Source of the DNA: Rhynchonema sp. JSB1_4
Lineage: Eukaryota; Nematoda; Chromadorea; Monhysterida; Xyalidae
Length of the DNA stretch: 64,000 nucleotides
Assembly: GCA_030248065.1 (NCBI GenBank)
Contig: JASAMV010008659.1
Coordinates: 1-64,000, forward strand
Reading direction: 5' to 3'
A program made the translations under genes and the position numbers. Positions 1 to 64,000 of this stretch are shown here, piece by piece. The notes under the pieces were generated by a model. That model was not told the origin of the DNA and ran no database searches. It saw only the letters and a program-made list of their open reading frames with translations. Numbering within the stretch: the first letter of the stretch is position 1; each line of letters begins with the position of its first letter.

Positions 1-3000
1 GACGGCGTCACGTGATTTCGTGTCCGACCCGTGTTCGAGCGTGCGTCGGTCGAACATGGTCAAAGCGGCACGCACTTTGTCAGCAGCCGTCACGCGACTG
101 TTGTGTTTGTGTGACATGCTGGACGTGCAGGTCATACTGCGCGCACTGCAAAGGGTGGGTTTGTTTGATGTTTGATGACCATAGTTGAAGCCTGAAGGTG
201 CGAGCGGCACCAAAAATTTTGAATGTGCTCCTGAAAATCGGTAGATTGAGCGCAAATTGCAAATTACGAAGAATGTTCACATTCTGCACCGAAAATACCC
301 ATCAGCACTGCCTGAAAGTCGTCAGCTTCCACATGAAATTCTTATATCTGGGTGCGACTTGCACCCGGGAATTTTTAAAAAAAAATCCTGGTTATGGTGT
401 TAGTATGTATGTGTCTCGTTTTGATTGTTGTGTTTGCAGTGCTTGTGCCTGTGCGTGTTGTTGTGTTTATCAAGATTCATATTTGGTGTTTAGGTTACCT
501 GGTTGCCCGTTCAAATGTGGAAATCTGTCACGCTCAGCCTCAAGTGAACATAAACCAGCAGAATCCAAGAACTAGGTTTTGTTGAAAAATTTTGCTAATT
601 TCAGGCGTTTGTTGATCTCGAGAACATGAAAGCCGTGACTGACCAACAACAGCTCGACAAACAATACGGCGAACTGCAGCAAACACTAGATGATGTGAAC
701 AGGTTGGTGTTGTGGTGCAGTGCAGTGGCTGGGGGTAGGATGGGGGGATTCCCCCTAAGGGGTAGGTACCTTGCGTGCACTAACATCACACGACCCGCCA
801 AACGCGTTGAAGACCACATAAAAAGTAACGCACAAGATTGCGTTGCAAATATGTTAAAGCTTGCTGCCGGGTCGTTGCCAGAATTGTGTGCTTTCATTCT
901 TGTGTCTCCTGATGTTTTGCGCGTGATAGATAGGCATTCGTGGGCTCGGCTCGGAACTCGGTTTTGACTTGTCCCGTCGACAAAAAAAAACATTAAGAAA
1001 CATAAAAAATTATTTACAATTTAAACGAGCAGCACTGCGCACCATCGTTTTCATCATGTTCCTGGAGAACCAGACAGACAGCGGATTGTTGATTTTACTG
1101 TTTTTCTCAGAGCCAACCAAGAAGAACAGTTGTGTTTTTCAGACTGGCCGCGCGTCGAGCGGCGGACTTGCGCGATCCGAATGAATGCGACGATTTGTTA
1201 GCTGCCAGAGCGATGTTGAAGACACACAGTCCCATTTTGTACTCGGCCACAAAGGTGAGCGACCTGCTTGTCTTTTTCAGTATCTACTGTTCGTGTATCA
1301 CTATTTGTCAGTTTTCTACCTCGTAACAGCGCCAACTTCGTGGTTTGTATAAAAATAGTCAAATTCAACAAGGCTGTTCGCCCCCACGTGGCTAGTTTCC
1401 CCTGATAATGTGTGCTTTCATCGCTTTTCGGCCAGCTGTCAGTCATTCCTCCTGCGTGACTAAGCTGTGAATAACCGACTCCGACTGTCTTTTTGTATGT
1501 CCTAAAATCGCATGCTGGCTACCTGCTTTGTAGGTATTCAATAACTATGCCAGTGAATTTGCGCTTTTTGTTCATTCTGAATGAACTCATAGGCGCACGC
1601 GCCTTTCTTCAGAATGACTGAGAAAATTGAAGAATGAGTTATTATGCTCCAGTTCTGCCCAACTTCGTTTTCGTAGTGCACGCAAGCCAGGCAACTTGGC
1701 ATTTCATTCTACTAACGTACGCAGCCGACAAAATGAATTTTTCTTCTGAGCGTACCTGTGAGATACAGATCTCGCGAAATAAATCTGACTGTTTCGACTT
1801 TCCTAGTGAAACGAAAGCGTTTGCCAATGAGTCCGCTGAAATCCAGAGGGCGAATCTAGAGTCCAGAAACCCAATCGTAGTGGCTTTCGACCACGATAAC
1901 ACTGTACCTCCGAACACTAATCTCGCGTCCACCAGAAGGTGCTGCCATTGCAAACCGCACATTGAATATGATCCAACGGATAAATTCTATCGAGTTATTC
2001 TTGGTCCTGATGAATCACTGAATGTCCATCAGCGGGGGACCAAAAGTTCGGCGAATAAAAAGGACAGAAACATTGAGAAAGAAAATTGTGGTGACCAAAA
2101 TAGAATTGACGAGCCTCCGGTGAATTATGATCCCGTCGCGAAGTTGTATCGACTTAGACTCGGTCCAAACGAGTCACTAAAAGTCATCCAGCGAGCGACT
2201 GAAAATGTGTGCCCCTGCAGACATGGGGAGATCTCTCAGATGTGGATCCCATCTAGAACAGTGGGTTTCACAGAAACCAAAGGCGATCGTTACGATGGCC
2301 AAGAGCAAGAAATGGTTTGTTCTGCAGAATCATTCATAAACCACGTCTCCAAAGTTGATGTTGCCGCATATTTTTATGTCGATAGCACACCACTTCGTCA
2401 TTAAATGGACCATATTATTATTGATTCCCGTCACTGTTTCAGTCCTATCTGCGACATCCTGCACGAGATGATGCCAGGAAGACGAGGGACTATGCAATGG
2501 ACGAGATTCAAAGGGGACTCGCTGCCATGCAGGATATTATGGAGGGTCTGTTGTTTGCACCACTGAATTTATATTTTTTTAGTTTTTTTCTCTGCAAATA
2601 ACATTTTTTTAAATAAATTTAGGCCGAGCGCCACGAGTCGGCGATCTGGCGGCAGCGCACGGACACGTCGGCATGCTGATGGCCGAGTTGGATAAATTTG
2701 CGGTTGGCTTATTTTTTAATTTTTTTTGGAATGTAGTTTCTTTTTTTAAAAAATAAACAATCTTTTCTTCAGAACCAAGTTTATCTCGATCCACAGTCAT
2801 ACAAAGATGAGCGGCACCGTCCCGAGCTCGAATCTCAGCTGGAGCACATTGTCAGCGGTGCTGCGATCATTGCAGATTCAGGTAATTTTCTCTTTCGTTG
2901 AATTTAATTTTACTTTAATGTTGCACTTTTCTCTCCAGGTCACACCAGAGACGACCGTCGTCAACGTATTGTGCAGGAGTGCAACAATCTCAGACAAGCA

Positions 3001-6000
3001 CTGCAGGATCTATTGTCGGAATATGAGCGAAATGTGCGCTAAAGTCGCTTGATTTTCTCTTAATTTGTTTTTATACGTCAGCTTCTTGTCTCAGGCCGGT
3101 CGGAAAGAGCCCAGTGAAGATCTGGACTTGGCACTGGTGCATCTCGGCCACAAGTCACGTGACCTGAAACGGCACTTGCGTCGTGCTGTGGTCGACCATG
3201 TGTCGGACGCTTTTCTGGATACAAGGTAAATATGGCTGTTTCAGGGTATGTCTGCCGTGCGTATTAGCATAGGGTGCATTTTCATACACTCGTATATACT
3301 TGGGCGCGTTGCGTCTTCACTCTGATGCGCTTCTGCTGACAACAGATTTCGCACTGAAGCAACCTCCACTGAAACAACCCTCAACCTAATTCAGTCACGC
3401 GTGACACTTACATAAGTTGCATTATTTTAATCCTCTTGTATCTCTGTTGAACGTGACTACGTGACTATACTTTGTGCAGAGTGCCTTTGCTGCTGTTGAT
3501 CGAAGCAGCCCGACGTGGCGACCAAGACGGTGTCGAGCAGGCCGGACATATATTCGAGGAACACGCCAGGAAATTAGTGGAGGTTCGTCAAGAATAGTCC
3601 TTGAGTTGCGACGCGACTTGTTTATCGAATTTCCACTTGCGATTACAGTCGACAGTTCAGTTATGTTTCACAAAAACATAACGTTGTTGTGTTTAAGATT
3701 GGCGGGTGATCGTATATGTTCTGATCCGCTTTGCCCAAAACAATGCAAAACGCGTGCTAAAATTGCTGAAAACCAGTGCAGACATTTGACAGTGGTAACC
3801 GGCTGTTTTCACAAGCACCACACACTAATTTACCATCCTCGTTCTCAATAACGTTTTGTGACGGGTCTCACAAAGCGCCATACGTCACGAACCTTGTGTT
3901 TGAATGTGAGACGAGATGAAGAAACAATATCGATGAAAACGACGTCTTCTTATGGTCAGGTATCGCAACTGGTGTGCTCCATGTCATCCAACGAAGAGGG
4001 CGTGAAAATGGTCCAGTACGTGGCCGCACAGATCGATCGACTCTATCCGCAGGTCGGTGGTACCCACAAAATCTACTACACGTCCTGGTCTGAGCCGGTA
4101 ATAAATATCATCCCTGATTTTTCAAGGTGATCAATGCTGCCCGTTTATTGGCGGCCGAACCGAACAGCAAACCGGCGCAAGCGAACATGGACGCTTTCAA
4201 GGATGCCTGGGAAGAAAAGGTATGATTTTTATGGTGTTTAGTTCATTTCAAATTTTTCAGATATTGCCGCGCATCGCGCAATGCGGATTGTTTGTGCGTT
4301 GCGCAGAACATTTTTGAGTTCAATCGAGATCGAAGATTATAAAAACGCACAATGTTCCGCAGGTGCGACTTCTAACACTGGCAGTCGACTCCGTGATTAC
4401 GGTCGACGACTTCCTGGCCGTATCGGAGGCGCATGTGCTTGAGGATGTCAAGGCTTGCATTCAAGTGAGTTTTTCGTGTTGTTTTTTTGCTGGTTATTTC
4501 AAGATCTCCGAATATGACAACAACTCCAGTGAAACGCATTGTTTCCATGCGTCTAGTCATCCGTGCATGAAAGATAAGGTTTACAATTCACACCCACACA
4601 GACACTTGTGTAAAATGTGCTCGGTACACTGTTGATTGTGACGTGTGATCTTGGTCACCGACGTGTATGCGCCCATCACAACCCCCCCCCAATTGCAGGC
4701 GGTGGTGCAACGCGACGGCGACACTCTAGATCGTACAGCGGGCGCTATTAGGGGTCGATCCCTGCGCGTGTGTGAGGTGGTGGATGGGGACATGCAGCTG
4801 CGACCAACTGACGCATACACGGACAGGGTGAAACAAGCTGTCAGGGTACTCAGGGATGACGGTGGGTTAATTTAGGGTGTATCTGGGGTTTATTTGATCG
4901 CATAATGCGAATGTGCGATGTTTGGGCCAGATCGGTCGTGAAATTTTCGGTTTGTCCAATGCGATTGCCATCTCATTTCGGTGATAGTCTGTATATTGTT
5001 ACATCGAAACGTTTTTCGAGCGGTCCGAACCTGTGTTGATACGGTATTGATTACGCTTCCAGAGGTTTTTCGGTTTGTTATAATTTTAGTTACCGGGCGA
5101 TTTCAAGTCCGACGTATGCTCGATCGAGGAAACTGTTCTTTCACATGTACCAGTCAAAACATTTTATCTTCTCTGAAACATTCCAGCCAGACGTTCACAT
5201 CTGAACCGTTTCTCAGAACGCTTTCCTGTAAAATCTGTTCTACGCGTTAAAATCCTTGTGTAAAAGGCGCACCAGCGCACTTACAAGATAAACAATGCAC
5301 CTGACATTTTATTTTCTCAGCGGCACGCATACATAAAGTTCTCAAGTTTGTTGTGCTTAATGTTTACATTTTTTATTTGTTTTGTCGCTCGCTGCGTCAG
5401 TCAGTGACACAAAATGCGCTGTTATGCAGTGGAATGACTAAGCAGCAGCTCTATGATGGCGTATGTGTGTAAAATACATTTGGTTTATCGGAAGGAAGGG
5501 GTTTGTGTTTTGATAAAAGTCAAAAAATAAATTATGTGTTTTTCAAATATTTCTTGCAGTTCTACGCGAGTTCGCGGCCAAGGCCGAGAATGCCGTCCAC
5601 AATCTATCGCCCGATGTCAACCAGGACGTGGATATCGATGAGTTCATTGACGCCTCCGGTCTCGTACACGAAGCCATCAGGGACATTCGACATGCCCTGT
5701 TGATGAATAGAGATGCCGGGGATATTGACTCGGACGAAGAATACGTGACTGAGGGTGCGTGTTGTTGGAATGTGTTTTTGGGATCGTGTGACCATCTGGC
5801 GCATCCGCGCTGACGCTGACCTGGTGCACCGGCGTCTGTGAGGCCTAGTTTGAAACAGGAAATAAACTAAAAAACAGCATTCTCGTTATGACCTGCCGAT
5901 ACAACCTGGCCGTGTTTTATTCGACGGTCTCTTGGGGTTCGAAATTATTCGTGGCTGCCTAATTGAAGTTGCAGTTCTCTGCGGCGTATTGGGGCTGTAA

Positions 6001-8268
6001 GCTGGTTACCGCACCGTAATTAACAGCGCACAGGTCCGGTTCGCTTCGCACAAAAATCTCATCTCGTAATAAATGCAAAGAATGTGAGGTTCTGTTCTTC
6101 CAAACAATTGTACCATTACCATTTTGCTATTTTGCTGCGCTGTAGACGACGGCAGCCAAGTGGCGTCGCGCGTAACGCAGGACACGAGCAGCCAAGCGAA
6201 CGAAAACCAACAGAAAGTCATGCGGTCACTGCCGGAAGAGTCGAAGAAGAAAATCCAGGAACAAATCGATGTGTTCAAGGTGCGTACTGGCACTTTTTTG
6301 TTTGTTTGTGTTTGCTTTGTTTTATTCATTCTTTCCATTTTTTTGTGAACTTTGACGTTTCGAGCCTGAATTTTTTCCAATCTCACATCATGAAGCGTAA
6401 GAGAACTGGCCGGTAAGCACTTGCATAGTTTTATTTAATAGGCCCAGGCCCATATGAAACATCAGCCAACGAGCTGTGTTGATTTGGCTGCGCAATGCCG
6501 ACTGCATGCTTGTGTTCTGTGTGCAGCCAGTGCACAACTCTTTGGCAGTTGTTTCACCCACTTCACGTTCGTCTTGTGAATCCGCGGGGACCAAAGGGCA
6601 TACATCTTATATATCCAGCTTTTGAACTCTATTTTTCTTCCGATAGTTTTGACATCGAATTGGCGAAATTGAATCAAGCAAGTCTGGCATGAAACGTCGC
6701 CTAATTTGACGTGCAGGTTGTGCAAAACAAATTCGAACGTGAAGTTGCCAAATGGGACGACGCCGGCAACGACATTATTGTGCTCGCCAAGTATATGTGC
6801 ATGATCATGATGGAAATGACCGATTTCACCAGGTTTTTTTCTCAATTTCTAGCTTATTTTCTGTTTTTAGGTCTTGCACTTTTCGCCATTTTCTCTCTAA
6901 CCCTATTCCCTAATCCCAGAGGTCGCGGCCCCCTCAAGACCACAATGGACGTGATCGGTGCGGCCAGAAAGATCTCGGAAGCCGGCTCCAAGCTAAACGC
7001 ACTCGCACAACAAATAGCCGACGAATGTGTGGAGTCCGAGACGAAGAAAGACTTGTTGGCGTACATGCAACGTATTGTGCTGCATTGTCATCAGTTGAAC
7101 ATCACGTCTAAGGTTGTTTTGTTTTGCATTGGCGCACGAGAAATCGTCAGCAGCAAACTCACAAAACTGATCCGTAAATCCGTACCATGAAACATTTTCT
7201 CGTGCAACCTAATGGTCTTTATACAACAAGCCGCATGTGTGTGTGTGAGAGAGAGAGAGTGGCTCATGCAAATGCTGCAACAGATCATCGTGAGTGCTCA
7301 TTCACTTCTAAAAAACATAAAAGAATGCCATCATCAAAACAAAATAACAAGTTTAAAATGAATCAGCCATTGTCCTTGATAATTCAGGTGAAAGCCGACG
7401 TGCAACAAGTGGGTGACGAGCTGATTGTCAGCGGCCTGGAGTCGGCCATGTCGCTGATTCAAACGGCCAGAAATTTACTAAACGCCGTTGTGCTGACTGT
7501 CAAATCGGCGTACATCGCGTCGACCATGGTTAGTTCGGGCGGGTGTTGAACTGCTCCTTGACATAAACATGTATATTTGACTTGAAACAAGCAACAACTT
7601 TCATCAGTTCTCCGTCAAAAGCGGCTGTTTGTTCATAGTAAGCTGGTGATGATTGATTGAACGTATCTACATATTTGGACTGTTTTTAGCTTGTTTTTTT
7701 GCCACGTTTTTGCTCCAGGGAATGTTTTTTGTTCTCACTGCTCCTCTTCAACCGAGATTTTTGTGTCCCAATTCTTTTCACTTCATTGTTACTCCAGGTC
7801 CAGATTCGTTTCTATGTTTTCTCATTGTTGTCCCCATTAGGTGCAGGCCATTTTATATCGTTTCACTTATTGATTGCTGGAACGGTGTTGTGTGTCAACC
7901 CCATAGTAATGAAGGCAATCTCCAGAGTAAAAAAACCGTAAAAACCTAGCTACAAGGGAGGGGCTCAATTTTTTTCACTAGCGAGCTCCATTTAGGTTTT
8001 TACGGTAACTGCCAGATATTTATTATTGCATTTGTAAAAATGGAAAATATCTCTGCATTCCTTTCAGTACAAAGCCAAGGGTGGTCAGGCCGGTCAGCTG
8101 GTTGTGTGGAAGATGCGCGCGCCCGAGAAGAAACCCCTGATGCAGTCGGGGCCACCGCCCCAGACCCCTGCCGCTGGGGGCGGGAAGGCGCACGGCATCA
8201 TCAGACGGGCGTCGAATAGAAGAGAAATGCCTCCGATCAAGGCTCTGGCTGAGTTTAATGCTGCTTGA
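1..8268 (+). CDS. hmp-1: alpha-catenin, C-terminal ~804 residues (5' end outside window)
   Basis: Alpha-catenin links the cadherin/beta-catenin complex to F-actin at adherens junctions. Exons read by hand: 1-154, 605-702, 1143-1254, 2443-2545, 2623-2702, 2773-2881, 2939-3033, 3095-3225, 3480-3582, 3960-4052, 4127-4219, 4363-4464, 4699-4861, 5560-5754, 6146-6279, 6717-6832, 6920-7112, 7388-7528, 8068-8268. All junctions are GT-AG and keep phase, giving 805 codons including TGA. Recognisable alpha-catenin blocks include VKAARTLSAAVTRLL at the start, LDRTAGAIRGR and EFIDASGLVHEAIRDIRHA in the middle, and KWDDAGNDIIVLAKYMCMIM and QLNITSKVKADVQ in the C-terminal F-actin-binding (VH3) domain. The family is about 900 residues, so roughly the first 100 lie upstream. 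AATAAA at 8283 follows the stop. Symbol is by C. elegans orthology. The family assignment is certain; single splice sites could be off by a few bases. Confidence 0.96.
1634..2404 (+). CDS. Uncharacterised 256-codon frame nested in an alpha-catenin intron
   Basis: I do not recognise this protein. A single open frame lies on the same strand inside the 1.2-kb intron between alpha-catenin exons 3 and 4 and ends 38 bases before the next acceptor. It contains an internal duplication: residues about 110-136 and 163-189 share the pattern YDP-x3-K-x-YR-x2-LGP-x-ESL-x-V-x-QR. A cysteine cluster (CCHC) precedes repeat 1, and CPC follows repeat 2. No clear signal peptide or membrane segment is visible. 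The start is uncertain: a second ATG at residue 34 (about position 1733) may be the true one. Conserved residues between the two repeats argue for past protein-level selection. It could be a nested intronic gene, a retroposed copy or an alternative exon. Confidence 0.5.
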   Translation: MSYYAPVLPNFVFVVHASQATWHFILLTYAADKMNFSSERTCEIQISRNKSDCFDFPSETKAFANESAEIQRANLESRNPIVVAFDHDNTVPPNTNLASTRRCCHCKPHIEYDPTDKFYRVILGPDESLNVHQRGTKSSANKKDRNIEKENCGDQNRIDEPPVNYDPVAKLYRLRLGPNESLKVIQRATENVCPCRHGEISQMWIPSRTVGFTETKGDRYDGQEQEMVCSAESFINHVSKVDVAAYFYVDSTPLRH

Positions 8269-8282
8269 ATGTCACGGTTTGA

Positions 8283-8288
8283 AATAAA
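8283..8288 (+). other. AATAAA polyadenylation signal of alpha-catenin
   Basis: A canonical AATAAA lies 15 bases after the TGA at 8266-8268 and is the expected cleavage signal for the alpha-catenin transcript. From here to about 9357 I see only AT-rich intergenic DNA with no supported gene. Confidence 0.7.
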
Positions 8289-9357
8289 TAGTTTCGACAC
8301 CCCTATGTACAAGCACTGTATTCTTATCCCACAGCCACAACCCAATCACTGGTGTGATTCAAATGTGCACCTTTATGATTTACAGCACTATGCCACAATT
8401 TTAATTTTTGTCTCAAATTGCGTGTTCTTTCTCGTTGTTTAACCTACAGGTATACCCGAATGTTACACGTCGTGTGTTTTGTTGCCCTTTACGATGAGTT
8501 GTGCAATCCTCTTGTGCTGTGTCCCATCCCAATTCTGTCACGTTTTATGTCTGTGTGTGGGACCACGTGTTTCTTTATTTATCAATATTTATCGTTTTGT
8601 GTTTTTTAGCCGCAATTCTGTCGATTTGTGAAAATGTATGCCACAATTTAACTGTCGCTGATTATATCTCAGCGTATGTTTGTGCGTGTTTTTCTCTGAA
8701 TTTATACATTATTCGGGTGCTGTGCTATACAATGAACTTGTAATTCGGTGTAGGGAAACGGATTCCTCTAAATTCTTATCATTCCTACATTTTATATTTT
8801 AATGCGTGGTTTTATTACTTTTTGCGGTTTGTTCTTGCATCTGGTATCTTCCTGTGCACTTTTATGAACACTGCTATTTCATTGTGCGTGTATGATTCAG
8901 GCTACTCTATCCAAGTTTATCGATTTTAAAGCGTCTGTCTATTTTAAATTTGGACTTTATCAGCAATCACTTATGATTTCCTGGCGTACAAAATCAAAGC
9001 GAACAGATCTAGGTGTCGAACGAAATGGCTTATTGAGCAGTTTATGCTTCCAGTTACAACTTACTGTGACTTCCAGTTATTTAACTTCTAAAATGTACTA
9101 AAATACATATACATATCCGCAAATATCAGCCAGCAGTATCTCATTTACTTTTATTCAGTTTTGAAATTGTCAGACTTTAGCATTTTTACATGATGCTGTT
9201 TACATGTTTTCACTATTTATTGTAATGATTTCTCGCAGTGATAAATTGTATGAAGCACTACGTTACGGTAAATCGAACAAGATTTGCGATGAAGACCTGT
9301 TTATTCAAAATGTGCAACAGGCAAAGACAAAAAGAGAACACAACAACAAGCTCATTG

Positions 9358-9688
9358 TATAGTCCGTCCACCAGCTCATGGCACTTTGTGTTGCTGCTGG
9401 CTGGTTTGTTCCCTTCCTCCACGTTCTAATGAAAGAGAAATTGCGTGTGACCGATTTTGCAAAAAAACTGAAAAAATAATAATACGTGTCGAAAACGATT
9501 GAATTCGATCAAATTTAAAATTAAATTAAATTAAAATCTATAAAACACGTCGATTTCATAAAAACAGCAATTTAGGAGCAAAAATAATTTTTTTCGGAAA
9601 CTCAATTTCTCTTTCATTAGAATGTGGAGGAAGAGAACAAACCAGCCAGCAACAACACAAAGTGCCATGAGCTGGTGGACGGACTATA
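9358..9688. mobile_element. TA-flanked foldback MITE, full copy
   Basis: The ends are inverted repeats of about 85 bp running from TATAGTCCGTCCACCAGCTC to its reverse complement ending GGACTATA, with TA at both outer edges. Both arms contain the block AAAGAGAAATT or its complement. There is no open frame. Related copies lie at 36009-36235, 47528-47895 and 51834-52020, with a half copy at 51232-51460. A TA target duplication and inverted ends suggest a Tc1/mariner-type non-autonomous element; the superfamily is inferred. Confidence 0.8.
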
Positions 9689-9843
9689 CTTTATGCTTGT
9701 GAACATGAAAAATTCACTGCTCTTAACAGAAGTAAGTTGCGTTGTGAGAATGTGATCCTAAGAAATAAAATTACGTGAAGAAAAATGGCGAAAAGAACGC
9801 TTTTGATCACAAAAATGAATGGGGTCGTAATTTTAGCTGCTCA

Positions 9844-10150
9844 TTAGAACGCGCACAAGTAGCAGGATCGGGCGCAGTAACCCGTCATAAAACGGGGGTT
9901 CCTGCTGCATTCACCCTCCCAAGCCCATTTGCCACAATGGACATTGAAATCTTGACACCGGCCTGGTGCGGCGGTCAACGAATGCGGAGGAAGACCGTTC
10001 AGAAACGGACTACACTGTCCACAACTGTACCGACACGACCGCAGCATGTACGCGGCATTGGCATTGCATTCCCCGCTCGCGGCCCACTGCGAACACGTTT
10101 CGTGGTGATCTTGGCAATAAGGTATCATTGCTGGTGGTCGGGGGAGGAGT
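9844..10150 (-). CDS. ShKT-domain protein, last exon (two ShKT domains)
   Basis: The minus-strand exon begins after a TTTCAG acceptor at 10151-10156 and ends at TAA 9846-9844. It encodes two complete six-cysteine ShKT domains. The first runs from YCQDHHETC to CRYSCGQC and the second from RCQDFNVHCGKWAWEGEC to CARSCYLC. ShKT domains occur in tandem in secreted nematode proteins such as tyrosinases and astacins, or alone as putative ion-channel-binding modules. The upstream exons were not found: a hAT-type MITE (10227-10741) and then the 10.7-kb composite element lie on that side. The gene may therefore be split by a very long intron or be a truncated remnant. It is called here as part of a secreted protein, not as a toxin. 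Confidence 0.75.
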
Positions 10151-10226
10151 CTGAAATTATCAAATAATGAATTATGTGGACATTGAGAATTCAGTGTTTG
10201 GTCTACATGGAGCGGGTGGTCCCAGG

Positions 10227-10741
10227 CAGGGTTGGGCAAAAAAAAACGACGGCGTTTTTTCTTAAAAAAAAACGACGTTTTTTTTTAAAAAAACGCCTGG
10301 GTCGTTTTTCGTTTTTTTTAAATCCTGAATTTCCTTGATTTTCCCTGATTTTTCAGGGAAAGTACCCTGATTACCAAGGAAAATCAATTTTTTGTCCCAT
10401 TTTTTTCAAAAAATTTTCGACCAATTTTTACTTTGTCGAGATACGTCGATATACGGAGTTTGACTTTCAGTGATGACCCCGGCCAAAGTTGGTCCCATGA
10501 TGCGGGTCTGATATGGGATCTTAACAACTCGCTAGAAAAGGGTTGAAACCCGTTTATTTTGCCTCAGAACACATAGAATTACTTCATTTAACCACGTTTT
10601 CTTCCCAACATGAACGTTTTCCAATTTTTTGGGGGGCATATTTTGGTCATCTGGGCGTTTTAAAAAAAACGTTTTTTAAAAAAAAAACGTTTTTTAAAAA
10701 AAAACGATTTTTTAAAAAAAAACGTTTTTTGCCCAACCCTG
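10227..10741. mobile_element. hAT-type MITE, complete, 8-bp target duplication
   Basis: The element starts CAGGGTTGGGCAAAA and ends with the reverse complement TTTTGCCCAACCCTG. It is flanked on both sides by the 8-bp duplication GTCCCAGG (10219-10226 and 10742-10749). An 8-bp duplication and CAGGG termini are hallmarks of the hAT superfamily. The interior is AT-rich with runs of CGTTTTTT and no coding frame. A near-identical truncated relative lies inverted at 50639-51056, pointing to recent activity. Confidence 0.93.
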
Positions 10742-11233
10742 GTCCCAGGTCGTACAATCGCTTTTTGCCATGCCCCAATCAACCCCAGAATGGGGCCATC
10801 AAAGTTGATACCGCTTTAACCACTATCCGCGAGTTGACCAAGTGGTCTATCACCGCAGCCTGATGTTTCATCACGTTATCAGCGTGTTACAAAAATGCAA
10901 ATCAATGCAATGCACTGAAACATCACCTGGCAGTGACCGGTGCATCAGGCAGACGTTGAGCCACGGGATTCGTCTGAATAGAGGCCAAACAACATACCAA
11001 AATGCCGATAGTCAATTCAAACGGGCGCAAAGAATCCGAAATCCCGGACCCCAACAAGCGCGAGGGAAGGCAAACCAACAAGCCGGGCAACACAGGGATT
11101 CCGTACACATTTGAAGTTTGAGTGCATACAAATGTACTCAAACGTACTCAAACTTGTTCTTATAACATTTGAGTATGACTCAAACTTGTTCCTTGCGCAC
11201 TCAAATGTGTTCAAACTTATTAGATATATGACC

Positions 11234-13108
11234 ACCGTGATCATCGGTCACGACGCCATCGGGGACATCGAGGTCCCTATACTGGCGATTTTATTCGAAA
11301 TGGTCAAAATGTTGGCCGATTCACGCCGATATTGATGTTTTCGACCACGGGGACGCCGAATATGGACTCGGTTAAGTGATCGGGACGACGGTCACGACGC
11401 CGTCGGGGTCATCGAGGTCCCGATACTGGCGATTTTATTCGAAATGGTCAAAATGTTGGCCGATTCACGCCGATATTGATGTTTTCGACCACGAGGATGC
11501 CGAATTTGAGCTCAGTTAAGTGATCGGGACGACGGTCACGACGCCGTCGGGGTCATCGAGGTCCCGATACTGGCGATTTTATTCGAAATGGTCAAACTGT
11601 TGGCCGATTCACGCCGATATTGATGTTTTCGACCACGAGGATGCCGAATTTGAACTCAGTTAAGTCATCCGGTCAACGGTCACGACGCCGTCGGGGTTAT
11701 CGAGGTCCCGATACTGGCGATTTTATTCGAAATGGTCAAAATGTTGGCCGATTCACGCCGATATTGATGTTTTCGACCACGAGGATGCCGAATTTGAGCT
11801 CAGTTAAGTGATCGGGACGACGGTCACGACGCCGTCGGGGTCATCGAGGTCCCGATACTGGCGATTTTATTCGAAATGGTCAAAATGTTGGCCGATTCAC
11901 GCCGATATTGATGTTTTCGACCACGAGGATGCCGAATTTGAGCTCAGTTAAGTGATCGGGACGACGGTCACGACGCCGTCGGGGTCATCGAGGTCCCGAT
12001 ACTGGCGATTTTATTCGAAATGGTCAAAATGTTGGCCGATTCACGCCGATATTGATGTTCTCGACCACGAGGATGCCGAATTTGAACTCAGTTAAGTCAT
12101 CCGGTCAACGGTCACGACGCCGTCGGGGTTATCGAGGTCCCGATACTGGCGATTTTGTTCGAAATGGTCAAAATGTTGGCCGATTCACGCCGATATTGAT
12201 GTTTTCGACCACGAGGATGCCGAATTTGAGCTCAGTTAAGTGATCGGGACGACGGTCACGACGCCGTCGGGGTCATCGAGGTCCCGATACTGGCGATTTT
12301 ATTCGAAATGGTCAAAATGTTGGCCGATTCACGCCGATATTGATGTTTTCGACCACGAGGATGCCGAATTTGAACTCAGTTAAGTCATCCGGTCGACGGT
12401 CACGACGCCGTCGGGGTTATCGAGGTCCCGATACTGGCGATTTTATTCGAAATGGTCAAAATATTGGCCGATTCACGCCGATATTGATGTTTTCGACCAC
12501 GAGGATGCCGAATTTGAGCTCAGTTAAGTGATCGGGACGACGGTCATGACGCCGTCGGGGTCATCGAGGTCCCGATACTGGCGATTTTATTCGAAATGGT
12601 CAAAATGTTGGCCGATTCACGCCGATATTGATGTTTTCAACCACGAGGATGCCGAATTTGAGCTCAGTTAAGTGATCGGGTCGACGGTCACGACGCCATC
12701 GGGGTCATCGAGGTCCCGATACTGGCGATTTTATTCCAAATGGTCAAAATGTTGGCCGATTCACGCCGATATTGATGTTTTCGACCACGGGGATGCGAAA
12801 TTTGGACTCAGTTAAGTGATCGGGTCGACGGTCACGACGCCATCGGGGTCATCGAAGTCCCGATACTGGCGATTTTATTCGAAATGGTCAAAATGTTGGC
12901 CGATTCACGCCAATATTGATGTTTTCGACCACGAGGATGCCGAATTTTAACTCAGTTAAGTGATCGGGTCGACGGTCACGACGCCATCGGGGTCATCGAG
13001 GTCCCGATACTGGCGATTTTATTCGAAATGGTCAAAATGTTGGCCGATTCACGCCGATATTCATGTTTTCGACCACGGGGATGCCGAATTTGGATTCGGT
13101 TAAGTGAT
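11234..13108 (+). repeat. Satellite A, left arm (~13 units of 144 bp)
   Basis: Tandem units are spaced exactly 144 bp apart, for example GATCGGGACGACGGTCACG at 11378 and 11522 and its variant CATCCGGTCAACGG at 11666. Two variants are interspersed, so the array has a mild higher-order pattern. The conserved unit core is CGATATTGATGTTTTCGACC. Units at both array ends are the most diverged. The same satellite recurs in reverse orientation at 20187-21555. Confidence 0.95.
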
Positions 13109-16100
13109 ATATTGCCATATGTACTCGCACATTCCCAGCACGACAAGCCGAGATAGGCGAAATATAACTATTCAGAACTATTTGGCTCTCATGCTCAGCT
13201 TTACTTTGAAAAATAACTGTGGAAGCTGCGGTAGTTTCAGTTCACTCTGTCGTCAAATGTACTCGCACATCCCCAGGATGACAGTCCGAGGAAAGTGAAA
13301 TAAAATTATTCTGAACTCATTGGTTCTCACGTTAAAGTTCACTTTGAAAGGTAATTGTGGATGTCGCGTAGCTTCAGTTCACAATGCTGCGGTTGTTTTA
13401 GTTAAATCTGTTGCCATATTTACTCACACATTCCCAGCATGACAAGCCGAGATAGGCGAAAAAAAATTATTCAGAACTATTTGGTTCTCATGCTCAGATT
13501 CACTTTGACAAATAACTGCGGAAGCTGCGGTACCTTCAGTTTAATCTGTCGTCATATGTACTCGCACATCCCCAAGATGACAGGCCGAGGAAAGTGAAAT
13601 AATATTTTTCAGAACTATTTGGCTCTCAGCTTCACTTTGAAAAACAACTGCGGATGCTGAGGTAGTTTCATTTCAATCTGTCGTCATATGTACTCGCACA
13701 TCCCCAGGTTGCCAGCCCGAGGAAAGTGAAATAAAATTATTCTGAACTCATTGGTTCTCACGTTAAAGTTCACTTTGAAAGGTAATTGTGGATGTTGCGT
13801 AGCTTCAGTTCACAATGCTGCGGTTGTTTTAGTTAAATCTGTTGCCATATTTACTCACACATTCCCAGCATGACAAGCCGAGATAGGCGAAAAAAAATTA
13901 TTCAGAACTATTTGGTTCTCATGCTCAGATTCACTTTGACAAATAACTGCGGAAGCTGCGGTACCTTCAGTTTAATCTGTCGTCATATGTACTCGCACAT
14001 CCCCAAGATGACAGGCCGAGGAAAGTGAAATAATATTTTTCAGAACTATTTGGCTCTCAGCTTCACTTTGAAAAACAACTGCGGATGCTGAGGTAGTTTC
14101 ATTTCAATCTGTCGTCATATGTACTCGCACATCCCCAGGTTGCCAGCCCGAGGAAAGTGAAATAAAATTATTCTGAACTCATTGGTTCTCACGTTAAAGT
14201 TCACTTTGAAAGGTAATTGTGGATGTTGCGTAGCTTCAGTTCACAATGCTGCGGTTGTTTTAGTTAAATCTGTTGCCATATTTACTCACACATTCCCAGC
14301 ATGACAAGCCGAGATAGGCGAAAAAAAATTATTCAGAACTATTTGGTTCTCATGCTCAGATTCACTTTGAAAAATAACTGCGGAAGCTGCGGTACCTTCA
14401 GTTTAATCTGTCGTCATATGTACTCGCACATCCCCAAGATGACAGGCCGAGGAAAGTGAAATAAAATTATTCAGAAGTATTTGGCTCTCACGCTTAGCTT
14501 CACTTTGAACAATAACTGCGGATGCTGAGGTAGTTTCAGTTCAATCTGTCGTCATATGTACTCGCACATCCCCAGGTTGCCAGCCCGAGGAAAGTGAAAT
14601 AAAATTATTCAGAACTCTTTGGTTCTCACGTTAAGGTTCAATTTGAAAGGTAATTGTGGATGTTGCCGTAGTTTCAGTTCACAATGCTGCGGTTGTTTTA
14701 GTTAAATCTGATGCCATATGTACTCACGCATTCCCAGCATGACAAGCCGAGATTGGCGAAATAAAATTATTCAGAACTATTTGGCTCTCACGCTTAGCTT
14801 CACTTTGAACAATAACTGCGGATGCTGAGGTAGTTTCAGTTCAATCTGTCGTCATATGTACTCGCACATCCCCAGGTTGCCAGCCCGAGGAAAGTGAAAT
14901 AAAATTATTCAGAACTCTTTGGTTCTCACGTTAAGGTTCAATTTGAAAGGTAATTGTGGATGTTGCCGTAGTTTCAGTTCACAATGCTGCGGTTGTTTTA
15001 GTTAAATCTGATGCCATATGTACTCACGCATTCCCAGCATGACAAGCCGAGATTGGCGAAATAAAATTATTCAGAACTATTTGGCTCTCACGCTTAGCTT
15101 CACTTTGAACAATAACTGCGGATGCTGAGGTAGTTTCAGTTCAATCTGTCGTCATATGTACTCGCACATCCCCAGGTTGCCAGCCCGAGGAAAGTGAAAT
15201 AAAATTATTCAGAACTCTTTGGTTCTCACGTTAAGGTTCAATTTGAAAGGTAATTGTGGATGTTGCCGTAGTTTCAGTTCACAATGCTGCGGTTGTTTTA
15301 GTTAAATCTGATGCCATATGTACTCACGCATTCCCAGCATGACAAGCCGAGATTGGCGAAATAAAATTATTCAGAACTATTTGGCTCTCACGCTTAGCTT
15401 CACTTTGAACAATAACTGCGGATGCTGAGGTAGTTTCAGTTCAAACTGTCGTCATATGTACTCGCACATCCTCAGGTTGCCAGCCCGAGGAAAGTGAAAT
15501 GAAATTATTCAGAACTCTTTGGTTCTCACGTTAAGGTTCAATTTGAAAGGTAATTGTGGATGTTGCCGCAGTTTCAGTTCACAATGCTGCGGTTGTTTTA
15601 GTTAAATCTGTTGCCATATGTACTCACGCATTCCCAGCATGACAAGCCGAGATTGGCGAAATAAAATTATTCAGAACTATTTGGCTCTCACGCTTAGCTT
15701 CACTTTGAACAATAACTGCGGATGCTGAGGTAGTTTCAGTTCAATCTGTCGTCATATGTACTCGCACATCCCCAGGTTGCCAGCCCGAGGAAAGTGAAAT
15801 AAAATTATTCAGAACTCTTTGGTTCTCACGTTAAGGTTCAATTTGAAAGGTAATTGTGGATGTTGCCGTAGTTTCAGTTCACAATGCTGCGGTTGTTTTA
15901 GTTAAATCTGATGCCATATGTACTCACGCATTCCCAGCATGACAAGCCGAGATTGGCGAAATAAAATTATTCAGAACTATTTGGCTCTCACGCTTAGCTT
16001 CACTTTGAACAATAACTGCGGATGCTGAGGTAGTTTCAGTTCAATCTGTCGTCATATGTACTCGCACATCCCCAGGTTGCCAGCCCGAGGAAAGTGAAAT

Positions 16101-19100
16101 AAAATTATTCAGAACTCTTTGGTTCTCACGTTAAGGTTCAATTTGAAAGGTAATTGTGGATGTTGCCGTAGTTTCAGTTCACAATGCTGCGGTTGTTTTA
16201 GTTAAATCTGATGCCATATGTACTCACGCATTCCCAGCATGACAAGCCGAGATTGGCGAAATAAAATTATTCAGAACTATTTGGCTCTCACGCTTAGCTT
16301 CACTTTGAACAATAACTGCGGATGCTGAGGTAGTTTCAGTTCAATCTGTCGTCATATGTACTCGCACATCCCCAGGTTGCCAGCCCGAGGAAAGTGAAAT
16401 AAAATTATTCAGAACTCTTTGGTTCTCACGTTAAGGTTCAATTTGAAAGGTAATTGTGGATGTTGCCGTAGTTTCAGTTCACAATGCTGCGGTTGTTTTA
16501 GTTAAATCTGATGCCATATGTACTCACGCATTCCCAGCATGACAAGCCGAGATTGGCGAAATAAAATTATTCAGAACTATTTGGCTCTCACGCTTAGCTT
16601 CACTTTGAACAATAACTGCGGATGCTGAGGTAGTTTCAGTTCAATCTGTCGTCATATGTACTCGCACATCCCCAGGTTGCCAGCCCGAGGAAAGTGAAAT
16701 GAAATTATTCAGAACTCTTTGGTTCTCACGTTAAGGTTCAATTTGAAAGGTAATTGTGGATGTTGCCGCAGTTTCAGTTCACAATGCTGCGGTTGTTTTA
16801 GTTAAATCTGTTGCCATATGTACTCACGCATTCCCAGCATGACAAGCCGAGATTGGCGAAATAAAATTATTCAGAACTATTTGGCTCTCACGCTTAGCTT
16901 CACTTTGAACAATAACTGCGGATGCTGAGGTAGTTTCAGTTCAATCTGTCGTCATATGTACTCGCACATCCCCAGGTTGCCAGCCCGAGGAAAGTGAAAT
17001 AAAATTATTCAGAACTCTTTGGTTCTCACGTTAAAGTTCAATTTGAAAGGTAATTGTGGATGTTGCCGTAGTTTCAGTACACAATGCTGCGGTTGTTTTA
17101 GTTAAATCTGATGCCATATGTACTCACGCATTCCCAGCATGACAAGCCGAGATTGGCGAATAAAAATTATTCAGAACTATTTGGCTCTCACGCTTAGCTT
17201 TACTCTGAACAACAACTGCGGATGCTGAGGTAGTTTCAGTTCAATCTGTCGTCATATGTACTCGAACATCCCCAGGTTGCCAGCCCGAGGAAAGTGAAAT
17301 AAAATTATTCAGAACTCTTTGGTTCTCACGTTAAGGTTCAATTTGAAAGGTAATTGTGGATGTTGCCGTAGTTTCAGTTCACAATGCTGCGGTTGTTTTA
17401 GTTAAATCTGATGCCATATGTACTCACGCATTCCCAGCATGACAAGCCGAGATAGGCGAAAAAAATTATTCAGAACTATTTGGCTCTCACGCTTAGCTTC
17501 ACTTTGAACAATAACTGCGGATGCTGAGGTAGTTTCAGTTCAATCTGTCGTCATATGTACTCGCACATCCCCAGGTTGCCAGCCCGAGGAAAGTGAAATG
17601 AAATTATTCAGAACTCTTTGGTTCTCACGTTAAGGTTCAATTTGAAAGGTAATTGTGGATGTTGCCGCAGTTTCAGTTCACAATGCTGCGGTTGTTTTAG
17701 TTAAATCTGTTGCCATATGTACTCACGCATTCCCAGCATGACAAGCCGAGATTGGCGAAATAAAATTATTCAGAACTATTTGGCTCTCACGCTTAGCTTC
17801 ACTTTGAACAATAACTGCGGATGCTGAGGTAGTTTCAGTTCAATCTGTCGTCATATGTACTCGCACATCCCCAGGTTGCCAGCCCGAGGAAAGTGAAATA
17901 AAATTATTCAGAACTCTTTGGTTCTCACGTTAAGGTTCAATTTGAAAGGTAATTGTGGATGTTGCCGTAGTTTCAGTTCACAATGCTGCGGTTGTTTTAG
18001 TTAAATCTGTTGCCATATGTACTCACGCATTCCCAGCATGACAAGCCGAGATTGGCGAAATAAAATTATTCAGAACTATTTGGCTCTCACGCTTAGCTTC
18101 ACTTTGAACAATAACTGCGGATGCTGAGGTAGTTTCAGTTCAATCTGTCGTCATATGTACTCGCACATCCCCAGGTTGCCAGCCCGAGGAAAGTGAAATA
18201 AAATTATTCAGAACTCTTTGGTTCTCACGTTAAGGTTCAATTTGAAAGGTAATTGTGGATGTTGCCGTAGTTTCAGTTCACAATGCTGCGGTTGTTTTAG
18301 TTAAATCTGATGCCATATGTACTCACGCATTCCCAGCATGACAAGCCGAGATTGGCGAAATAAAATTATTCAGAACTATTTGGCTCTCACGCTTAGCTTC
18401 ACTTTGAACAATAACTGCGGATGCTGAGGTAGTTTCAGTTCAATCTGTCGTCATATGTACTCGCACATCCCCAGGTTGCCAGCCCGAGGAAAGTGAAATA
18501 AAATTATTCAGAACTCTTTGGTTCTCACGTTAAGGTTCAATTTGAAAGGTAATTGTGGATGTTGCCGTAGTTTCAGTTCACAATGCTGCGGTTGTTTTAG
18601 TTAAATCTGATGCCATATGTACTCACGCATTCCCAGCATGACAAGCCGAGATTGGCGAAATAAAATTATTCAGAACTATTTGGCTCTCACGCTTAGCTTC
18701 ACTTTGAACAATAACTGCGGATGCTGAGGTAGTTTCAGTTCAAACTGTCGTCATATGTACTCGCACATCCTCAGGTTGCCAGCCCGAGGAAAGTGAAATG
18801 AAATTATTCAGAACTCTTTGGTTCTCACGTTAAGGTTCAATTTGAAAGGTAATTGTGGATGTTGCCGCAGTTTCAGTTCACAATGCTGCGGTTGTTTTAG
18901 TTAAATCTGTTGCCATATGTACTCACGCATTCCCAGCATGACAAGCCGAGATTGGCGAAATAAAATTATTCAGAACTATTTGGCTCTCACGCTTAGCTTC
19001 ACTTTGAACAATAACTGCGGATGCTGAGGTAGTTTCAGTTCAATCTGTCGTCATATGTACTCGCACATCCCCAGGTTGCCAGCCCGAGGAAAGTGAAATG

Positions 19101-20186
19101 AAATTATTCAGAACTCTTTGGTTCTCACGTTAAGGTTCAATTTGAAAGGTAATTGTGGATGTTGCCGCAGTTTCAGTTCACAATGCTGCGGTTGTTTTAG
19201 TTAAATCTGTTGCCATATGTACTCACGCATTCCCAGCATGACAAGCCGAGATTGGCGAAATAAAATTATTCAGAACTATTTGGCTCTCACGCTTAGCTTC
19301 ACTTTGAACAATAACTGCGGATGCTGAGGTAGTTTCAGTTCAATCTGTCGTCATATGTACTCGCACATCCCCAGGTTGCCAGCCCGAGGAAAGTGAAATA
19401 AAATTATTCAGAACTCTTTGGTTCTCACGTTAAGGTTCAATTTGAAAGGTAATTGTGGATGTTGCCGTAGTTTCAGTTCACAATGCTGCGGTTGTTTTAG
19501 TTAAATCTGTTGCCATATGTACTCACGCATTCCCAGCATGACAAGCCGAGATTGGCGAAATAAAATTATTCAGAACTATTTGGCTCTCACGCTTAGCTTC
19601 ACTTTGAACAATAACTGCGGATGCTGAGGTAGTTTCAGTTCAATCTGTCGTCATATGTACTCGCACATCCCCAGGTTGCCAGCCCGAGGAAAGTGAAATA
19701 AAATTATTCAGAACTCTTTGGTTCTCACGTTAAGGTTCAATTTGAAAGGCAATTGTGGATGTTGCCGCAGTTTCAGTTCACAATGCTGCGGTTGTTTTAG
19801 TTAAATCTGTTGCCATATGTACTCACGCATTCCCAGCATGACAAGCCGAGATTGGCGAAATAAAATTATTCAGAACTATTTGGCTCTCACGCTTAGCTTC
19901 ACTTTTAACAATAACTGCGGATGCTGAGGTAGTTTCCGTTCAATCTGTCGTCATATGTACTCGCACATCCCCAGGTTGCCAGCCCGAGGAAAATGAAGTA
20001 AAATTATTCAGAACGCTTTGGTTCTCACGTTAAGGTTCAATTTGAAAGGTAATTGTGGATGATGCCGTAGTTTCAGTTCACAATGCGGTGGTTGTTTTAG
20101 TTAAATCTGATGCCATATGTACTCACGCATTCCCAGCATGACAAGCCGAGATTGGCGAAATAAAATTATTCAGAACTATTTGGCTC
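13109..20186 (+). repeat. Satellite B, higher-order array (431-bp trimer, then 300-bp dimer)
   Basis: The landmark ACAATGCTGCGGTTGTTTTA recurs at 13381, 13812 and 14243 (431-bp period), then at 14681 (438), then every 300 bp to about 20080 (18 periods, one with a 1-base deletion near 17461). Each 300-bp unit is two diverged monomers of about 138 and 162 bp, each containing CATATGTACTC and a TTATTCAGAACT block. The 431-bp unit carries a third monomer. Shared rare variants mark larger duplications. No coding potential is seen. Confidence 0.96.
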
Positions 20187-21555
20187 TGAATCGGCCAACA
20201 TTTTGACCCTTTCGAACAAAATCGCCAGTATCGGGACCTCGATAACCCCGACGGCGTCGTGACCGTTGACCGGATGACTTAACTGAGTTCAAATTCGGCA
20301 TTCTCGTGGTCGAGAACATCAATATCGGCGTGAATCGGCAAACATTTTGACCATTTCGGATAAAATCGCCAGTATCGGGACCTCGATGACCCCGATGGCG
20401 TCGTGACCGTCGACCCGATCACTTAACTGAGCTCAAATTCGGAATCCTCGTGGTCGAAAACATCAATATCGGCGTGAATCGGCCAACATTTTGACCATTT
20501 CGAATAAAATCGCCAGTATCGGGACCTCGATGACCCCGACGGCGTCGTGACCGCCGACCCGATCACTTAACTGAGCTCAAAATTCCATATCCTCGTGGTC
20601 GAAAACATCAATATCGGCGTGAATCGGCAAACATTTTGACCATTTCGGATAAAATCGCCAGTATCGGGACCTCGATAACCCCGACGGCGTCGTGACCGTT
20701 GACCGGATGACTTAACTGAGTTCAAATTCGGCATCCTCGTGGTCGAAAACATCAATATCGGCGTGAATCGGCGAACAATTTGACCATTTCGAATAAAATC
20801 GCCAGTATCGGGACCTCGATGACCCCGACGGCGTCGTGACCGTCGTCCCGATCACTTAACTGAGCTCAAATTCGGCATCCTCGTGGTCGAAAACATCAAT
20901 ATCGGCGTGAATCGGCCAACATTTTGACCATTTCGAATAAAATCGCCAGTATCGGGACCTCGATGACCCCGACGGCGTCGTGACCGTCGTCCCGATCACT
21001 TAACCGAGTCCATATTCGGCGTCCCCGTGGTCGAAAACATCAATATCGGCGTGAATCGGCCAACATTTTGACCATTTCGGATAAAATCGCCAGTATCGGG
21101 ACCTCGATGACCCCGATGGCGTCGTGACCGTCGACCCGATCACTTAACTGAGCTCAAATTCGGAATCCTCGTGGTCGAAAACATCAATATCGGCGTGAAT
21201 CGGCAAAAATTTTGACCATTTCGAATAAAATCGCCTGTATCGGGACCTCGACGACCCCGATAGCGTTGTGACCGTCGACCCGATCACTTAACTGAGCTCA
21301 AATTCGGCATCCTCGTGGTCGAAAACACCAATATCGGCGTGAATCGGCCAACATTTTGACCATTTCGAATAAAATCGCCAGTATCGGGACCTCGATGACC
21401 CCGATGGCGTCGTGACCGTCGACCCGATCACTTAACTGAGCTCAAATTCGGCATCCTCGTGGTCGAAAACACCAATATCGGCCGGAATCGGCCAACATTT
21501 CGACTATTTCAAAGAAAATCGCCGGTAGCGGGACCTCGATACCCCCGATGGTGGT
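20187..21555 (-). repeat. Satellite A, right arm, inverted (~9.5 units)
   Basis: Same 144-bp satellite as 11234-13108 but reverse complemented, for example the landmark GGTCGAAAACATCAATATCG. The junction with satellite B is abrupt, in the sequence TTTGGCTCTGAATCGGCC near 20187. At its outer end it reaches the same boundary sequence as the left arm (TCATATATCTAATAAG, the complement of CTTATTAGATATATGA), which shows that the arms are one inverted repeat. Confidence 0.95.
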
Positions 21556-21802
21556 CATATATCTAATAAGTTTGAGTAGCATTTGAGTGCCCAAAGAACA
21601 AGTTTGAGTCGTACTCAAACTTCATAGAAAACATTTGAGTATCATTTGAGTCAAAACGAGAAGTCATTTGAGTGCGTGTAAAAGATAGGAGAAACAAAGT
21701 CATTTGAGTATGTACTCAAACTTTTCTATGTTAATACACAGCAAACATTTGATGTACTCAAACTTTTGCCATGTACTCAAATGTATGCGGAATCCCTGTG
21801 TT

Positions 21803-21921
21803 GTGGGTACAGCCTGCAATCTGTCCGTACTTTCTTTATGGAAGAACCTGTTCAGGCTACAGCATCTTCGAAGAGGATTTTAAAGATCCCAAATTAACCT
21901 ATTTTTCTAAGTTTCAGGCCG
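21803..21921 (+). other. Open frame abutting the composite element (possible exon)
   Basis: Starting at the element's right edge, one frame reads about 40 codons to TGA with a protein-like composition (motifs ICPYFLYGRTC and IFEEDFKDP). It may be an exon cut by the element. On the left flank another frame starts at ATG 10999 and is rich in K, R, N and P. I cannot join the two convincingly and do not recognise either. Confidence 0.25.
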
Positions 21922-21939
21922 AAGGTGTTTGACCCGCCT

Positions 21940-22335
21940 TAGGGGGAGGAGAAGGGCCCCACGGGGCCTTAAAAAGAAAAGGGGAGGAGAGGAAAAAAAA
22001 AAATCATAAAAAAAAAAATAAAAAAAAAAAAAACACAAACAAACATCCTACCAAACAACAACTTGTCCCCCCCCCTCCCCCACCCCCCTAACAACGACAA
22101 CTAAAAAAATAAAAAAAAAGAAAACAAGGACATTGCTGGTGGCCACCACTTTTTCTCTCTTAGTCCCCACACAACAACAAATACAATAAAAAAAACACAA
22201 CAAACCACCCACCCAATGGCCACTCAAACCAAATCTAAAATCAACAAACAAAGAGGAGCGGCCCCTCCACCCCCCTCTCTTCCACCTCGTACCACTAGAA
22301 AAAACAAACACACCCCACAAACAAAAAAGAATATG
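21940..22335. repeat. A/C-rich low-complexity tract
   Basis: About 400 bases of A-runs and C-runs with almost no structure. It resembles the A/C-rich insert at 28926-29164. It may be true simple sequence or an assembly or consensus artefact. The open frames crossing it are not genes. Confidence 0.7.
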
Positions 22336-22399
22336 TCCCTATTCTGTGTGAACGACTTCGCCCTCTGAAATGGCTCCCACCCTGAAAATGGCAAAAAAG

Positions 22400-22563
22400 A
22401 CAATGTCTGTTGCGAACAAATGACAGATCCAAACTGCCCACAGCGGCCTAGGTGCGGGGTTCTTACTCTGATGGACTTCAAACGTCAAAAAAATTGCACG
22501 GATAGGGATCCACTTCCAATGAAATTTTGCGGTCGCTCGTGCGAAACGTGCAGCGCACACTTG
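22400..22563 (+). CDS. ShKT-like exon, isolated
   Basis: Between an AG at 22398-22399 and a GTGAGA donor at 22564 the frame encodes a cysteine-rich stretch ending CGRSCETC, the typical C-x3-C-x2-C end of ShKT domains. It begins DPNCPQRPRC (C-x5-C), also ShKT-like, but the middle spacing (13 and 10 residues) is longer than usual. It is followed by a good donor, yet no partner exons are evident upstream (low-complexity tract) or downstream. It may be a remnant of a ShKT gene disrupted by the neighbouring insertions. Confidence 0.4.
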
Positions 22564-23144
22564 GTGAGAGTTTGCAGAGATTTGGTGCAAAGGTCACTCT
22601 ATGTCAAATGTCTGTTATGACAACAGAATGCGAAACAGACGCATGCATGCCGCCAATGCGTGGGTTACAAAAGCTGCCTGATATTTCACTGTGTCGCGTG
22701 TTTGGATGAAACTGTTTTCGCATCTGAATGTCATTCCAGTCAGTAACACTCAAAAGCCAATACAGCGAATCTAATTTGAAACAAGTCACTGGTTTTGCCT
22801 GATTCACAAAGCAGAAGTGCGATTCACATCTCAGCGCAAAATGCCACGCCCAACGCCCACAGTGAATTGAATGTTTCAACGATTAAAACAAAACGTGGCC
22901 ACTATCGCTGCTTGGCAACTGAATGTTTCACATCGGAGAATTAGTGGTTGCCACGATGCAACAAAAATGAATGACAATGTAGCATGACACGTCATTTGGC
23001 TGTGGTCGCCACGCAAGAACTGATCTTTCCTTGCGGAGAAACGTCGAATAAGTCCCCTGAGTCCACCATTGAGGGTTTTGCTCCGGTTTTAAAATTTCAA
23101 AAATAAACAATACACGTCTGTCCAAGCAATTCTTTAGGGCGAAC

Positions 23145-23470
23145 TTAGGTTAAATCCGGAATCCGGAACCCGGAAATAATTTGCATGCAAAAATATAAAA
23201 CATTTCCGGGCTCCGGAAACACTTCCGGAAAACGCAAAAATTTACATGCGAAAGTAATGCGTTTTCCGGAAATATTTCCGGGTTCCGATTTCGGGATTTA
23301 ACCTAAGGGCGAACTAAGGTTAAATCCGGAATCCGGAAACCGGAAGTAATTTGCATACAAAAATACAAAACATTTCCTGACTCCGGAAATATTTCCGGAA
23401 AACGTAGAAATTTACATGCAAAAATAATGCGTTTTCCGGAAATATTTCCGGATTCCGGTTTCCGGATTCA
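23145..23470. repeat. Two tandem palindromic TTCCGGAA-rich foldbacks
   Basis: Two copies of about 160 bp (23145-23303 and 23313-23470). Each starts with GGTTAAATCCGGAATCCGG and ends with an inverted counterpart; the first ends GGGATTTAACCTAA. Both centres contain AAATTTACATGC. Each copy could fold into a long hairpin. Probably a small non-autonomous element duplicated in tandem. No gene is seen between 22564 and 23770. Confidence 0.8.
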
Positions 23471-23730
23471 CTAGCAGATCTTCTGCTGGACCGGGGTGCT
23501 TGTTTGGCATTCTCCTGCATTTTTTCTTCACGTTGTGCATTCGTGCGCCAGAAACAAAGTCGTGAGAGCACAGGTATAGATGTAATAACTTTAGTTGAGC
23601 GATAAGACTGGCTTGAATTTACCGAGTTTTTTGATCTACTGATCCTGCCTGGTGTAAAAAGTATTCGTTGGAACTATTTTTGAACTACGCGGTTTCATTT
23701 GCATGCATATCAGCAGCCGAAAAACAATTT

Positions 23731-23733
23731 CAG
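23731..23733 (+). promoter_or_regulatory. Candidate trans-splice acceptor of the lectin gene
   Basis: AACAATTTCAG ends 37 bases before the ATG at 23771, with no upstream coding exon in phase. A TTTCAG at this position is what spliced-leader addition needs in nematodes. It could equally be the acceptor of a cis-spliced 5'UTR intron. Confidence 0.4.
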
Positions 23734-23770
23734 CCCATCACAGCCTTCCAGTGAGAGTCGCCCTTTAATC

Positions 23771-26700
23771 ATGCGTCAAATCACCCCGTTGCTATGCGTG
23801 TTTGGTGCGTTTATGGTCGATAGTTATCGTCTGACGAAAGAAACAGCGCCGTGCCACAAACTGCCATTTGGCAAAGACCACTACGTCGGCACCAATCAAT
23901 TTGGTTCGTTTCTTTTGCGATTCGTGTTGTAATTAGGACGCAACTGGCGCATGACGTGCCACAAAATCGGCACGACATCAACGGATAGCGTATAATGCTC
24001 TCCATTTATCGACCTTTCTCAGGGATGGAGGGTTGGGTCACTCTGCGACTGAGATGTTTGACCGCCCGGTTGGACTCTGCACCCAGGGGAGAACACTGCT
24101 AAATCTGCCATAGACCTAACGGGGTGACAGACAACTTGGCGCGTTGTATGCGCGTTTCTGGTTACTATAACTGTCCGCTGGCTGTAGATGGGAATAAAAT
24201 AGCCATGGCTAAACATTAACGCTTCCTCGATAAGGAAACTGGAACGAAACGCCGTGCAAATACAGTCAACACACCCGCTACAGTAAACAGATAGGCAATG
24301 ATGCACCTCAGCTCTGGTTCTGACCACTTTGTGTTATTGACACCACGTTGACCAAAAAGGCGTTTCAGATGGCAAACCCCTTTGCTACGTGAAAATGCCG
24401 GCGCAGAAGCACGCGGACGCCCTGAAAACGTGCCGGGAGCAGATGGGCAAGGCCGGGCATCCCTATGATCAATTCTGGGCACCGGGAACGTTGGCACGAC
24501 TCAATTACCATTCCTTCAATGGGTTCCTTCGAAAATTTGTGAGTCTAAAGGAAAACATTTTCTCCAACGAGGCCTGGCACCTCGCCTCGCCCATCTGTGA
24601 AAGCAGGCCGCAACGGGCAAAACTCACTGCTGTTACATTGTTTCTGCGTAACAAAATCACGTTGGATTTTTTCAATCTGTCCACGTAAAATGCTATTGAT
24701 ACCGTAGGAAGCCACCGCGTGACAAAAGCACGTGAAACATCTGTATAACCTATTGCACGCGCAGAGTTGCACCAAACTGTGGCTATCTGATTCGGGCGCT
24801 AGTCCCCCGTACACCTACCGACCGTGGCTGTGCGACAAACGGCAATGGCAGGAGGAAGCGACGTACGACCCTATCGCACTTGAATTCGTTTGTGAATTTC
24901 GACCATTAAGTAAGTCAACAGTTTGTGGACATAGTAAATTTTCGCGAGGCTCAATTTGTGCGGTCACGCAGTGGTGGCGTTGAGATCAGGTATACCTTAT
25001 GTATGTAAATGAAAAATACCCAAAATAGAGTCTATGAGCCAAGTGCAAGTGGCATACTCCACGAAGCCGGATTCCCGACACTCTATGTATACTCCGCATA
25101 GAATTTACTCTGCACTCTCATTCACTGACTTTTTGATACGGACGACGGGTCTGGATTGGTCGACCCATAACTGAACAGATGTGCTCGCCCGCTTACGAGT
25201 GTTAAACCCAAGAGAGAACACCTCGAACTGATTATCCTGCCAGAGCAGACGGGGGATTTCACATAGAGCGATATCAAACTTGGTGATCGGATCGGATCGG
25301 ACCTACTGCCTCGGTCATGTGCGACTTTTGCACGAAAATCAGAAATTTAGTGATGCCACTTATTTCGACCAGCTTATAGCAGTTGTTCACAGACCTAAGA
25401 TAAACAACCTTTACGGTGGTCGAAATTAGTAGAGATCCAATCCTTTCCGATCACCAAGTTGCATATCGCTCAATATGCCAATACAGGCGCATGTGTTGTA
25501 CTGTTGTACAATTATTATCCCTGGTTCGTGACTATGGTCAGTATGTATAAATGACGATTCACGTTTGACAATCTGTTCAGCATTCCACAATGTATCCCCC
25601 AAGTGCACAAACTTACCGAATCTGGATTCGTTTGACGAGGTCAGGTACGCGGAACACGCAGCCAAGTCAGGTTGGTGGCGCGCCACGATTTTGTTAATGT
25701 TTGCGCATTGCACTTGGAGGAAAATGCCGCTCTGCAGGAGAGTTTACACGTTGTCGGGGAGTGAGGAGTGCGCAATATTGTTCACTGTTGATATCACAGG
25801 GGCAACACGAAAATCATCACTATACGAACATAGAACATATTACGATAGCCAACTCAGGGCTAATGGTGCATAGTGGTCAAAGTGGGCAACTCTTGTCGTT
25901 CAAAGCAAGCAGCCCTCCTAAATGAGCGCGAGAGATTACGTGGCGTAGGCTTGAGTCATCAAGGAGAGTTGACGACGGTACTATAAAAGCCCAATTTAGC
26001 TAAAGTGCCCATGTGCATGAAATTTATTTATGCTTTTGGGTGGTTCGCTCCACCTTGCTTCAGTTTTACAATACCAAATCTCGCTGCAACACGCAGGTGA
26101 ACCGCCGATTTGCTACAAATTTGTGGTCCAGAAATGGTTCTATTTTCGGCAGAGCCGAAATTTTTGCTACAAAACCAACGACCACAACGAGACCTCCGGC
26201 TATCAATCCGCATTGGCCAAGGTCAATGACGACGGAACGGATGAATGGCTGCATAAACTGGTCGGTGTCGATTTTTCGCAATTCTATAGTAAATTTCTAA
26301 TTTCGCTGCCTCATATATTTTACAGAAGCAGGGAAACCCCCGTTCGAAGTCGAGGCAGGCAACAAGCTCAACACACAGTTAACAAGCCACGCAGCTGGCT
26401 TGTGTGCATTTCGAATGTTTCAGTCACACAAGCTGTGTGTGCCGGCTGCGAGGCTTGTTGACCGTGTGTTGAGTTTGTTGCCTGTCTCGACTTCGAACGG
26501 GAGTTCCTCTGCGTTTATAAAAATGTATGAGGTATCTATAATTAGAAACTTACTATGCGAGCCGTATCAATCAACTTTAGGCTAATTTATTGGCATGGAC
26601 ATGGGCTTGGGCATATAGGCAAATTTTGGTTAGCTGCATTTTGTGATGGAGTCATCTTGGTGTAGCGCGCTAACAACTTTCACACTTGTCGAAACTATAG

Positions 26701-29700
26701 TATTTCCTTTAACTCTTGTTTGGGGCCGAGATTTCAGAAAACCAATGAAACAGATTAAGAATGTGTGCAAAGCCCAAACTGTGACACGTTTTTGCCAGCT
26801 GCGTGATTGAATCGAAATTGACATCTCGACCGAGTTCAGTTATGACGTTTGTTTCCTCGGATGAAGAAAAGCATGAAACACTGTATGTGCCTGCTCTATC
26901 GCGAAATACAGTTCAACTGGCCTATGCCAAGCAAAGCCCATATGCCAATGGACTTGCCTTCAAAGTTGATACTGCCCTATACGATTCTTCGCACGAAAGA
27001 GCCGCATTTCCCGACGTTTGGCGGTCGTATTTCGCTATATTTTCGCTGACAGCAAAGAAACCTGTCCATGACAAAGTATGAAACTGGGTATGATATGAAA
27101 CTGGGTAATCGGTCCCTGGTCGGGTCTTGACCAACTAACATCTCATATTGATAATATTTTGAGATTACTGATGCACTGGTATCTTTGACCATTGCGTAAA
27201 AGAATCTCGTTCCTAAACGCCTGATCAAGAACTTATATACATAATACATACATGTACGCTTGTCGAAGCTAGTGACTTAGTAAATCTCGAAATATACACT
27301 AAAGGCAAAAGGTCACGCGACCGAGCCGATCGACCAGAATCGGCCGACATGACCGATCATCAAGTTTGTTCTTGCCGAGTGATTCTTTTCGACTAATTGA
27401 TATGTGGTAAACTCAAATCGCCAACTGAAGTCATCAATCAAAGGAGCGCCCTGAGTGAGCGCGAGAAATAACATATAATGACATTCGCGCAAAGTCACTG
27501 ACGATTTTAGTTGGACGATCTGAATTGAATATAGTATACAACCGTACATACGTAAAGGCAAACTACGCCAACACGATCCCGATTTCGCAGCTGGCAGAAT
27601 AGTGAAACATTCATACGTGGCTGCTGATTTGGAAAATGTTACACGTTGAACAATACAAAGTGGAGCATGATGATTTTCTCTTTCTATTCGTTTGGGATGC
27701 ACACCACCTTCGAAATCGGGCTCGTGTTGGCGTAGTTTGCCTTTACACATGCCTTGTTTTCTATTCAGAATTTCGGCGCTGGTGATTGTACGTTTCCTTG
27801 GCGTGTTTTCGTATTTCCGAAAGATGGGTGAGTTGGGCGGGCTGACCTGCTAGATACAGACACCTGCTATAACCACGTGAAAAGAGATTCTGACCAAATT
27901 TTGTGCGTTTTCACATCAATAGATTCGAGTACAGACAACATACTTACTGCTTCTTAATATTGGAAAACCGACATCCGGTTCCAGGGTTTTTTCAAAATGA
28001 ACCAGTGACCCATAGGTGGCTCATTTTCCAAAAATCTGGTGGCTTATTCTTACTTGAGTACTGGCTCTCCCTAAAATTCGAAAAGGTCATGGGTGGCTCA
28101 TTTACCAAAATCCTGTGGCTCATTCAAAATTTTTAGTGGCTGTGAGCCACCATGAGTGGCAAAAAAACCCTGTATGTTTCCCACATCTGAAAATGCTTAA
28201 ACACAAAACCCGTTTCAATTTAACGTTAAGCTCCTAATTTCTGATTTGTATACACACTGGTGATAGTTAGGGTTCAAACAGGATCCGAATCCGGATCCCG
28301 AATTCGGGATTCCGAGGGATTTTTCGATTCCGATTCTGAATCCCAATACCGGGAGTTTAAAAAATAAAAATCTCGAATCCCGATCCAGAGAGCTCAATCT
28401 CGATCCTAATCCCGAATCCCAAAAACGTTTTGCCATTGCCAGTAGTGCACAGAATGACATGAGTTTTTAGAAAAAGAATGCCCACTTTGGTCGGTGGCCT
28501 TAGATTAAGATCAAATGACCAAACAAACATCTAAAAGCGCAATTTTTCATGTGTGCATCTGCTGTTATAAGCATTATGCATATCTTGTTCAAAAAACCTA
28601 ATTTTTGAAGTCAAAGACTCAATCCCGTATCCCGAAGTTATCGATGTCAATCCCCAATCCCGACATACAGTATTTTTATCAATCCCGAATCCCGACCCCG
28701 TGAGCTCAATCCTGTTCGATCCTTGTCGATATTACGAGAGTGTGTGTGTGTGTAATATAATACCGACTGTATTGATCACAGGATTCTCGACTATGAGAAA
28801 CAACAGGTCGGTTGTTGGACGTTCGGTTGCGACCAACAGTCGAAACACGGCAAATGGACGCACGTATTTGAATGCACCGGCACCGCCGGTCCATTATCCG
28901 AATACCAGACATCGTTTATTTGTCACTCCCCCCACCCTGCGGCGCGGGTGCGCGGGGCGGGGGTCGCAGCCCCCTAGCTACAACACCCGCACCCACCACA
29001 ACACCACGCAGCCCCACGCGCACCACACACCACCCCAACACAACACAAACAAAAAAAAAAAAAAAACACACCAAAACAAACAAAAAAAAAAAAAACCCCC
29101 CCAAACCCACCACAACAACAAAAACACACAACAAAAACACAAACACAACACAAACAAAACAACCCCATTATCCGAATACCAGACATCGTTTATTTGTCAA
29201 TATGAACCATTACGTGAGTGTTTTGTGCGATTGTATGCATCCCCCATGTATGCAAAATATGTGTGTTTGGGTGATATTTTCGAAACGGTGTAAAGGTCAG
29301 TTGGGTGCAAAGGTCGGTGGAAAGCTCGGTCGACAGCACAGTGTGATAGACCTCGGTGTAAACTTGAAACATTCCACGTTAATAACAGGCAATGTTTCAC
29401 GTTTACACCGAGCTTCGCCGACCGAGCTTTCGACCGAACTTTACACCGACCTTTACGCCCAACTGACCTTTACACCGTTTCGAAAATTCCACCCTATGTA
29501 TACTGCAGTGTGCCCATTTCCACCATTCGATCGCAACAAGTTGGGGGGACCGATGCCCAAGCCCGTGTACGATGCCACAGCCGCAGACACCAACTGCTGG
29601 GATGCCGGGTGCAGGCACGGTTCGTGCTGGTTCTGGTTGTGGTTCTGGTTTGTGACGTTCGAAGCAAGCAAGCAAAAAATACGACTGGGTTTTATTTAAC

Positions 29701-32700
29701 CTTGTTTTTTTTAAAGCCTGGGTCGTTTTTCGTTGTTTAAACCCTGGGTTTCCTTGATTTTCCCTGACTAGGGAAAGTACTCTGATTTTCAAGGAAAATA
29801 ATTTTTTTCTCGTATTTTCAAAAAATGCTCAGCCAATTTTTACTTTGTCGAGTCAGTTTAGGTCAATTTTCGGGGCTTGGACTCTCAACAATGAACCCGG
29901 TCATGCAACTGTGCTTCTATCACTAATTTACGTGCAGCCATGGCCATTATGAGATGTTTGCAACTTGCAAGACAACGCTTCTTTCGGCTTAGAGCACACA
30001 GAATTACTTCATTCAACCACGTTTTCTTCCTAAATTCGTGGTTTCCTACTTTTTGGGGGTATTTTTGGGCATCTGGACGTTTTTGAAAAGCCTTTTAAAA
30101 AATGATTTTTTTGAAGAGACGGGTTTTTGCGCAACCCTGGAATTAGGACCCCGATCCCGAATGCGGATTCCCGAGAAGCTTTAATAAGGTTTGCTTATCC
30201 CTGGAATCCCAATCCCGATCCAATCCTTGTGTGCGTCGTTTGTGATTTGCCCTTTGCGCCTTTATCCTCCTCTCCTGACAGCTGAGTTGGGGTTTGGTTT
30301 GACGTCAGTTTTGACCTGTATTGTGTGTCGCCGAACTGATTTCACATAACATTATGTACATAGTGTACAGTAAATCATTATCCAAAAAGCCATACTGTAT
30401 GTGTTGCATTTTATGATGACAAACGATCCCACATATAATTCATATCACTGCTGTCTCATACAGGTACGACCGTCGTTTTCCGCTGCGATCCTGGCTATCA
30501 CATTATTGGTCGGGACCCTTTCTATACGACACAAACGGTCAAGTGCTTTGATGGACAGTGGAGTGAAATAATGAGATGCGAACGAAGTGAGTTATGTAGT
30601 ATGTACGTAACGGTTCTGATGGCTGATTGATTAGCACCCGTGAAACATCATTCAATCCCATTCTGTTCAGCACCCGACTGTTTTGACATGGCCATGTATG
30701 ACGAGGTGATCTATGACGCTAATCACAAACTAGGAGTGGACGCGAAGCACGTACAGGAAAGGGACAACGGTTAGTTGAATATTATAATGCACAATATGAG
30801 GCAAACAACTTATAGCTTGAGCCCGCAATCCGTCTTTGAAATACATTCTGTGCTCTATTTTGAAAAACACGGGACTGAACGCCAAATGCGAATCCCTTGG
30901 CCGCTTGTTTGAGACACGGCTTAGATTTATGAGTTCAAAAAATGTTAATAATATACATACATACAAGCCTCACTACAACACGCAGCCGAGATATATTATG
31001 CGTGACTTTTTCGGGGTCGCATACTTGCAAATCAGGGTAGAGGCCCCCGTGGGGGCATGTTGGAGGGGGTAATTAGGCGATCTCCGTTAAACTTATGTGG
31101 TATATTGTGATAGTTTCGATTTGCAGACGGGTTGCCGATCTGCTACGTGCACGTCAAAACGGGCAACCTCAAGTACGCCGAGGCGGATGACTGGTGTCGT
31201 CACATGGCCGATCACAAAACCGCAGATCCGCTGATCGGCTGGAAAAATGGCGGCCTGGCGACGCCAAAAATCGAGTTTCTGAGCAAACTTGTGCGTTTCG
31301 CCTCTGGCGGTGAAGCAGAGTGTTTTTTTGCGCTGTTTCACGCCTTCACAGGCCACTGGCCCAATAATGTACAGTATGACCTGGTCTGACAGCTCGAGGC
31401 CCGGCTACAGTACCTCGTGACGGCGCTCCTCTGGCTATGGTGTTCAGGCTCGGTGTTAAAGGGTCTCCGCCATATGTACATACATACATACAATACGACT
31501 TTAACCAATCTCAATGAAACTTGGCACGGTAATTATGCTTGGTCTAAATACATTCACGGCCGAAAAAGCCACCGTTTTGGCAAAATAGCGCGAGCTGTGG
31601 TAGTGCCAATAAAGTGAATATGATTTTAAATTATAGGCAACACCGTTACCGCTGTGGCTGCGCACCGATCAAAAATGTACGGCCTGGCACGATGGAAAAT
31701 TTGAGACGGACAGCTCAACGTACTGCAACAACAACAATGGCAAACAACCATCGTTCGTGTGCGAATATCACGCAATCAGTTGGTTTCAACGCGCTTTTGG
31801 AGTTGGAGAATCTGACAATAGTTTTGTTCTTGCTGTTCCGCCGACTTTCCACACAGAGTTTTGTGGCCCGGTCGATTCAGGCCAGCAAGTTTGACCTATA
31901 ATCCGGGTTTGAATAGCCGGGTTTGGTATCCAAGCGCTGGGTAGTTCGGGATCAGAGAGCATAAAATTGGTTTGCATCACACAGTGAAACATCGATCAGC
32001 TGAAGTGCTTGACATATGTACACGTGCAAGCGCGTTGACCAAGATTTGCTTGGCTGTCCAGTTCAATGTGACTTGTTCCATGCCCAACGGATTTGTCCAA
32101 CATTTATTATGCCTTGCCCAAGACCCCCCCCCCCGCAGTAAGCGGTGCTGGTAACGGGCACCCGGTACCCATCATAGTCATAGGGCTATCGGGTTGTAGG
32201 TTGGTGTCGGTTTGTCCATGTCAACAGTGTTGTTTTTCTTGCAGCCTGTCCGTTATCCAACTTCCACGAGCACGCCTATTTGGTTGCTATCCAGCACGGA
32301 ATGTGCACCAAGAACAACAAGAGCTGCTACCATGGTACTATTCGGTTGCTTGTGTGTAGCTGTGAAGTGGTTCTCTATCGGCTTTTGTAAAGAACCAGCT
32401 AGGACGAAGTGGTAAATATTGAGGGAAATATTTCCAGAATGTGTTTTTTCGGATTGCAGGCGCATTTGCACGCATCGGATGTGAATCCGGCTATCACATG
32501 CGTACTAGCTGGAAGAGAAATGCTGGTCAACAGGACTGGATCAGATGTGAAGCAGATGGCACCTGGGAAATGTACAAATGCGTCAAGACGGTAAAAGGTT
32601 GGTTTGTGGGTTTGTTGGCACCGCAACCTGAATACAGCGCGTGGCATTGTCGGCATTTTCGTGGAACAGAAACTACCAGACACGAAGCACCGCCTCGGTC

Positions 32701-35279
32701 GACAACAGAATATCAAATGAGTGTAGTGTCATGTGACTACTCCTCTATGTTGAGGTGTCGCATAAAAACTTACTTTGCAAAATATCTGTATCCGCCTGCC
32801 GCGGATGAAACATCAACAAACGTGCTGTCCTGTTCAGCGTCGGACGTGCCCGAGGGTAAAAGTTGCCTGGACGCAAAGATCGTGCCCCGCCAGGTGCCCT
32901 GGAATGTCTTCAAATTGGAGTACACGTCATGGTTGCCCGGTTCGGTTACGATGGTCAATGGTTAGTGATTGTTGTGGGTATTTGGGCATGTTGGTAATAG
33001 GTACTCCACGAATCTAGCCCTACATGGACACAAGTGGGATCGGTTCCTTGTTGGAGCACACACGACCCGTAAAGTATATCAGACCACTGTATGGTGAGGG
33101 TCCGGAGCCTGGCGGGCCACCTTTCCTCAAAGTGGTGTTGCATGCTGAACTGGGGACCATCATTCCGGAAAGAAAAGGGCAAAAAAGACCCCCTCTCTCA
33201 AATACATTCGCTTCAAAAGCCAAAAAAATCGGCATTCAAATACACAACCACTTTTTATACAGATATTCCAACGGTATGCCACTGGTTGATCCTTGACGGG
33301 CACGCGGAAGGAAACGGTCACTCATACGCCGAGACGGAATACTGGCACTCAATGGGCTATGTTTGCCCGGAGGCACCGACCGGATGGCGGTCGGTGGCAG
33401 GCTGGGCGCACATCGAGCACGATGACAACCCAGAACTGATGGAACCGTGGCTGTCGGAACTGGTTCGTGCTTTATGCGTGCGCTTGCACAGAATTGGACA
33501 CCACCGAATCAACGCTTTTGCCCGGGCGGACTTTTGGATGGAGACGATACGTTTTATATTTGTCAAATTTAAAAGTTCTTGCAATCTTTTGTGATGTATG
33601 AACCTGACTGTGCGACCAGCAGAAAAGTTATGTTCTGTTATGCTTCTATAGTCAACGCTGGTCAAGATCAACACGATACAGTGTTACCTTAATTTCCAAA
33701 ATTACCAAAACAAAATGTTGCACAAAATCCGCCCTCATCCACTCGAATAGAGTTGATTAGGTATGTACATACACGGTGTGGAAATTTTTGTAAGCTTGAC
33801 GGCCGATCGGTGTTTGCTGAGCCCACAAATAAAGGTCGTAGTTCAACAGTTCAACACTTTGGTCAGTGTTTATACGGAACGAGTGCAAATTTGAACGCGT
33901 TCAACTTTCGACAGAAGAAGTTCGGTAAAATTTATCAGTCGCGCGCTGGTTTTCCATTGAACTTTATTCCACCGCGTTCTTGCCACTTAACTTTTCCACG
34001 CAATAACTCCACTCCACCGTTTCGAGAATACCAAGCTTTTGAGTTGCGATCGGTAAAATGACGCCGCATGTTTGCATATTTTCAGGGCCTGTCAGCCTCC
34101 AACTGCAAATTCCCGGACGGTGTGTGGGTGAATCCAGCCAAAGACAGTCAGGGCCACTGTCGTGTGTGGCAGTGCGGCAAATGGGCCCAGATGAGTTGTG
34201 ACGCGAAGAAACCGTTCTTGTGCAGATACATGAATCCAAGTACGTCAAAGACCGTGTTCCCTGCTAAAATAGAGTCCTCCTCCTAGCGGACCCAGTGAAG
34301 TAACAGAGCCCCCAAAAATAAAGCCCCCCCAACTTGAAGTCCCACCTTGGGGTGTCGCAAAGCCGAAGTTGAACGTGAGTCACCTGTGTATTGATACAAC
34401 GTTTGTGGTTGAGTGTGCGCAAACACGAAGCAACGTTGAAACCTGAATGCAGTTAATCATGACAGGTAAAACCTTCACAGAAGTCATCTTAAGGCATTTT
34501 TCAGATTCTCACCCCCCAAAATACGTAGAACCTCCCCAAAACACAGTTGCCCCGAAACAGTGTCAGTGAAAGTATAGAGCACCCAACAGTACTTCAGGGA
34601 ATACGGGACGGTATTTTTTTGCAAACCGCGTATTCTTTCTGAGCTGCTTCTTTTCGACGGTCCTTTTGATGACGCTAAGACCGATATTAAATGTAATGAT
34701 AGGATTGTACAGAACAGGCTCAGGCTCGCCTTGTTGGCGATTTGCATGATAACAGATTCACTGAAGCCAAGGGAATTGGGGCGTGCATATAGCTGCACGG
34801 CAACAGTTCGAAATTAATGGCATCACACTCAATTTCTAACAGTCCTTCATTCACTAATCGCTCGTGATCAATGAAGGCAGGTTTAATCCGATCCGATCCA
34901 GTTTGATATCGTCCATGTATGTGTATCTTATGATTTTCAGGTCAAAAACAAGTGCCAATTCCGAACTACACCTACAGTTATCCGAAGTGTACACTTCCGG
35001 TTGGCATTTAATTTTTGTGATTGGACTAAAATTATCTTCATACTTTGGTCAATCGGCTTTTTCATGGGTACCGAACACCAATACAATAGGTACACATAGT
35101 TTCAGGCCAAATACATGACGCCTGATTACCTGAACCCCGTCATTCGTCTTCCGGTTGGCGGCGTGCGTAAGCTGTTTTGCATTTGGATGCTCTGGTTGTG
35201 CGACGATCCGTTCATGCATTGTGTGTGCGAGTGTCACAATTGTAAATTCATCCATGACTGTTTTGATTCGCCGTATTAA
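23771..35279 (+). CDS. Secreted protein with four C-type lectin-like and two sushi domains
   Basis: Eighteen exons keep phase throughout: 23771-23903, 24369-24538, 24765-24909, 25581-25670, 26097-26260, 28807-29213, 29509-29619, 30464-30586, 30671-30769, 31127-31290, 31637-31778, 32245-32334, 32460-32597, 32838-32960, 33263-33462, 34086-34239, 34307-34374, 35106-35279. Without the insert in exon 6 they give about 806 residues. Order: signal peptide (MRQITPLLCVFGAFM), CTLD-A (46-149), linker, CTLD-B (180-278), CCP-1 (279-356, with FRCDPGYHI), linker, CTLD-C (390-491), CCP-2 (with IGCESGYHM), linker, CTLD-D (609-726), basic/proline tail, and a Cys-rich C-terminus. CTLD signatures are LCYV or ICYV starts, WLSD or WLRTD, and FVCEF, FVCEY or FLCRY ends. 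No EPN or QPD motif is visible, so calcium-dependent sugar binding is doubtful. Exons 17-18 are the least certain. Exon 6 contains a frame-breaking 274-bp addition. Confidence 0.88.
25265..25471. repeat. Foldback element in lectin-gene intron 3
   Basis: The left arm AGAGCGATATCAAACTTGG-TGATCGGA is matched by the inverted right arm TCCGATCACCAAGTTGCAT-ATCGCTC. The arms are about 27 bp with a loop of about 155 bp. Non-coding. Confidence 0.65.
26287..26555. repeat. Foldback MITE in lectin-gene intron 5
   Basis: The ends are TAGTAAATTTCTAAT and its complement ATTAGAAACTTACTA. Internal arms are complementary over about 70 bp, for example CCGTTCGAAGTCGAGGCAGG against its near-complement on the right. 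The centre carries GAATGTTTCAGTC. Open frames that cross it (for example from 26030) are not coding beyond the exon ending at 26260. Confidence 0.75.
28270..28722. repeat. Degenerate AATCCCG-rich repeat
   Basis: Multiple copies of (A)ATCCCGA-type words in both orientations between CAGGATCCGAATCC and the near-complementary CTCAATCCTGTTCGATCC. A related fragment sits at 30140-30225, directly beside a truncated hAT MITE. It is probably an old foldback element. Confidence 0.55.
28926..29164. other. A/C-rich insert flanked by a 35-bp direct duplication inside an exon
   Basis: The 35 bases 28891-28925 recur exactly at 29165-29199. Between them lie 239 bases of GC-rich and then A/C-only low-complexity DNA. 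The exon is in frame only if one copy plus the insert is removed (274 bases, not a multiple of three). The second copy continues into the correct coding end (ICQYEPL) and a GTGAGT donor at 29214. It is either a disrupting insertion or an assembly error. Confidence 0.85.
29269..29494. repeat. Foldback element in lectin-gene intron 6
   Basis: The left arm GGTGATATTTTCGAAACGG-TGTAAAGGTCAG is mirrored by a right arm ending CCGTTTCGAAAATTCCACCC. The arms are about 60-100 bp with imperfect pairing. The motif TGAAACATT occurs twice in opposite orientations in the loop. A fragment of the same arm occurs at 53175-53203. Confidence 0.75.
29700..30139. mobile_element. hAT-type MITE, left end truncated
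   Basis: Same family as 10227-10741: shared internal blocks include CCAATTTTTACTTTGTCGAG and TTACTTCATT. The right end GCAACCCTG is at 30131-30139. The left terminus is missing, so no duplication can be read. It is more diverged than the copies at 10227 and 50639. It lies in lectin-gene intron 7, beside the AATCCCG repeat. Confidence 0.8.
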
Positions 35280-36008
35280 GCTTATTCAAATGTAGTCTAC
35301 GCATATGTGCGCATGTTTCCCCTCGCCAACGCAGCAGAGAGTCAGAGTCTGGGTTGTCGTCAACACGCATTCGTCGCGCTACCCACGTATGTTACTATTA
35401 CCCTGGTTTTTACCCTGCTAGGACGGACTTACCTACCTGGGTTGAACACGGAAAGAATTTCAATGCAAAATTATTTCACTCATTTCCCGTGTTACTGAAG
35501 TATTTCCGTGCACGGAAATGTTTCCGGTTTCCCTGTTCCATGATTTTTTATTTTAAAGATATGCGCAGATGCGTGGACCACAATAGAATTAGCCATCGGT
35601 TAGATTGCTGATCATGGGCAAATTTTTGCCGTTTATTATTATCACACACAAGATTCTTCGTGTTGTTGGAATACACTTTTTTATTTTGTTATACCTACAG
35701 TACCCTTGTTTATATACGTTCGTATCAACACGGCCAGTTGTGGTTAATCTGACAGCATCATTATGATGGTTCCGATTTATGTTTACTGAATCTCATTTTG
35801 TTTAGCGCTTCTGACCGTCTTTGTTAAAACGTTTCATCGCATTTCTATAAGACCGAGGCGTTTCATACCTGGTGCCTGATCGATATGCTATCTTACGACT
35901 AAGTTGGAGCTTTCGGCAAAAGCATTTGGCAAAAATGTTATTGAGAAAAAATGGAGGATTGTTAATTGTGTGTGGCCAAATTTAACGGTTATATAAGAGT
36001 GCAATGCA

Positions 36009-36235
36009 TAGTCCATCCATCAGCTCATGACACTTATTTGGCAGCTGAAAGGCTTGACAGTATCCAGTGCTATTCCGGTTCCGGTTGGCTTACGAAAAAG
36101 AAAAGAAAGAGAAATCGGTTTTTATTTTATTTTTGTGCGCCGTTTTCTCTGACAGTGCGTTGCGGAGGAACAAATTTTTACAACGGAGTCTGAACCTCCC
36201 AACCAAAAGTGCCATGAGCTGATGGACGGACTATA
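36009..36235. mobile_element. TA-flanked MITE, second copy
   Basis: TAGTCCATCCATCAGCTCATG is matched by an inverted end reading CATGAGCTGATGGACGGACTA, with TA on both sides. The interior contains AAAGAAAGAGAAAT. It lies between the lectin gene and the Kunitz/lustrin gene. The remainder of 35280-36648 holds no supported gene. Confidence 0.75.
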
Positions 36236-36648
36236 CAAATTAGACGGCCTTTATTCAAGTGCGATTTTCAGTTTCTTTGGCCCATTCAGAAACGCGGGTG
36301 AAAATTTTTTGGGTTACTTTTTACTTAGCTGATTATGTGAAAATTATACAAGCGTGGAAACTACAACATAACTGAATGATTATTCGTGATATGTGTGCAG
36401 AAGTGGACCCCAATTGTGCTTATCCTCGGGATGTGATTGTTTTCAATTGAGCGATTTGTATCAATAAAATACATATATGTTTTATACGAACGCATTGGCA
36501 GCTTATGGTCACTCGGGTTTATAAAGAGAAAAAGGACAGCGAGGAAAAACTGCGGATCCGAAAGAAGGAACGAGAACTCAAAGTCAGTTTTTCTACAGAT
36601 GCACAATTTTGTAAGGCAGTTCCAGATGAAAAAAACAACAACATCCTA

Positions 36649-39600
36649 TCATCTCGTTTTGCTCATATTTTTACTCCATCTTTTCACAGCCTGTGACCGA
36701 GCGTTTGTCGTGGGGCTGGACGGGCAGCAGACGTTGTAGCCAAGTTGGGTGTTGAATTCACATCTGAGATTGCGACCAGATATAAGAAACTAGACGTTTT
36801 GAAAATGAAACATCTGCAAACGCTCTGCTATGACTGGGGTGATTTTCCCGGACGGTTTAACTAAACAGTAAGCTCGTTGCGTCGTTAATTTATGCATGGT
36901 GAAAAGTTGAATTTTTTAGTGACAGCTTTAGCTGCAAAAGTTAGATTCTTAATCAGTGACAACGAATGATAACCTACCGATAAGTGGGTGGGCACTGATT
37001 TCCAGCACTTGGCTGACATTGCAGTGGTTGGGGCGGCTGGGCGTATGGGTAGATGAATGGTGAACCGAACGCGCAACCCCCGGTGCCTGAAATTGCGGCG
37101 AAGGAATCGACAATGCGTGTCTGTGTGCAACTCTGGAGTCGGTTTTCGTTATTTGACACGAAACAACAACAAACAAACTGTGCGGAGTTTGAACTGTGTT
37201 ATCACAGCCACTCTTGTATCGATTGTATGTCATCATGCCCATTTGTGTTTTGCAGCCTCGGTCACCCCACGAAATCGCAATTTTTAGCCCGTCATTTCTA
37301 CCCTTTCCCATTCCACGTGCACCCTTACCGGGATTTGGATTCGATCCCTGCCTGCAACAATAGTACCCCCTGGCTGTCTGCGAGTACACACAACTGGACT
37401 GAGTCGCCGTGCACGCAAATGTTTGTCCGTTGCCGCAACTGAGCGGCTGGCCGTTATTGCCGATCACTGCTGTCTGACCCGCAGGGCAAACATCTGAATA
37501 TGGTTGTTCGCGTAATATATGGATAATCGCATGGAACTTCATTTACGTAATATAGTCTACCCACTTACAATAACATGATCTGGCTGGACCGGCCATTTTC
37601 TGTTCTGACACTAGAACATGTACCAGAGGGATGCCATTACGAGGTACTTATAATTACAGACTGGAGACCAGTGTAGTGTTGAAAAATATTCACTATATAT
37701 ACCACGGTCCCCCAATAAAGAATGTCACTATAAAAAGGGTAGACTGTATTTTACTCCTCTTGAGACTATCAGTTAGTCCAGTTGTGGTGATGGAACATCA
37801 TTGTTAAGCAGCTGATGTTTCACACTACAAGGTAGTATGAATTGATTGTTCTGATCTTCCTCTCAAGAAGTATCTCAACTTTAGCGACTGGGCAGCGCAC
37901 GTGTTCACCAGTTGAAACTGTTCTGCTTTATTGTACGTGAAGCGTGTGGTCCAACCCAAATACCCAGCCAGCTTTTCAACTCACCAGTCGCAGGTGGTAT
38001 GGCCTGTCCCTGACAGCAATAGGCCTGTCCATCCGTCCCCAAACCACAGCTGTACCCGCTGGGACACGAGTTGAAGCCACTCAACTGACAACGTTGTGGT
38101 TGACCGTTTTGTGTGAAAATCGCGCGACCGTTCGTGCACTGCACTGTTGGGACTGCAGCAAGAGATTGCTCTTTTTCCAGCAATGTGAAACATCAGCAAG
38201 CCAGATATCGGAAGCTGTACACGGTTTTTCTATTGTGCTATGTATGCACATACCTATAGTATATGGATGGCCGATACTGGATCAAACTTTTGTATGTTCA
38301 TAACGTCAAACCACACTTGTGAGCTCAATATTTTCTCTCCGCGACATCGCGATTGCGAAAATAAAGCAGCATTCAAATCCCAAATAAATCGACCCCACAG
38401 GCTTACAAGGTGGCTGTGTCGGGCCAGGTGTTGGCACCGTATTCTGTTGACATTGACCGTTGATGAAAATGAGTCCTTGCGGACAATTGCATATTTGATT
38501 GAGACACAGTGCACCACTTAGACATTGTTCACTGACGACGCAGGGCGCACCGACGGACACACGGTCAAGGCATTGATTCTGGTAGGCGATCTGGCTCGGT
38601 TGACATTGCGCTGCAAAGATGTGCACTCCAATCGGCTGTTAAGCTTGTACTCTACATTTGGGTCACATAGCACCTTGTGCTTGTGATTATTGGTAATCAC
38701 TGATGATGACTTAGTGTGGACCATTAGCGTTTCAATGAATAGAACGCCGTGAAACATCCGCCAGCCAACTTGACATGTTCTTATCAATACATTAGCAATG
38801 ATGTTTCACATATGGACAAGCAAACAAGCAACGATGACCAACTGCCAGGTGGTGGTCCGCCCTGTCTGCAGCACAACAGGCGTCCGGTGGTGCCGGGGAT
38901 GCACTGCGCACCAACGGGACAGTTGGGAGCGTTCAACATGCACGATTGAGGTTGACCATTCAGATAGGTTGTGGTCCAGCCGTTGGGACACGCTGCAAAT
39001 AGCATATTTGAACTGGTGGAATACGTAGTTTTGTGAAACATCTGCTTTTCTGATAGATTACTGGGAAATCGACAATATAAAATCCATAAAACCTACAGGC
39101 TTGTATGAAGTAAAGGTGTCGGTCACCTTTGTTATTGTAGTCGGTGCATTGTTCTTGGCTAAAACTACCAATTTATCGGTACGTTTTTTTTGAAGTATAC
39201 ATTGCAAGTGCTGGTTGGCGCGTCGTGGAGACAGAACTGTGCTTTGTTTTATGAGAGAACAGAGACGGGCGGCTGCACACAATCGTTTGTGAGCCATGAC
39301 TTTACATTCGGATAGAACAAGAAGGGCATAAACCACCGAACGCGACAAAACCACAAATAAACAATCGCACAACTGAACCAACTTCCCAACGCGGACGGTG
39401 TGGTGCCCTGTGCGCCACAACACTGATACCGATTGTTTCTGGTTGACCACTGGCAAGTGTACCCCTGGGCACAGCCTGCCGTCTGTTGGAACGCATTGCA
39501 CTGGCGCGGCTGCGTGCTGACGGGGTCGATCTCGGCGATTTGACCACTCGGACATCCGGCTAGAATGGGTCGAAGTTACTACTGATCCCGTATAAAACCG

Positions 39601-42600
39601 GTCACGAGTTTTGAATTTAAACTATTTCAAGCCTTAAAAAATTCAAGGTATCTGTGACAGTATTTAGACCAGTTTATAATCGGCAGGCAGGCAATTCACT
39701 GTATTGGAACTGTTCACGCACTGGTCGCATTCAGTTGATATCTTGAGAATAAAAAGTCACATGATGACAATGACTGTGCTGCACTCTAGTTCGAAGTCAT
39801 TACCGTTCAATCAGCCAGCAGCAACAAGTGCAGTTCACCATAAACGTTTTTCCGGAGATAAAACAAAGTGTCATACCCCCAACCATCATAATGACATTAA
39901 CCATTGACTGGTGTCGTGCCTCCACCCTGGCAACAGTATCCGGTGAGCGAATTCTGTGCAGCCACACACGTGTACCCCGACCGGCAGGCACCCGGGAAAT
40001 TGGGCGTGCACGCGAGCGCGTTGCCGGCGATGTCGTGGTCAAACGGCAGATTGTTCGGACAGATCGCTGCAGAAATACTGTTTTTCTCTTTCCTTTCTTC
40101 AAATAATAACAAGAGAAAATCAATATGTGTTACTCACGTTGCACACTGCAGCAGAATCCGGTGTACGATCCCAGTGTGCTAGTCTGACACGAATAACCCT
40201 GTTGGCAGGTATTTGTCAGCAAACCGACGATGCAGCTGATTGGCTGACGACTGAACGGGTCATAGCGGGGCGCACGGCCGGCGGGACAGAATGCTAAAAA
40301 CGGGCGGGTTTTCGAATTTTTGCATGTTGTTCAAGTTTGAAAACGTGTGCTCAAGCTTCCATAAGAGAATGTATAGTGTACCAGTACCATATGCAGTATC
40401 TTTGTAAGACAGACCTGAAATCTGGGACAAACTTATGCCAGATCGGATGTACCGTGGTCATGTAACGGTTTTGCATCAAGGACGTTTCAGGCTTTTTCGA
40501 AAATTTTAGTTGTGACCTTTACGCAAAATTTATTCCAGGCAGCAGATGACAAACAGTTTTCACATTGTTCAAAATAAGAGGCTTGAGGTCTTTTTAATCT
40601 CGAAATAATCCCCACTCCAAAAAATCCTGCGATCCAGGTGAATCCGTTGACGATCGCCCCTAAAGTGTCGATATTTTTATAAATTATTCTACAAAAAACC
40701 AAACTCACATCCATCTAACGACGTGCAGCAGTAGTATTTGCCGGAGAACGTGTTGAGTTTGCACAAGTATGGGGTCGGACATGTGTTTGGATTGTTTGGT
40801 CTGCATGTCCGAGGTTCCATTGAGCGACCGTCCATGTACGCCTTCTCCGAGCCCGAACATACACCTGAAACGCGGCAGTTTGGCGAAGTTGTTTTTTGTT
40901 ATTTTTTTGGTAAAGGCTTTTTTGAGTTTACAGCACATGGTCTCTGAGGTCTTGGAAAGCGAGCCGAAACCACAAGCCAAGGTCGATGTTGTTGTGCTTC
41001 TAAGTGCGGCGCCTAGTCTTTAGGTACAAGCTTCGTCTTGTTCAAACCCTTACGGTTTGCTGGTAGCTACGTTGGCAATATTAAATAATAATGAATTAAT
41101 TGAATTAATAGTATTATATTGAATATTAAAATATACATTTTTTAATTCTTCTGTTCACACCTAATAATCTTTTGTCATACTCTCCCATCCTTAAGTCTGA
41201 TGTGCATGTATTGGGACCCACACAGGAACCACCCCTATCCCCCAGTTTGAAACATTACCTTGACTAGTGCCTCCACAACAAACAGCCCGTTTATTCAGAT
41301 TGTCGTATCTGCATTGATAACCAGTTGGACACCCATTCTGCACGTTGACTGAACAAATCTGCGGTCCATTGGTGTTCGGGTCGATGAACGCAACCTCGCC
41401 AGCGTGACACGCGGCTGAACCACAGAAATTGTTGCATTGCGCCATCGTACCAAAGTTGTTGCCTGAAAATCAAGGAAAGAGCGGGTTTCATCAGCAGACA
41501 AGCGCTAACGTTACATGTAATAGAACCTCTTAAACTGTTCATGCATTGAATCAAATGGTTCGTTAAAAAATTATACAGTCTTTGAAATATCCGCAGCTCA
41601 GACCCGTACCTTGAACCTTTGCGGCCCAAAGCCGTAACCGATTGAGCCATGGGCCCGTATACTAACCAGATGTATCGCAACCCTGATACGTGAAGTCGGC
41701 GCACGTTCGTGTCAGTCGATTGTAGAAGTATCGTTTGGTTGGCGTGCTGCCACAGGTTTGGCCGATATTCGGACTCGATTCACAGATGCGCGCCTTGGTC
41801 GGACAACAACGTGTTTGGAAGGTGCCGCCTTGAAAAATCAGGGGATTTAAAAAAGTTTTTGGCGCGGGTTTCGAACTCGCGACGTTTAAACCCCTGTTTT
41901 CTGAATAAACCACTGAGCTACGCGCACCTTCTGACGTGGCTGCGCATTCGTACCCAGCCGGGCAGGTGACCTGGGCTGAACAGATGCGTGGTGCATTCGA
42001 TGTTGGCTCCATGTACGCCTGACCCCCGTTGGGACACCCGCCCACACCGCAGTACGTCTCGCACATGGTACGGGTGGCGAAATTGTTGGAATTGCCTGGA
42101 ATTTACATAAGTAGGTACTGTTCTGAGTTCTTATGGATTTTCAATTATATTTGGGGCTGCTTCTTTCTAGAACTGCGGTTGTGGAATCGATAGCTGCATG
42201 AATGTAGGCCCAGTGAGGATCATTACAATTATGTACGACACTTTGCAAACAGATTTTATCAACAATGACAATGGTATTGGAAATAAGAGCCATCCTCTGT
42301 ACTCTATGATTAGAAATCACAAATCAGAGTGAAACATCAGGTTGTTTATTCCAACGTGCATTGTGATCATAGCATGCAGTAACACGTTCCTCCCATGAAC
42401 TGTTCCAACCAATAAAATTCAACAGTGATTGGAGAGCGAATGCCGAGAATCCACAATGTGACACCCCACTGCCCTCACCGTCGCATCCATAATACGTCAT
42501 CGTGTTGCATCGTTGTGTGGCCGTGTCAAAAAACCATCTGCTGTGAGCCGGACCGCAGACCCGACCGGAGTCGGATGTCAGCGCACAGGTGTAGGCCTTG

Positions 42601-45600
42601 GCTGGACAGCAACCCCAGAGGAAACCGTCGAATTTGCATTCGTAGTTGATTGGACACACCTGAAATGAGCACGGGAAGCTGGCTTGCTGACTTTTCACAA
42701 CCTTTTACGTTGCGCGGTGCACTTGAATTATGTACCTGATTTGCATTGGTACCGGCCCCCGAGCACCGGTAGTACTTTCCGTAACTGTCCTTGTAAGCCA
42801 AACCCTGAACGCATTTCGGCTCACCGCCCATGCCCACACAAGCGGTCTGACAGTCGAAGAGACTCTTGAAATTGTTGCTGTTGCCACCGCAACCTGAAAG
42901 TTTTTTTGTTTTTAAATTTTTCCAACACTTGTTTTTTCTGTCTCAACTGCGGGACACAGACCTGAATACTGGAACGACACGCACTCGCCCGTTTGTGGAT
43001 TGTGCCAGTAGCGAGTCGTCCATTGGTTGGAACAGTAACCGACCACCATTGCTTGCGAACACAGTGTTTCTGAAAAGAATCAGTCAAAAATTGATGAATC
43101 ATCGATCAATTAATTGCCCTAATTGGGGGCAAAAAACATTTTTAATCCCCACTGCGGGCCAAAAACTGGTTTCAACACGAATCGTAATGCAGCTCTACCA
43201 CAATTGCCTTTCTTTCCTGATTAGGGCCAAAATGGTTTATGACCCCTTTTTGGCTTCGAGTTTCTTCGGCTCCAATCAATGATAAATTACATAATCAATC
43301 AATCACAGTAAATCAATAAATAAATCAACGACTAACGTGCTCGCGGACAGCATATCTGCAAATTCGATGTTGTGCTCGACGAACATTGGTACGAAGTCGG
43401 GCAATCGGTGTCACTCGAACATCGCTGGTTCTGACCGGTCGGCAGTTTCAATGGCTGACCGTTGGTGCACAACTCTGAAACATCACACCACATGCTGCGC
43501 TGAGAATTCGAACCTTCTTAATGCTCGCATTATTGTGCGCACTGCAAACGTGTGAACCACTGAGCTGCGCAAACGCTAGACAAGCTATGAAGGTAACCTT
43601 GCTGGCAGAAATTCTGACAATCCGATTGCGATCCGAAATTATTGAAATTGCCGCCCGCGCCCAGATACGTGAATTGGTCGCATAGTCCAGTGGAGGGATT
43701 GAAGAAATAACGCAGCGCGTTGGACGAGATTGTGTAGCCCTGCAAAATCAGGCAACTTGTGGAAATATATATGTACCTTGAAATCACATGAAAGAGAAAA
43801 TATATTAACCTGGAATCCTGGGTCGAAAGCGGTCGGTGTGGTGACGTACGTACTTCGAGCGCCCAAGAATCCGCAAACGAACTCGGTTTTCCCACAACAA
43901 ATGTAGTTGGAACCGATCCGATCACAATTGTGGTTACTGTCGCAATTATTTGAGGACGCTGAGCAATAGGCCAGACCGCCGGTCGATAGTTGACTCGTGT
44001 ATTGGGCCGCCGAGCGGCCGCACGCTGAAATGAAATGGCACTGATGATGACCTGTGGCACCTTCAGGCTGTGAGAAAACCAAAAGTGACTTTTCAGAATA
44101 CTACATGTACTACCTCACGCATATAACGAAACTATTTTTCAGCTGGCGCGCGTGCACAGAAAGAGGCACTAAACCATACACCTTACGAAACTCACAATCC
44201 TGACAGTAGGAACGACAATGGTCGACGGTGGCAAAGTTGTTGCCGTTTGTGTTGGTGATATCGGCGCCATTTGGATTGAACGTGAACTGCGAACAGGAAC
44301 CGGACACACTGTTGAAGTAGTAACGCTGCGTGACTGCGGCGCCCGTGCCTGCACCGCCGGGACCAAGTGGCGAACTGCAGGTTAATGCTGGAAAAAATAG
44401 TGCTTGATGGCTTCATTTAAAGCTGATATGGTTGTCGTTAACGGAACTGCCTGTGTGATTCGTGCAAACGCAGCTGGCTGGGTGTCTGCCTGCAATGCAA
44501 AGGGACGCGTGCAAACTATAGCGCGACAACAGCAGTTCCGAGAGCGAATAAATGAATACAGGGTCGCCCCATAGCCCATTTGGGTCATTTACGACCACAG
44601 ACATCCTGCTGCATTTGCATCAAACACAGGCAGTTATGTGTTGACAACGTTATGAACCTTATTTCATTCAATTTACGAAAAACACTTTTTGTATCAAACG
44701 GACCTCTACTCGGACAGCAGACGCCACTGGCCGAAAGAGCAGCGTTCGGAATACAGTCGTACATCTCTTGATGTCCGTTGACCTGTGTTGCAATCCGAAA
44801 TTCAATATGATCTTTTCAAAAAAATTAACAGAAAGAGAAACACATTAACATATATACGAACGGGGAATGTGTTTGTGGTTCCAGCCGTGCAGCCCGATGC
44901 CACAGTGCACGCTTGCAAGCCGTTTCCAGTCAGATGCATCAGTGCGTTTAGTGCGGTCGCCGCTGGGTAGTCGGGCAGCGGGCAGTTGGTTCCGCCTGGA
45001 ACGGGGATTGGTTTCCAGTTTTATTTTTGCTCAATTTTTTCCGGAAAAAATAGACTTTTTACACCCACCGATGAGCACACAAACACGTCCGTCCTTGGTG
45101 GGCACATCGTAGTACCCGGTGGCACAAATGCACCGACCGCTGCTGCACGTGGCACCCGGCCAAACCGAGGAACATTGAACATTGTAGAGACAGCCGGAGT
45201 TGCCCGGTTGGATTTCTGGAACGTAAAAATTATAAAACAATGTCACGTGATCTGGTCGCCAGAACGGAACGTCGCGTGTTTCTGTCCGTTGCAGTTTGGC
45301 GACCGCTAAATTTCACTAAAAATGAGCGCATCCAGACCGCGCAAACGCGCGCGATCCGATTTGTCGCGAAAGCAGAAGTAAAATTGCAGCAATTTTTGGT
45401 GATAAGTTGATAACCAGTCTTATGTTCTCTCCAAAGTGTGGACTAATTCAGGGCCCACTTTGACCACTGTGTGCCCTAAAAACTGTTGAAGGATCTGTTG
45501 TAAATGTGAAACATCAGCCAACCAGAATGACTCACTCTGATAGCACACATTGTTGTACTGCACCGAGCTGGACGTACACGCACACACACCGCTGCTGCAG

Positions 45601-45661
45601 AACATTAGGAAATTGACACAATCAGTGTTCTGCACACAATAGTCGCCCAGACGACCACTGC
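36649..45661 (-). CDS. Secreted Kunitz / lustrin-type / EB-module protein (first exon not found)
   Basis: At least 24 exons run from 45661-45536 down to 36763-36649 (stop), about 1240 residues, with consistent phases. Others include 45215-45069, 44995-44862, 44782-44704, 44387-44197, 44024-43810, 43739-43597, 43474-43337, 43069-42962, 42893-42736, 42659-42479, 42095-41928, 41828-41667, 41462-41259, 40864-40709, 40293-40138, 40066-39902, 39559-39383, 38992-38843, 38610-38407, 38152-37985, 37493-37329 and 37086-36978 (each within a base or two). Order: two EB modules, then alternating lustrin-type repeats (C..CP-GY-C..CC) and five Kunitz domains, then a run of lustrin repeats, one more EB module, and lustrin repeats to the end. 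Such nematode proteins are secreted, often to matrix or cuticle. Kunitz P1 positions are G or S (VCGPAHSRW, TCGSTPTKR, YCSNQWTTR), not K or R. Two Kunitz repeats lack the C14-C38 cysteines. A signal-peptide exon must lie above 45661. Confidence 0.9.
41591..41661 (-). other. tRNA-like sequence in an intron (8 nt after the donor)
   Basis: Read on the minus strand, it has an A-box-like TGGCTCAATCGG and a B-box-like AGGTTCAAGG. It begins a few bases after the GTTAGT donor of exon 41828-41667, and a T6 run follows near 41563. The cloverleaf is imperfect. Probably a tRNA-derived element, not a working tRNA gene. Confidence 0.5.
41861..41928 (-). other. tRNA-like sequence occupying most of a 99-bp intron
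   Basis: On the minus strand GGTGCGCGTAGCTCAGTGG gives an acceptor-stem start and A box. GAGTTCGAAACCCGCGCC gives a B box, and its 3' end pairs with the 5' GGTGCGC apart from one mismatch. T6 follows at about 41847-41852, a Pol III-type terminator. The anticodon arm is degenerate. Its second base is the first base of the intron, so the donor GTGCGC is part of the tRNA-like 5' end. Confidence 0.65.
43494..43576 (-). other. tRNA-like sequence in a 122-bp intron
   Basis: On the minus strand GCGCAGCTCAGTGGTTCA is A-box-like and AGGTTCGAATTC is B-box-like. The segment sits about 20 bases after the GTTACC donor of exon 43739-43597. The intron ends in GATGTTTCAG, so the dispersed 9-mer forms the acceptor. 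The arms are imperfect. Confidence 0.6.
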
Positions 45662-46570
45662 CTGAATGTGCAAGAGAAGGTTCAGGTGATTTTGTGATGT
45701 TTCACAAATGGTTGTCACATTCATGGATATAAAAGTGCCGCACGTATAAATATGTACGTACATTATTTATTTTGATTGCGACTCGATTACTCTACCTATA
45801 TCATAGTAGAATACCACGACAATGTCTTTTGTTCAAGTTGATTATGCTCATACAGTATGTATGTGCAGCTCTAATGTCATCCTCAGTTTCTCATACCACC
45901 AGTTTGTCGCTTGAACCGTTCCCCCGATGCAACGGCGATCAGCTGAAGAAGCGTCGCGCAGAAATTTGTAAAGGGCGTCAGCCGGATTCTCATGTTGTTG
46001 AATTTGATTGATTTTGGTGCTGAAAGAAAAACAGTCAGCTGTCACGTATTTCATAATTGTTGGTTATTGTTATCATTATTTATTGTTGTTACAGAAAAAC
46101 ACCGACGACGATATAGATTAAGAAAACAAGCCACTTCAATTGATGGACGGCGGCTTTGCGCTGTTATTCACTGAAAAACCAGATTATACTGCATGTCGAA
46201 AATCACAGGATGCGCTACATTGGGCCCGCACACAAAGCGGTAACAGATCAAAGCTGACTGTTTAAGAGCAAAAGTGAATCTCTTGCTTTCGACACACACA
46301 CACAGGTCCTGTGACATACAGAATGTGTCGACTGTGTAAAGACAGCCGGGCAGGATGCGGTTTTGAAATGATAAAAAAACGCGAAAAGTGATACTTTTGA
46401 CAATGCTTTTTCAAACGTTTGAATTTTGACGGATTAGGATGGATCGGCAGTTTGGGTTGAATGATAAAAAGCCTCATTGCAAAAAGGTTTTCGCAACGAA
46501 TAATGTCAGGTGAATGCCAGCTACTGAAAGGTCCGGGGACATCGTCGCGCGTATTTACAACTAGCTCGGG

Positions 46571-46657
46571 TTTAGGCTCAGGCTTAGGCTTAGGCTTGTG
46601 ATTGGGCTTAGGCTTAGGCTTAGGCCTACGCTTCGGCCTAGGCTTAGGCTTAGGCTT
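46571..46657 (+). repeat. Interstitial TTAGGC (telomere-type) array
   Basis: Eight exact TTAGGC units plus degenerate ones (TCAGGC, TTGGGC-like, CTACGC) in 87 bases. TTAGGC is the telomere unit of nematodes. The degeneracy and intergenic position indicate an old interstitial site, not a chromosome end. The rest of 45705-47520 shows no supported gene. Confidence 0.85.
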
Positions 46658-47527
46658 CCAGCTTTCCCTAACAGCCGGATATGTTGTAATTCACATAACG
46701 CGCGACCATGTGACAAAGAGCGACGATGTCTCACAACCTACTGAAAACAGCGGCACGCATTGGTGATGGTGATATATTGATTCATAGCTCTTGGCTCACG
46801 CACTCGCTCTCTCCCAATCGTTTGGTTCACTGATAATCGATTAAAGGGAGTGTCCAACTATATCTACAATTCATGTTGAAGACTGGTCCTTGGCAGCGGT
46901 TTTTGTTGTAAAGTACACAACCAGGGTACAACGAGGTGGTTTTTAAAGCAAGTTCTGTTACTATCAAACAAACACACATTGCTTAATGCTATAAATCGGC
47001 GAACAAAGCTGGTTAGCGTGCGCCTCGGCTAAGCATGAGTGAAAATCTGAATATTCGGACTTTATGTCAGAACAGGCTCTTGTCTCATCACAGCTCATCT
47101 CAATGTGTTACTCAGAAGTGCCCATCTACATACATTATTGTTGGTAAGGTAAGGCTGAAAAGCGCATCAACACAGTAACAGTACTGAAAAACAGCTTTTT
47201 CATCACAGGCTTGCGTGTCTCGGTATTACATAGACCAATCGGCTTAATCTAAAACGCAAATACCTACGAAATGGCTCGTTGCCCCCCCCCCATCACAACA
47301 ATAACGTCATTGTTGACTGCATCAAACATTTTGGGGTTCGTTGTGGCTCTCGGATCAATTATACAATTGCGATTTTCCTTTATATTATAATTGTCAAAAT
47401 AAAGCTTTATGGAAAAAATCAATCCAATTGCCAGGTCGAAGGTGAAAACAATACAAAAAGCGAAAGTGACCAGTCAAGCATGATACAGGTTAAACAATTG
47501 CTGTGATAATGTGAATTTTTGTGCTTG

Positions 47528-47895
47528 TATAGTCCAGCCAAGTGCTCATGAGACGACTTTTTTAAAGCTTGCTTGGCCATATTCAAAATTGCGCCGGTTA
47601 CACGGGTTTTCGCAAACAAAAGAAAGAGATTGGGCCGAGAGAGATGATGACAAGTTCCAGCTGGCTGACCTCAATTTGTTGCGTGCTTACGCGAACAGCA
47701 ACATCGTTCAACACACAAATGTTTTGGGAGTCAAAAGGGAATTTACGCACCGAGGTGGAGAGCGTGTTTTTAAAAAATACATGCATTTCTCTTTCTTTCA
47801 TTTCCGAAATACGTGGAACCGGAACATTATTGGATCCGTTAAAGTCAACTTCAAAATAAGTCGTCTCATGGTCATGAGTTCGTGGCTGAAGTATA
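47528..47895. mobile_element. TA-flanked MITE, third copy (long form)
   Basis: The left end is TATAGTCCAGCCAAGTGCTC; the right end is a degenerate complement finishing GAAGTATA. The subterminal GAGACGACTT and its complement AAGTCGTCTC are clear. The interior contains GCATTTCTCTTTCTTTCATT. The open frames here (for example 47511-47954) are inside the element and not genes. A half copy, inverted and closely similar, is at 51232-51460. From 47896 to 48827 I see no gene. Confidence 0.7.
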
Positions 47896-48827
47896 CTGTT
47901 ATTTTGTTTATTTGTTTACAATTGAGACCTGGCGTTTTCAAGTGTGAGCAATAGCCCCCAGCTACACTTCACGTATCCAAAAACACAACCTGTTAGCAGT
48001 TGGTTGTGCGCTTTTGTGGGTTGATGACCAGTTTATCTAGGCGTGGGAGATGCGACACAACCCCTTTCAACAATTCAGCACACAGACGTGTTTGTGGGGG
48101 GAACAAAGAGGTCTGTGACGTAACGTGCGGTGGAAGTGCGGATTTCGGAAATTCATTTCTTTTCGCGTGGGAACCAATCCAAGTAGTACATCACCATTTT
48201 TTGCATTCCCTGGTTATTTGGAAAACGTAAGAACATCTATTTTTAACACGCCCAATCACTTGTTACATTTGCTGTCACAAAGTGGGGCTGTCTGCTCATT
48301 CTAATTGCATGACTCTACGTTCGCCAAGTACATTTACCCACTTTTCTTTGCTGGTGGCTCAATGAGAGAGCTTTCGAGTGGTCGATTGTCTACACCTAGT
48401 TCCAGTCGGAATGATAATACCGATAATACCAAAACGCCGAGACGGACTGTACGTATGCGCGTGAAAAATGGCACAAAATAAAGAATTTAGTGAGGGCGGT
48501 ACACTTTGAAACGAAACACTTTGAATAACAGCTGTTTAGCGTAAACGAGTGACCTGCATACTCTATAGAAGCTGCACACGTTTATTTCGTTCAAATAACA
48601 GGCTGACAAACAAGGTCATTTTCATGCATTTTCGAACGAATTTGCCCCCATCAAAGGCACTGAAAGAATGGCAACACACGTCACGAAAGACAAAATGTTT
48701 AAAACAATAGTTAACTTTTGAATATCTAAGCATGTATTCGAAATTCGAATGTTTGCAAGAAAAACGACGTTCAAGTTTTTGAAATAACAAAAACAACAAC
48801 TGCTGCAACCAAAACACGACGCTCAAC

Positions 48828-51800
48828 ATGCCGATCACCAGTGATCGATTGTTTGTCCTGTTTTCATTGTTGTGCACCGTGTGCGATGCGATGATGCAAA
48901 TACCCGAACCGAATGTGCCGAAGACCGACGGGACTGTCCGAGAGGTGGCGTTCATCATTTCGGGATCGGCCAACTTCGGAGGCAACGCTGATGGGGCGCA
49001 TGCGGAGGGCATTGAGAAATACGTCACGTGGCTCGTGGAGTGAGTTCGCGCATATACCAAGATTTGTTCAGACTTTGCGACGGAAGAAAGAGCTTTTCGC
49101 CCTCCGGGCGTCGGGATAGTTATTCAGTCGTCAACTCTGGTTGTCAACTAAGGCCAGCACGCGTGTGCTATGTGATGCACGCGAGTTGCGTGCATTTGAT
49201 GTCCCAACGACAATACGGCTCCGCAAATGTGCGCGAGCAATTTATATGTATGAAATTAGCGGCAAAGTATGCAGCCTATAACACAGGTGGATATTGGTCG
49301 CACAATGACTATATAAGAATTCATCAAATCAATCCTGACTTTCACGTTCAGTCACTCTTAACCACTGTGCTATTTGTGATTCTCACAAAACATTTTCACC
49401 TGAAAATAATCCATCAGATCAACCACGTTGCCGCAGGTCTGAAACATTCTCTTTACAACGTGTTTTGTGTGCGATCGCGCAACGCAACGTCACTGCCCCG
49501 TCACTTTCCCTCTTTGCAATTCAGGAAAAAAATTTGACCAATTCTTATAAAGTCATTGTGCGACCAATACCTATGGTGTTCGAAGTTGATAACATTATAC
49601 AGTTTGGTCCGGTCTGAGTTGACGACACGAGTGTACCCTATGAAAACAACGTGTTGTTCTCAACTGGAGTTGTGCACCGTGCTTTAGAAGCTTGTGTTAG
49701 GCACAGTGATGTGGTTGGGGGTATGGGGGTAATACCCCAACTGCTAGAGCTTTCTGGTTCCCGAACCCATACCACCCCCAAACTGGCTAGCTAGCTAGCT
49801 TTCTTGCTCCGGTCATCAAGTCAAAAAAGTGTTGATTTTAGTGTCAAAATGACCATTTTATGGGCCAAACTGGTCAAATTCGCTAAAATTTTCTCTCACA
49901 TGCACAGAAATACGCATTTTGAGGCTTAGCTTAGCATAATTTCGACCAATTTTTTAACCCTTGTTTTTGACTTCTGGACCAATACCCCTCAAATCGGGGT
50001 ACCCGGCTAGCTAGCTGGCTTTCTTGCGCCGGACCCCTCCAGCTATACCTATAGCTAGCTTTCTTGCTCGGACCAACTATGTACATCACTGGTTAGACAG
50101 CATCAGACATGCAAATACGCCGATTCTGCAAATTGAAAGCATTTTGAACCACTTTTATGTCTTTAGTGCATATCTGCGTGTGGTATAAACGTTTGGCGGT
50201 CATACGTAGCGCCACAATGTACAATATGCCGCTCTGATCTTGCAGACAGTGCTCGAAGGACTTCGTCACTTATTATGATGAGATAAAACCATAAATATAG
50301 CTTTCGTACTTGCATTTATCATTTATCATGCTGCAAAAGAACAGGCAGAAAATCAAATTCAGCAGCAGCATTCGTCACACACTAACACTCAGGGCTGGGT
50401 TAAAAAAAAGTAAAAAAATTTTTAATAAATTTTTTTAAAAAAGTTCCCACTTTTTCGATTTTCAAAAATTAGAAAAGTAAGTTCACTTTTTTATTATTAT
50501 TTCTCAACTTTTTTATTATTCCCCCTTTTTTGTTGTAAAATGCATGTTTTTATGCATGTTTCTGCTTGTTTTTTCTCAAAAATCGCCTGCGGCGGCGCTT
50601 GTATTTCGCTTCTGTACAATGTCATCACAATGTTAGACCAGGGTTGAGCAAAAAACGTTTTTTTTCAAAAAATCGTTTTTTTAAAACGCCCAGATGACCA
50701 AATTATGCCCCCAAAAAAATTGGAAAACGCTCATGTTGGGAAGAAAACGGGGTTAAATGAAGTAATTCTATGTGTTCCGAGGCAAAATAAACGGGTTTCA
50801 ACCCTTTTCTAGAGAGTTGTTAACAGCCCATATCAGACCCGCATCATGGTACCAACTTTGGCCGCGGTCATCACTGAAAGTCAAACTCCGTATATCGACG
50901 TATCTCGACAAAGTAAAAATTGGTCGAAAATTTTTTGAAAAAAATGGGACAAAAAATTGATTTTCCTTGATAATCAGGGTACTTTCCCTGAAAAATCAGG
51001 GAAAATCAAGGAAATTCAGGATTTAAAAAAACGAAAAACGACCCAGGCGTTTTTTTCTTCTAGCAAGTCAAATCTGATTGAAGTATAAAATTATCGTGCC
51101 AAAACGCAGGAGGTCACTAACCGGTGGTTATGCAGCTGTTTTCATGTAATTTCGCTAAAAAATGCGCTAATTATTTTCCTTTCCCGCAACACGCCTTCAC
51201 TTGTCATACTACAACCTATGTATGCAGGTACATACAGTATGTATTGTCCCGCCACGAACTCATGAGACGACTTATTTTGAAGTAGACTTGAACGGATCCA
51301 GTAATGTTCCGGTTCCACGTATTTCGGAAATGAAAGAAAGAGAAATGCATGTAGTTTTTAAAAACACGCTCTCCACCTCGGTGCGTAAATTCCCTTTTGA
51401 CTCCCAAAACAATTGTGTGTTGAACGATGTTGCTGTTCGCTGAAACATTGCATGTTTAAGCGCGGCTCAGCCGCCTATACAACGCACGTAAACGCTCAAC
51501 ACACAACGCTCTGGCTGCTGGCTTCACTGTGGACACAATGAATGTTTCATTTAACCCACAGAAGCTGGTTTGTGTGTGTTTCGCTTCGTAACTTTTCTTG
51601 TCTGCTCAGTCTGAATTTTGTGTCCGGAAATTGATTTAATTCGAAAAGTAACCCTCAAGATTTCGCGATTTAGCAAGTTAGAAGTCGCGGTTTTTTGCAC
51701 ACGGCGGCCTTTCGAAGACATCTTTCAATTCCACCCAACAAAACATAGGGTTAGGAGACGTTAGACACACCCTTTAAGGAAATGCGCGCCTTTGTTAGTT

Positions 51801-54800
51801 GCGCCTATAACATGCGCACTAAAATTAATCGTGTATAGTCCATCCACCAGCTCATTAGACGCAGTTGTGGTTCCACATGTGTTTCGAAACATTTCGAAAC
51901 CAAAAGAAAGAGAAATTGGGTATGTTTATACATTGTTGATTTCTCTTTCTTTTGTTTTCGAAAACTTTCGAAACACGTGGAACCGTAACAGGTGTCTCAT
52001 GAACTGGTGGTTGGACTATACACTACTGTCACCAGTGCGTGTACCCCTTTCCGTGATTCGTACTGTAGAAGCGTTTTCCGATTTCGTCCCATGTTTTGCA
52101 GAGCGCAAGAGAAACAGGCCGACAGTTTGGACGTGAGTGCGGCCTGGACGAATCCGACGTCGGACACGTTCCCATTCGAATCGATCGGGCGTCTGTTGCG
52201 CAAACAACGATTCATGAAACGCTTCGTTCGCTTCATCACACGCAACGCGCTGCCGCTCGCCCACTCGGACAGAGCCGGTGCGCGCGCGATGTGAAACATC
52301 AGACGATAGTTTGCCCTTTGATTATTATGTTGTTCGACACCTGATTTCACGGACGGGTGGTGCACGAGGACATCGCGTTCGATACGAGTAAAGTTAAAAA
52401 TAGCAAGTATACTTGGATTTATTTCGTTTTTTGCTTGCAGTTTTTGGCTAGAGCAAAAAAAATGACAAAAAGTTTTTTCAAATCAATATCCATGCTAGCA
52501 TCTGTAAAACATCGGAGCCACTGGGCATACTCGAATAAAATGGCCACGTAAGGACCTCGGTGGATTATTCAGGCTTTTTCGGTAATCTTTCAGGCCTGAA
52601 CGCATCGATCGAGTACGCAATTAATGAGCTCTTCTCCGAGGTACCGCCGGCTCCAGAACTGGACCCGACGGCCGACCCCCTTGTCTTGGACCGGACACCA
52701 GTGATTGTGCCTGATCAAACAAGGCTGCTGTTCGTGTTCACACATTACGCTGTTGAACAGTGGGAGATTGAGGCGTTCCTGTCGATTGAGTGCTCACCGG
52801 TGTGTTTTGTGGTTGAAAAAAACTAGGCTACTAACAGCACACACACACAAAAAATGTAAACTGATCTACAAAACTAAAATTTTAAACCATTTTTGTTATT
52901 TATTCGTTGACGAATGACATGTTCGATCCGAAAGGTAACCCGTAGCTGTTTGAACTCAACTCACTTTTTTAATGGCGGATCCAGCTTTTGGCCAAGGGAG
53001 GGGCCAAATCCAAAAAGTCATTTTTATCCAGTGCTTGTTCCATTTTTGAAAAATCATTTTTATGTAGTGCTTTTTCGAATTTCGCGCTTTTAACGCCAAA
53101 TATTACAGAAAATGTGACAATGCGCGCGAAGCGCGCGAAATTTGGCACTTTTTGCGCGCGCGAGAGCCAACATTGGGTGATATTTTCGAAACGGTGTAAA
53201 GGTAAGGGAAAAGGGGGACAACAAGAAAAAACAAAACCCCCCCCCCCCCCCCCCCCCCCTCCCCCTTAAAACCCCTGATTGAAAATTGGTGTGCTTGACG
53301 CGCGAAGCGCGCGATTTTTGGACTTTTGAAGTGTATCAGTGTGAAAATCCTGCGATCTAGGGGTTCTTTTTCCTTCCTTCCGAAACGGTGGCCCCCTTCA
53401 GAGGCCAAATGGACCAAAGGTGGGGCCATGGCCCCTGTGGCTCTTCTGGATCCGCCCTTGAACCTTTTATAGGTGGATGTTAAGCGGACACACTGTAAAC
53501 ACATTTGGATGTAATAATTTTGAAAGCAAGTCCGTTGGCATGGACTCGCCTAAAGCAAGCCGCAGAGTTGGTTTGGCAAGCTTGTTTAAGGCAAGTTCAT
53601 GCCAGAGCGCCTGCCCACAGAGTTGACACGGCCCATTGATGATACACGATCTAATGCGGATCTGTCAATTGGCGTTTTCATGGCTCCATTCCGCAAATCC
53701 CCAACTTCGTAGAACTCAGTCGGACTCTTTCCTCAACCGAATGCGGGGTCCGATCATTAAAGTTTTATAGCGGGATTGTGTTTTCAGGTACTCACCGTTG
53801 TCGTACTGTTCCCGGACGCAGACCAGGACTGTTCGTCGACGAACACAACGTTGGCGCTGATCAACAGTTATCTGGCCGGCAAGCACGAGGGGACGTTTGC
53901 GTTTTGCGCATCGCACGCACAAGATGACCACGCGGATGACGAGATACAGCACGTGACGCAACGCGTTGAACAGAATTTGGCGACCCAGCAAGGTTGATAA
54001 GAAAACTAGATTTCTTAAAAATTATGAAATCTGGCAATAAAACTTTCAGTCTATAATTTTTTTAGTTCGTTAACTGCCGTTACTGGGCAGAATTCCCCCA
54101 ACTTTGGCCTGCTGTCCGTGAATTTTTTATATTGCTGACGGTAATGGGTGTTTTGGAACGTGCTCAATCACAGTGATCGGATCGCATCTGCCTTGCTGTT
54201 CTTTGGTCCACATTGGTCTAGTGTTAAACGAGCGGAAAAAAGTTCCCAAGCAGCCCCCAGACCAAAAGTGAGTCCACTAGTGCCTATACGCTCACTCAGT
54301 TGTCAGTTGGTTGTGAAATTTTTTAGTCGACGTCATACTCACAATTTCCGTGTTGATCTTGTGCACAGGCAGCCGAATTTCCTGCAGAAATGAAGATTTT
54401 TAGATCTAAGCCTAAGCGCTGAAAGGTTTCAAAAAATTTTTGTAGTTCCACAACAAAACACAATTCCCCCATCCTGCGCAGAGGTGTACGAGCGCTGCGA
54501 GCTATTCTATGTGCCACCCACAGCGGTACCCCTTGATCTATCGAGTGTGACCATCCCGTTTGCGGCCAGCCTTGGTGGTTTCGTGCTCGTTTTCGTGATC
54601 GGCGGCCTGGCGTTTCGCGGCTACAAACTGCGAAAGGCGAAAAATGCGCGATACTCCATCAGAGCTGGGCTGTTTATGAACTATGAGGTGGGTGTTGTTG
54701 TTGTTATGTCGCCCAGAGTGTTGTCAGAGGTGGCAGTTGCATTGAAACTTTTAAAAAACTCCGGCGCTAAACTTCTAACCGAGAAGGTTGGCCTGCCAAG

Positions 54801-55052
54801 AAATATCCAAGAAACACGCATTCGGGTCGGAACATCAATGGAAAATCTCTATCTGTGCTGTCGGGTGACGAAACTATATTGTTGGGAGTACGTCACAGTT
54901 TTGTTCCCACCATACAGCTCTACTCGTTAAATCTCCCAAACTAATCCCGTTGGGCCAAACCTATGTATGTACGAGGGCGACGAGACAATCTTGGTATACA
55001 CTGTCGCAGAAATACATGTATATCATACAGTATGATTTTTGTCCTAAAAAAA

Positions 55053-55090
<38 letters not shown>

Positions 55091-56208
55091 AAAAAAAAAA
55101 AAAAAACAAAAACAAAAAACAAAAACAAAACCAAAATATGTACGTATTCGTATTCGTATATGTTCGCAGCAAATGGTCTCCAACCGCAATCAAGCGTCGG
55201 CCATTCGTGCGTGTGTTAACGAGGAAGCGCACGCCAAACTTGCTGCCAACGCCGACCGCGTCGCGGGCGAATTGCGCCGAGGCAAACGTCAAGCGGCGCG
55301 AAGGACCAAATCGGATCAGAGCGAGCGGGGCAGCGCCAAAGGACGAAAGCGGGGCACGCGCAGCAGGGCATCGACCGCCGACCCGCCATCACGATCCAGC
55401 ACCGGTCGAAAGGGTCGTGGTCGACAGAGGTGAGCGATTGTACACTCAGTCCCGTATTTGACAACGTTTTTGCACAAATTGCGTGTAGTGTGAGTGTGTC
55501 CGGCTGGAGCCTAAGCCCAAGCCTATAAATAGGTCAAATATGCTGGGCCTGCGGCCGGGCCTGAAAAGGTCGGGCCGGAACTTCCGGGCCTGAAAAGGCC
55601 CGAAAAATAGATTGATGCACTGATGTCATGGGGCTGACAGGCTCAGTCATACACACACTGGCGATCACTTGTATCAAAACGAAACAACTTTAAAAAGATT
55701 GGATTGTCTTAAATTATTAAATTAAATTTGCAAATTTTTTTAATGAAATATCAATATTCAAATTTTATAAAATTTATATTTCAGCAACAAAAGTCGGACC
55801 GAACCCGATGTTTCAACAACTGTGGTCATAGACGATGATACCAGCACCAACCAGCATACGAGCAAATCACCTGCTGTGCCGCATAAACGCAACAGCACGC
55901 TGCGTCGCGCGAGGGGATCGGGGTTCAGGAAACAGAAGGACAGTTTTTCTGAAGCAGATGAACCGTCGGATGCGTTCAGGTGGGCGTTGCGCAGTGGGCT
56001 AGCAGCAGGTGCTGTCATGTGGAAAGGAACGGGTTCGAAACAGTGCCGAAAGAGGCGCTGATACCGTGTTTTTGCATACAGAGCATTTGCCCCCTTTCCT
56101 CCGAATGGAGCCAATGCAGACCCCTTGAGGGGTCGCATAAACCGTTTGAAAAAATCCGAAGAGTTAGTGACCTACGCAAACAGCAAAAATCATTTGTCAC
56201 TGGGTTAA
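48828..56208 (+). CDS. Type I membrane protein with VWA-like ectodomain and basic cytoplasmic tail
   Basis: Eight exons keep phase: 48828-49039, 52102-52277, 52594-52799, 53788-53992, 54482-54687, 55170-55429, 55785-55979, 56082-56208 (TAA), 528 residues. A signal peptide (LFVLFSLLCTVCDA) is followed by REVAFIISGSANFGG. Further on come a helix block GLNASIEYAINELF, a strand block TRLLFVFTHY and LTVVVLF. This order resembles a von Willebrand A fold, but the metal-site DxSxS is SGSAN, so the call is tentative. A membrane span (FAASLGGFVLVFVIGGLAF) is near residues 291-310, followed by RGYKLRKAK. The tail of about 210 residues is rich in K, R, S and T, with GRKRGTRSRAS and GRKGRGRQR. The last intron is mostly tRNA-like; reading through it instead gives an alternative stop at 56061. 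I do not recognise an orthologue. Confidence 0.82.
49784..50082 (+). repeat. GCTAGCTAGCTTTCTTGC repeat cluster
   Basis: Three occurrences of GCTAGCT(A/G)GCTTTCTTGC-type sequence at about 49786, 50006 and 50053, with CCGG- and ACC-containing neighbours, inside the 3-kb first intron of the VWA-like gene. It may be a microsatellite-derived or transposon end repeat. No coding frame. Confidence 0.6.
50390..50470. mobile_element. hAT-like terminus, fragment
   Basis: CAGGGCTGGGTTAAAAAAAAG resembles the CAGGGTTGGGC end of the hAT MITE family and is followed by T- and A-rich sequence. No matching right end is visible before the next element at 50639. Confidence 0.4.
50639..51056. mobile_element. hAT-type MITE, right end truncated, inverted relative to 10227
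   Basis: Starts CAGGGTTGAGCAAAAAACG. Its interior is very close to the reverse complement of 10227-10741, sharing blocks such as TTTTCTAG and TACGTCGATATACGG (either strand). It ends in CGACCCAGGCG-TTTTTTT without the terminal CAACCCTG. It lies in intron 1 of the VWA-like gene. Confidence 0.85.
51232..51460. mobile_element. Half copy of the 47528 MITE, inverted
   Basis: About 220 bases match 47690-47900 in reverse complement, including CATGAGACGACTTATTTTGA and the end GAACGATGTTGCTGTTCGC. Only one terminus (degenerate) is present. Confidence 0.75.
51834..52020. mobile_element. TA-flanked MITE, compact complete copy (187 bp)
   Basis: TATAGTCCATCCACCAGCTC at the left; the right end reads GAACTGGTGGTTGGACTATA. 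The inner arms TTTCGAAAC and AAAGAAAGAGAAAT are also inverted. The outermost TA is duplicated. This is the cleanest small form of the family. It lies in intron 1 of the VWA-like gene, just before exon 2. Confidence 0.85.
53228..53275 (+). repeat. Poly-C tract
   Basis: About 30 C residues with a few interruptions after AACAAAACC, inside intron 3 of the VWA-like gene. The translated proline run is not a gene. Confidence 0.8.
55045..55135 (+). repeat. Poly-A tract in intron 5 of the VWA-like gene
   Basis: About 90 bases, nearly all A, followed by CAAAAACAAAA units. It could be the tail of a retroposed element or a simple repeat. The lysine-rich frames are artefacts. Confidence 0.8.
55979..56048 (+). 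other. tRNA-like sequence filling the last intron of the VWA-like gene
   Basis: Starts with GGTGGGCGTTGCGCAGTGG (A-box-like) and contains ACGGGTTCGAAAC (B-box-like); a T5 run follows at 56069-56073. Its second base is the first base of the intron (CAG then GTGGGC), and the acceptor GCATACAG lies just after the T-run. The arms are imperfect. Confidence 0.6.
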
Positions 56209-56428
56209 TTTTTTCAAGAGTTTTTAGTATACCCTAGAAATATAAGCCATCAAAAGATGTTCGAGGGCTAAAAATGTTGGTTAGAAACCGTTCCTAACGC
56301 TCATCCTCAAAAAATGTTTTCATGGTTTCATGAAAAATGTCACTGATTTCGTCTGCAAAAAACAAATTTGAATGGATAGTTTTACACTTATTCAACAGCT
56401 GTTCAAACCTTGAATAACGTGCGTAAAG

Positions 56429-56667
56429 ATGGAGTTATTCTTGTCCTCATGTAGACGTTTTGTCCGCATGGACAAAACATTTTATCGCTCATATTTTGCA
56501 ATTGGTACAGCAGTAGCTTCGAAAATCGTAACAGTTGTTCATCAGGTCTAGGGGAACAACTAATATGCTGGTCAAAGCTGATGTTTCAACAATTGAGAAA
56601 CTACGGGCGGAACAAAGTTTTGTCCATGCGGACAAAATGTCCACCTGAGGACAAGTATAACTCCACC
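56429..56667. repeat. Foldback element between VWA-like gene and sarcoglycan
   Basis: Left GGAGTTATTCTTGTCCTCAT and GTTTTGTCCGCATGGACAAAA; right GTTTTGTCCATGCGGACAAAA and GAGGACAAGTATAACTCC. Arms of about 55 bp are nearly complementary around a loop of about 130 bp that holds a GATGTTTCA motif. No gene is seen between 56209 and 57492. Confidence 0.8.
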
Positions 56668-57492
56668 TTTAGAGCACATATAAAGGGATTGGAAATAATG
56701 GCAATAACTTGAAGAACCTTCAATGTCTTTTCGATCAACGTGGTTTCCGATCAGAGAACCCTGCTTGACTCAGCCTCAATTATACTCGCAGCGGTCAACC
56801 AGCAGCCAGAAAGCTGGTGCGCACAAATACGTACAACAATCATCATGAGCAGACGAAGAAACCTGTGGCACGGAAAATGACTACACAGGCAAATATGCTT
56901 TGTTGATGTTTTTGGTGATCGATTGGAGTGGATTCGGTTGCGTCTTGTCCTTAGTGTAATAACGTGCTCTACTGCCATCCAATGACAAGACAGACGGACC
57001 GATCCAATGACAACACCAAGTTGTATAACACTCGTGATTTTCAAACTGATTTTTGTTGTCTGTTGTTCTCGCATTTTATTTGTGCATTATCTGTTTTGCT
57101 TCCAATTTTATATTGACGTGTAATTTGATGGCGTAGTGCATGTATAATTGCGCTTTACCGTATATTACGGTGATAAAAATGCATATATAATAAATGGACA
57201 GGAAAATGCCAAACTGGAACAAAACAGCACCACTTCATCTCGGTTCTCATTTTAGCATCACTCCACTATGATCAAATCTTCCATGATTACGTATCCAGTA
57301 TAATCCTGTCAAAAATTCCTATCCGACATTTTTAAATAGAAAATGCTGATAAAAGACGTTCACAAAACATCAAGCTGACAATCGTGTTTTCTGAGGATTC
57401 ATAAAAACAACAGTAATATAGGCAGGAACAACTATGTATATAATTATACAACAATTCCAACTATATACTTAACCAGTCCATAATCGTTCTGC

Positions 57493-60400
57493 TCAAATCG
57501 CAGTGCTACTACCAGTGCTGGCCTGTTTCGCCATTGCAGCACCCCTGTTTCGCCGCATGGGTGGTGTGGGCGCATCAGTAGTGCCTTCGGCCAACACACC
57601 ATCCGATCCCATGGCCCGCGTCGGACGAAGGTTGTTACTCGGGGCACCACCGAACTCCTCAGCGGCCACCAACGTGTCTTGGTCGCTGGCAAAGGGATAA
57701 GTTAAACACAGAAATCGAATTGCACGGACCGGTCTCGGTCACTCTGAATTAGGCTCTACGTTTGAAGTTGTTCTCAGATCGCTAACAGATACAAATATAG
57801 CCTATTTAGCAAGCACTCCGGCATATCCGAACCTTTCATTCGATCCCCTCGGCTTTGTGACGTCATCTTCTTGTGCAGCCGGGTCAATGTACGGCTCAAG
57901 GCTGTTGCCGCGCACGGCAGCCGCCTCCGCCACCGTTTGCTTGCCAACTGAACCCGTGTATGGGGGTGGAGCATCTGGAGTAACAATATTAAGGTGATGT
58001 TTCATTTTTTGAATATCTGTAAAACATCGGTCTGTTTTGCATTACATTGTACGAAAAGGGAACCGTTGCGGAGCAGGAGGAAAAACTGCCACTTTGGTAC
58101 AGTGAGGAGTTCTACAGTATGTTCTGCTGTCTCATCAAAAACAATTCCACTCAAACTAAAATTCACCTTGAGCAACAGGCATCATGCGTCGTCCATTTTT
58201 CGGCACCAGGAATGCCCTGATACCCGACTCATCAGCGCGAGCGAATGACTGACGTTGCGCACTCAGGTCACGCAGTTTGTGTTGCCCGCGACGCAGTGAC
58301 ACGTACTCACGCAGTTGCTCCCTGCAATATATGCAGTACGAACATTTCGTAAATGGGAAACATGGGCCGATTCAATTCTGTGCTTTAAAAAAATCTAAAA
58401 AATAAAGTAATTTTTTGTTACCCCGGTGTTTTGTAGTCGCGCCATCTCTGACCCTCGCGATGACCGAAGAAGATCAAACTGAGCACCAGTAGAAGAAAGA
58501 CGAGAATCACCCCGGGGATGGGGAGGACCTAAAAAATTTGTTCAAAAAACAGTGTCATTTTTCAACAATTTTTGTTTAAATTCTGACCATAATCCAATCA
58601 GCGAAATACTCGCGTCGCAGCTCCTTTTTCGTGTGTGGCTGAAAGGATGAAAATGTTTTTTTTGAAAAATATTCCACATTTTTTCATAAAAAGCGAAAAA
58701 AACCAGAACCTGAAACCGCGGTGGTGGCACCTCGGGTGTGTTGATAAGCAGGGTCTTGTTGTGCACGCCAAAGTCGCTGTACGTTAATGCATCCACACCC
58801 ATGTCACTTGACATTATGCCGCCGTATTTTATGGTCGCCCGTTTGCTGCGTAAATCGATCGTGACCTGAATCAAGCGATTGATGACTGATGATGACCTGG
58901 TGCACCAACTGCCTGTGACAATACAAAAGAGTGCATAACGTCACTGTTGTGCGGTACCATGGTGCGCGGTTGTCTTAAAAATCGCTTCGGTTAAAATTGA
59001 CACCGCATTATTCCTTCAAAAAACTCAATACACTAACCACTTCAAATTTGCACCAATCGATTTCGTAGTACGGCTTGAACTGTTTATTGAGCGGATAGAG
59101 ATGTGCCTTTGCCTTGCAGTGCTCCATGTTGTTGCGAATGTCTTCGGCCGTCGTGATCACCGAGCGCGGGAAACTGGACTTTGTTGCGATGCTCACCACC
59201 GTGCTGAAACATTAGTTAGAATAGAATGGAACCCTAAGCTCGCAGCTGCAGACAGTGTAATCCATCCTGCAACCCGTGGCATGGGTACGGTCGATAGATG
59301 ACGTCACACAGGGTTGCGTGACTCGAACGTTAACATGAGGGCGATCTTAGCGATCCAAACCGTGTACCGATCTCTGCTAATTTCGGTGCCAGGCTTGAGG
59401 ATTTTATAAAAACACAAAGACACCGCACAGTTTGCGATTCCAAAATGAAGCACGCACCCATCTTTGCTGCTCTGACCCGTTCCCGCTGTGACGCTGCGTT
59501 TGTGACGCGCGGCCGGTTTCATATCACGAATGTACGGAAGAGAAAAACGACCGCCAAAAGCAGACCTGGTAAAAAGTTTATTAAGATTTGAGAAAATCAC
59601 TTTTTGGAAAGATAGAGCCCCAGGTATTTTTTTACCCATATTCATGTGACCATCGCCGACATCAACACAGCCCCATTATGTCGTAACATGTGCATGTTTC
59701 CTGGCGCTCTACGTTGACGGCTGAACCGGTGATTTGAAAATATTCATTTGCTGTTTACCTGATCGTGGTCATGAGGTGCGCGAGACGTCCGCTTTCTTCG
59801 GTCAAAAGTTCGTGCAGTTCATAGTTCTGTACCCATAAATGTGCAAGTTGACGAATGAGACCAGTGCCCACGTCGACTGGAAACATAAAAAAGTATAATT
59901 GATTTAAAAAATTCAAATGATCGAAAACTTTTTAAAGCAATTTTGCGTAAATAAACACACAATGCACACCTGGTCCGTCGGCCACTTCAATTTTGTATTC
60001 CTTTGTGTTCATTTCGTACGAATCGTCGAGGCGGGCAATCACCTACGAGCCGACAAAAATTTCCAACAACTTTATGTAAACAAGTTTGATCAATTTTAAT
60101 CAGAGGAAATCTCATAATCGTGTCTTGTTGGCGATTTGTCTTTCAAAATTACCTGAATATGATACTGCCTAACTTCAGTGTCAGGCACACCAAACAGGTA
60201 CGCAATGCCACGGTGTTGTGACTCGGCCACATGCATCCAGCCTGGCAGCGTTGGACTGCCGACAGCCGAGGCCAGCCAGGTGATGTTGGCTGAAAATTGA
60301 ATAATAAAAATTATTCTAAGGATACCATTTTCTTTCCGGCGATGCAATACCGGGTGACCGCGTGTTTTAGCATAAACGACCAGGAAAAAAGCAAGGTGGG

Positions 60401-60913
60401 ATAGTAAATTATTGTACCCAATGTTTCGCAAAGAATAGTGCAAGCTCACATGAGGTTATTGTTGAACCGACTTGGGTGGAAGCCACGAGAAAACATAGAG
60501 ATAAGAAAAATATAGCCAGAAAAAGAAAAAGGACACTCTTTGATGACTTTCATGAGTAGTGCGATCATATTGTGTAATACGCAACAAAATGTGTCAGAGG
60601 CCGTTTGGTCATCGGGGTGAATCATGAAAACTTGCCCGTATTTTCGTCGCTGTTGCTGTGCTCCCGCATACCTTATAATTTACAAGTCCCAGAAAGAAAA
60701 TACATAGATGGATATTTTTGAAGTTTTTATAAGAATGCAATTCGGAGCAAACTTACTGTAGCCGGATCGAGGGAAGAAGCTCTGTGAATGCAACATCATT
60801 TTGAACATTTCACCCCTGGTCGCGCGAGCCGTCTCGACCTTGATAATTTGTAATTGCCCATCGCTGGTACAAATAAAAATTAATCGCAGTAAAAATATTA
60901 ATTTTAGATCCAT
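57493..60913 (-). CDS. sgca-1: Alpha/epsilon-sarcoglycan
   Basis: Sarcoglycans are membrane partners of the dystrophin complex in muscle. Twelve exons keep phase and give 519 residues: 60913-60757, 60289-60153, 60042-59970, 59876-59759, 59565-59458, 59203-59041, 58865-58710, 58638-58588, 58528-58422, 58321-58167, 57974-57833, 57685-57493. The signal peptide MDLKLIFLLRLIFICTSDG is followed by the cadherin-like ectodomain (ITWLASAVGSPTLPGWM, then YLFGVPDTEVRQYHIQ). The family block YEIDWCKFE matches the DWC region of vertebrate sarcoglycans. One membrane span (GVILVFLLLVLSLIFFG, about 325-344) is followed by HREGQRWRDY and a cytoplasmic tail with PPPYTG. Length is close to the usual 390-440 plus a longer tail. 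A TTTTCAG 15 bases before the ATG suggests trans-splicing. Symbol by C. elegans orthology. Confidence 0.95.
59311..59390 (-). other. tRNA-like sequence in sarcoglycan intron 5
   Basis: On the minus strand TTAGCAGAGATCGG is A-box-like and CGTTCGAGTCACG is B-box-like, about 35 bases apart. No good cloverleaf. It is in the middle of a 254-bp intron, not at the donor. Confidence 0.4.
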
Positions 60914-60928
60914 TTTTTCAAACTTTTT

Positions 60929-60931
60929 CTG
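60929..60931 (-). promoter_or_regulatory. Candidate trans-splice acceptor of sarcoglycan
   Basis: CTACTTTTCAG ends 15 bases before the ATG at 60913 with no in-phase upstream exon, the normal placement of an SL acceptor in nematodes. Confidence 0.6.
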
Positions 60932-62958
60932 AAAAGTAGGGTGAAATGTGTCAGCGCAGTGGATATGGAAAAATTTTCGAAAATAACCGTCAAAGGGGAA
61001 ATGTTTGGCGGCTCAAATTTCGAAAACAACCCGACATGACACGATGCTTAACCACAAATGTATAGCAAGAACACCTAAAAGTAACACAAAATATATTTTA
61101 GAGAGCGGCTGAGCACAGCAAAGGGCGCGCTTGTTTGCAAAACGTCTGGCTTGCAAAGTACAGCTCAACAAGATGCAAGCCTCAGTCAGAAGCCGTGCGA
61201 GAAACAAGGGTGCCACTGGTTCTGGTTGGTGTAACAGCTGCGCGCTGTGTGTTATAAAGTTGAGTTGTATACGTTTATGGTTTCGTGGAAATCTGAGATT
61301 TACGATTTGTGGCCCAAAAATTGTGACCATCACAAGTCAGAAGCAAAATCATTGAAACAGTCAACTAAACAGTCGTTTAGTGACAACATGCACTAAACGT
61401 ACATATCTCATGGCAATGACATATTGGCCATGGCGCTGCATATGCGTGAAAATGAGCTTTTTTGGGGTGCACTTGTGGAAATCCAAGGCATTACGGTGAT
61501 GATGCTTTTTGTTGGCTCCCAATTGACAGACTGCTCCACAGCGATGTGTGGGCACCTCGAACTTCACTCTTGGTTGATGTCTGGATCTGTTTCCGATAGA
61601 TTTTGTTGGGAAACTGGCACACCAAGAAAATAGGCGCCAAAAATTGTATTTGGCACGAAATATACCAATTGCATTTGTTTGAACAAGTTCACAAAAAAAA
61701 CAAAAGATTGGTGCAACATTCACAGCGTATCTGGAAGTTTGATCAATTAGCTGCTGAACGGAAAGCTGTCATTGGATTTACACGTGACGTTTCATCTTTC
61801 CAATGTGCGCCAAAAAGTTAGGCCGATTGGTGTTGAGTGTGTAAACTGTTGCGTTTTTGTCATATTGGTCATCGTTCGGTACTACTGACTGAACCTCAGG
61901 CATACGAGTTTTTATGCCAGTGACATAATTGCACATCAATCATCAGCAATTGTGTTGCGAGCAAGCACTTTTGGACGTTCTTGACATTAGTGTCCTCCCT
62001 CCGTTTTCATTTGTGCGCGACCAATGAACCCCAAAGACATAAGTAACATCTCTTTCCCAATTTTTGAATAAAAAGTATCTCTCGGACAGTTCAAATTTCA
62101 TCTTTGTTCTTGACGCGTGTGTCAGCTAGCGCGTAGAGTAATCGGTAATGAAACCAACAAGACAAGAGCCATATTCCAGCAGCAAAGAAACCGAAATGGG
62201 GTTGGTCATGGTCGGTCAGACCGCATCAGCACACGTAAAGCTTCCAGTTCGTTTGCGGTTCCTGCAAATTGGGGCAGGTTTTTTCGGAAACAACATTGTC
62301 AAAATTGTGCACCCGGCAAAAAACTGTGTGATTTGGTTTACCACATAGAGTGCACATGCAAATTAAAGGTGGCCACATGGAGTGCACGTACAAATGAAAG
62401 GTTGTCATCAGTCCCCTGAGTATGAATATGTCATAATGTTTTGTGAGAGTGTCCTGACTATATAGGCTTCTATTCGGTCCGGTTCTGTTCAAAGTTCCTG
62501 CAACGTCGTTGTACAGAATACATGACGAAAGATCAGGACCACGTGTACCGAATTGGGCGCCTTGCTTCGAGGTGGGAGGGACGCACAGAAAAACGAGATT
62601 AGCGCACAGGTTTGGGAGTCCCACCGTCAGTTTTTGTGTCATTATGCTTTTCGGCTGCATTCTCACGTTCGCTTCTAGTCCGACGCGTGGACTGGAATTT
62701 TCGAAACGGCGCAGGGCAGAAGCGTTGAGTACTGAACAATTGGCCAAGAATTGATGACACCGATGAGGTCTGCGGCTCACACCTCCACCCGTCAGTGAAA
62801 ACAACCGGTCTCTCTCAGTCACTAACGCATACTGTATAATGATTTGAGTACATTATTACACTGCTTGGTGGCTCCATGTATAGCTCCGCTTGCCTGAACC
62901 TCACACCTGTGCGTTGCACAGGAGCCAGAGGTGTTCGCACCCAGCCACGAGGCCTGGC

Positions 62959-63430
62959 CAGGGTTGGGCAAAAAACAACATCGTTCTTATTTAACGAAAG
63001 ACGTTTATTAAAAAATGGGTCGTTCTTCGTTTTTTTAAATCCTGATTTTCCCTGATTTTTTCAATGAAAGTACCCTAATTTTCAAGGAAAATCAATTTTT
63101 TTGCCCACTATTCCTCAAAAATTTTCAACCAATTTTTACTTTGTCGAGATACGTCGATATACGGCGTTTGATTTTCATGGTCGACCCCATACCAAATTTG
63201 GTTAGATGATGTGGGCCAAATCGCAATGTTTGCAACTCGCTAGAAAAAAGGTTGAAACATGTTTATTTTGCCTTTAACACAGAGAACTACTCTGTTTAGC
63301 CGTTATTTCTTCCTAAAACGCATCTTTTCAAACTTTTTTGGAGCTGTTTTGGGCAGCTAGGCGTTTTTGAAAAGTTTCTTAAAAAACATTAAAAAAACGA
63401 ACTATTAAAAAAGTTTTTTGCCCAACCCTG
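62959..63430. mobile_element. hAT-type MITE, complete, 8-bp target duplication
   Basis: Starts CAGGGTTGGGCAAAAAAC and ends GCCCAACCCTG; flanked by the direct repeat GGCCTGGC at 62951-62958 and 63431-63438. The interior shares TTTACTTTGTCGAGATACG with the copy at 10227. It inserted into another dispersed repeat, whose sequence after the element (CTGTGAAAACAGGCCG) resembles CTGTGAAAGCAGGCCG at 24595. From 60932 to 62950 I find no convincing gene. Confidence 0.93.
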
Positions 63431-63685
63431 GGCCTGGCGCCTCACCCGTCTGTGAAAACAGGCCGAAACGGGCAACGCACTGCACACACATTCCTTATCG
63501 ACTTTCATGCCCGGTTTTTGTCGACATCGCTTCGAAAATTCCACCCCTGATCCTGGCTGAATGCTTGGGTTTGGTCAGCAAGCAAGTGTCTAGCCGAAAT
63601 TTCCGCAATAGATTTTAACTTGACATTGTGTTTGTCACCTTCGTAATGCAGTGAAACGAATTTATAGAGTTTATATTGATATTTT

Positions 63686-63688
63686 CAG
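63686..63688 (+). promoter_or_regulatory. Candidate trans-splice acceptor of the small secreted protein
   Basis: GATATTTTCAG ends 12 bases before the ATG at 63701. TTTTCAG so close to a start codon is the classic nematode spliced-leader acceptor. Confidence 0.65.
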
Positions 63689-63700
63689 ACCAATTTCAAA

Positions 63701-63955
63701 ATGTTCAAGTTCATCCGGACACTATGTTTGCTGTTTATTCTATCACACGGTCTTGCGTCAAGTCGCATCATTCTCACAGGTTTCATCACAATGAAACATC
63801 ATCTGTCAAAAAAACTATTCGAATTTGAGCCGAACGCTTGGTTGGACAAGGACGAAAAAGAACAACGTCAACGAGCAGAACAGAAACGAGCGCTGGGATC
63901 GCGATTGAACACACAAAATCTGGACAAACTTTTTCTGCTGCGACTGCGATTTTGA
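63701..63955 (+). CDS. Small secreted protein, 84 residues
   Basis: I do not recognise it. The ATG follows a TTTTCAG acceptor at 63686-63688. Residues 1-20 form a signal peptide (FIRTLCLLFILSHGLAS). The remainder is charged, with DKDEKEQRQRAEQKRA (helix-forming), and ends LDKLFLLRLRF before TGA. The C-terminal RLRF recalls RF-type neuropeptides, but no glycine for amidation and no dibasic cleavage sites frame it, so a peptide-hormone call is not supported. It is near the window edge and further exons are possible. Confidence 0.5.
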   Translation: MFKFIRTLCLLFILSHGLASSRIILTGFITMKHHLSKKLFEFEPNAWLDKDEKEQRQRAEQKRALGSRLNTQNLDKLFLLRLRF

Positions 63956-64000
63956 AATTGTGATGAATATAATTATGTTTTGTTGGATGTGAATGAAAGT

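What the first reader, a model, noticed from the sequence alone, without database searches (positions are those of the whole stretch)
6455..63800. GATGTTTCA is strongly over-represented: possible dispersed, intron-resident 21U-RNA (piRNA) promoters
Counted by eye: 22 exact GATGTTTCA/TGAAACATC 9-mers against about 0.5 expected in 64 kb on both strands, and about 36 ATGTTTCA 8-mers against about 2. The sister 8-mer CTGTTTCA, the C. elegans form, occurs only about five times here, an internal control against base-composition effects. C. elegans 21U-RNA genes carry an upstream core CTGTTTCA about 40 nt before the 5' U. Here the first base is A, with G before it. Sites lie on both strands regardless of host-gene direction, in introns of alpha-catenin, lectin, Kunitz/lustrin and sarcoglycan genes. 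Several have a T- or A-rich patch 25-40 nt downstream (31985, 32806, 45507, 57996). This would be a variant motif with a scattered layout, not a cluster.
Basis: partly seen in the sequence, partly recalled or inferred. Interest (0 to 1): 0.9.

Follow-up and report, generated by a model that had tools for sequence, protein, structure and literature searches.

The report
Dispersed half-PSE promoter motifs in nematode
A short DNA word scattered tens of thousands of times through a roundworm's genome matches one half of its small-nuclear-RNA promoter, the same kind of element that worms such as C. elegans use to make their genome-guarding piRNAs, but the expected piRNA start signal next to it is missing.

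Summary
The over-representation is real. GATGTTTCA occurs 22 times in the window against 1.3 expected and 46,647 times in the 204-Mb assembly against 1,330 for the reversed word. The core is nearly invariant: of 27 one-base variants only AATGTTTCA is clearly enriched. It sits in a weak longer consensus, about TGGCTRGCTGATGTTTCACA; the flanks are otherwise mostly unrelated (168 of 177 distinct sites). The genome's own U1, U2 and U6 promoters carry the same element 43-55 bp upstream (18 of 20 read). U1/U2 promoters add a second box, GAAYGACT, 13 nt further on; the dispersed sites lack it. So the motif is a "half-PSE", half of the SNAPc-type snRNA promoter element, the type from which the nematode piRNA Ruby motif is thought to derive (PMC6436959). 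The genome is a nematode outside Rhabditina (one-gene tree) that encodes a PIWI-clade Argonaute. Best reading: SNAPc-type piRNA-like promoters without a fixed 5'-U. No RNA data were available.

The parts
6455..6463 (-). GATGTTTCA core, context GTTGGCTGATGTTTCAT, just after the alpha-catenin exons read
10862..10870 (+). GATGTTTCA core; faces the site at 10916 (convergent, 54 bp start to start)
10916..10924 (-). GATGTTTCA core, convergent partner of 10862
24733..24741 (-). GATGTTTCA core
30641..30649 (-). GATGTTTCA core
31985..31993 (-). GATGTTTCA core
32806..32814 (-). GATGTTTCA core
36806..36814 (-). GATGTTTCA core
37814..37822 (+). GATGTTTCA core, context CAGCTGATGTTTCACA, beside the lustrin frame 37905-38192
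38186..38194 (-). GATGTTTCA core, context GGCTTGCTGATGTTTCACA, at the upstream edge of the lustrin frame 37905-38192
38750..38758 (-). GATGTTTCA core, divergent from 38800; between lustrin frames
38800..38808 (+). GATGTTTCA core, divergent from 38750; between lustrin frames
39034..39042 (-). GATGTTTCA core, between lustrin frames
42330..42338 (-). GATGTTTCA core, near the Kunitz frame 42526-42942
43476..43484 (-). GATGTTTCA core, between Kunitz frames
45507..45515 (-). GATGTTTCA core, context TGGTTGGCTGATGTTTCACA (close to the extended consensus)
45696..45704 (+). GATGTTTCA core
52292..52300 (-). GATGTTTCA core
55807..55815 (+). GATGTTTCA, probably a chance copy in an exon (open frame after TTTCAG)
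56580..56588 (+). GATGTTTCA core, context AAAGCTGATGTTTCA
57996..58004 (+). GATGTTTCA core
63792..63800 (-). GATGTTTCA core

Best explanation
The dispersed word is the core of a half-PSE: the part of the SNAPc-type small-nuclear-RNA promoter element that holds GTTTC, without the second box that the U1 and U2 promoters add. Tens of thousands of such half-sites stand in the genome of an apparently early-branching nematode, on both strands, beside unrelated sequence. The likely mechanism is that the snRNA-activating complex (SNAPc) or a germline variant of it binds each site and starts RNA polymerase II about 43-47 nt downstream, the distance seen at this genome's U1 and U2 genes, making short, non-conserved transcripts that feed the encoded PIWI protein. 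This would be the dispersed (P-type) form of the nematode piRNA system with one difference: the RNA 5' end is not templated by a U at a fixed distance, so 5' ends would be chosen flexibly or made by later cutting. SHOWN: the enrichment, the near-invariant core, unrelated flanks, the match to the snRNA promoter core, the missing second box, a PIWI-clade gene, SNAPC1-like exons. INFERRED: SNAPc binding, transcription, piRNA identity, host intron location.
For: 46,647 copies against 1,330 for the reversed control; CTGATGTTTCACA 3,141 against 2; GGCTRGCTGATGTTTCAC 289 against 0. Of the 27 one-base variants only AATGTTTCA is clearly enriched (36 against 8.0 in the 263,552-bp sample), so this does not look like a decaying repeat. 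Of 177 distinct sampled sites 168 are unrelated to each other (less than 50% ungapped identity over 225 bp). Among 20 snRNA upstream regions the motif model's best hit lies at a set place in 18: U1 6 of 7 at -43/-44, U2 8 of 8 at -45 to -47, U6 4 of 5 at -54/-55 (20 of the 28 snRNA hits were fetched). One U2 promoter reads TGGCTGGCTGATGTGACAG, the extended consensus letter for letter up to GATGT. Box GAAYGACT follows 13 nt after the A of the core in 14 of 15 U1/U2 promoters (0-2 mismatches), but within 12-15 nt in 0 of 179 dispersed sites with at most 1 mismatch and in 6 with at most 2 (controls 4-5). PIWI-clade gene: joined pieces from C1663 score 136-180 bits against the 11 best chains, each named a Piwi, and at most 71 against any Argonaute; three contigs hold like-placed exons, and the fetched 4.5 kb holds one GATGTTTCA and two AATGTTTCA. 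SNAPC1-like exons on three contigs. Published parallels: Ruby motif derived from the GTTTC half of the SNAPc motif; P-type intronic piRNAs; ATGTTTCA works as a core in C. elegans.
Against: No enriched T column and no AT-rich region downstream among 168-179 unrelated sites. The best hints are weak: YRNT with T at +43 (20 against 12.2, best of 28 offsets); among 3,136 dinucleotide tests the strongest were TA at +18 (20 against 7.3) and AG at +47 (21 against 8.3), and AG at +47 stayed at 21 when 11 more sites were added. P-type species show strong pausing signals (PMC6436959), not seen here. 46,647 sites is far above the 3,082 scanned in Plectus murrayi. No RNA, ChIP or expression data. AATGTTTCA, nearly as numerous, has a different context (34 unrelated sites) and partly belongs to a repeat, so not all copies of the 8-mer are one thing. 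In single promoters the match to the motif model is not striking (empirical p 0.016-0.26 for the 18); constancy of place carries the argument, and several snRNA copies are near-identical.
Confidence: 0.5

Rival explanations
1. The sites are bound by SNAPc or by another sequence-specific factor that shares its recognition word, but make no small RNA: an architectural, regulatory or meiotic element (like 'extra TFIIIC' sites elsewhere, recalled), spread through the genome.
For: Strict core, unrelated flanks, and no start or pausing signal at a fixed distance. The second PSE box, present at the U1/U2 promoters, is missing.
Against: The core is that of the snRNA promoters, and the dispersed GTTTC half-PSEs described in nematodes in the papers seen are piRNA loci (PMC6436959). 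A PIWI protein is present.
Confidence: 0.3
2. Ordinary P-type 21U-RNA loci exactly as in Pristionchus or Plectus, with the 5' U at a fixed distance.
For: Motif core, dispersed layout, both strands, PIWI gene; a slight YRNT excess at +40 to +50 (150 against 134.5).
Against: The T fraction at 36-56 nt downstream never exceeds 0.318, no higher than in any of six control windows (0.318-0.341). In simulation a U in half the sites with a spread of up to 3 nt is detected in at least 99% of runs. It could still hold for a minority of sites.
Confidence: 0.1
3. The word is a remnant or terminus of a mobile or simple repeat family.
For: AATGTTTCA is partly part of a dispersed repeat (divergent pairs 26 bp apart: 9 pairs among the 100 places listed; sequence). 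9 of 177 distinct sampled GATGTTTCA sites had flanks related to another site.
Against: 168 of 177 distinct sites share nothing beyond the element; one-base variants are not enriched, as decay of a repeat would predict.
Confidence: 0.05

Closest known systems
Ruby-motif (type I) 21U-RNA / piRNA promoters of C. elegans and other Rhabditina
   Same: Holds the TGTTTCA/GTTTC core; ATGTTTCA is a known working variant there (PMC3597512, passages). Single sites, unrelated downstream sequence, PIWI-clade Argonaute in the genome.
   Different: Scattered rather than in two chromosome-IV regions; T and G (or, in another context, A) before ATGTTTCA; CTGTTTCA not enriched in the window; no fixed 5'-U position seen; more copies.
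P-type dispersed piRNA loci (Pristionchus pacificus; bipartite motif in Plectus)
   Same: Dispersed on both strands, some within genes; close kinship of piRNA and snRNA promoter motifs (PMC6436959).
   Different: No pausing-type AT signature; one half of the PSE is conserved, while Plectus keeps two motifs together; 46,647 copies of one 9-mer against 3,082 sites scanned in P. murrayi.
Proximal sequence element (PSE) of U1/U2/U6 snRNA genes, bound by SNAPc
   Same: Same core and part of the 5' flank, same orientation.
   Different: Dispersed sites lack the second box GAAYGACT found 13 nt on at U1/U2, lack a conserved RNA downstream, and carry G at the position where U1 promoters mostly carry T.

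Membership tests
Nematode Ruby-motif piRNA (21U-RNA) loci | upstream GTTTC-containing core motif enriched genome-wide | tested here: met
Nematode Ruby-motif piRNA (21U-RNA) loci | 5' U (YRNT) at a fixed distance of about 42 nt downstream | tested here: not met
   no enriched T column in 179 unrelated sites, YRNT 150 against 134.5 at +40 to +50; a minority of sites cannot be excluded
Nematode Ruby-motif piRNA (21U-RNA) loci | low-melting (AT-rich) pausing region after the RNA | tested here: not met
   A+T 0.51-0.56 in every 8-nt bin from +36 to +116
Nematode Ruby-motif piRNA (21U-RNA) loci | PIWI-clade Argonaute encoded | tested here: met
Nematode Ruby-motif piRNA (21U-RNA) loci | PIWI-bound 21-nt 5'-U RNAs from the loci | not testable with these tools
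   no RNA reads available
P-type piRNA loci | scattered through the genome, on both strands | tested here: met
   23,427 forward and 23,220 reverse; moderately uneven between 10-kb tiles (variance/mean 1.96, 25 tiles)
P-type piRNA loci | within introns of active germline genes | tested here: inconclusive
   four window sites lie between frames with verified lustrin/Kunitz domains; no gene set or expression data
SNAPc proximal sequence element | core shared with U1/U2/U6 promoters of the same genome | tested here: met
   18 of 20 regions read
SNAPc proximal sequence element | second conserved box 13 nt after the core (as at U1/U2 here) | tested here: not met
   at 14 of 15 U1/U2 promoters; 0 of 179 dispersed sites with at most 1 mismatch, 6 with at most 2 (controls 4-5)
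SNAPc proximal sequence element | bound by SNAPc | not testable with these tools
   no ChIP data; SNAPC1-like exons found

The most novel reading that the evidence does not exclude
An apparently early-branching nematode outside Rhabditina (and, on the COX1 evidence, probably not Plectus) runs a genome-wide system of about 45,000 solitary half-PSE promoters that supply PIWI with RNAs whose 5' ends are not set by a templated U. It would be a form of motif-driven piRNA transcription that came before, or lost, the fixed 21U start, and another case of the GTTTC half of the snRNA promoter being set free from its partner box.
Probability: 0.35. Interest if true: 0.8.

Novelty: new variant of a known kind. 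Interest (0 to 1): 0.62.

Why it matters
It would extend motif-driven, one-promoter-per-piRNA transcription, reported in PMC6436959 for Rhabditina and two Plectus species, to another nematode lineage. It would also help to show which steps of the pathway (half-PSE promoter, dispersed layout, templated 5' U, pausing signal) are old and which were added later. The half-PSE test used here gives a simple way to look for such systems in unannotated nematode genomes without RNA data.

Tried and rejected
Fixed-spacing 21U signature: tested on 69, 97, 132 (98 G-type and 34 A-type), 168 and 179 sites; none found. Companion motif up- or downstream: no k-mer or column clearly stands out (one column, +62, passes chi-square 11.3 outside -9 to +10, about two expected by chance). 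Composite spacing between neighbouring sites: close pairs (<60 bp) 8 against 2.5 expected for [AG]ATGTTTCA in the 263,552-bp sample, but the pairs 26 bp apart are one repeat, and no GATGTTTCA-GATGTTTCA pair under 60 bp occurs among the 98 places listed on C2-C19, though three do on the window's contig. The four convergent pairs at 53-54 bp were left as a curiosity. Treating AATGTTTCA as the same element: rejected for now, because its context differs. Clade I placement from the best hit (Trichuris): replaced by the tree, which puts the query with Dictyocaulus and Diploscapter to the exclusion of Trichuris at 95/95; this is one gene with long branches and an odd query composition, and no Clade III or IV row was in it. 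COX1: among the best 120 of 7,998 scored proteins the best is an unnamed metagenome protein at 80%, the named ones are about 66-70% and none that I saw is a nematode, so the species stays unknown; that it is not Plectus or a well-sequenced lineage is inferred from this, since such COX1 records (recalled, not seen) should have ranked higher. Literature: the listings (20 of 47 papers; 18 of 18; 20 of 80; 15 of 18; 15 of 37; 12 of 13) showed, by title and start of abstract, no report beyond PMC6436959 of PIWI or such a motif in an early-branching nematode; the listed papers were not read, save passages or sections of PMC6436959, PMC4323106, PMC3597512 and PMC6468775.


Full report
OBSERVATION. 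The window holds 22 exact GATGTTTCA (7 on +, 15 on -) against 1.3 in dinucleotide shuffles, 37 ATGTTTCA against 5.8, and 6 CTGTTTCA against 3.5. The window is bases 1-64000 of contig C5316 (112,382 bases) of a 203.9-Mb assembly in 5,747 contigs. Genome-wide, GATGTTTCA occurs 46,647 times, evenly on both strands, against 1,330 for the word read backwards. AATGTTTCA occurs 38,663 times against 1,974. TATGTTTCA, one base away, is close to its control, 3,960 against 3,401. Longer forms are more extreme: CTGATGTTTCACA 3,141 against 2, GGCTRGCTGATGTTTCAC 289 against 0.

SHAPE OF THE MOTIF. In 263,552 bases of contiguous sample (the window plus 20 fetched stretches) the nine core positions hardly vary. 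Of the 27 one-base changes of GATGTTTCA only AATGTTTCA is clearly enriched (36 against 8.0 expected from a third-order Markov model); the others lie near or below expectation, the highest counts being 13 against 11.3 and 9 against 4.5. In the 69 sites not chosen by any longer word, T precedes in 56, G stands at -3 in 35, C at -2 in 28 and C at +9 in 31. The larger set had 194 site windows, of which 177 are distinct (17 are exact repeats, mostly the same place fetched twice) and 168 unrelated (9 share 50% or more ungapped identity with another). It was partly picked by CTGATGTTTCACA, which biases -2, -1, +9 and +10. It adds weak preferences at -9 to -4, so the consensus is about TGGCTRGCTGATGTTTCACA. 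Outside -9 to +10 one column between -100 and +124 (+62) passes chi-square 11.3, about what chance gives. A decaying repeat family would show many one-base variants and related flanks; neither is seen. AATGTTTCA does not share the context (34 unrelated sites), and part of it belongs to a dispersed repeat with two divergent copies 26 bp apart, so I keep it apart.

LINK TO snRNA PROMOTERS. Rfam models found 9 U6, 9 U2 and 10 U1 hits; I fetched the upstream 130 bp of 20 of these 28. A weight matrix made from the 70 unselected sites has its best hit at a set place and in the same orientation in 18 of the 20: U1 at -43/-44 (6 of 7), U2 at -45 to -47 (8 of 8), U6 at -54/-55 (4 of 5), counted from the start of the Rfam match, to within one base. 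The two that miss are one U6 and one U1 copy with no recognisable element. Some copies are near-identical (five U2, two U1, two or more U6), so the independent count is smaller. The empirical p values of the 18 are only 0.016-0.26, partly because real dispersed sites are in the background; the constancy of position is the stronger argument. One U2 promoter matches the extended consensus exactly over TGGCTGGCTGATGT and then departs (GACAG). In the U1/U2 promoters a second box, GAAYGACT, begins 13 nt after the A of ATGTTTCA in 14 of 15 (0-2 mismatches; the odd one is the U1 copy without the element); in the U6 promoters it is not at that place. Of 179 dispersed sites none has it at 12-15 nt with at most one mismatch, and looser matches are at control level (6 against 4-5 with two mismatches). 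The dispersed element is therefore half of the U1/U2-type promoter element.

GENOME AND PATHWAY. The window's alpha-catenin is closest to Trichuris muris, 58%, among proteins of about 271-861 residues (the tool's length limits). In a tree of 24 rows it lies with the three named nematodes and one metagenome row against all others (100/100), and with Dictyocaulus and Diploscapter to the exclusion of Trichuris (95/95); this is one gene, with long branches and an unusual make-up of the query row, and Clades III and IV were not sampled. COX1 is 80% identical to an unnamed metagenome protein and at most about 70% to the named animals among the 120 listed. I conclude only: a nematode outside Rhabditina, apparently early-branching. 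A Piwi-domain search gave 54 exon hits. Pieces from contig C1663 joined into 242 residues match Piwi chains first (136-180 bits for the first 11) and Argonautes far behind (at most 71 bits). A piece joined from other contigs matches Argonautes first, which serves as a contrast. Two more contigs, C3368 and C4595, hold like-placed hits and may be alleles or paralogues; they were not classified. The C1663 stretch carries one GATGTTTCA and two AATGTTTCA in 4.5 kb, about the genome's density, which argues mildly against contamination. SNAPC1-like exons lie on three contigs.

TEST OF THE 21U READING. In the C. elegans construct printed in PMC6436959 (passage) the 5' U lies 47 nt after the A of ATGTTTCA (counted), and the Methods give a 42-nt peak distance for each species. 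In this genome U1 and U2 start about 43-47 nt after the motif. In 179 unrelated sites the highest T fraction between +36 and +56 is 0.318; six control windows give 0.318-0.341. YRNT with T at +40 to +50 occurs 150 times against 134.5 expected, best at +43 with 20 against 12.2. Simulated insertion of a U in half the sites with a spread of up to 3 nt exceeds the control maximum in at least 99% of runs; for a fifth of the sites the test has little power. The AT-rich pausing region reported as strong in P-type species (PMC6436959) is absent. Among 3,136 dinucleotide tests the strongest were TA at +18 (20 against 7.3) and AG at +47 (21 against 8.3); the latter lies where transcription would start but did not grow with 11 more sites (21 of 179).

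INTERPRETATION. The best single account is that these are SNAPc-type half-PSE promoters belonging to a dispersed nematode piRNA system, in which the RNA 5' end is not set by a templated U. It rests on the snRNA link, the unrelated downstream sequence (a conserved RNA product is thus unlikely), the PIWI gene and the published derivation of the Ruby motif from the same half of the same element. Transcription itself is inferred. The main rival, binding without RNA, explains the missing start signal better but leaves the snRNA match and PIWI as coincidence. I do not file the sites as 21U-RNA loci, since a defining feature was tested and not met; they may still work like them.

WHAT IS KNOWN. Dispersed intronic piRNA loci, the kinship of the Ruby motif with the SNAPc motif, and PIWI in plectids are published (PMC6436959: passages, outline and abstract, sections 9, 10, 13 part 1 and 30). 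Outside Clade V, Piwi was found there only in Plectus sambesii and P. murrayi. A review lists PRG-1, 21U-RNAs and the motif as largely absent outside Clade V (PMC6468775, passages). My searches of the open library (listings only) showed no report of such a motif or of PIWI in another early-branching nematode; subscription papers and preprint servers were not covered.

Noticed in passing
29365-29399 (window); also C7:18280, C4:2768 and other places: A dispersed repeat with two divergent AATGTTTCA copies 26 bp apart, TGAAACATTCCACGTTAATAACAGGCAATGTTTCACGTTTACACCGAGC in the window; such pairs account for 18 of the 100 AATGTTTCA places listed.
   Followed up: partly
10862-10924 (window); L009 (C5316 about 66447); L025 (C7:7676); C22:19053: Four convergent pairs of [AG]ATGTTTCA with the same 53-54 bp start-to-start distance; the three that I read are unrelated in sequence.
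   Followed up: partly
about 11500-20900 (window): Repeated frames SGRRSRRRRGHRGPDTGDFIRNGQ... at 11524-12531 (+) and 20567-20851 (-) suggest a repeat block; no GATGTTTCA lies between 10924 and 24733.
   Followed up: no
L122-L129 (upstream of U2 genes): Two kinds of U2 promoter: five copies with GATGTGACAG-type elements (one of them GACGTGACAG) and three with ATGTTTCA-like elements that have TTTTCGTC further upstream.
   Followed up: partly
9844-10284 (window, minus strand): ShK-like (six-cysteine) domain frame, E 5.6e-16.
   Followed up: no
G000 C5596, C4861, C2656: Three contigs with SNAPC1-like exons; if paralogues and not alleles, they would recall the germline SNPC-1.3 of C. elegans.
   Followed up: no
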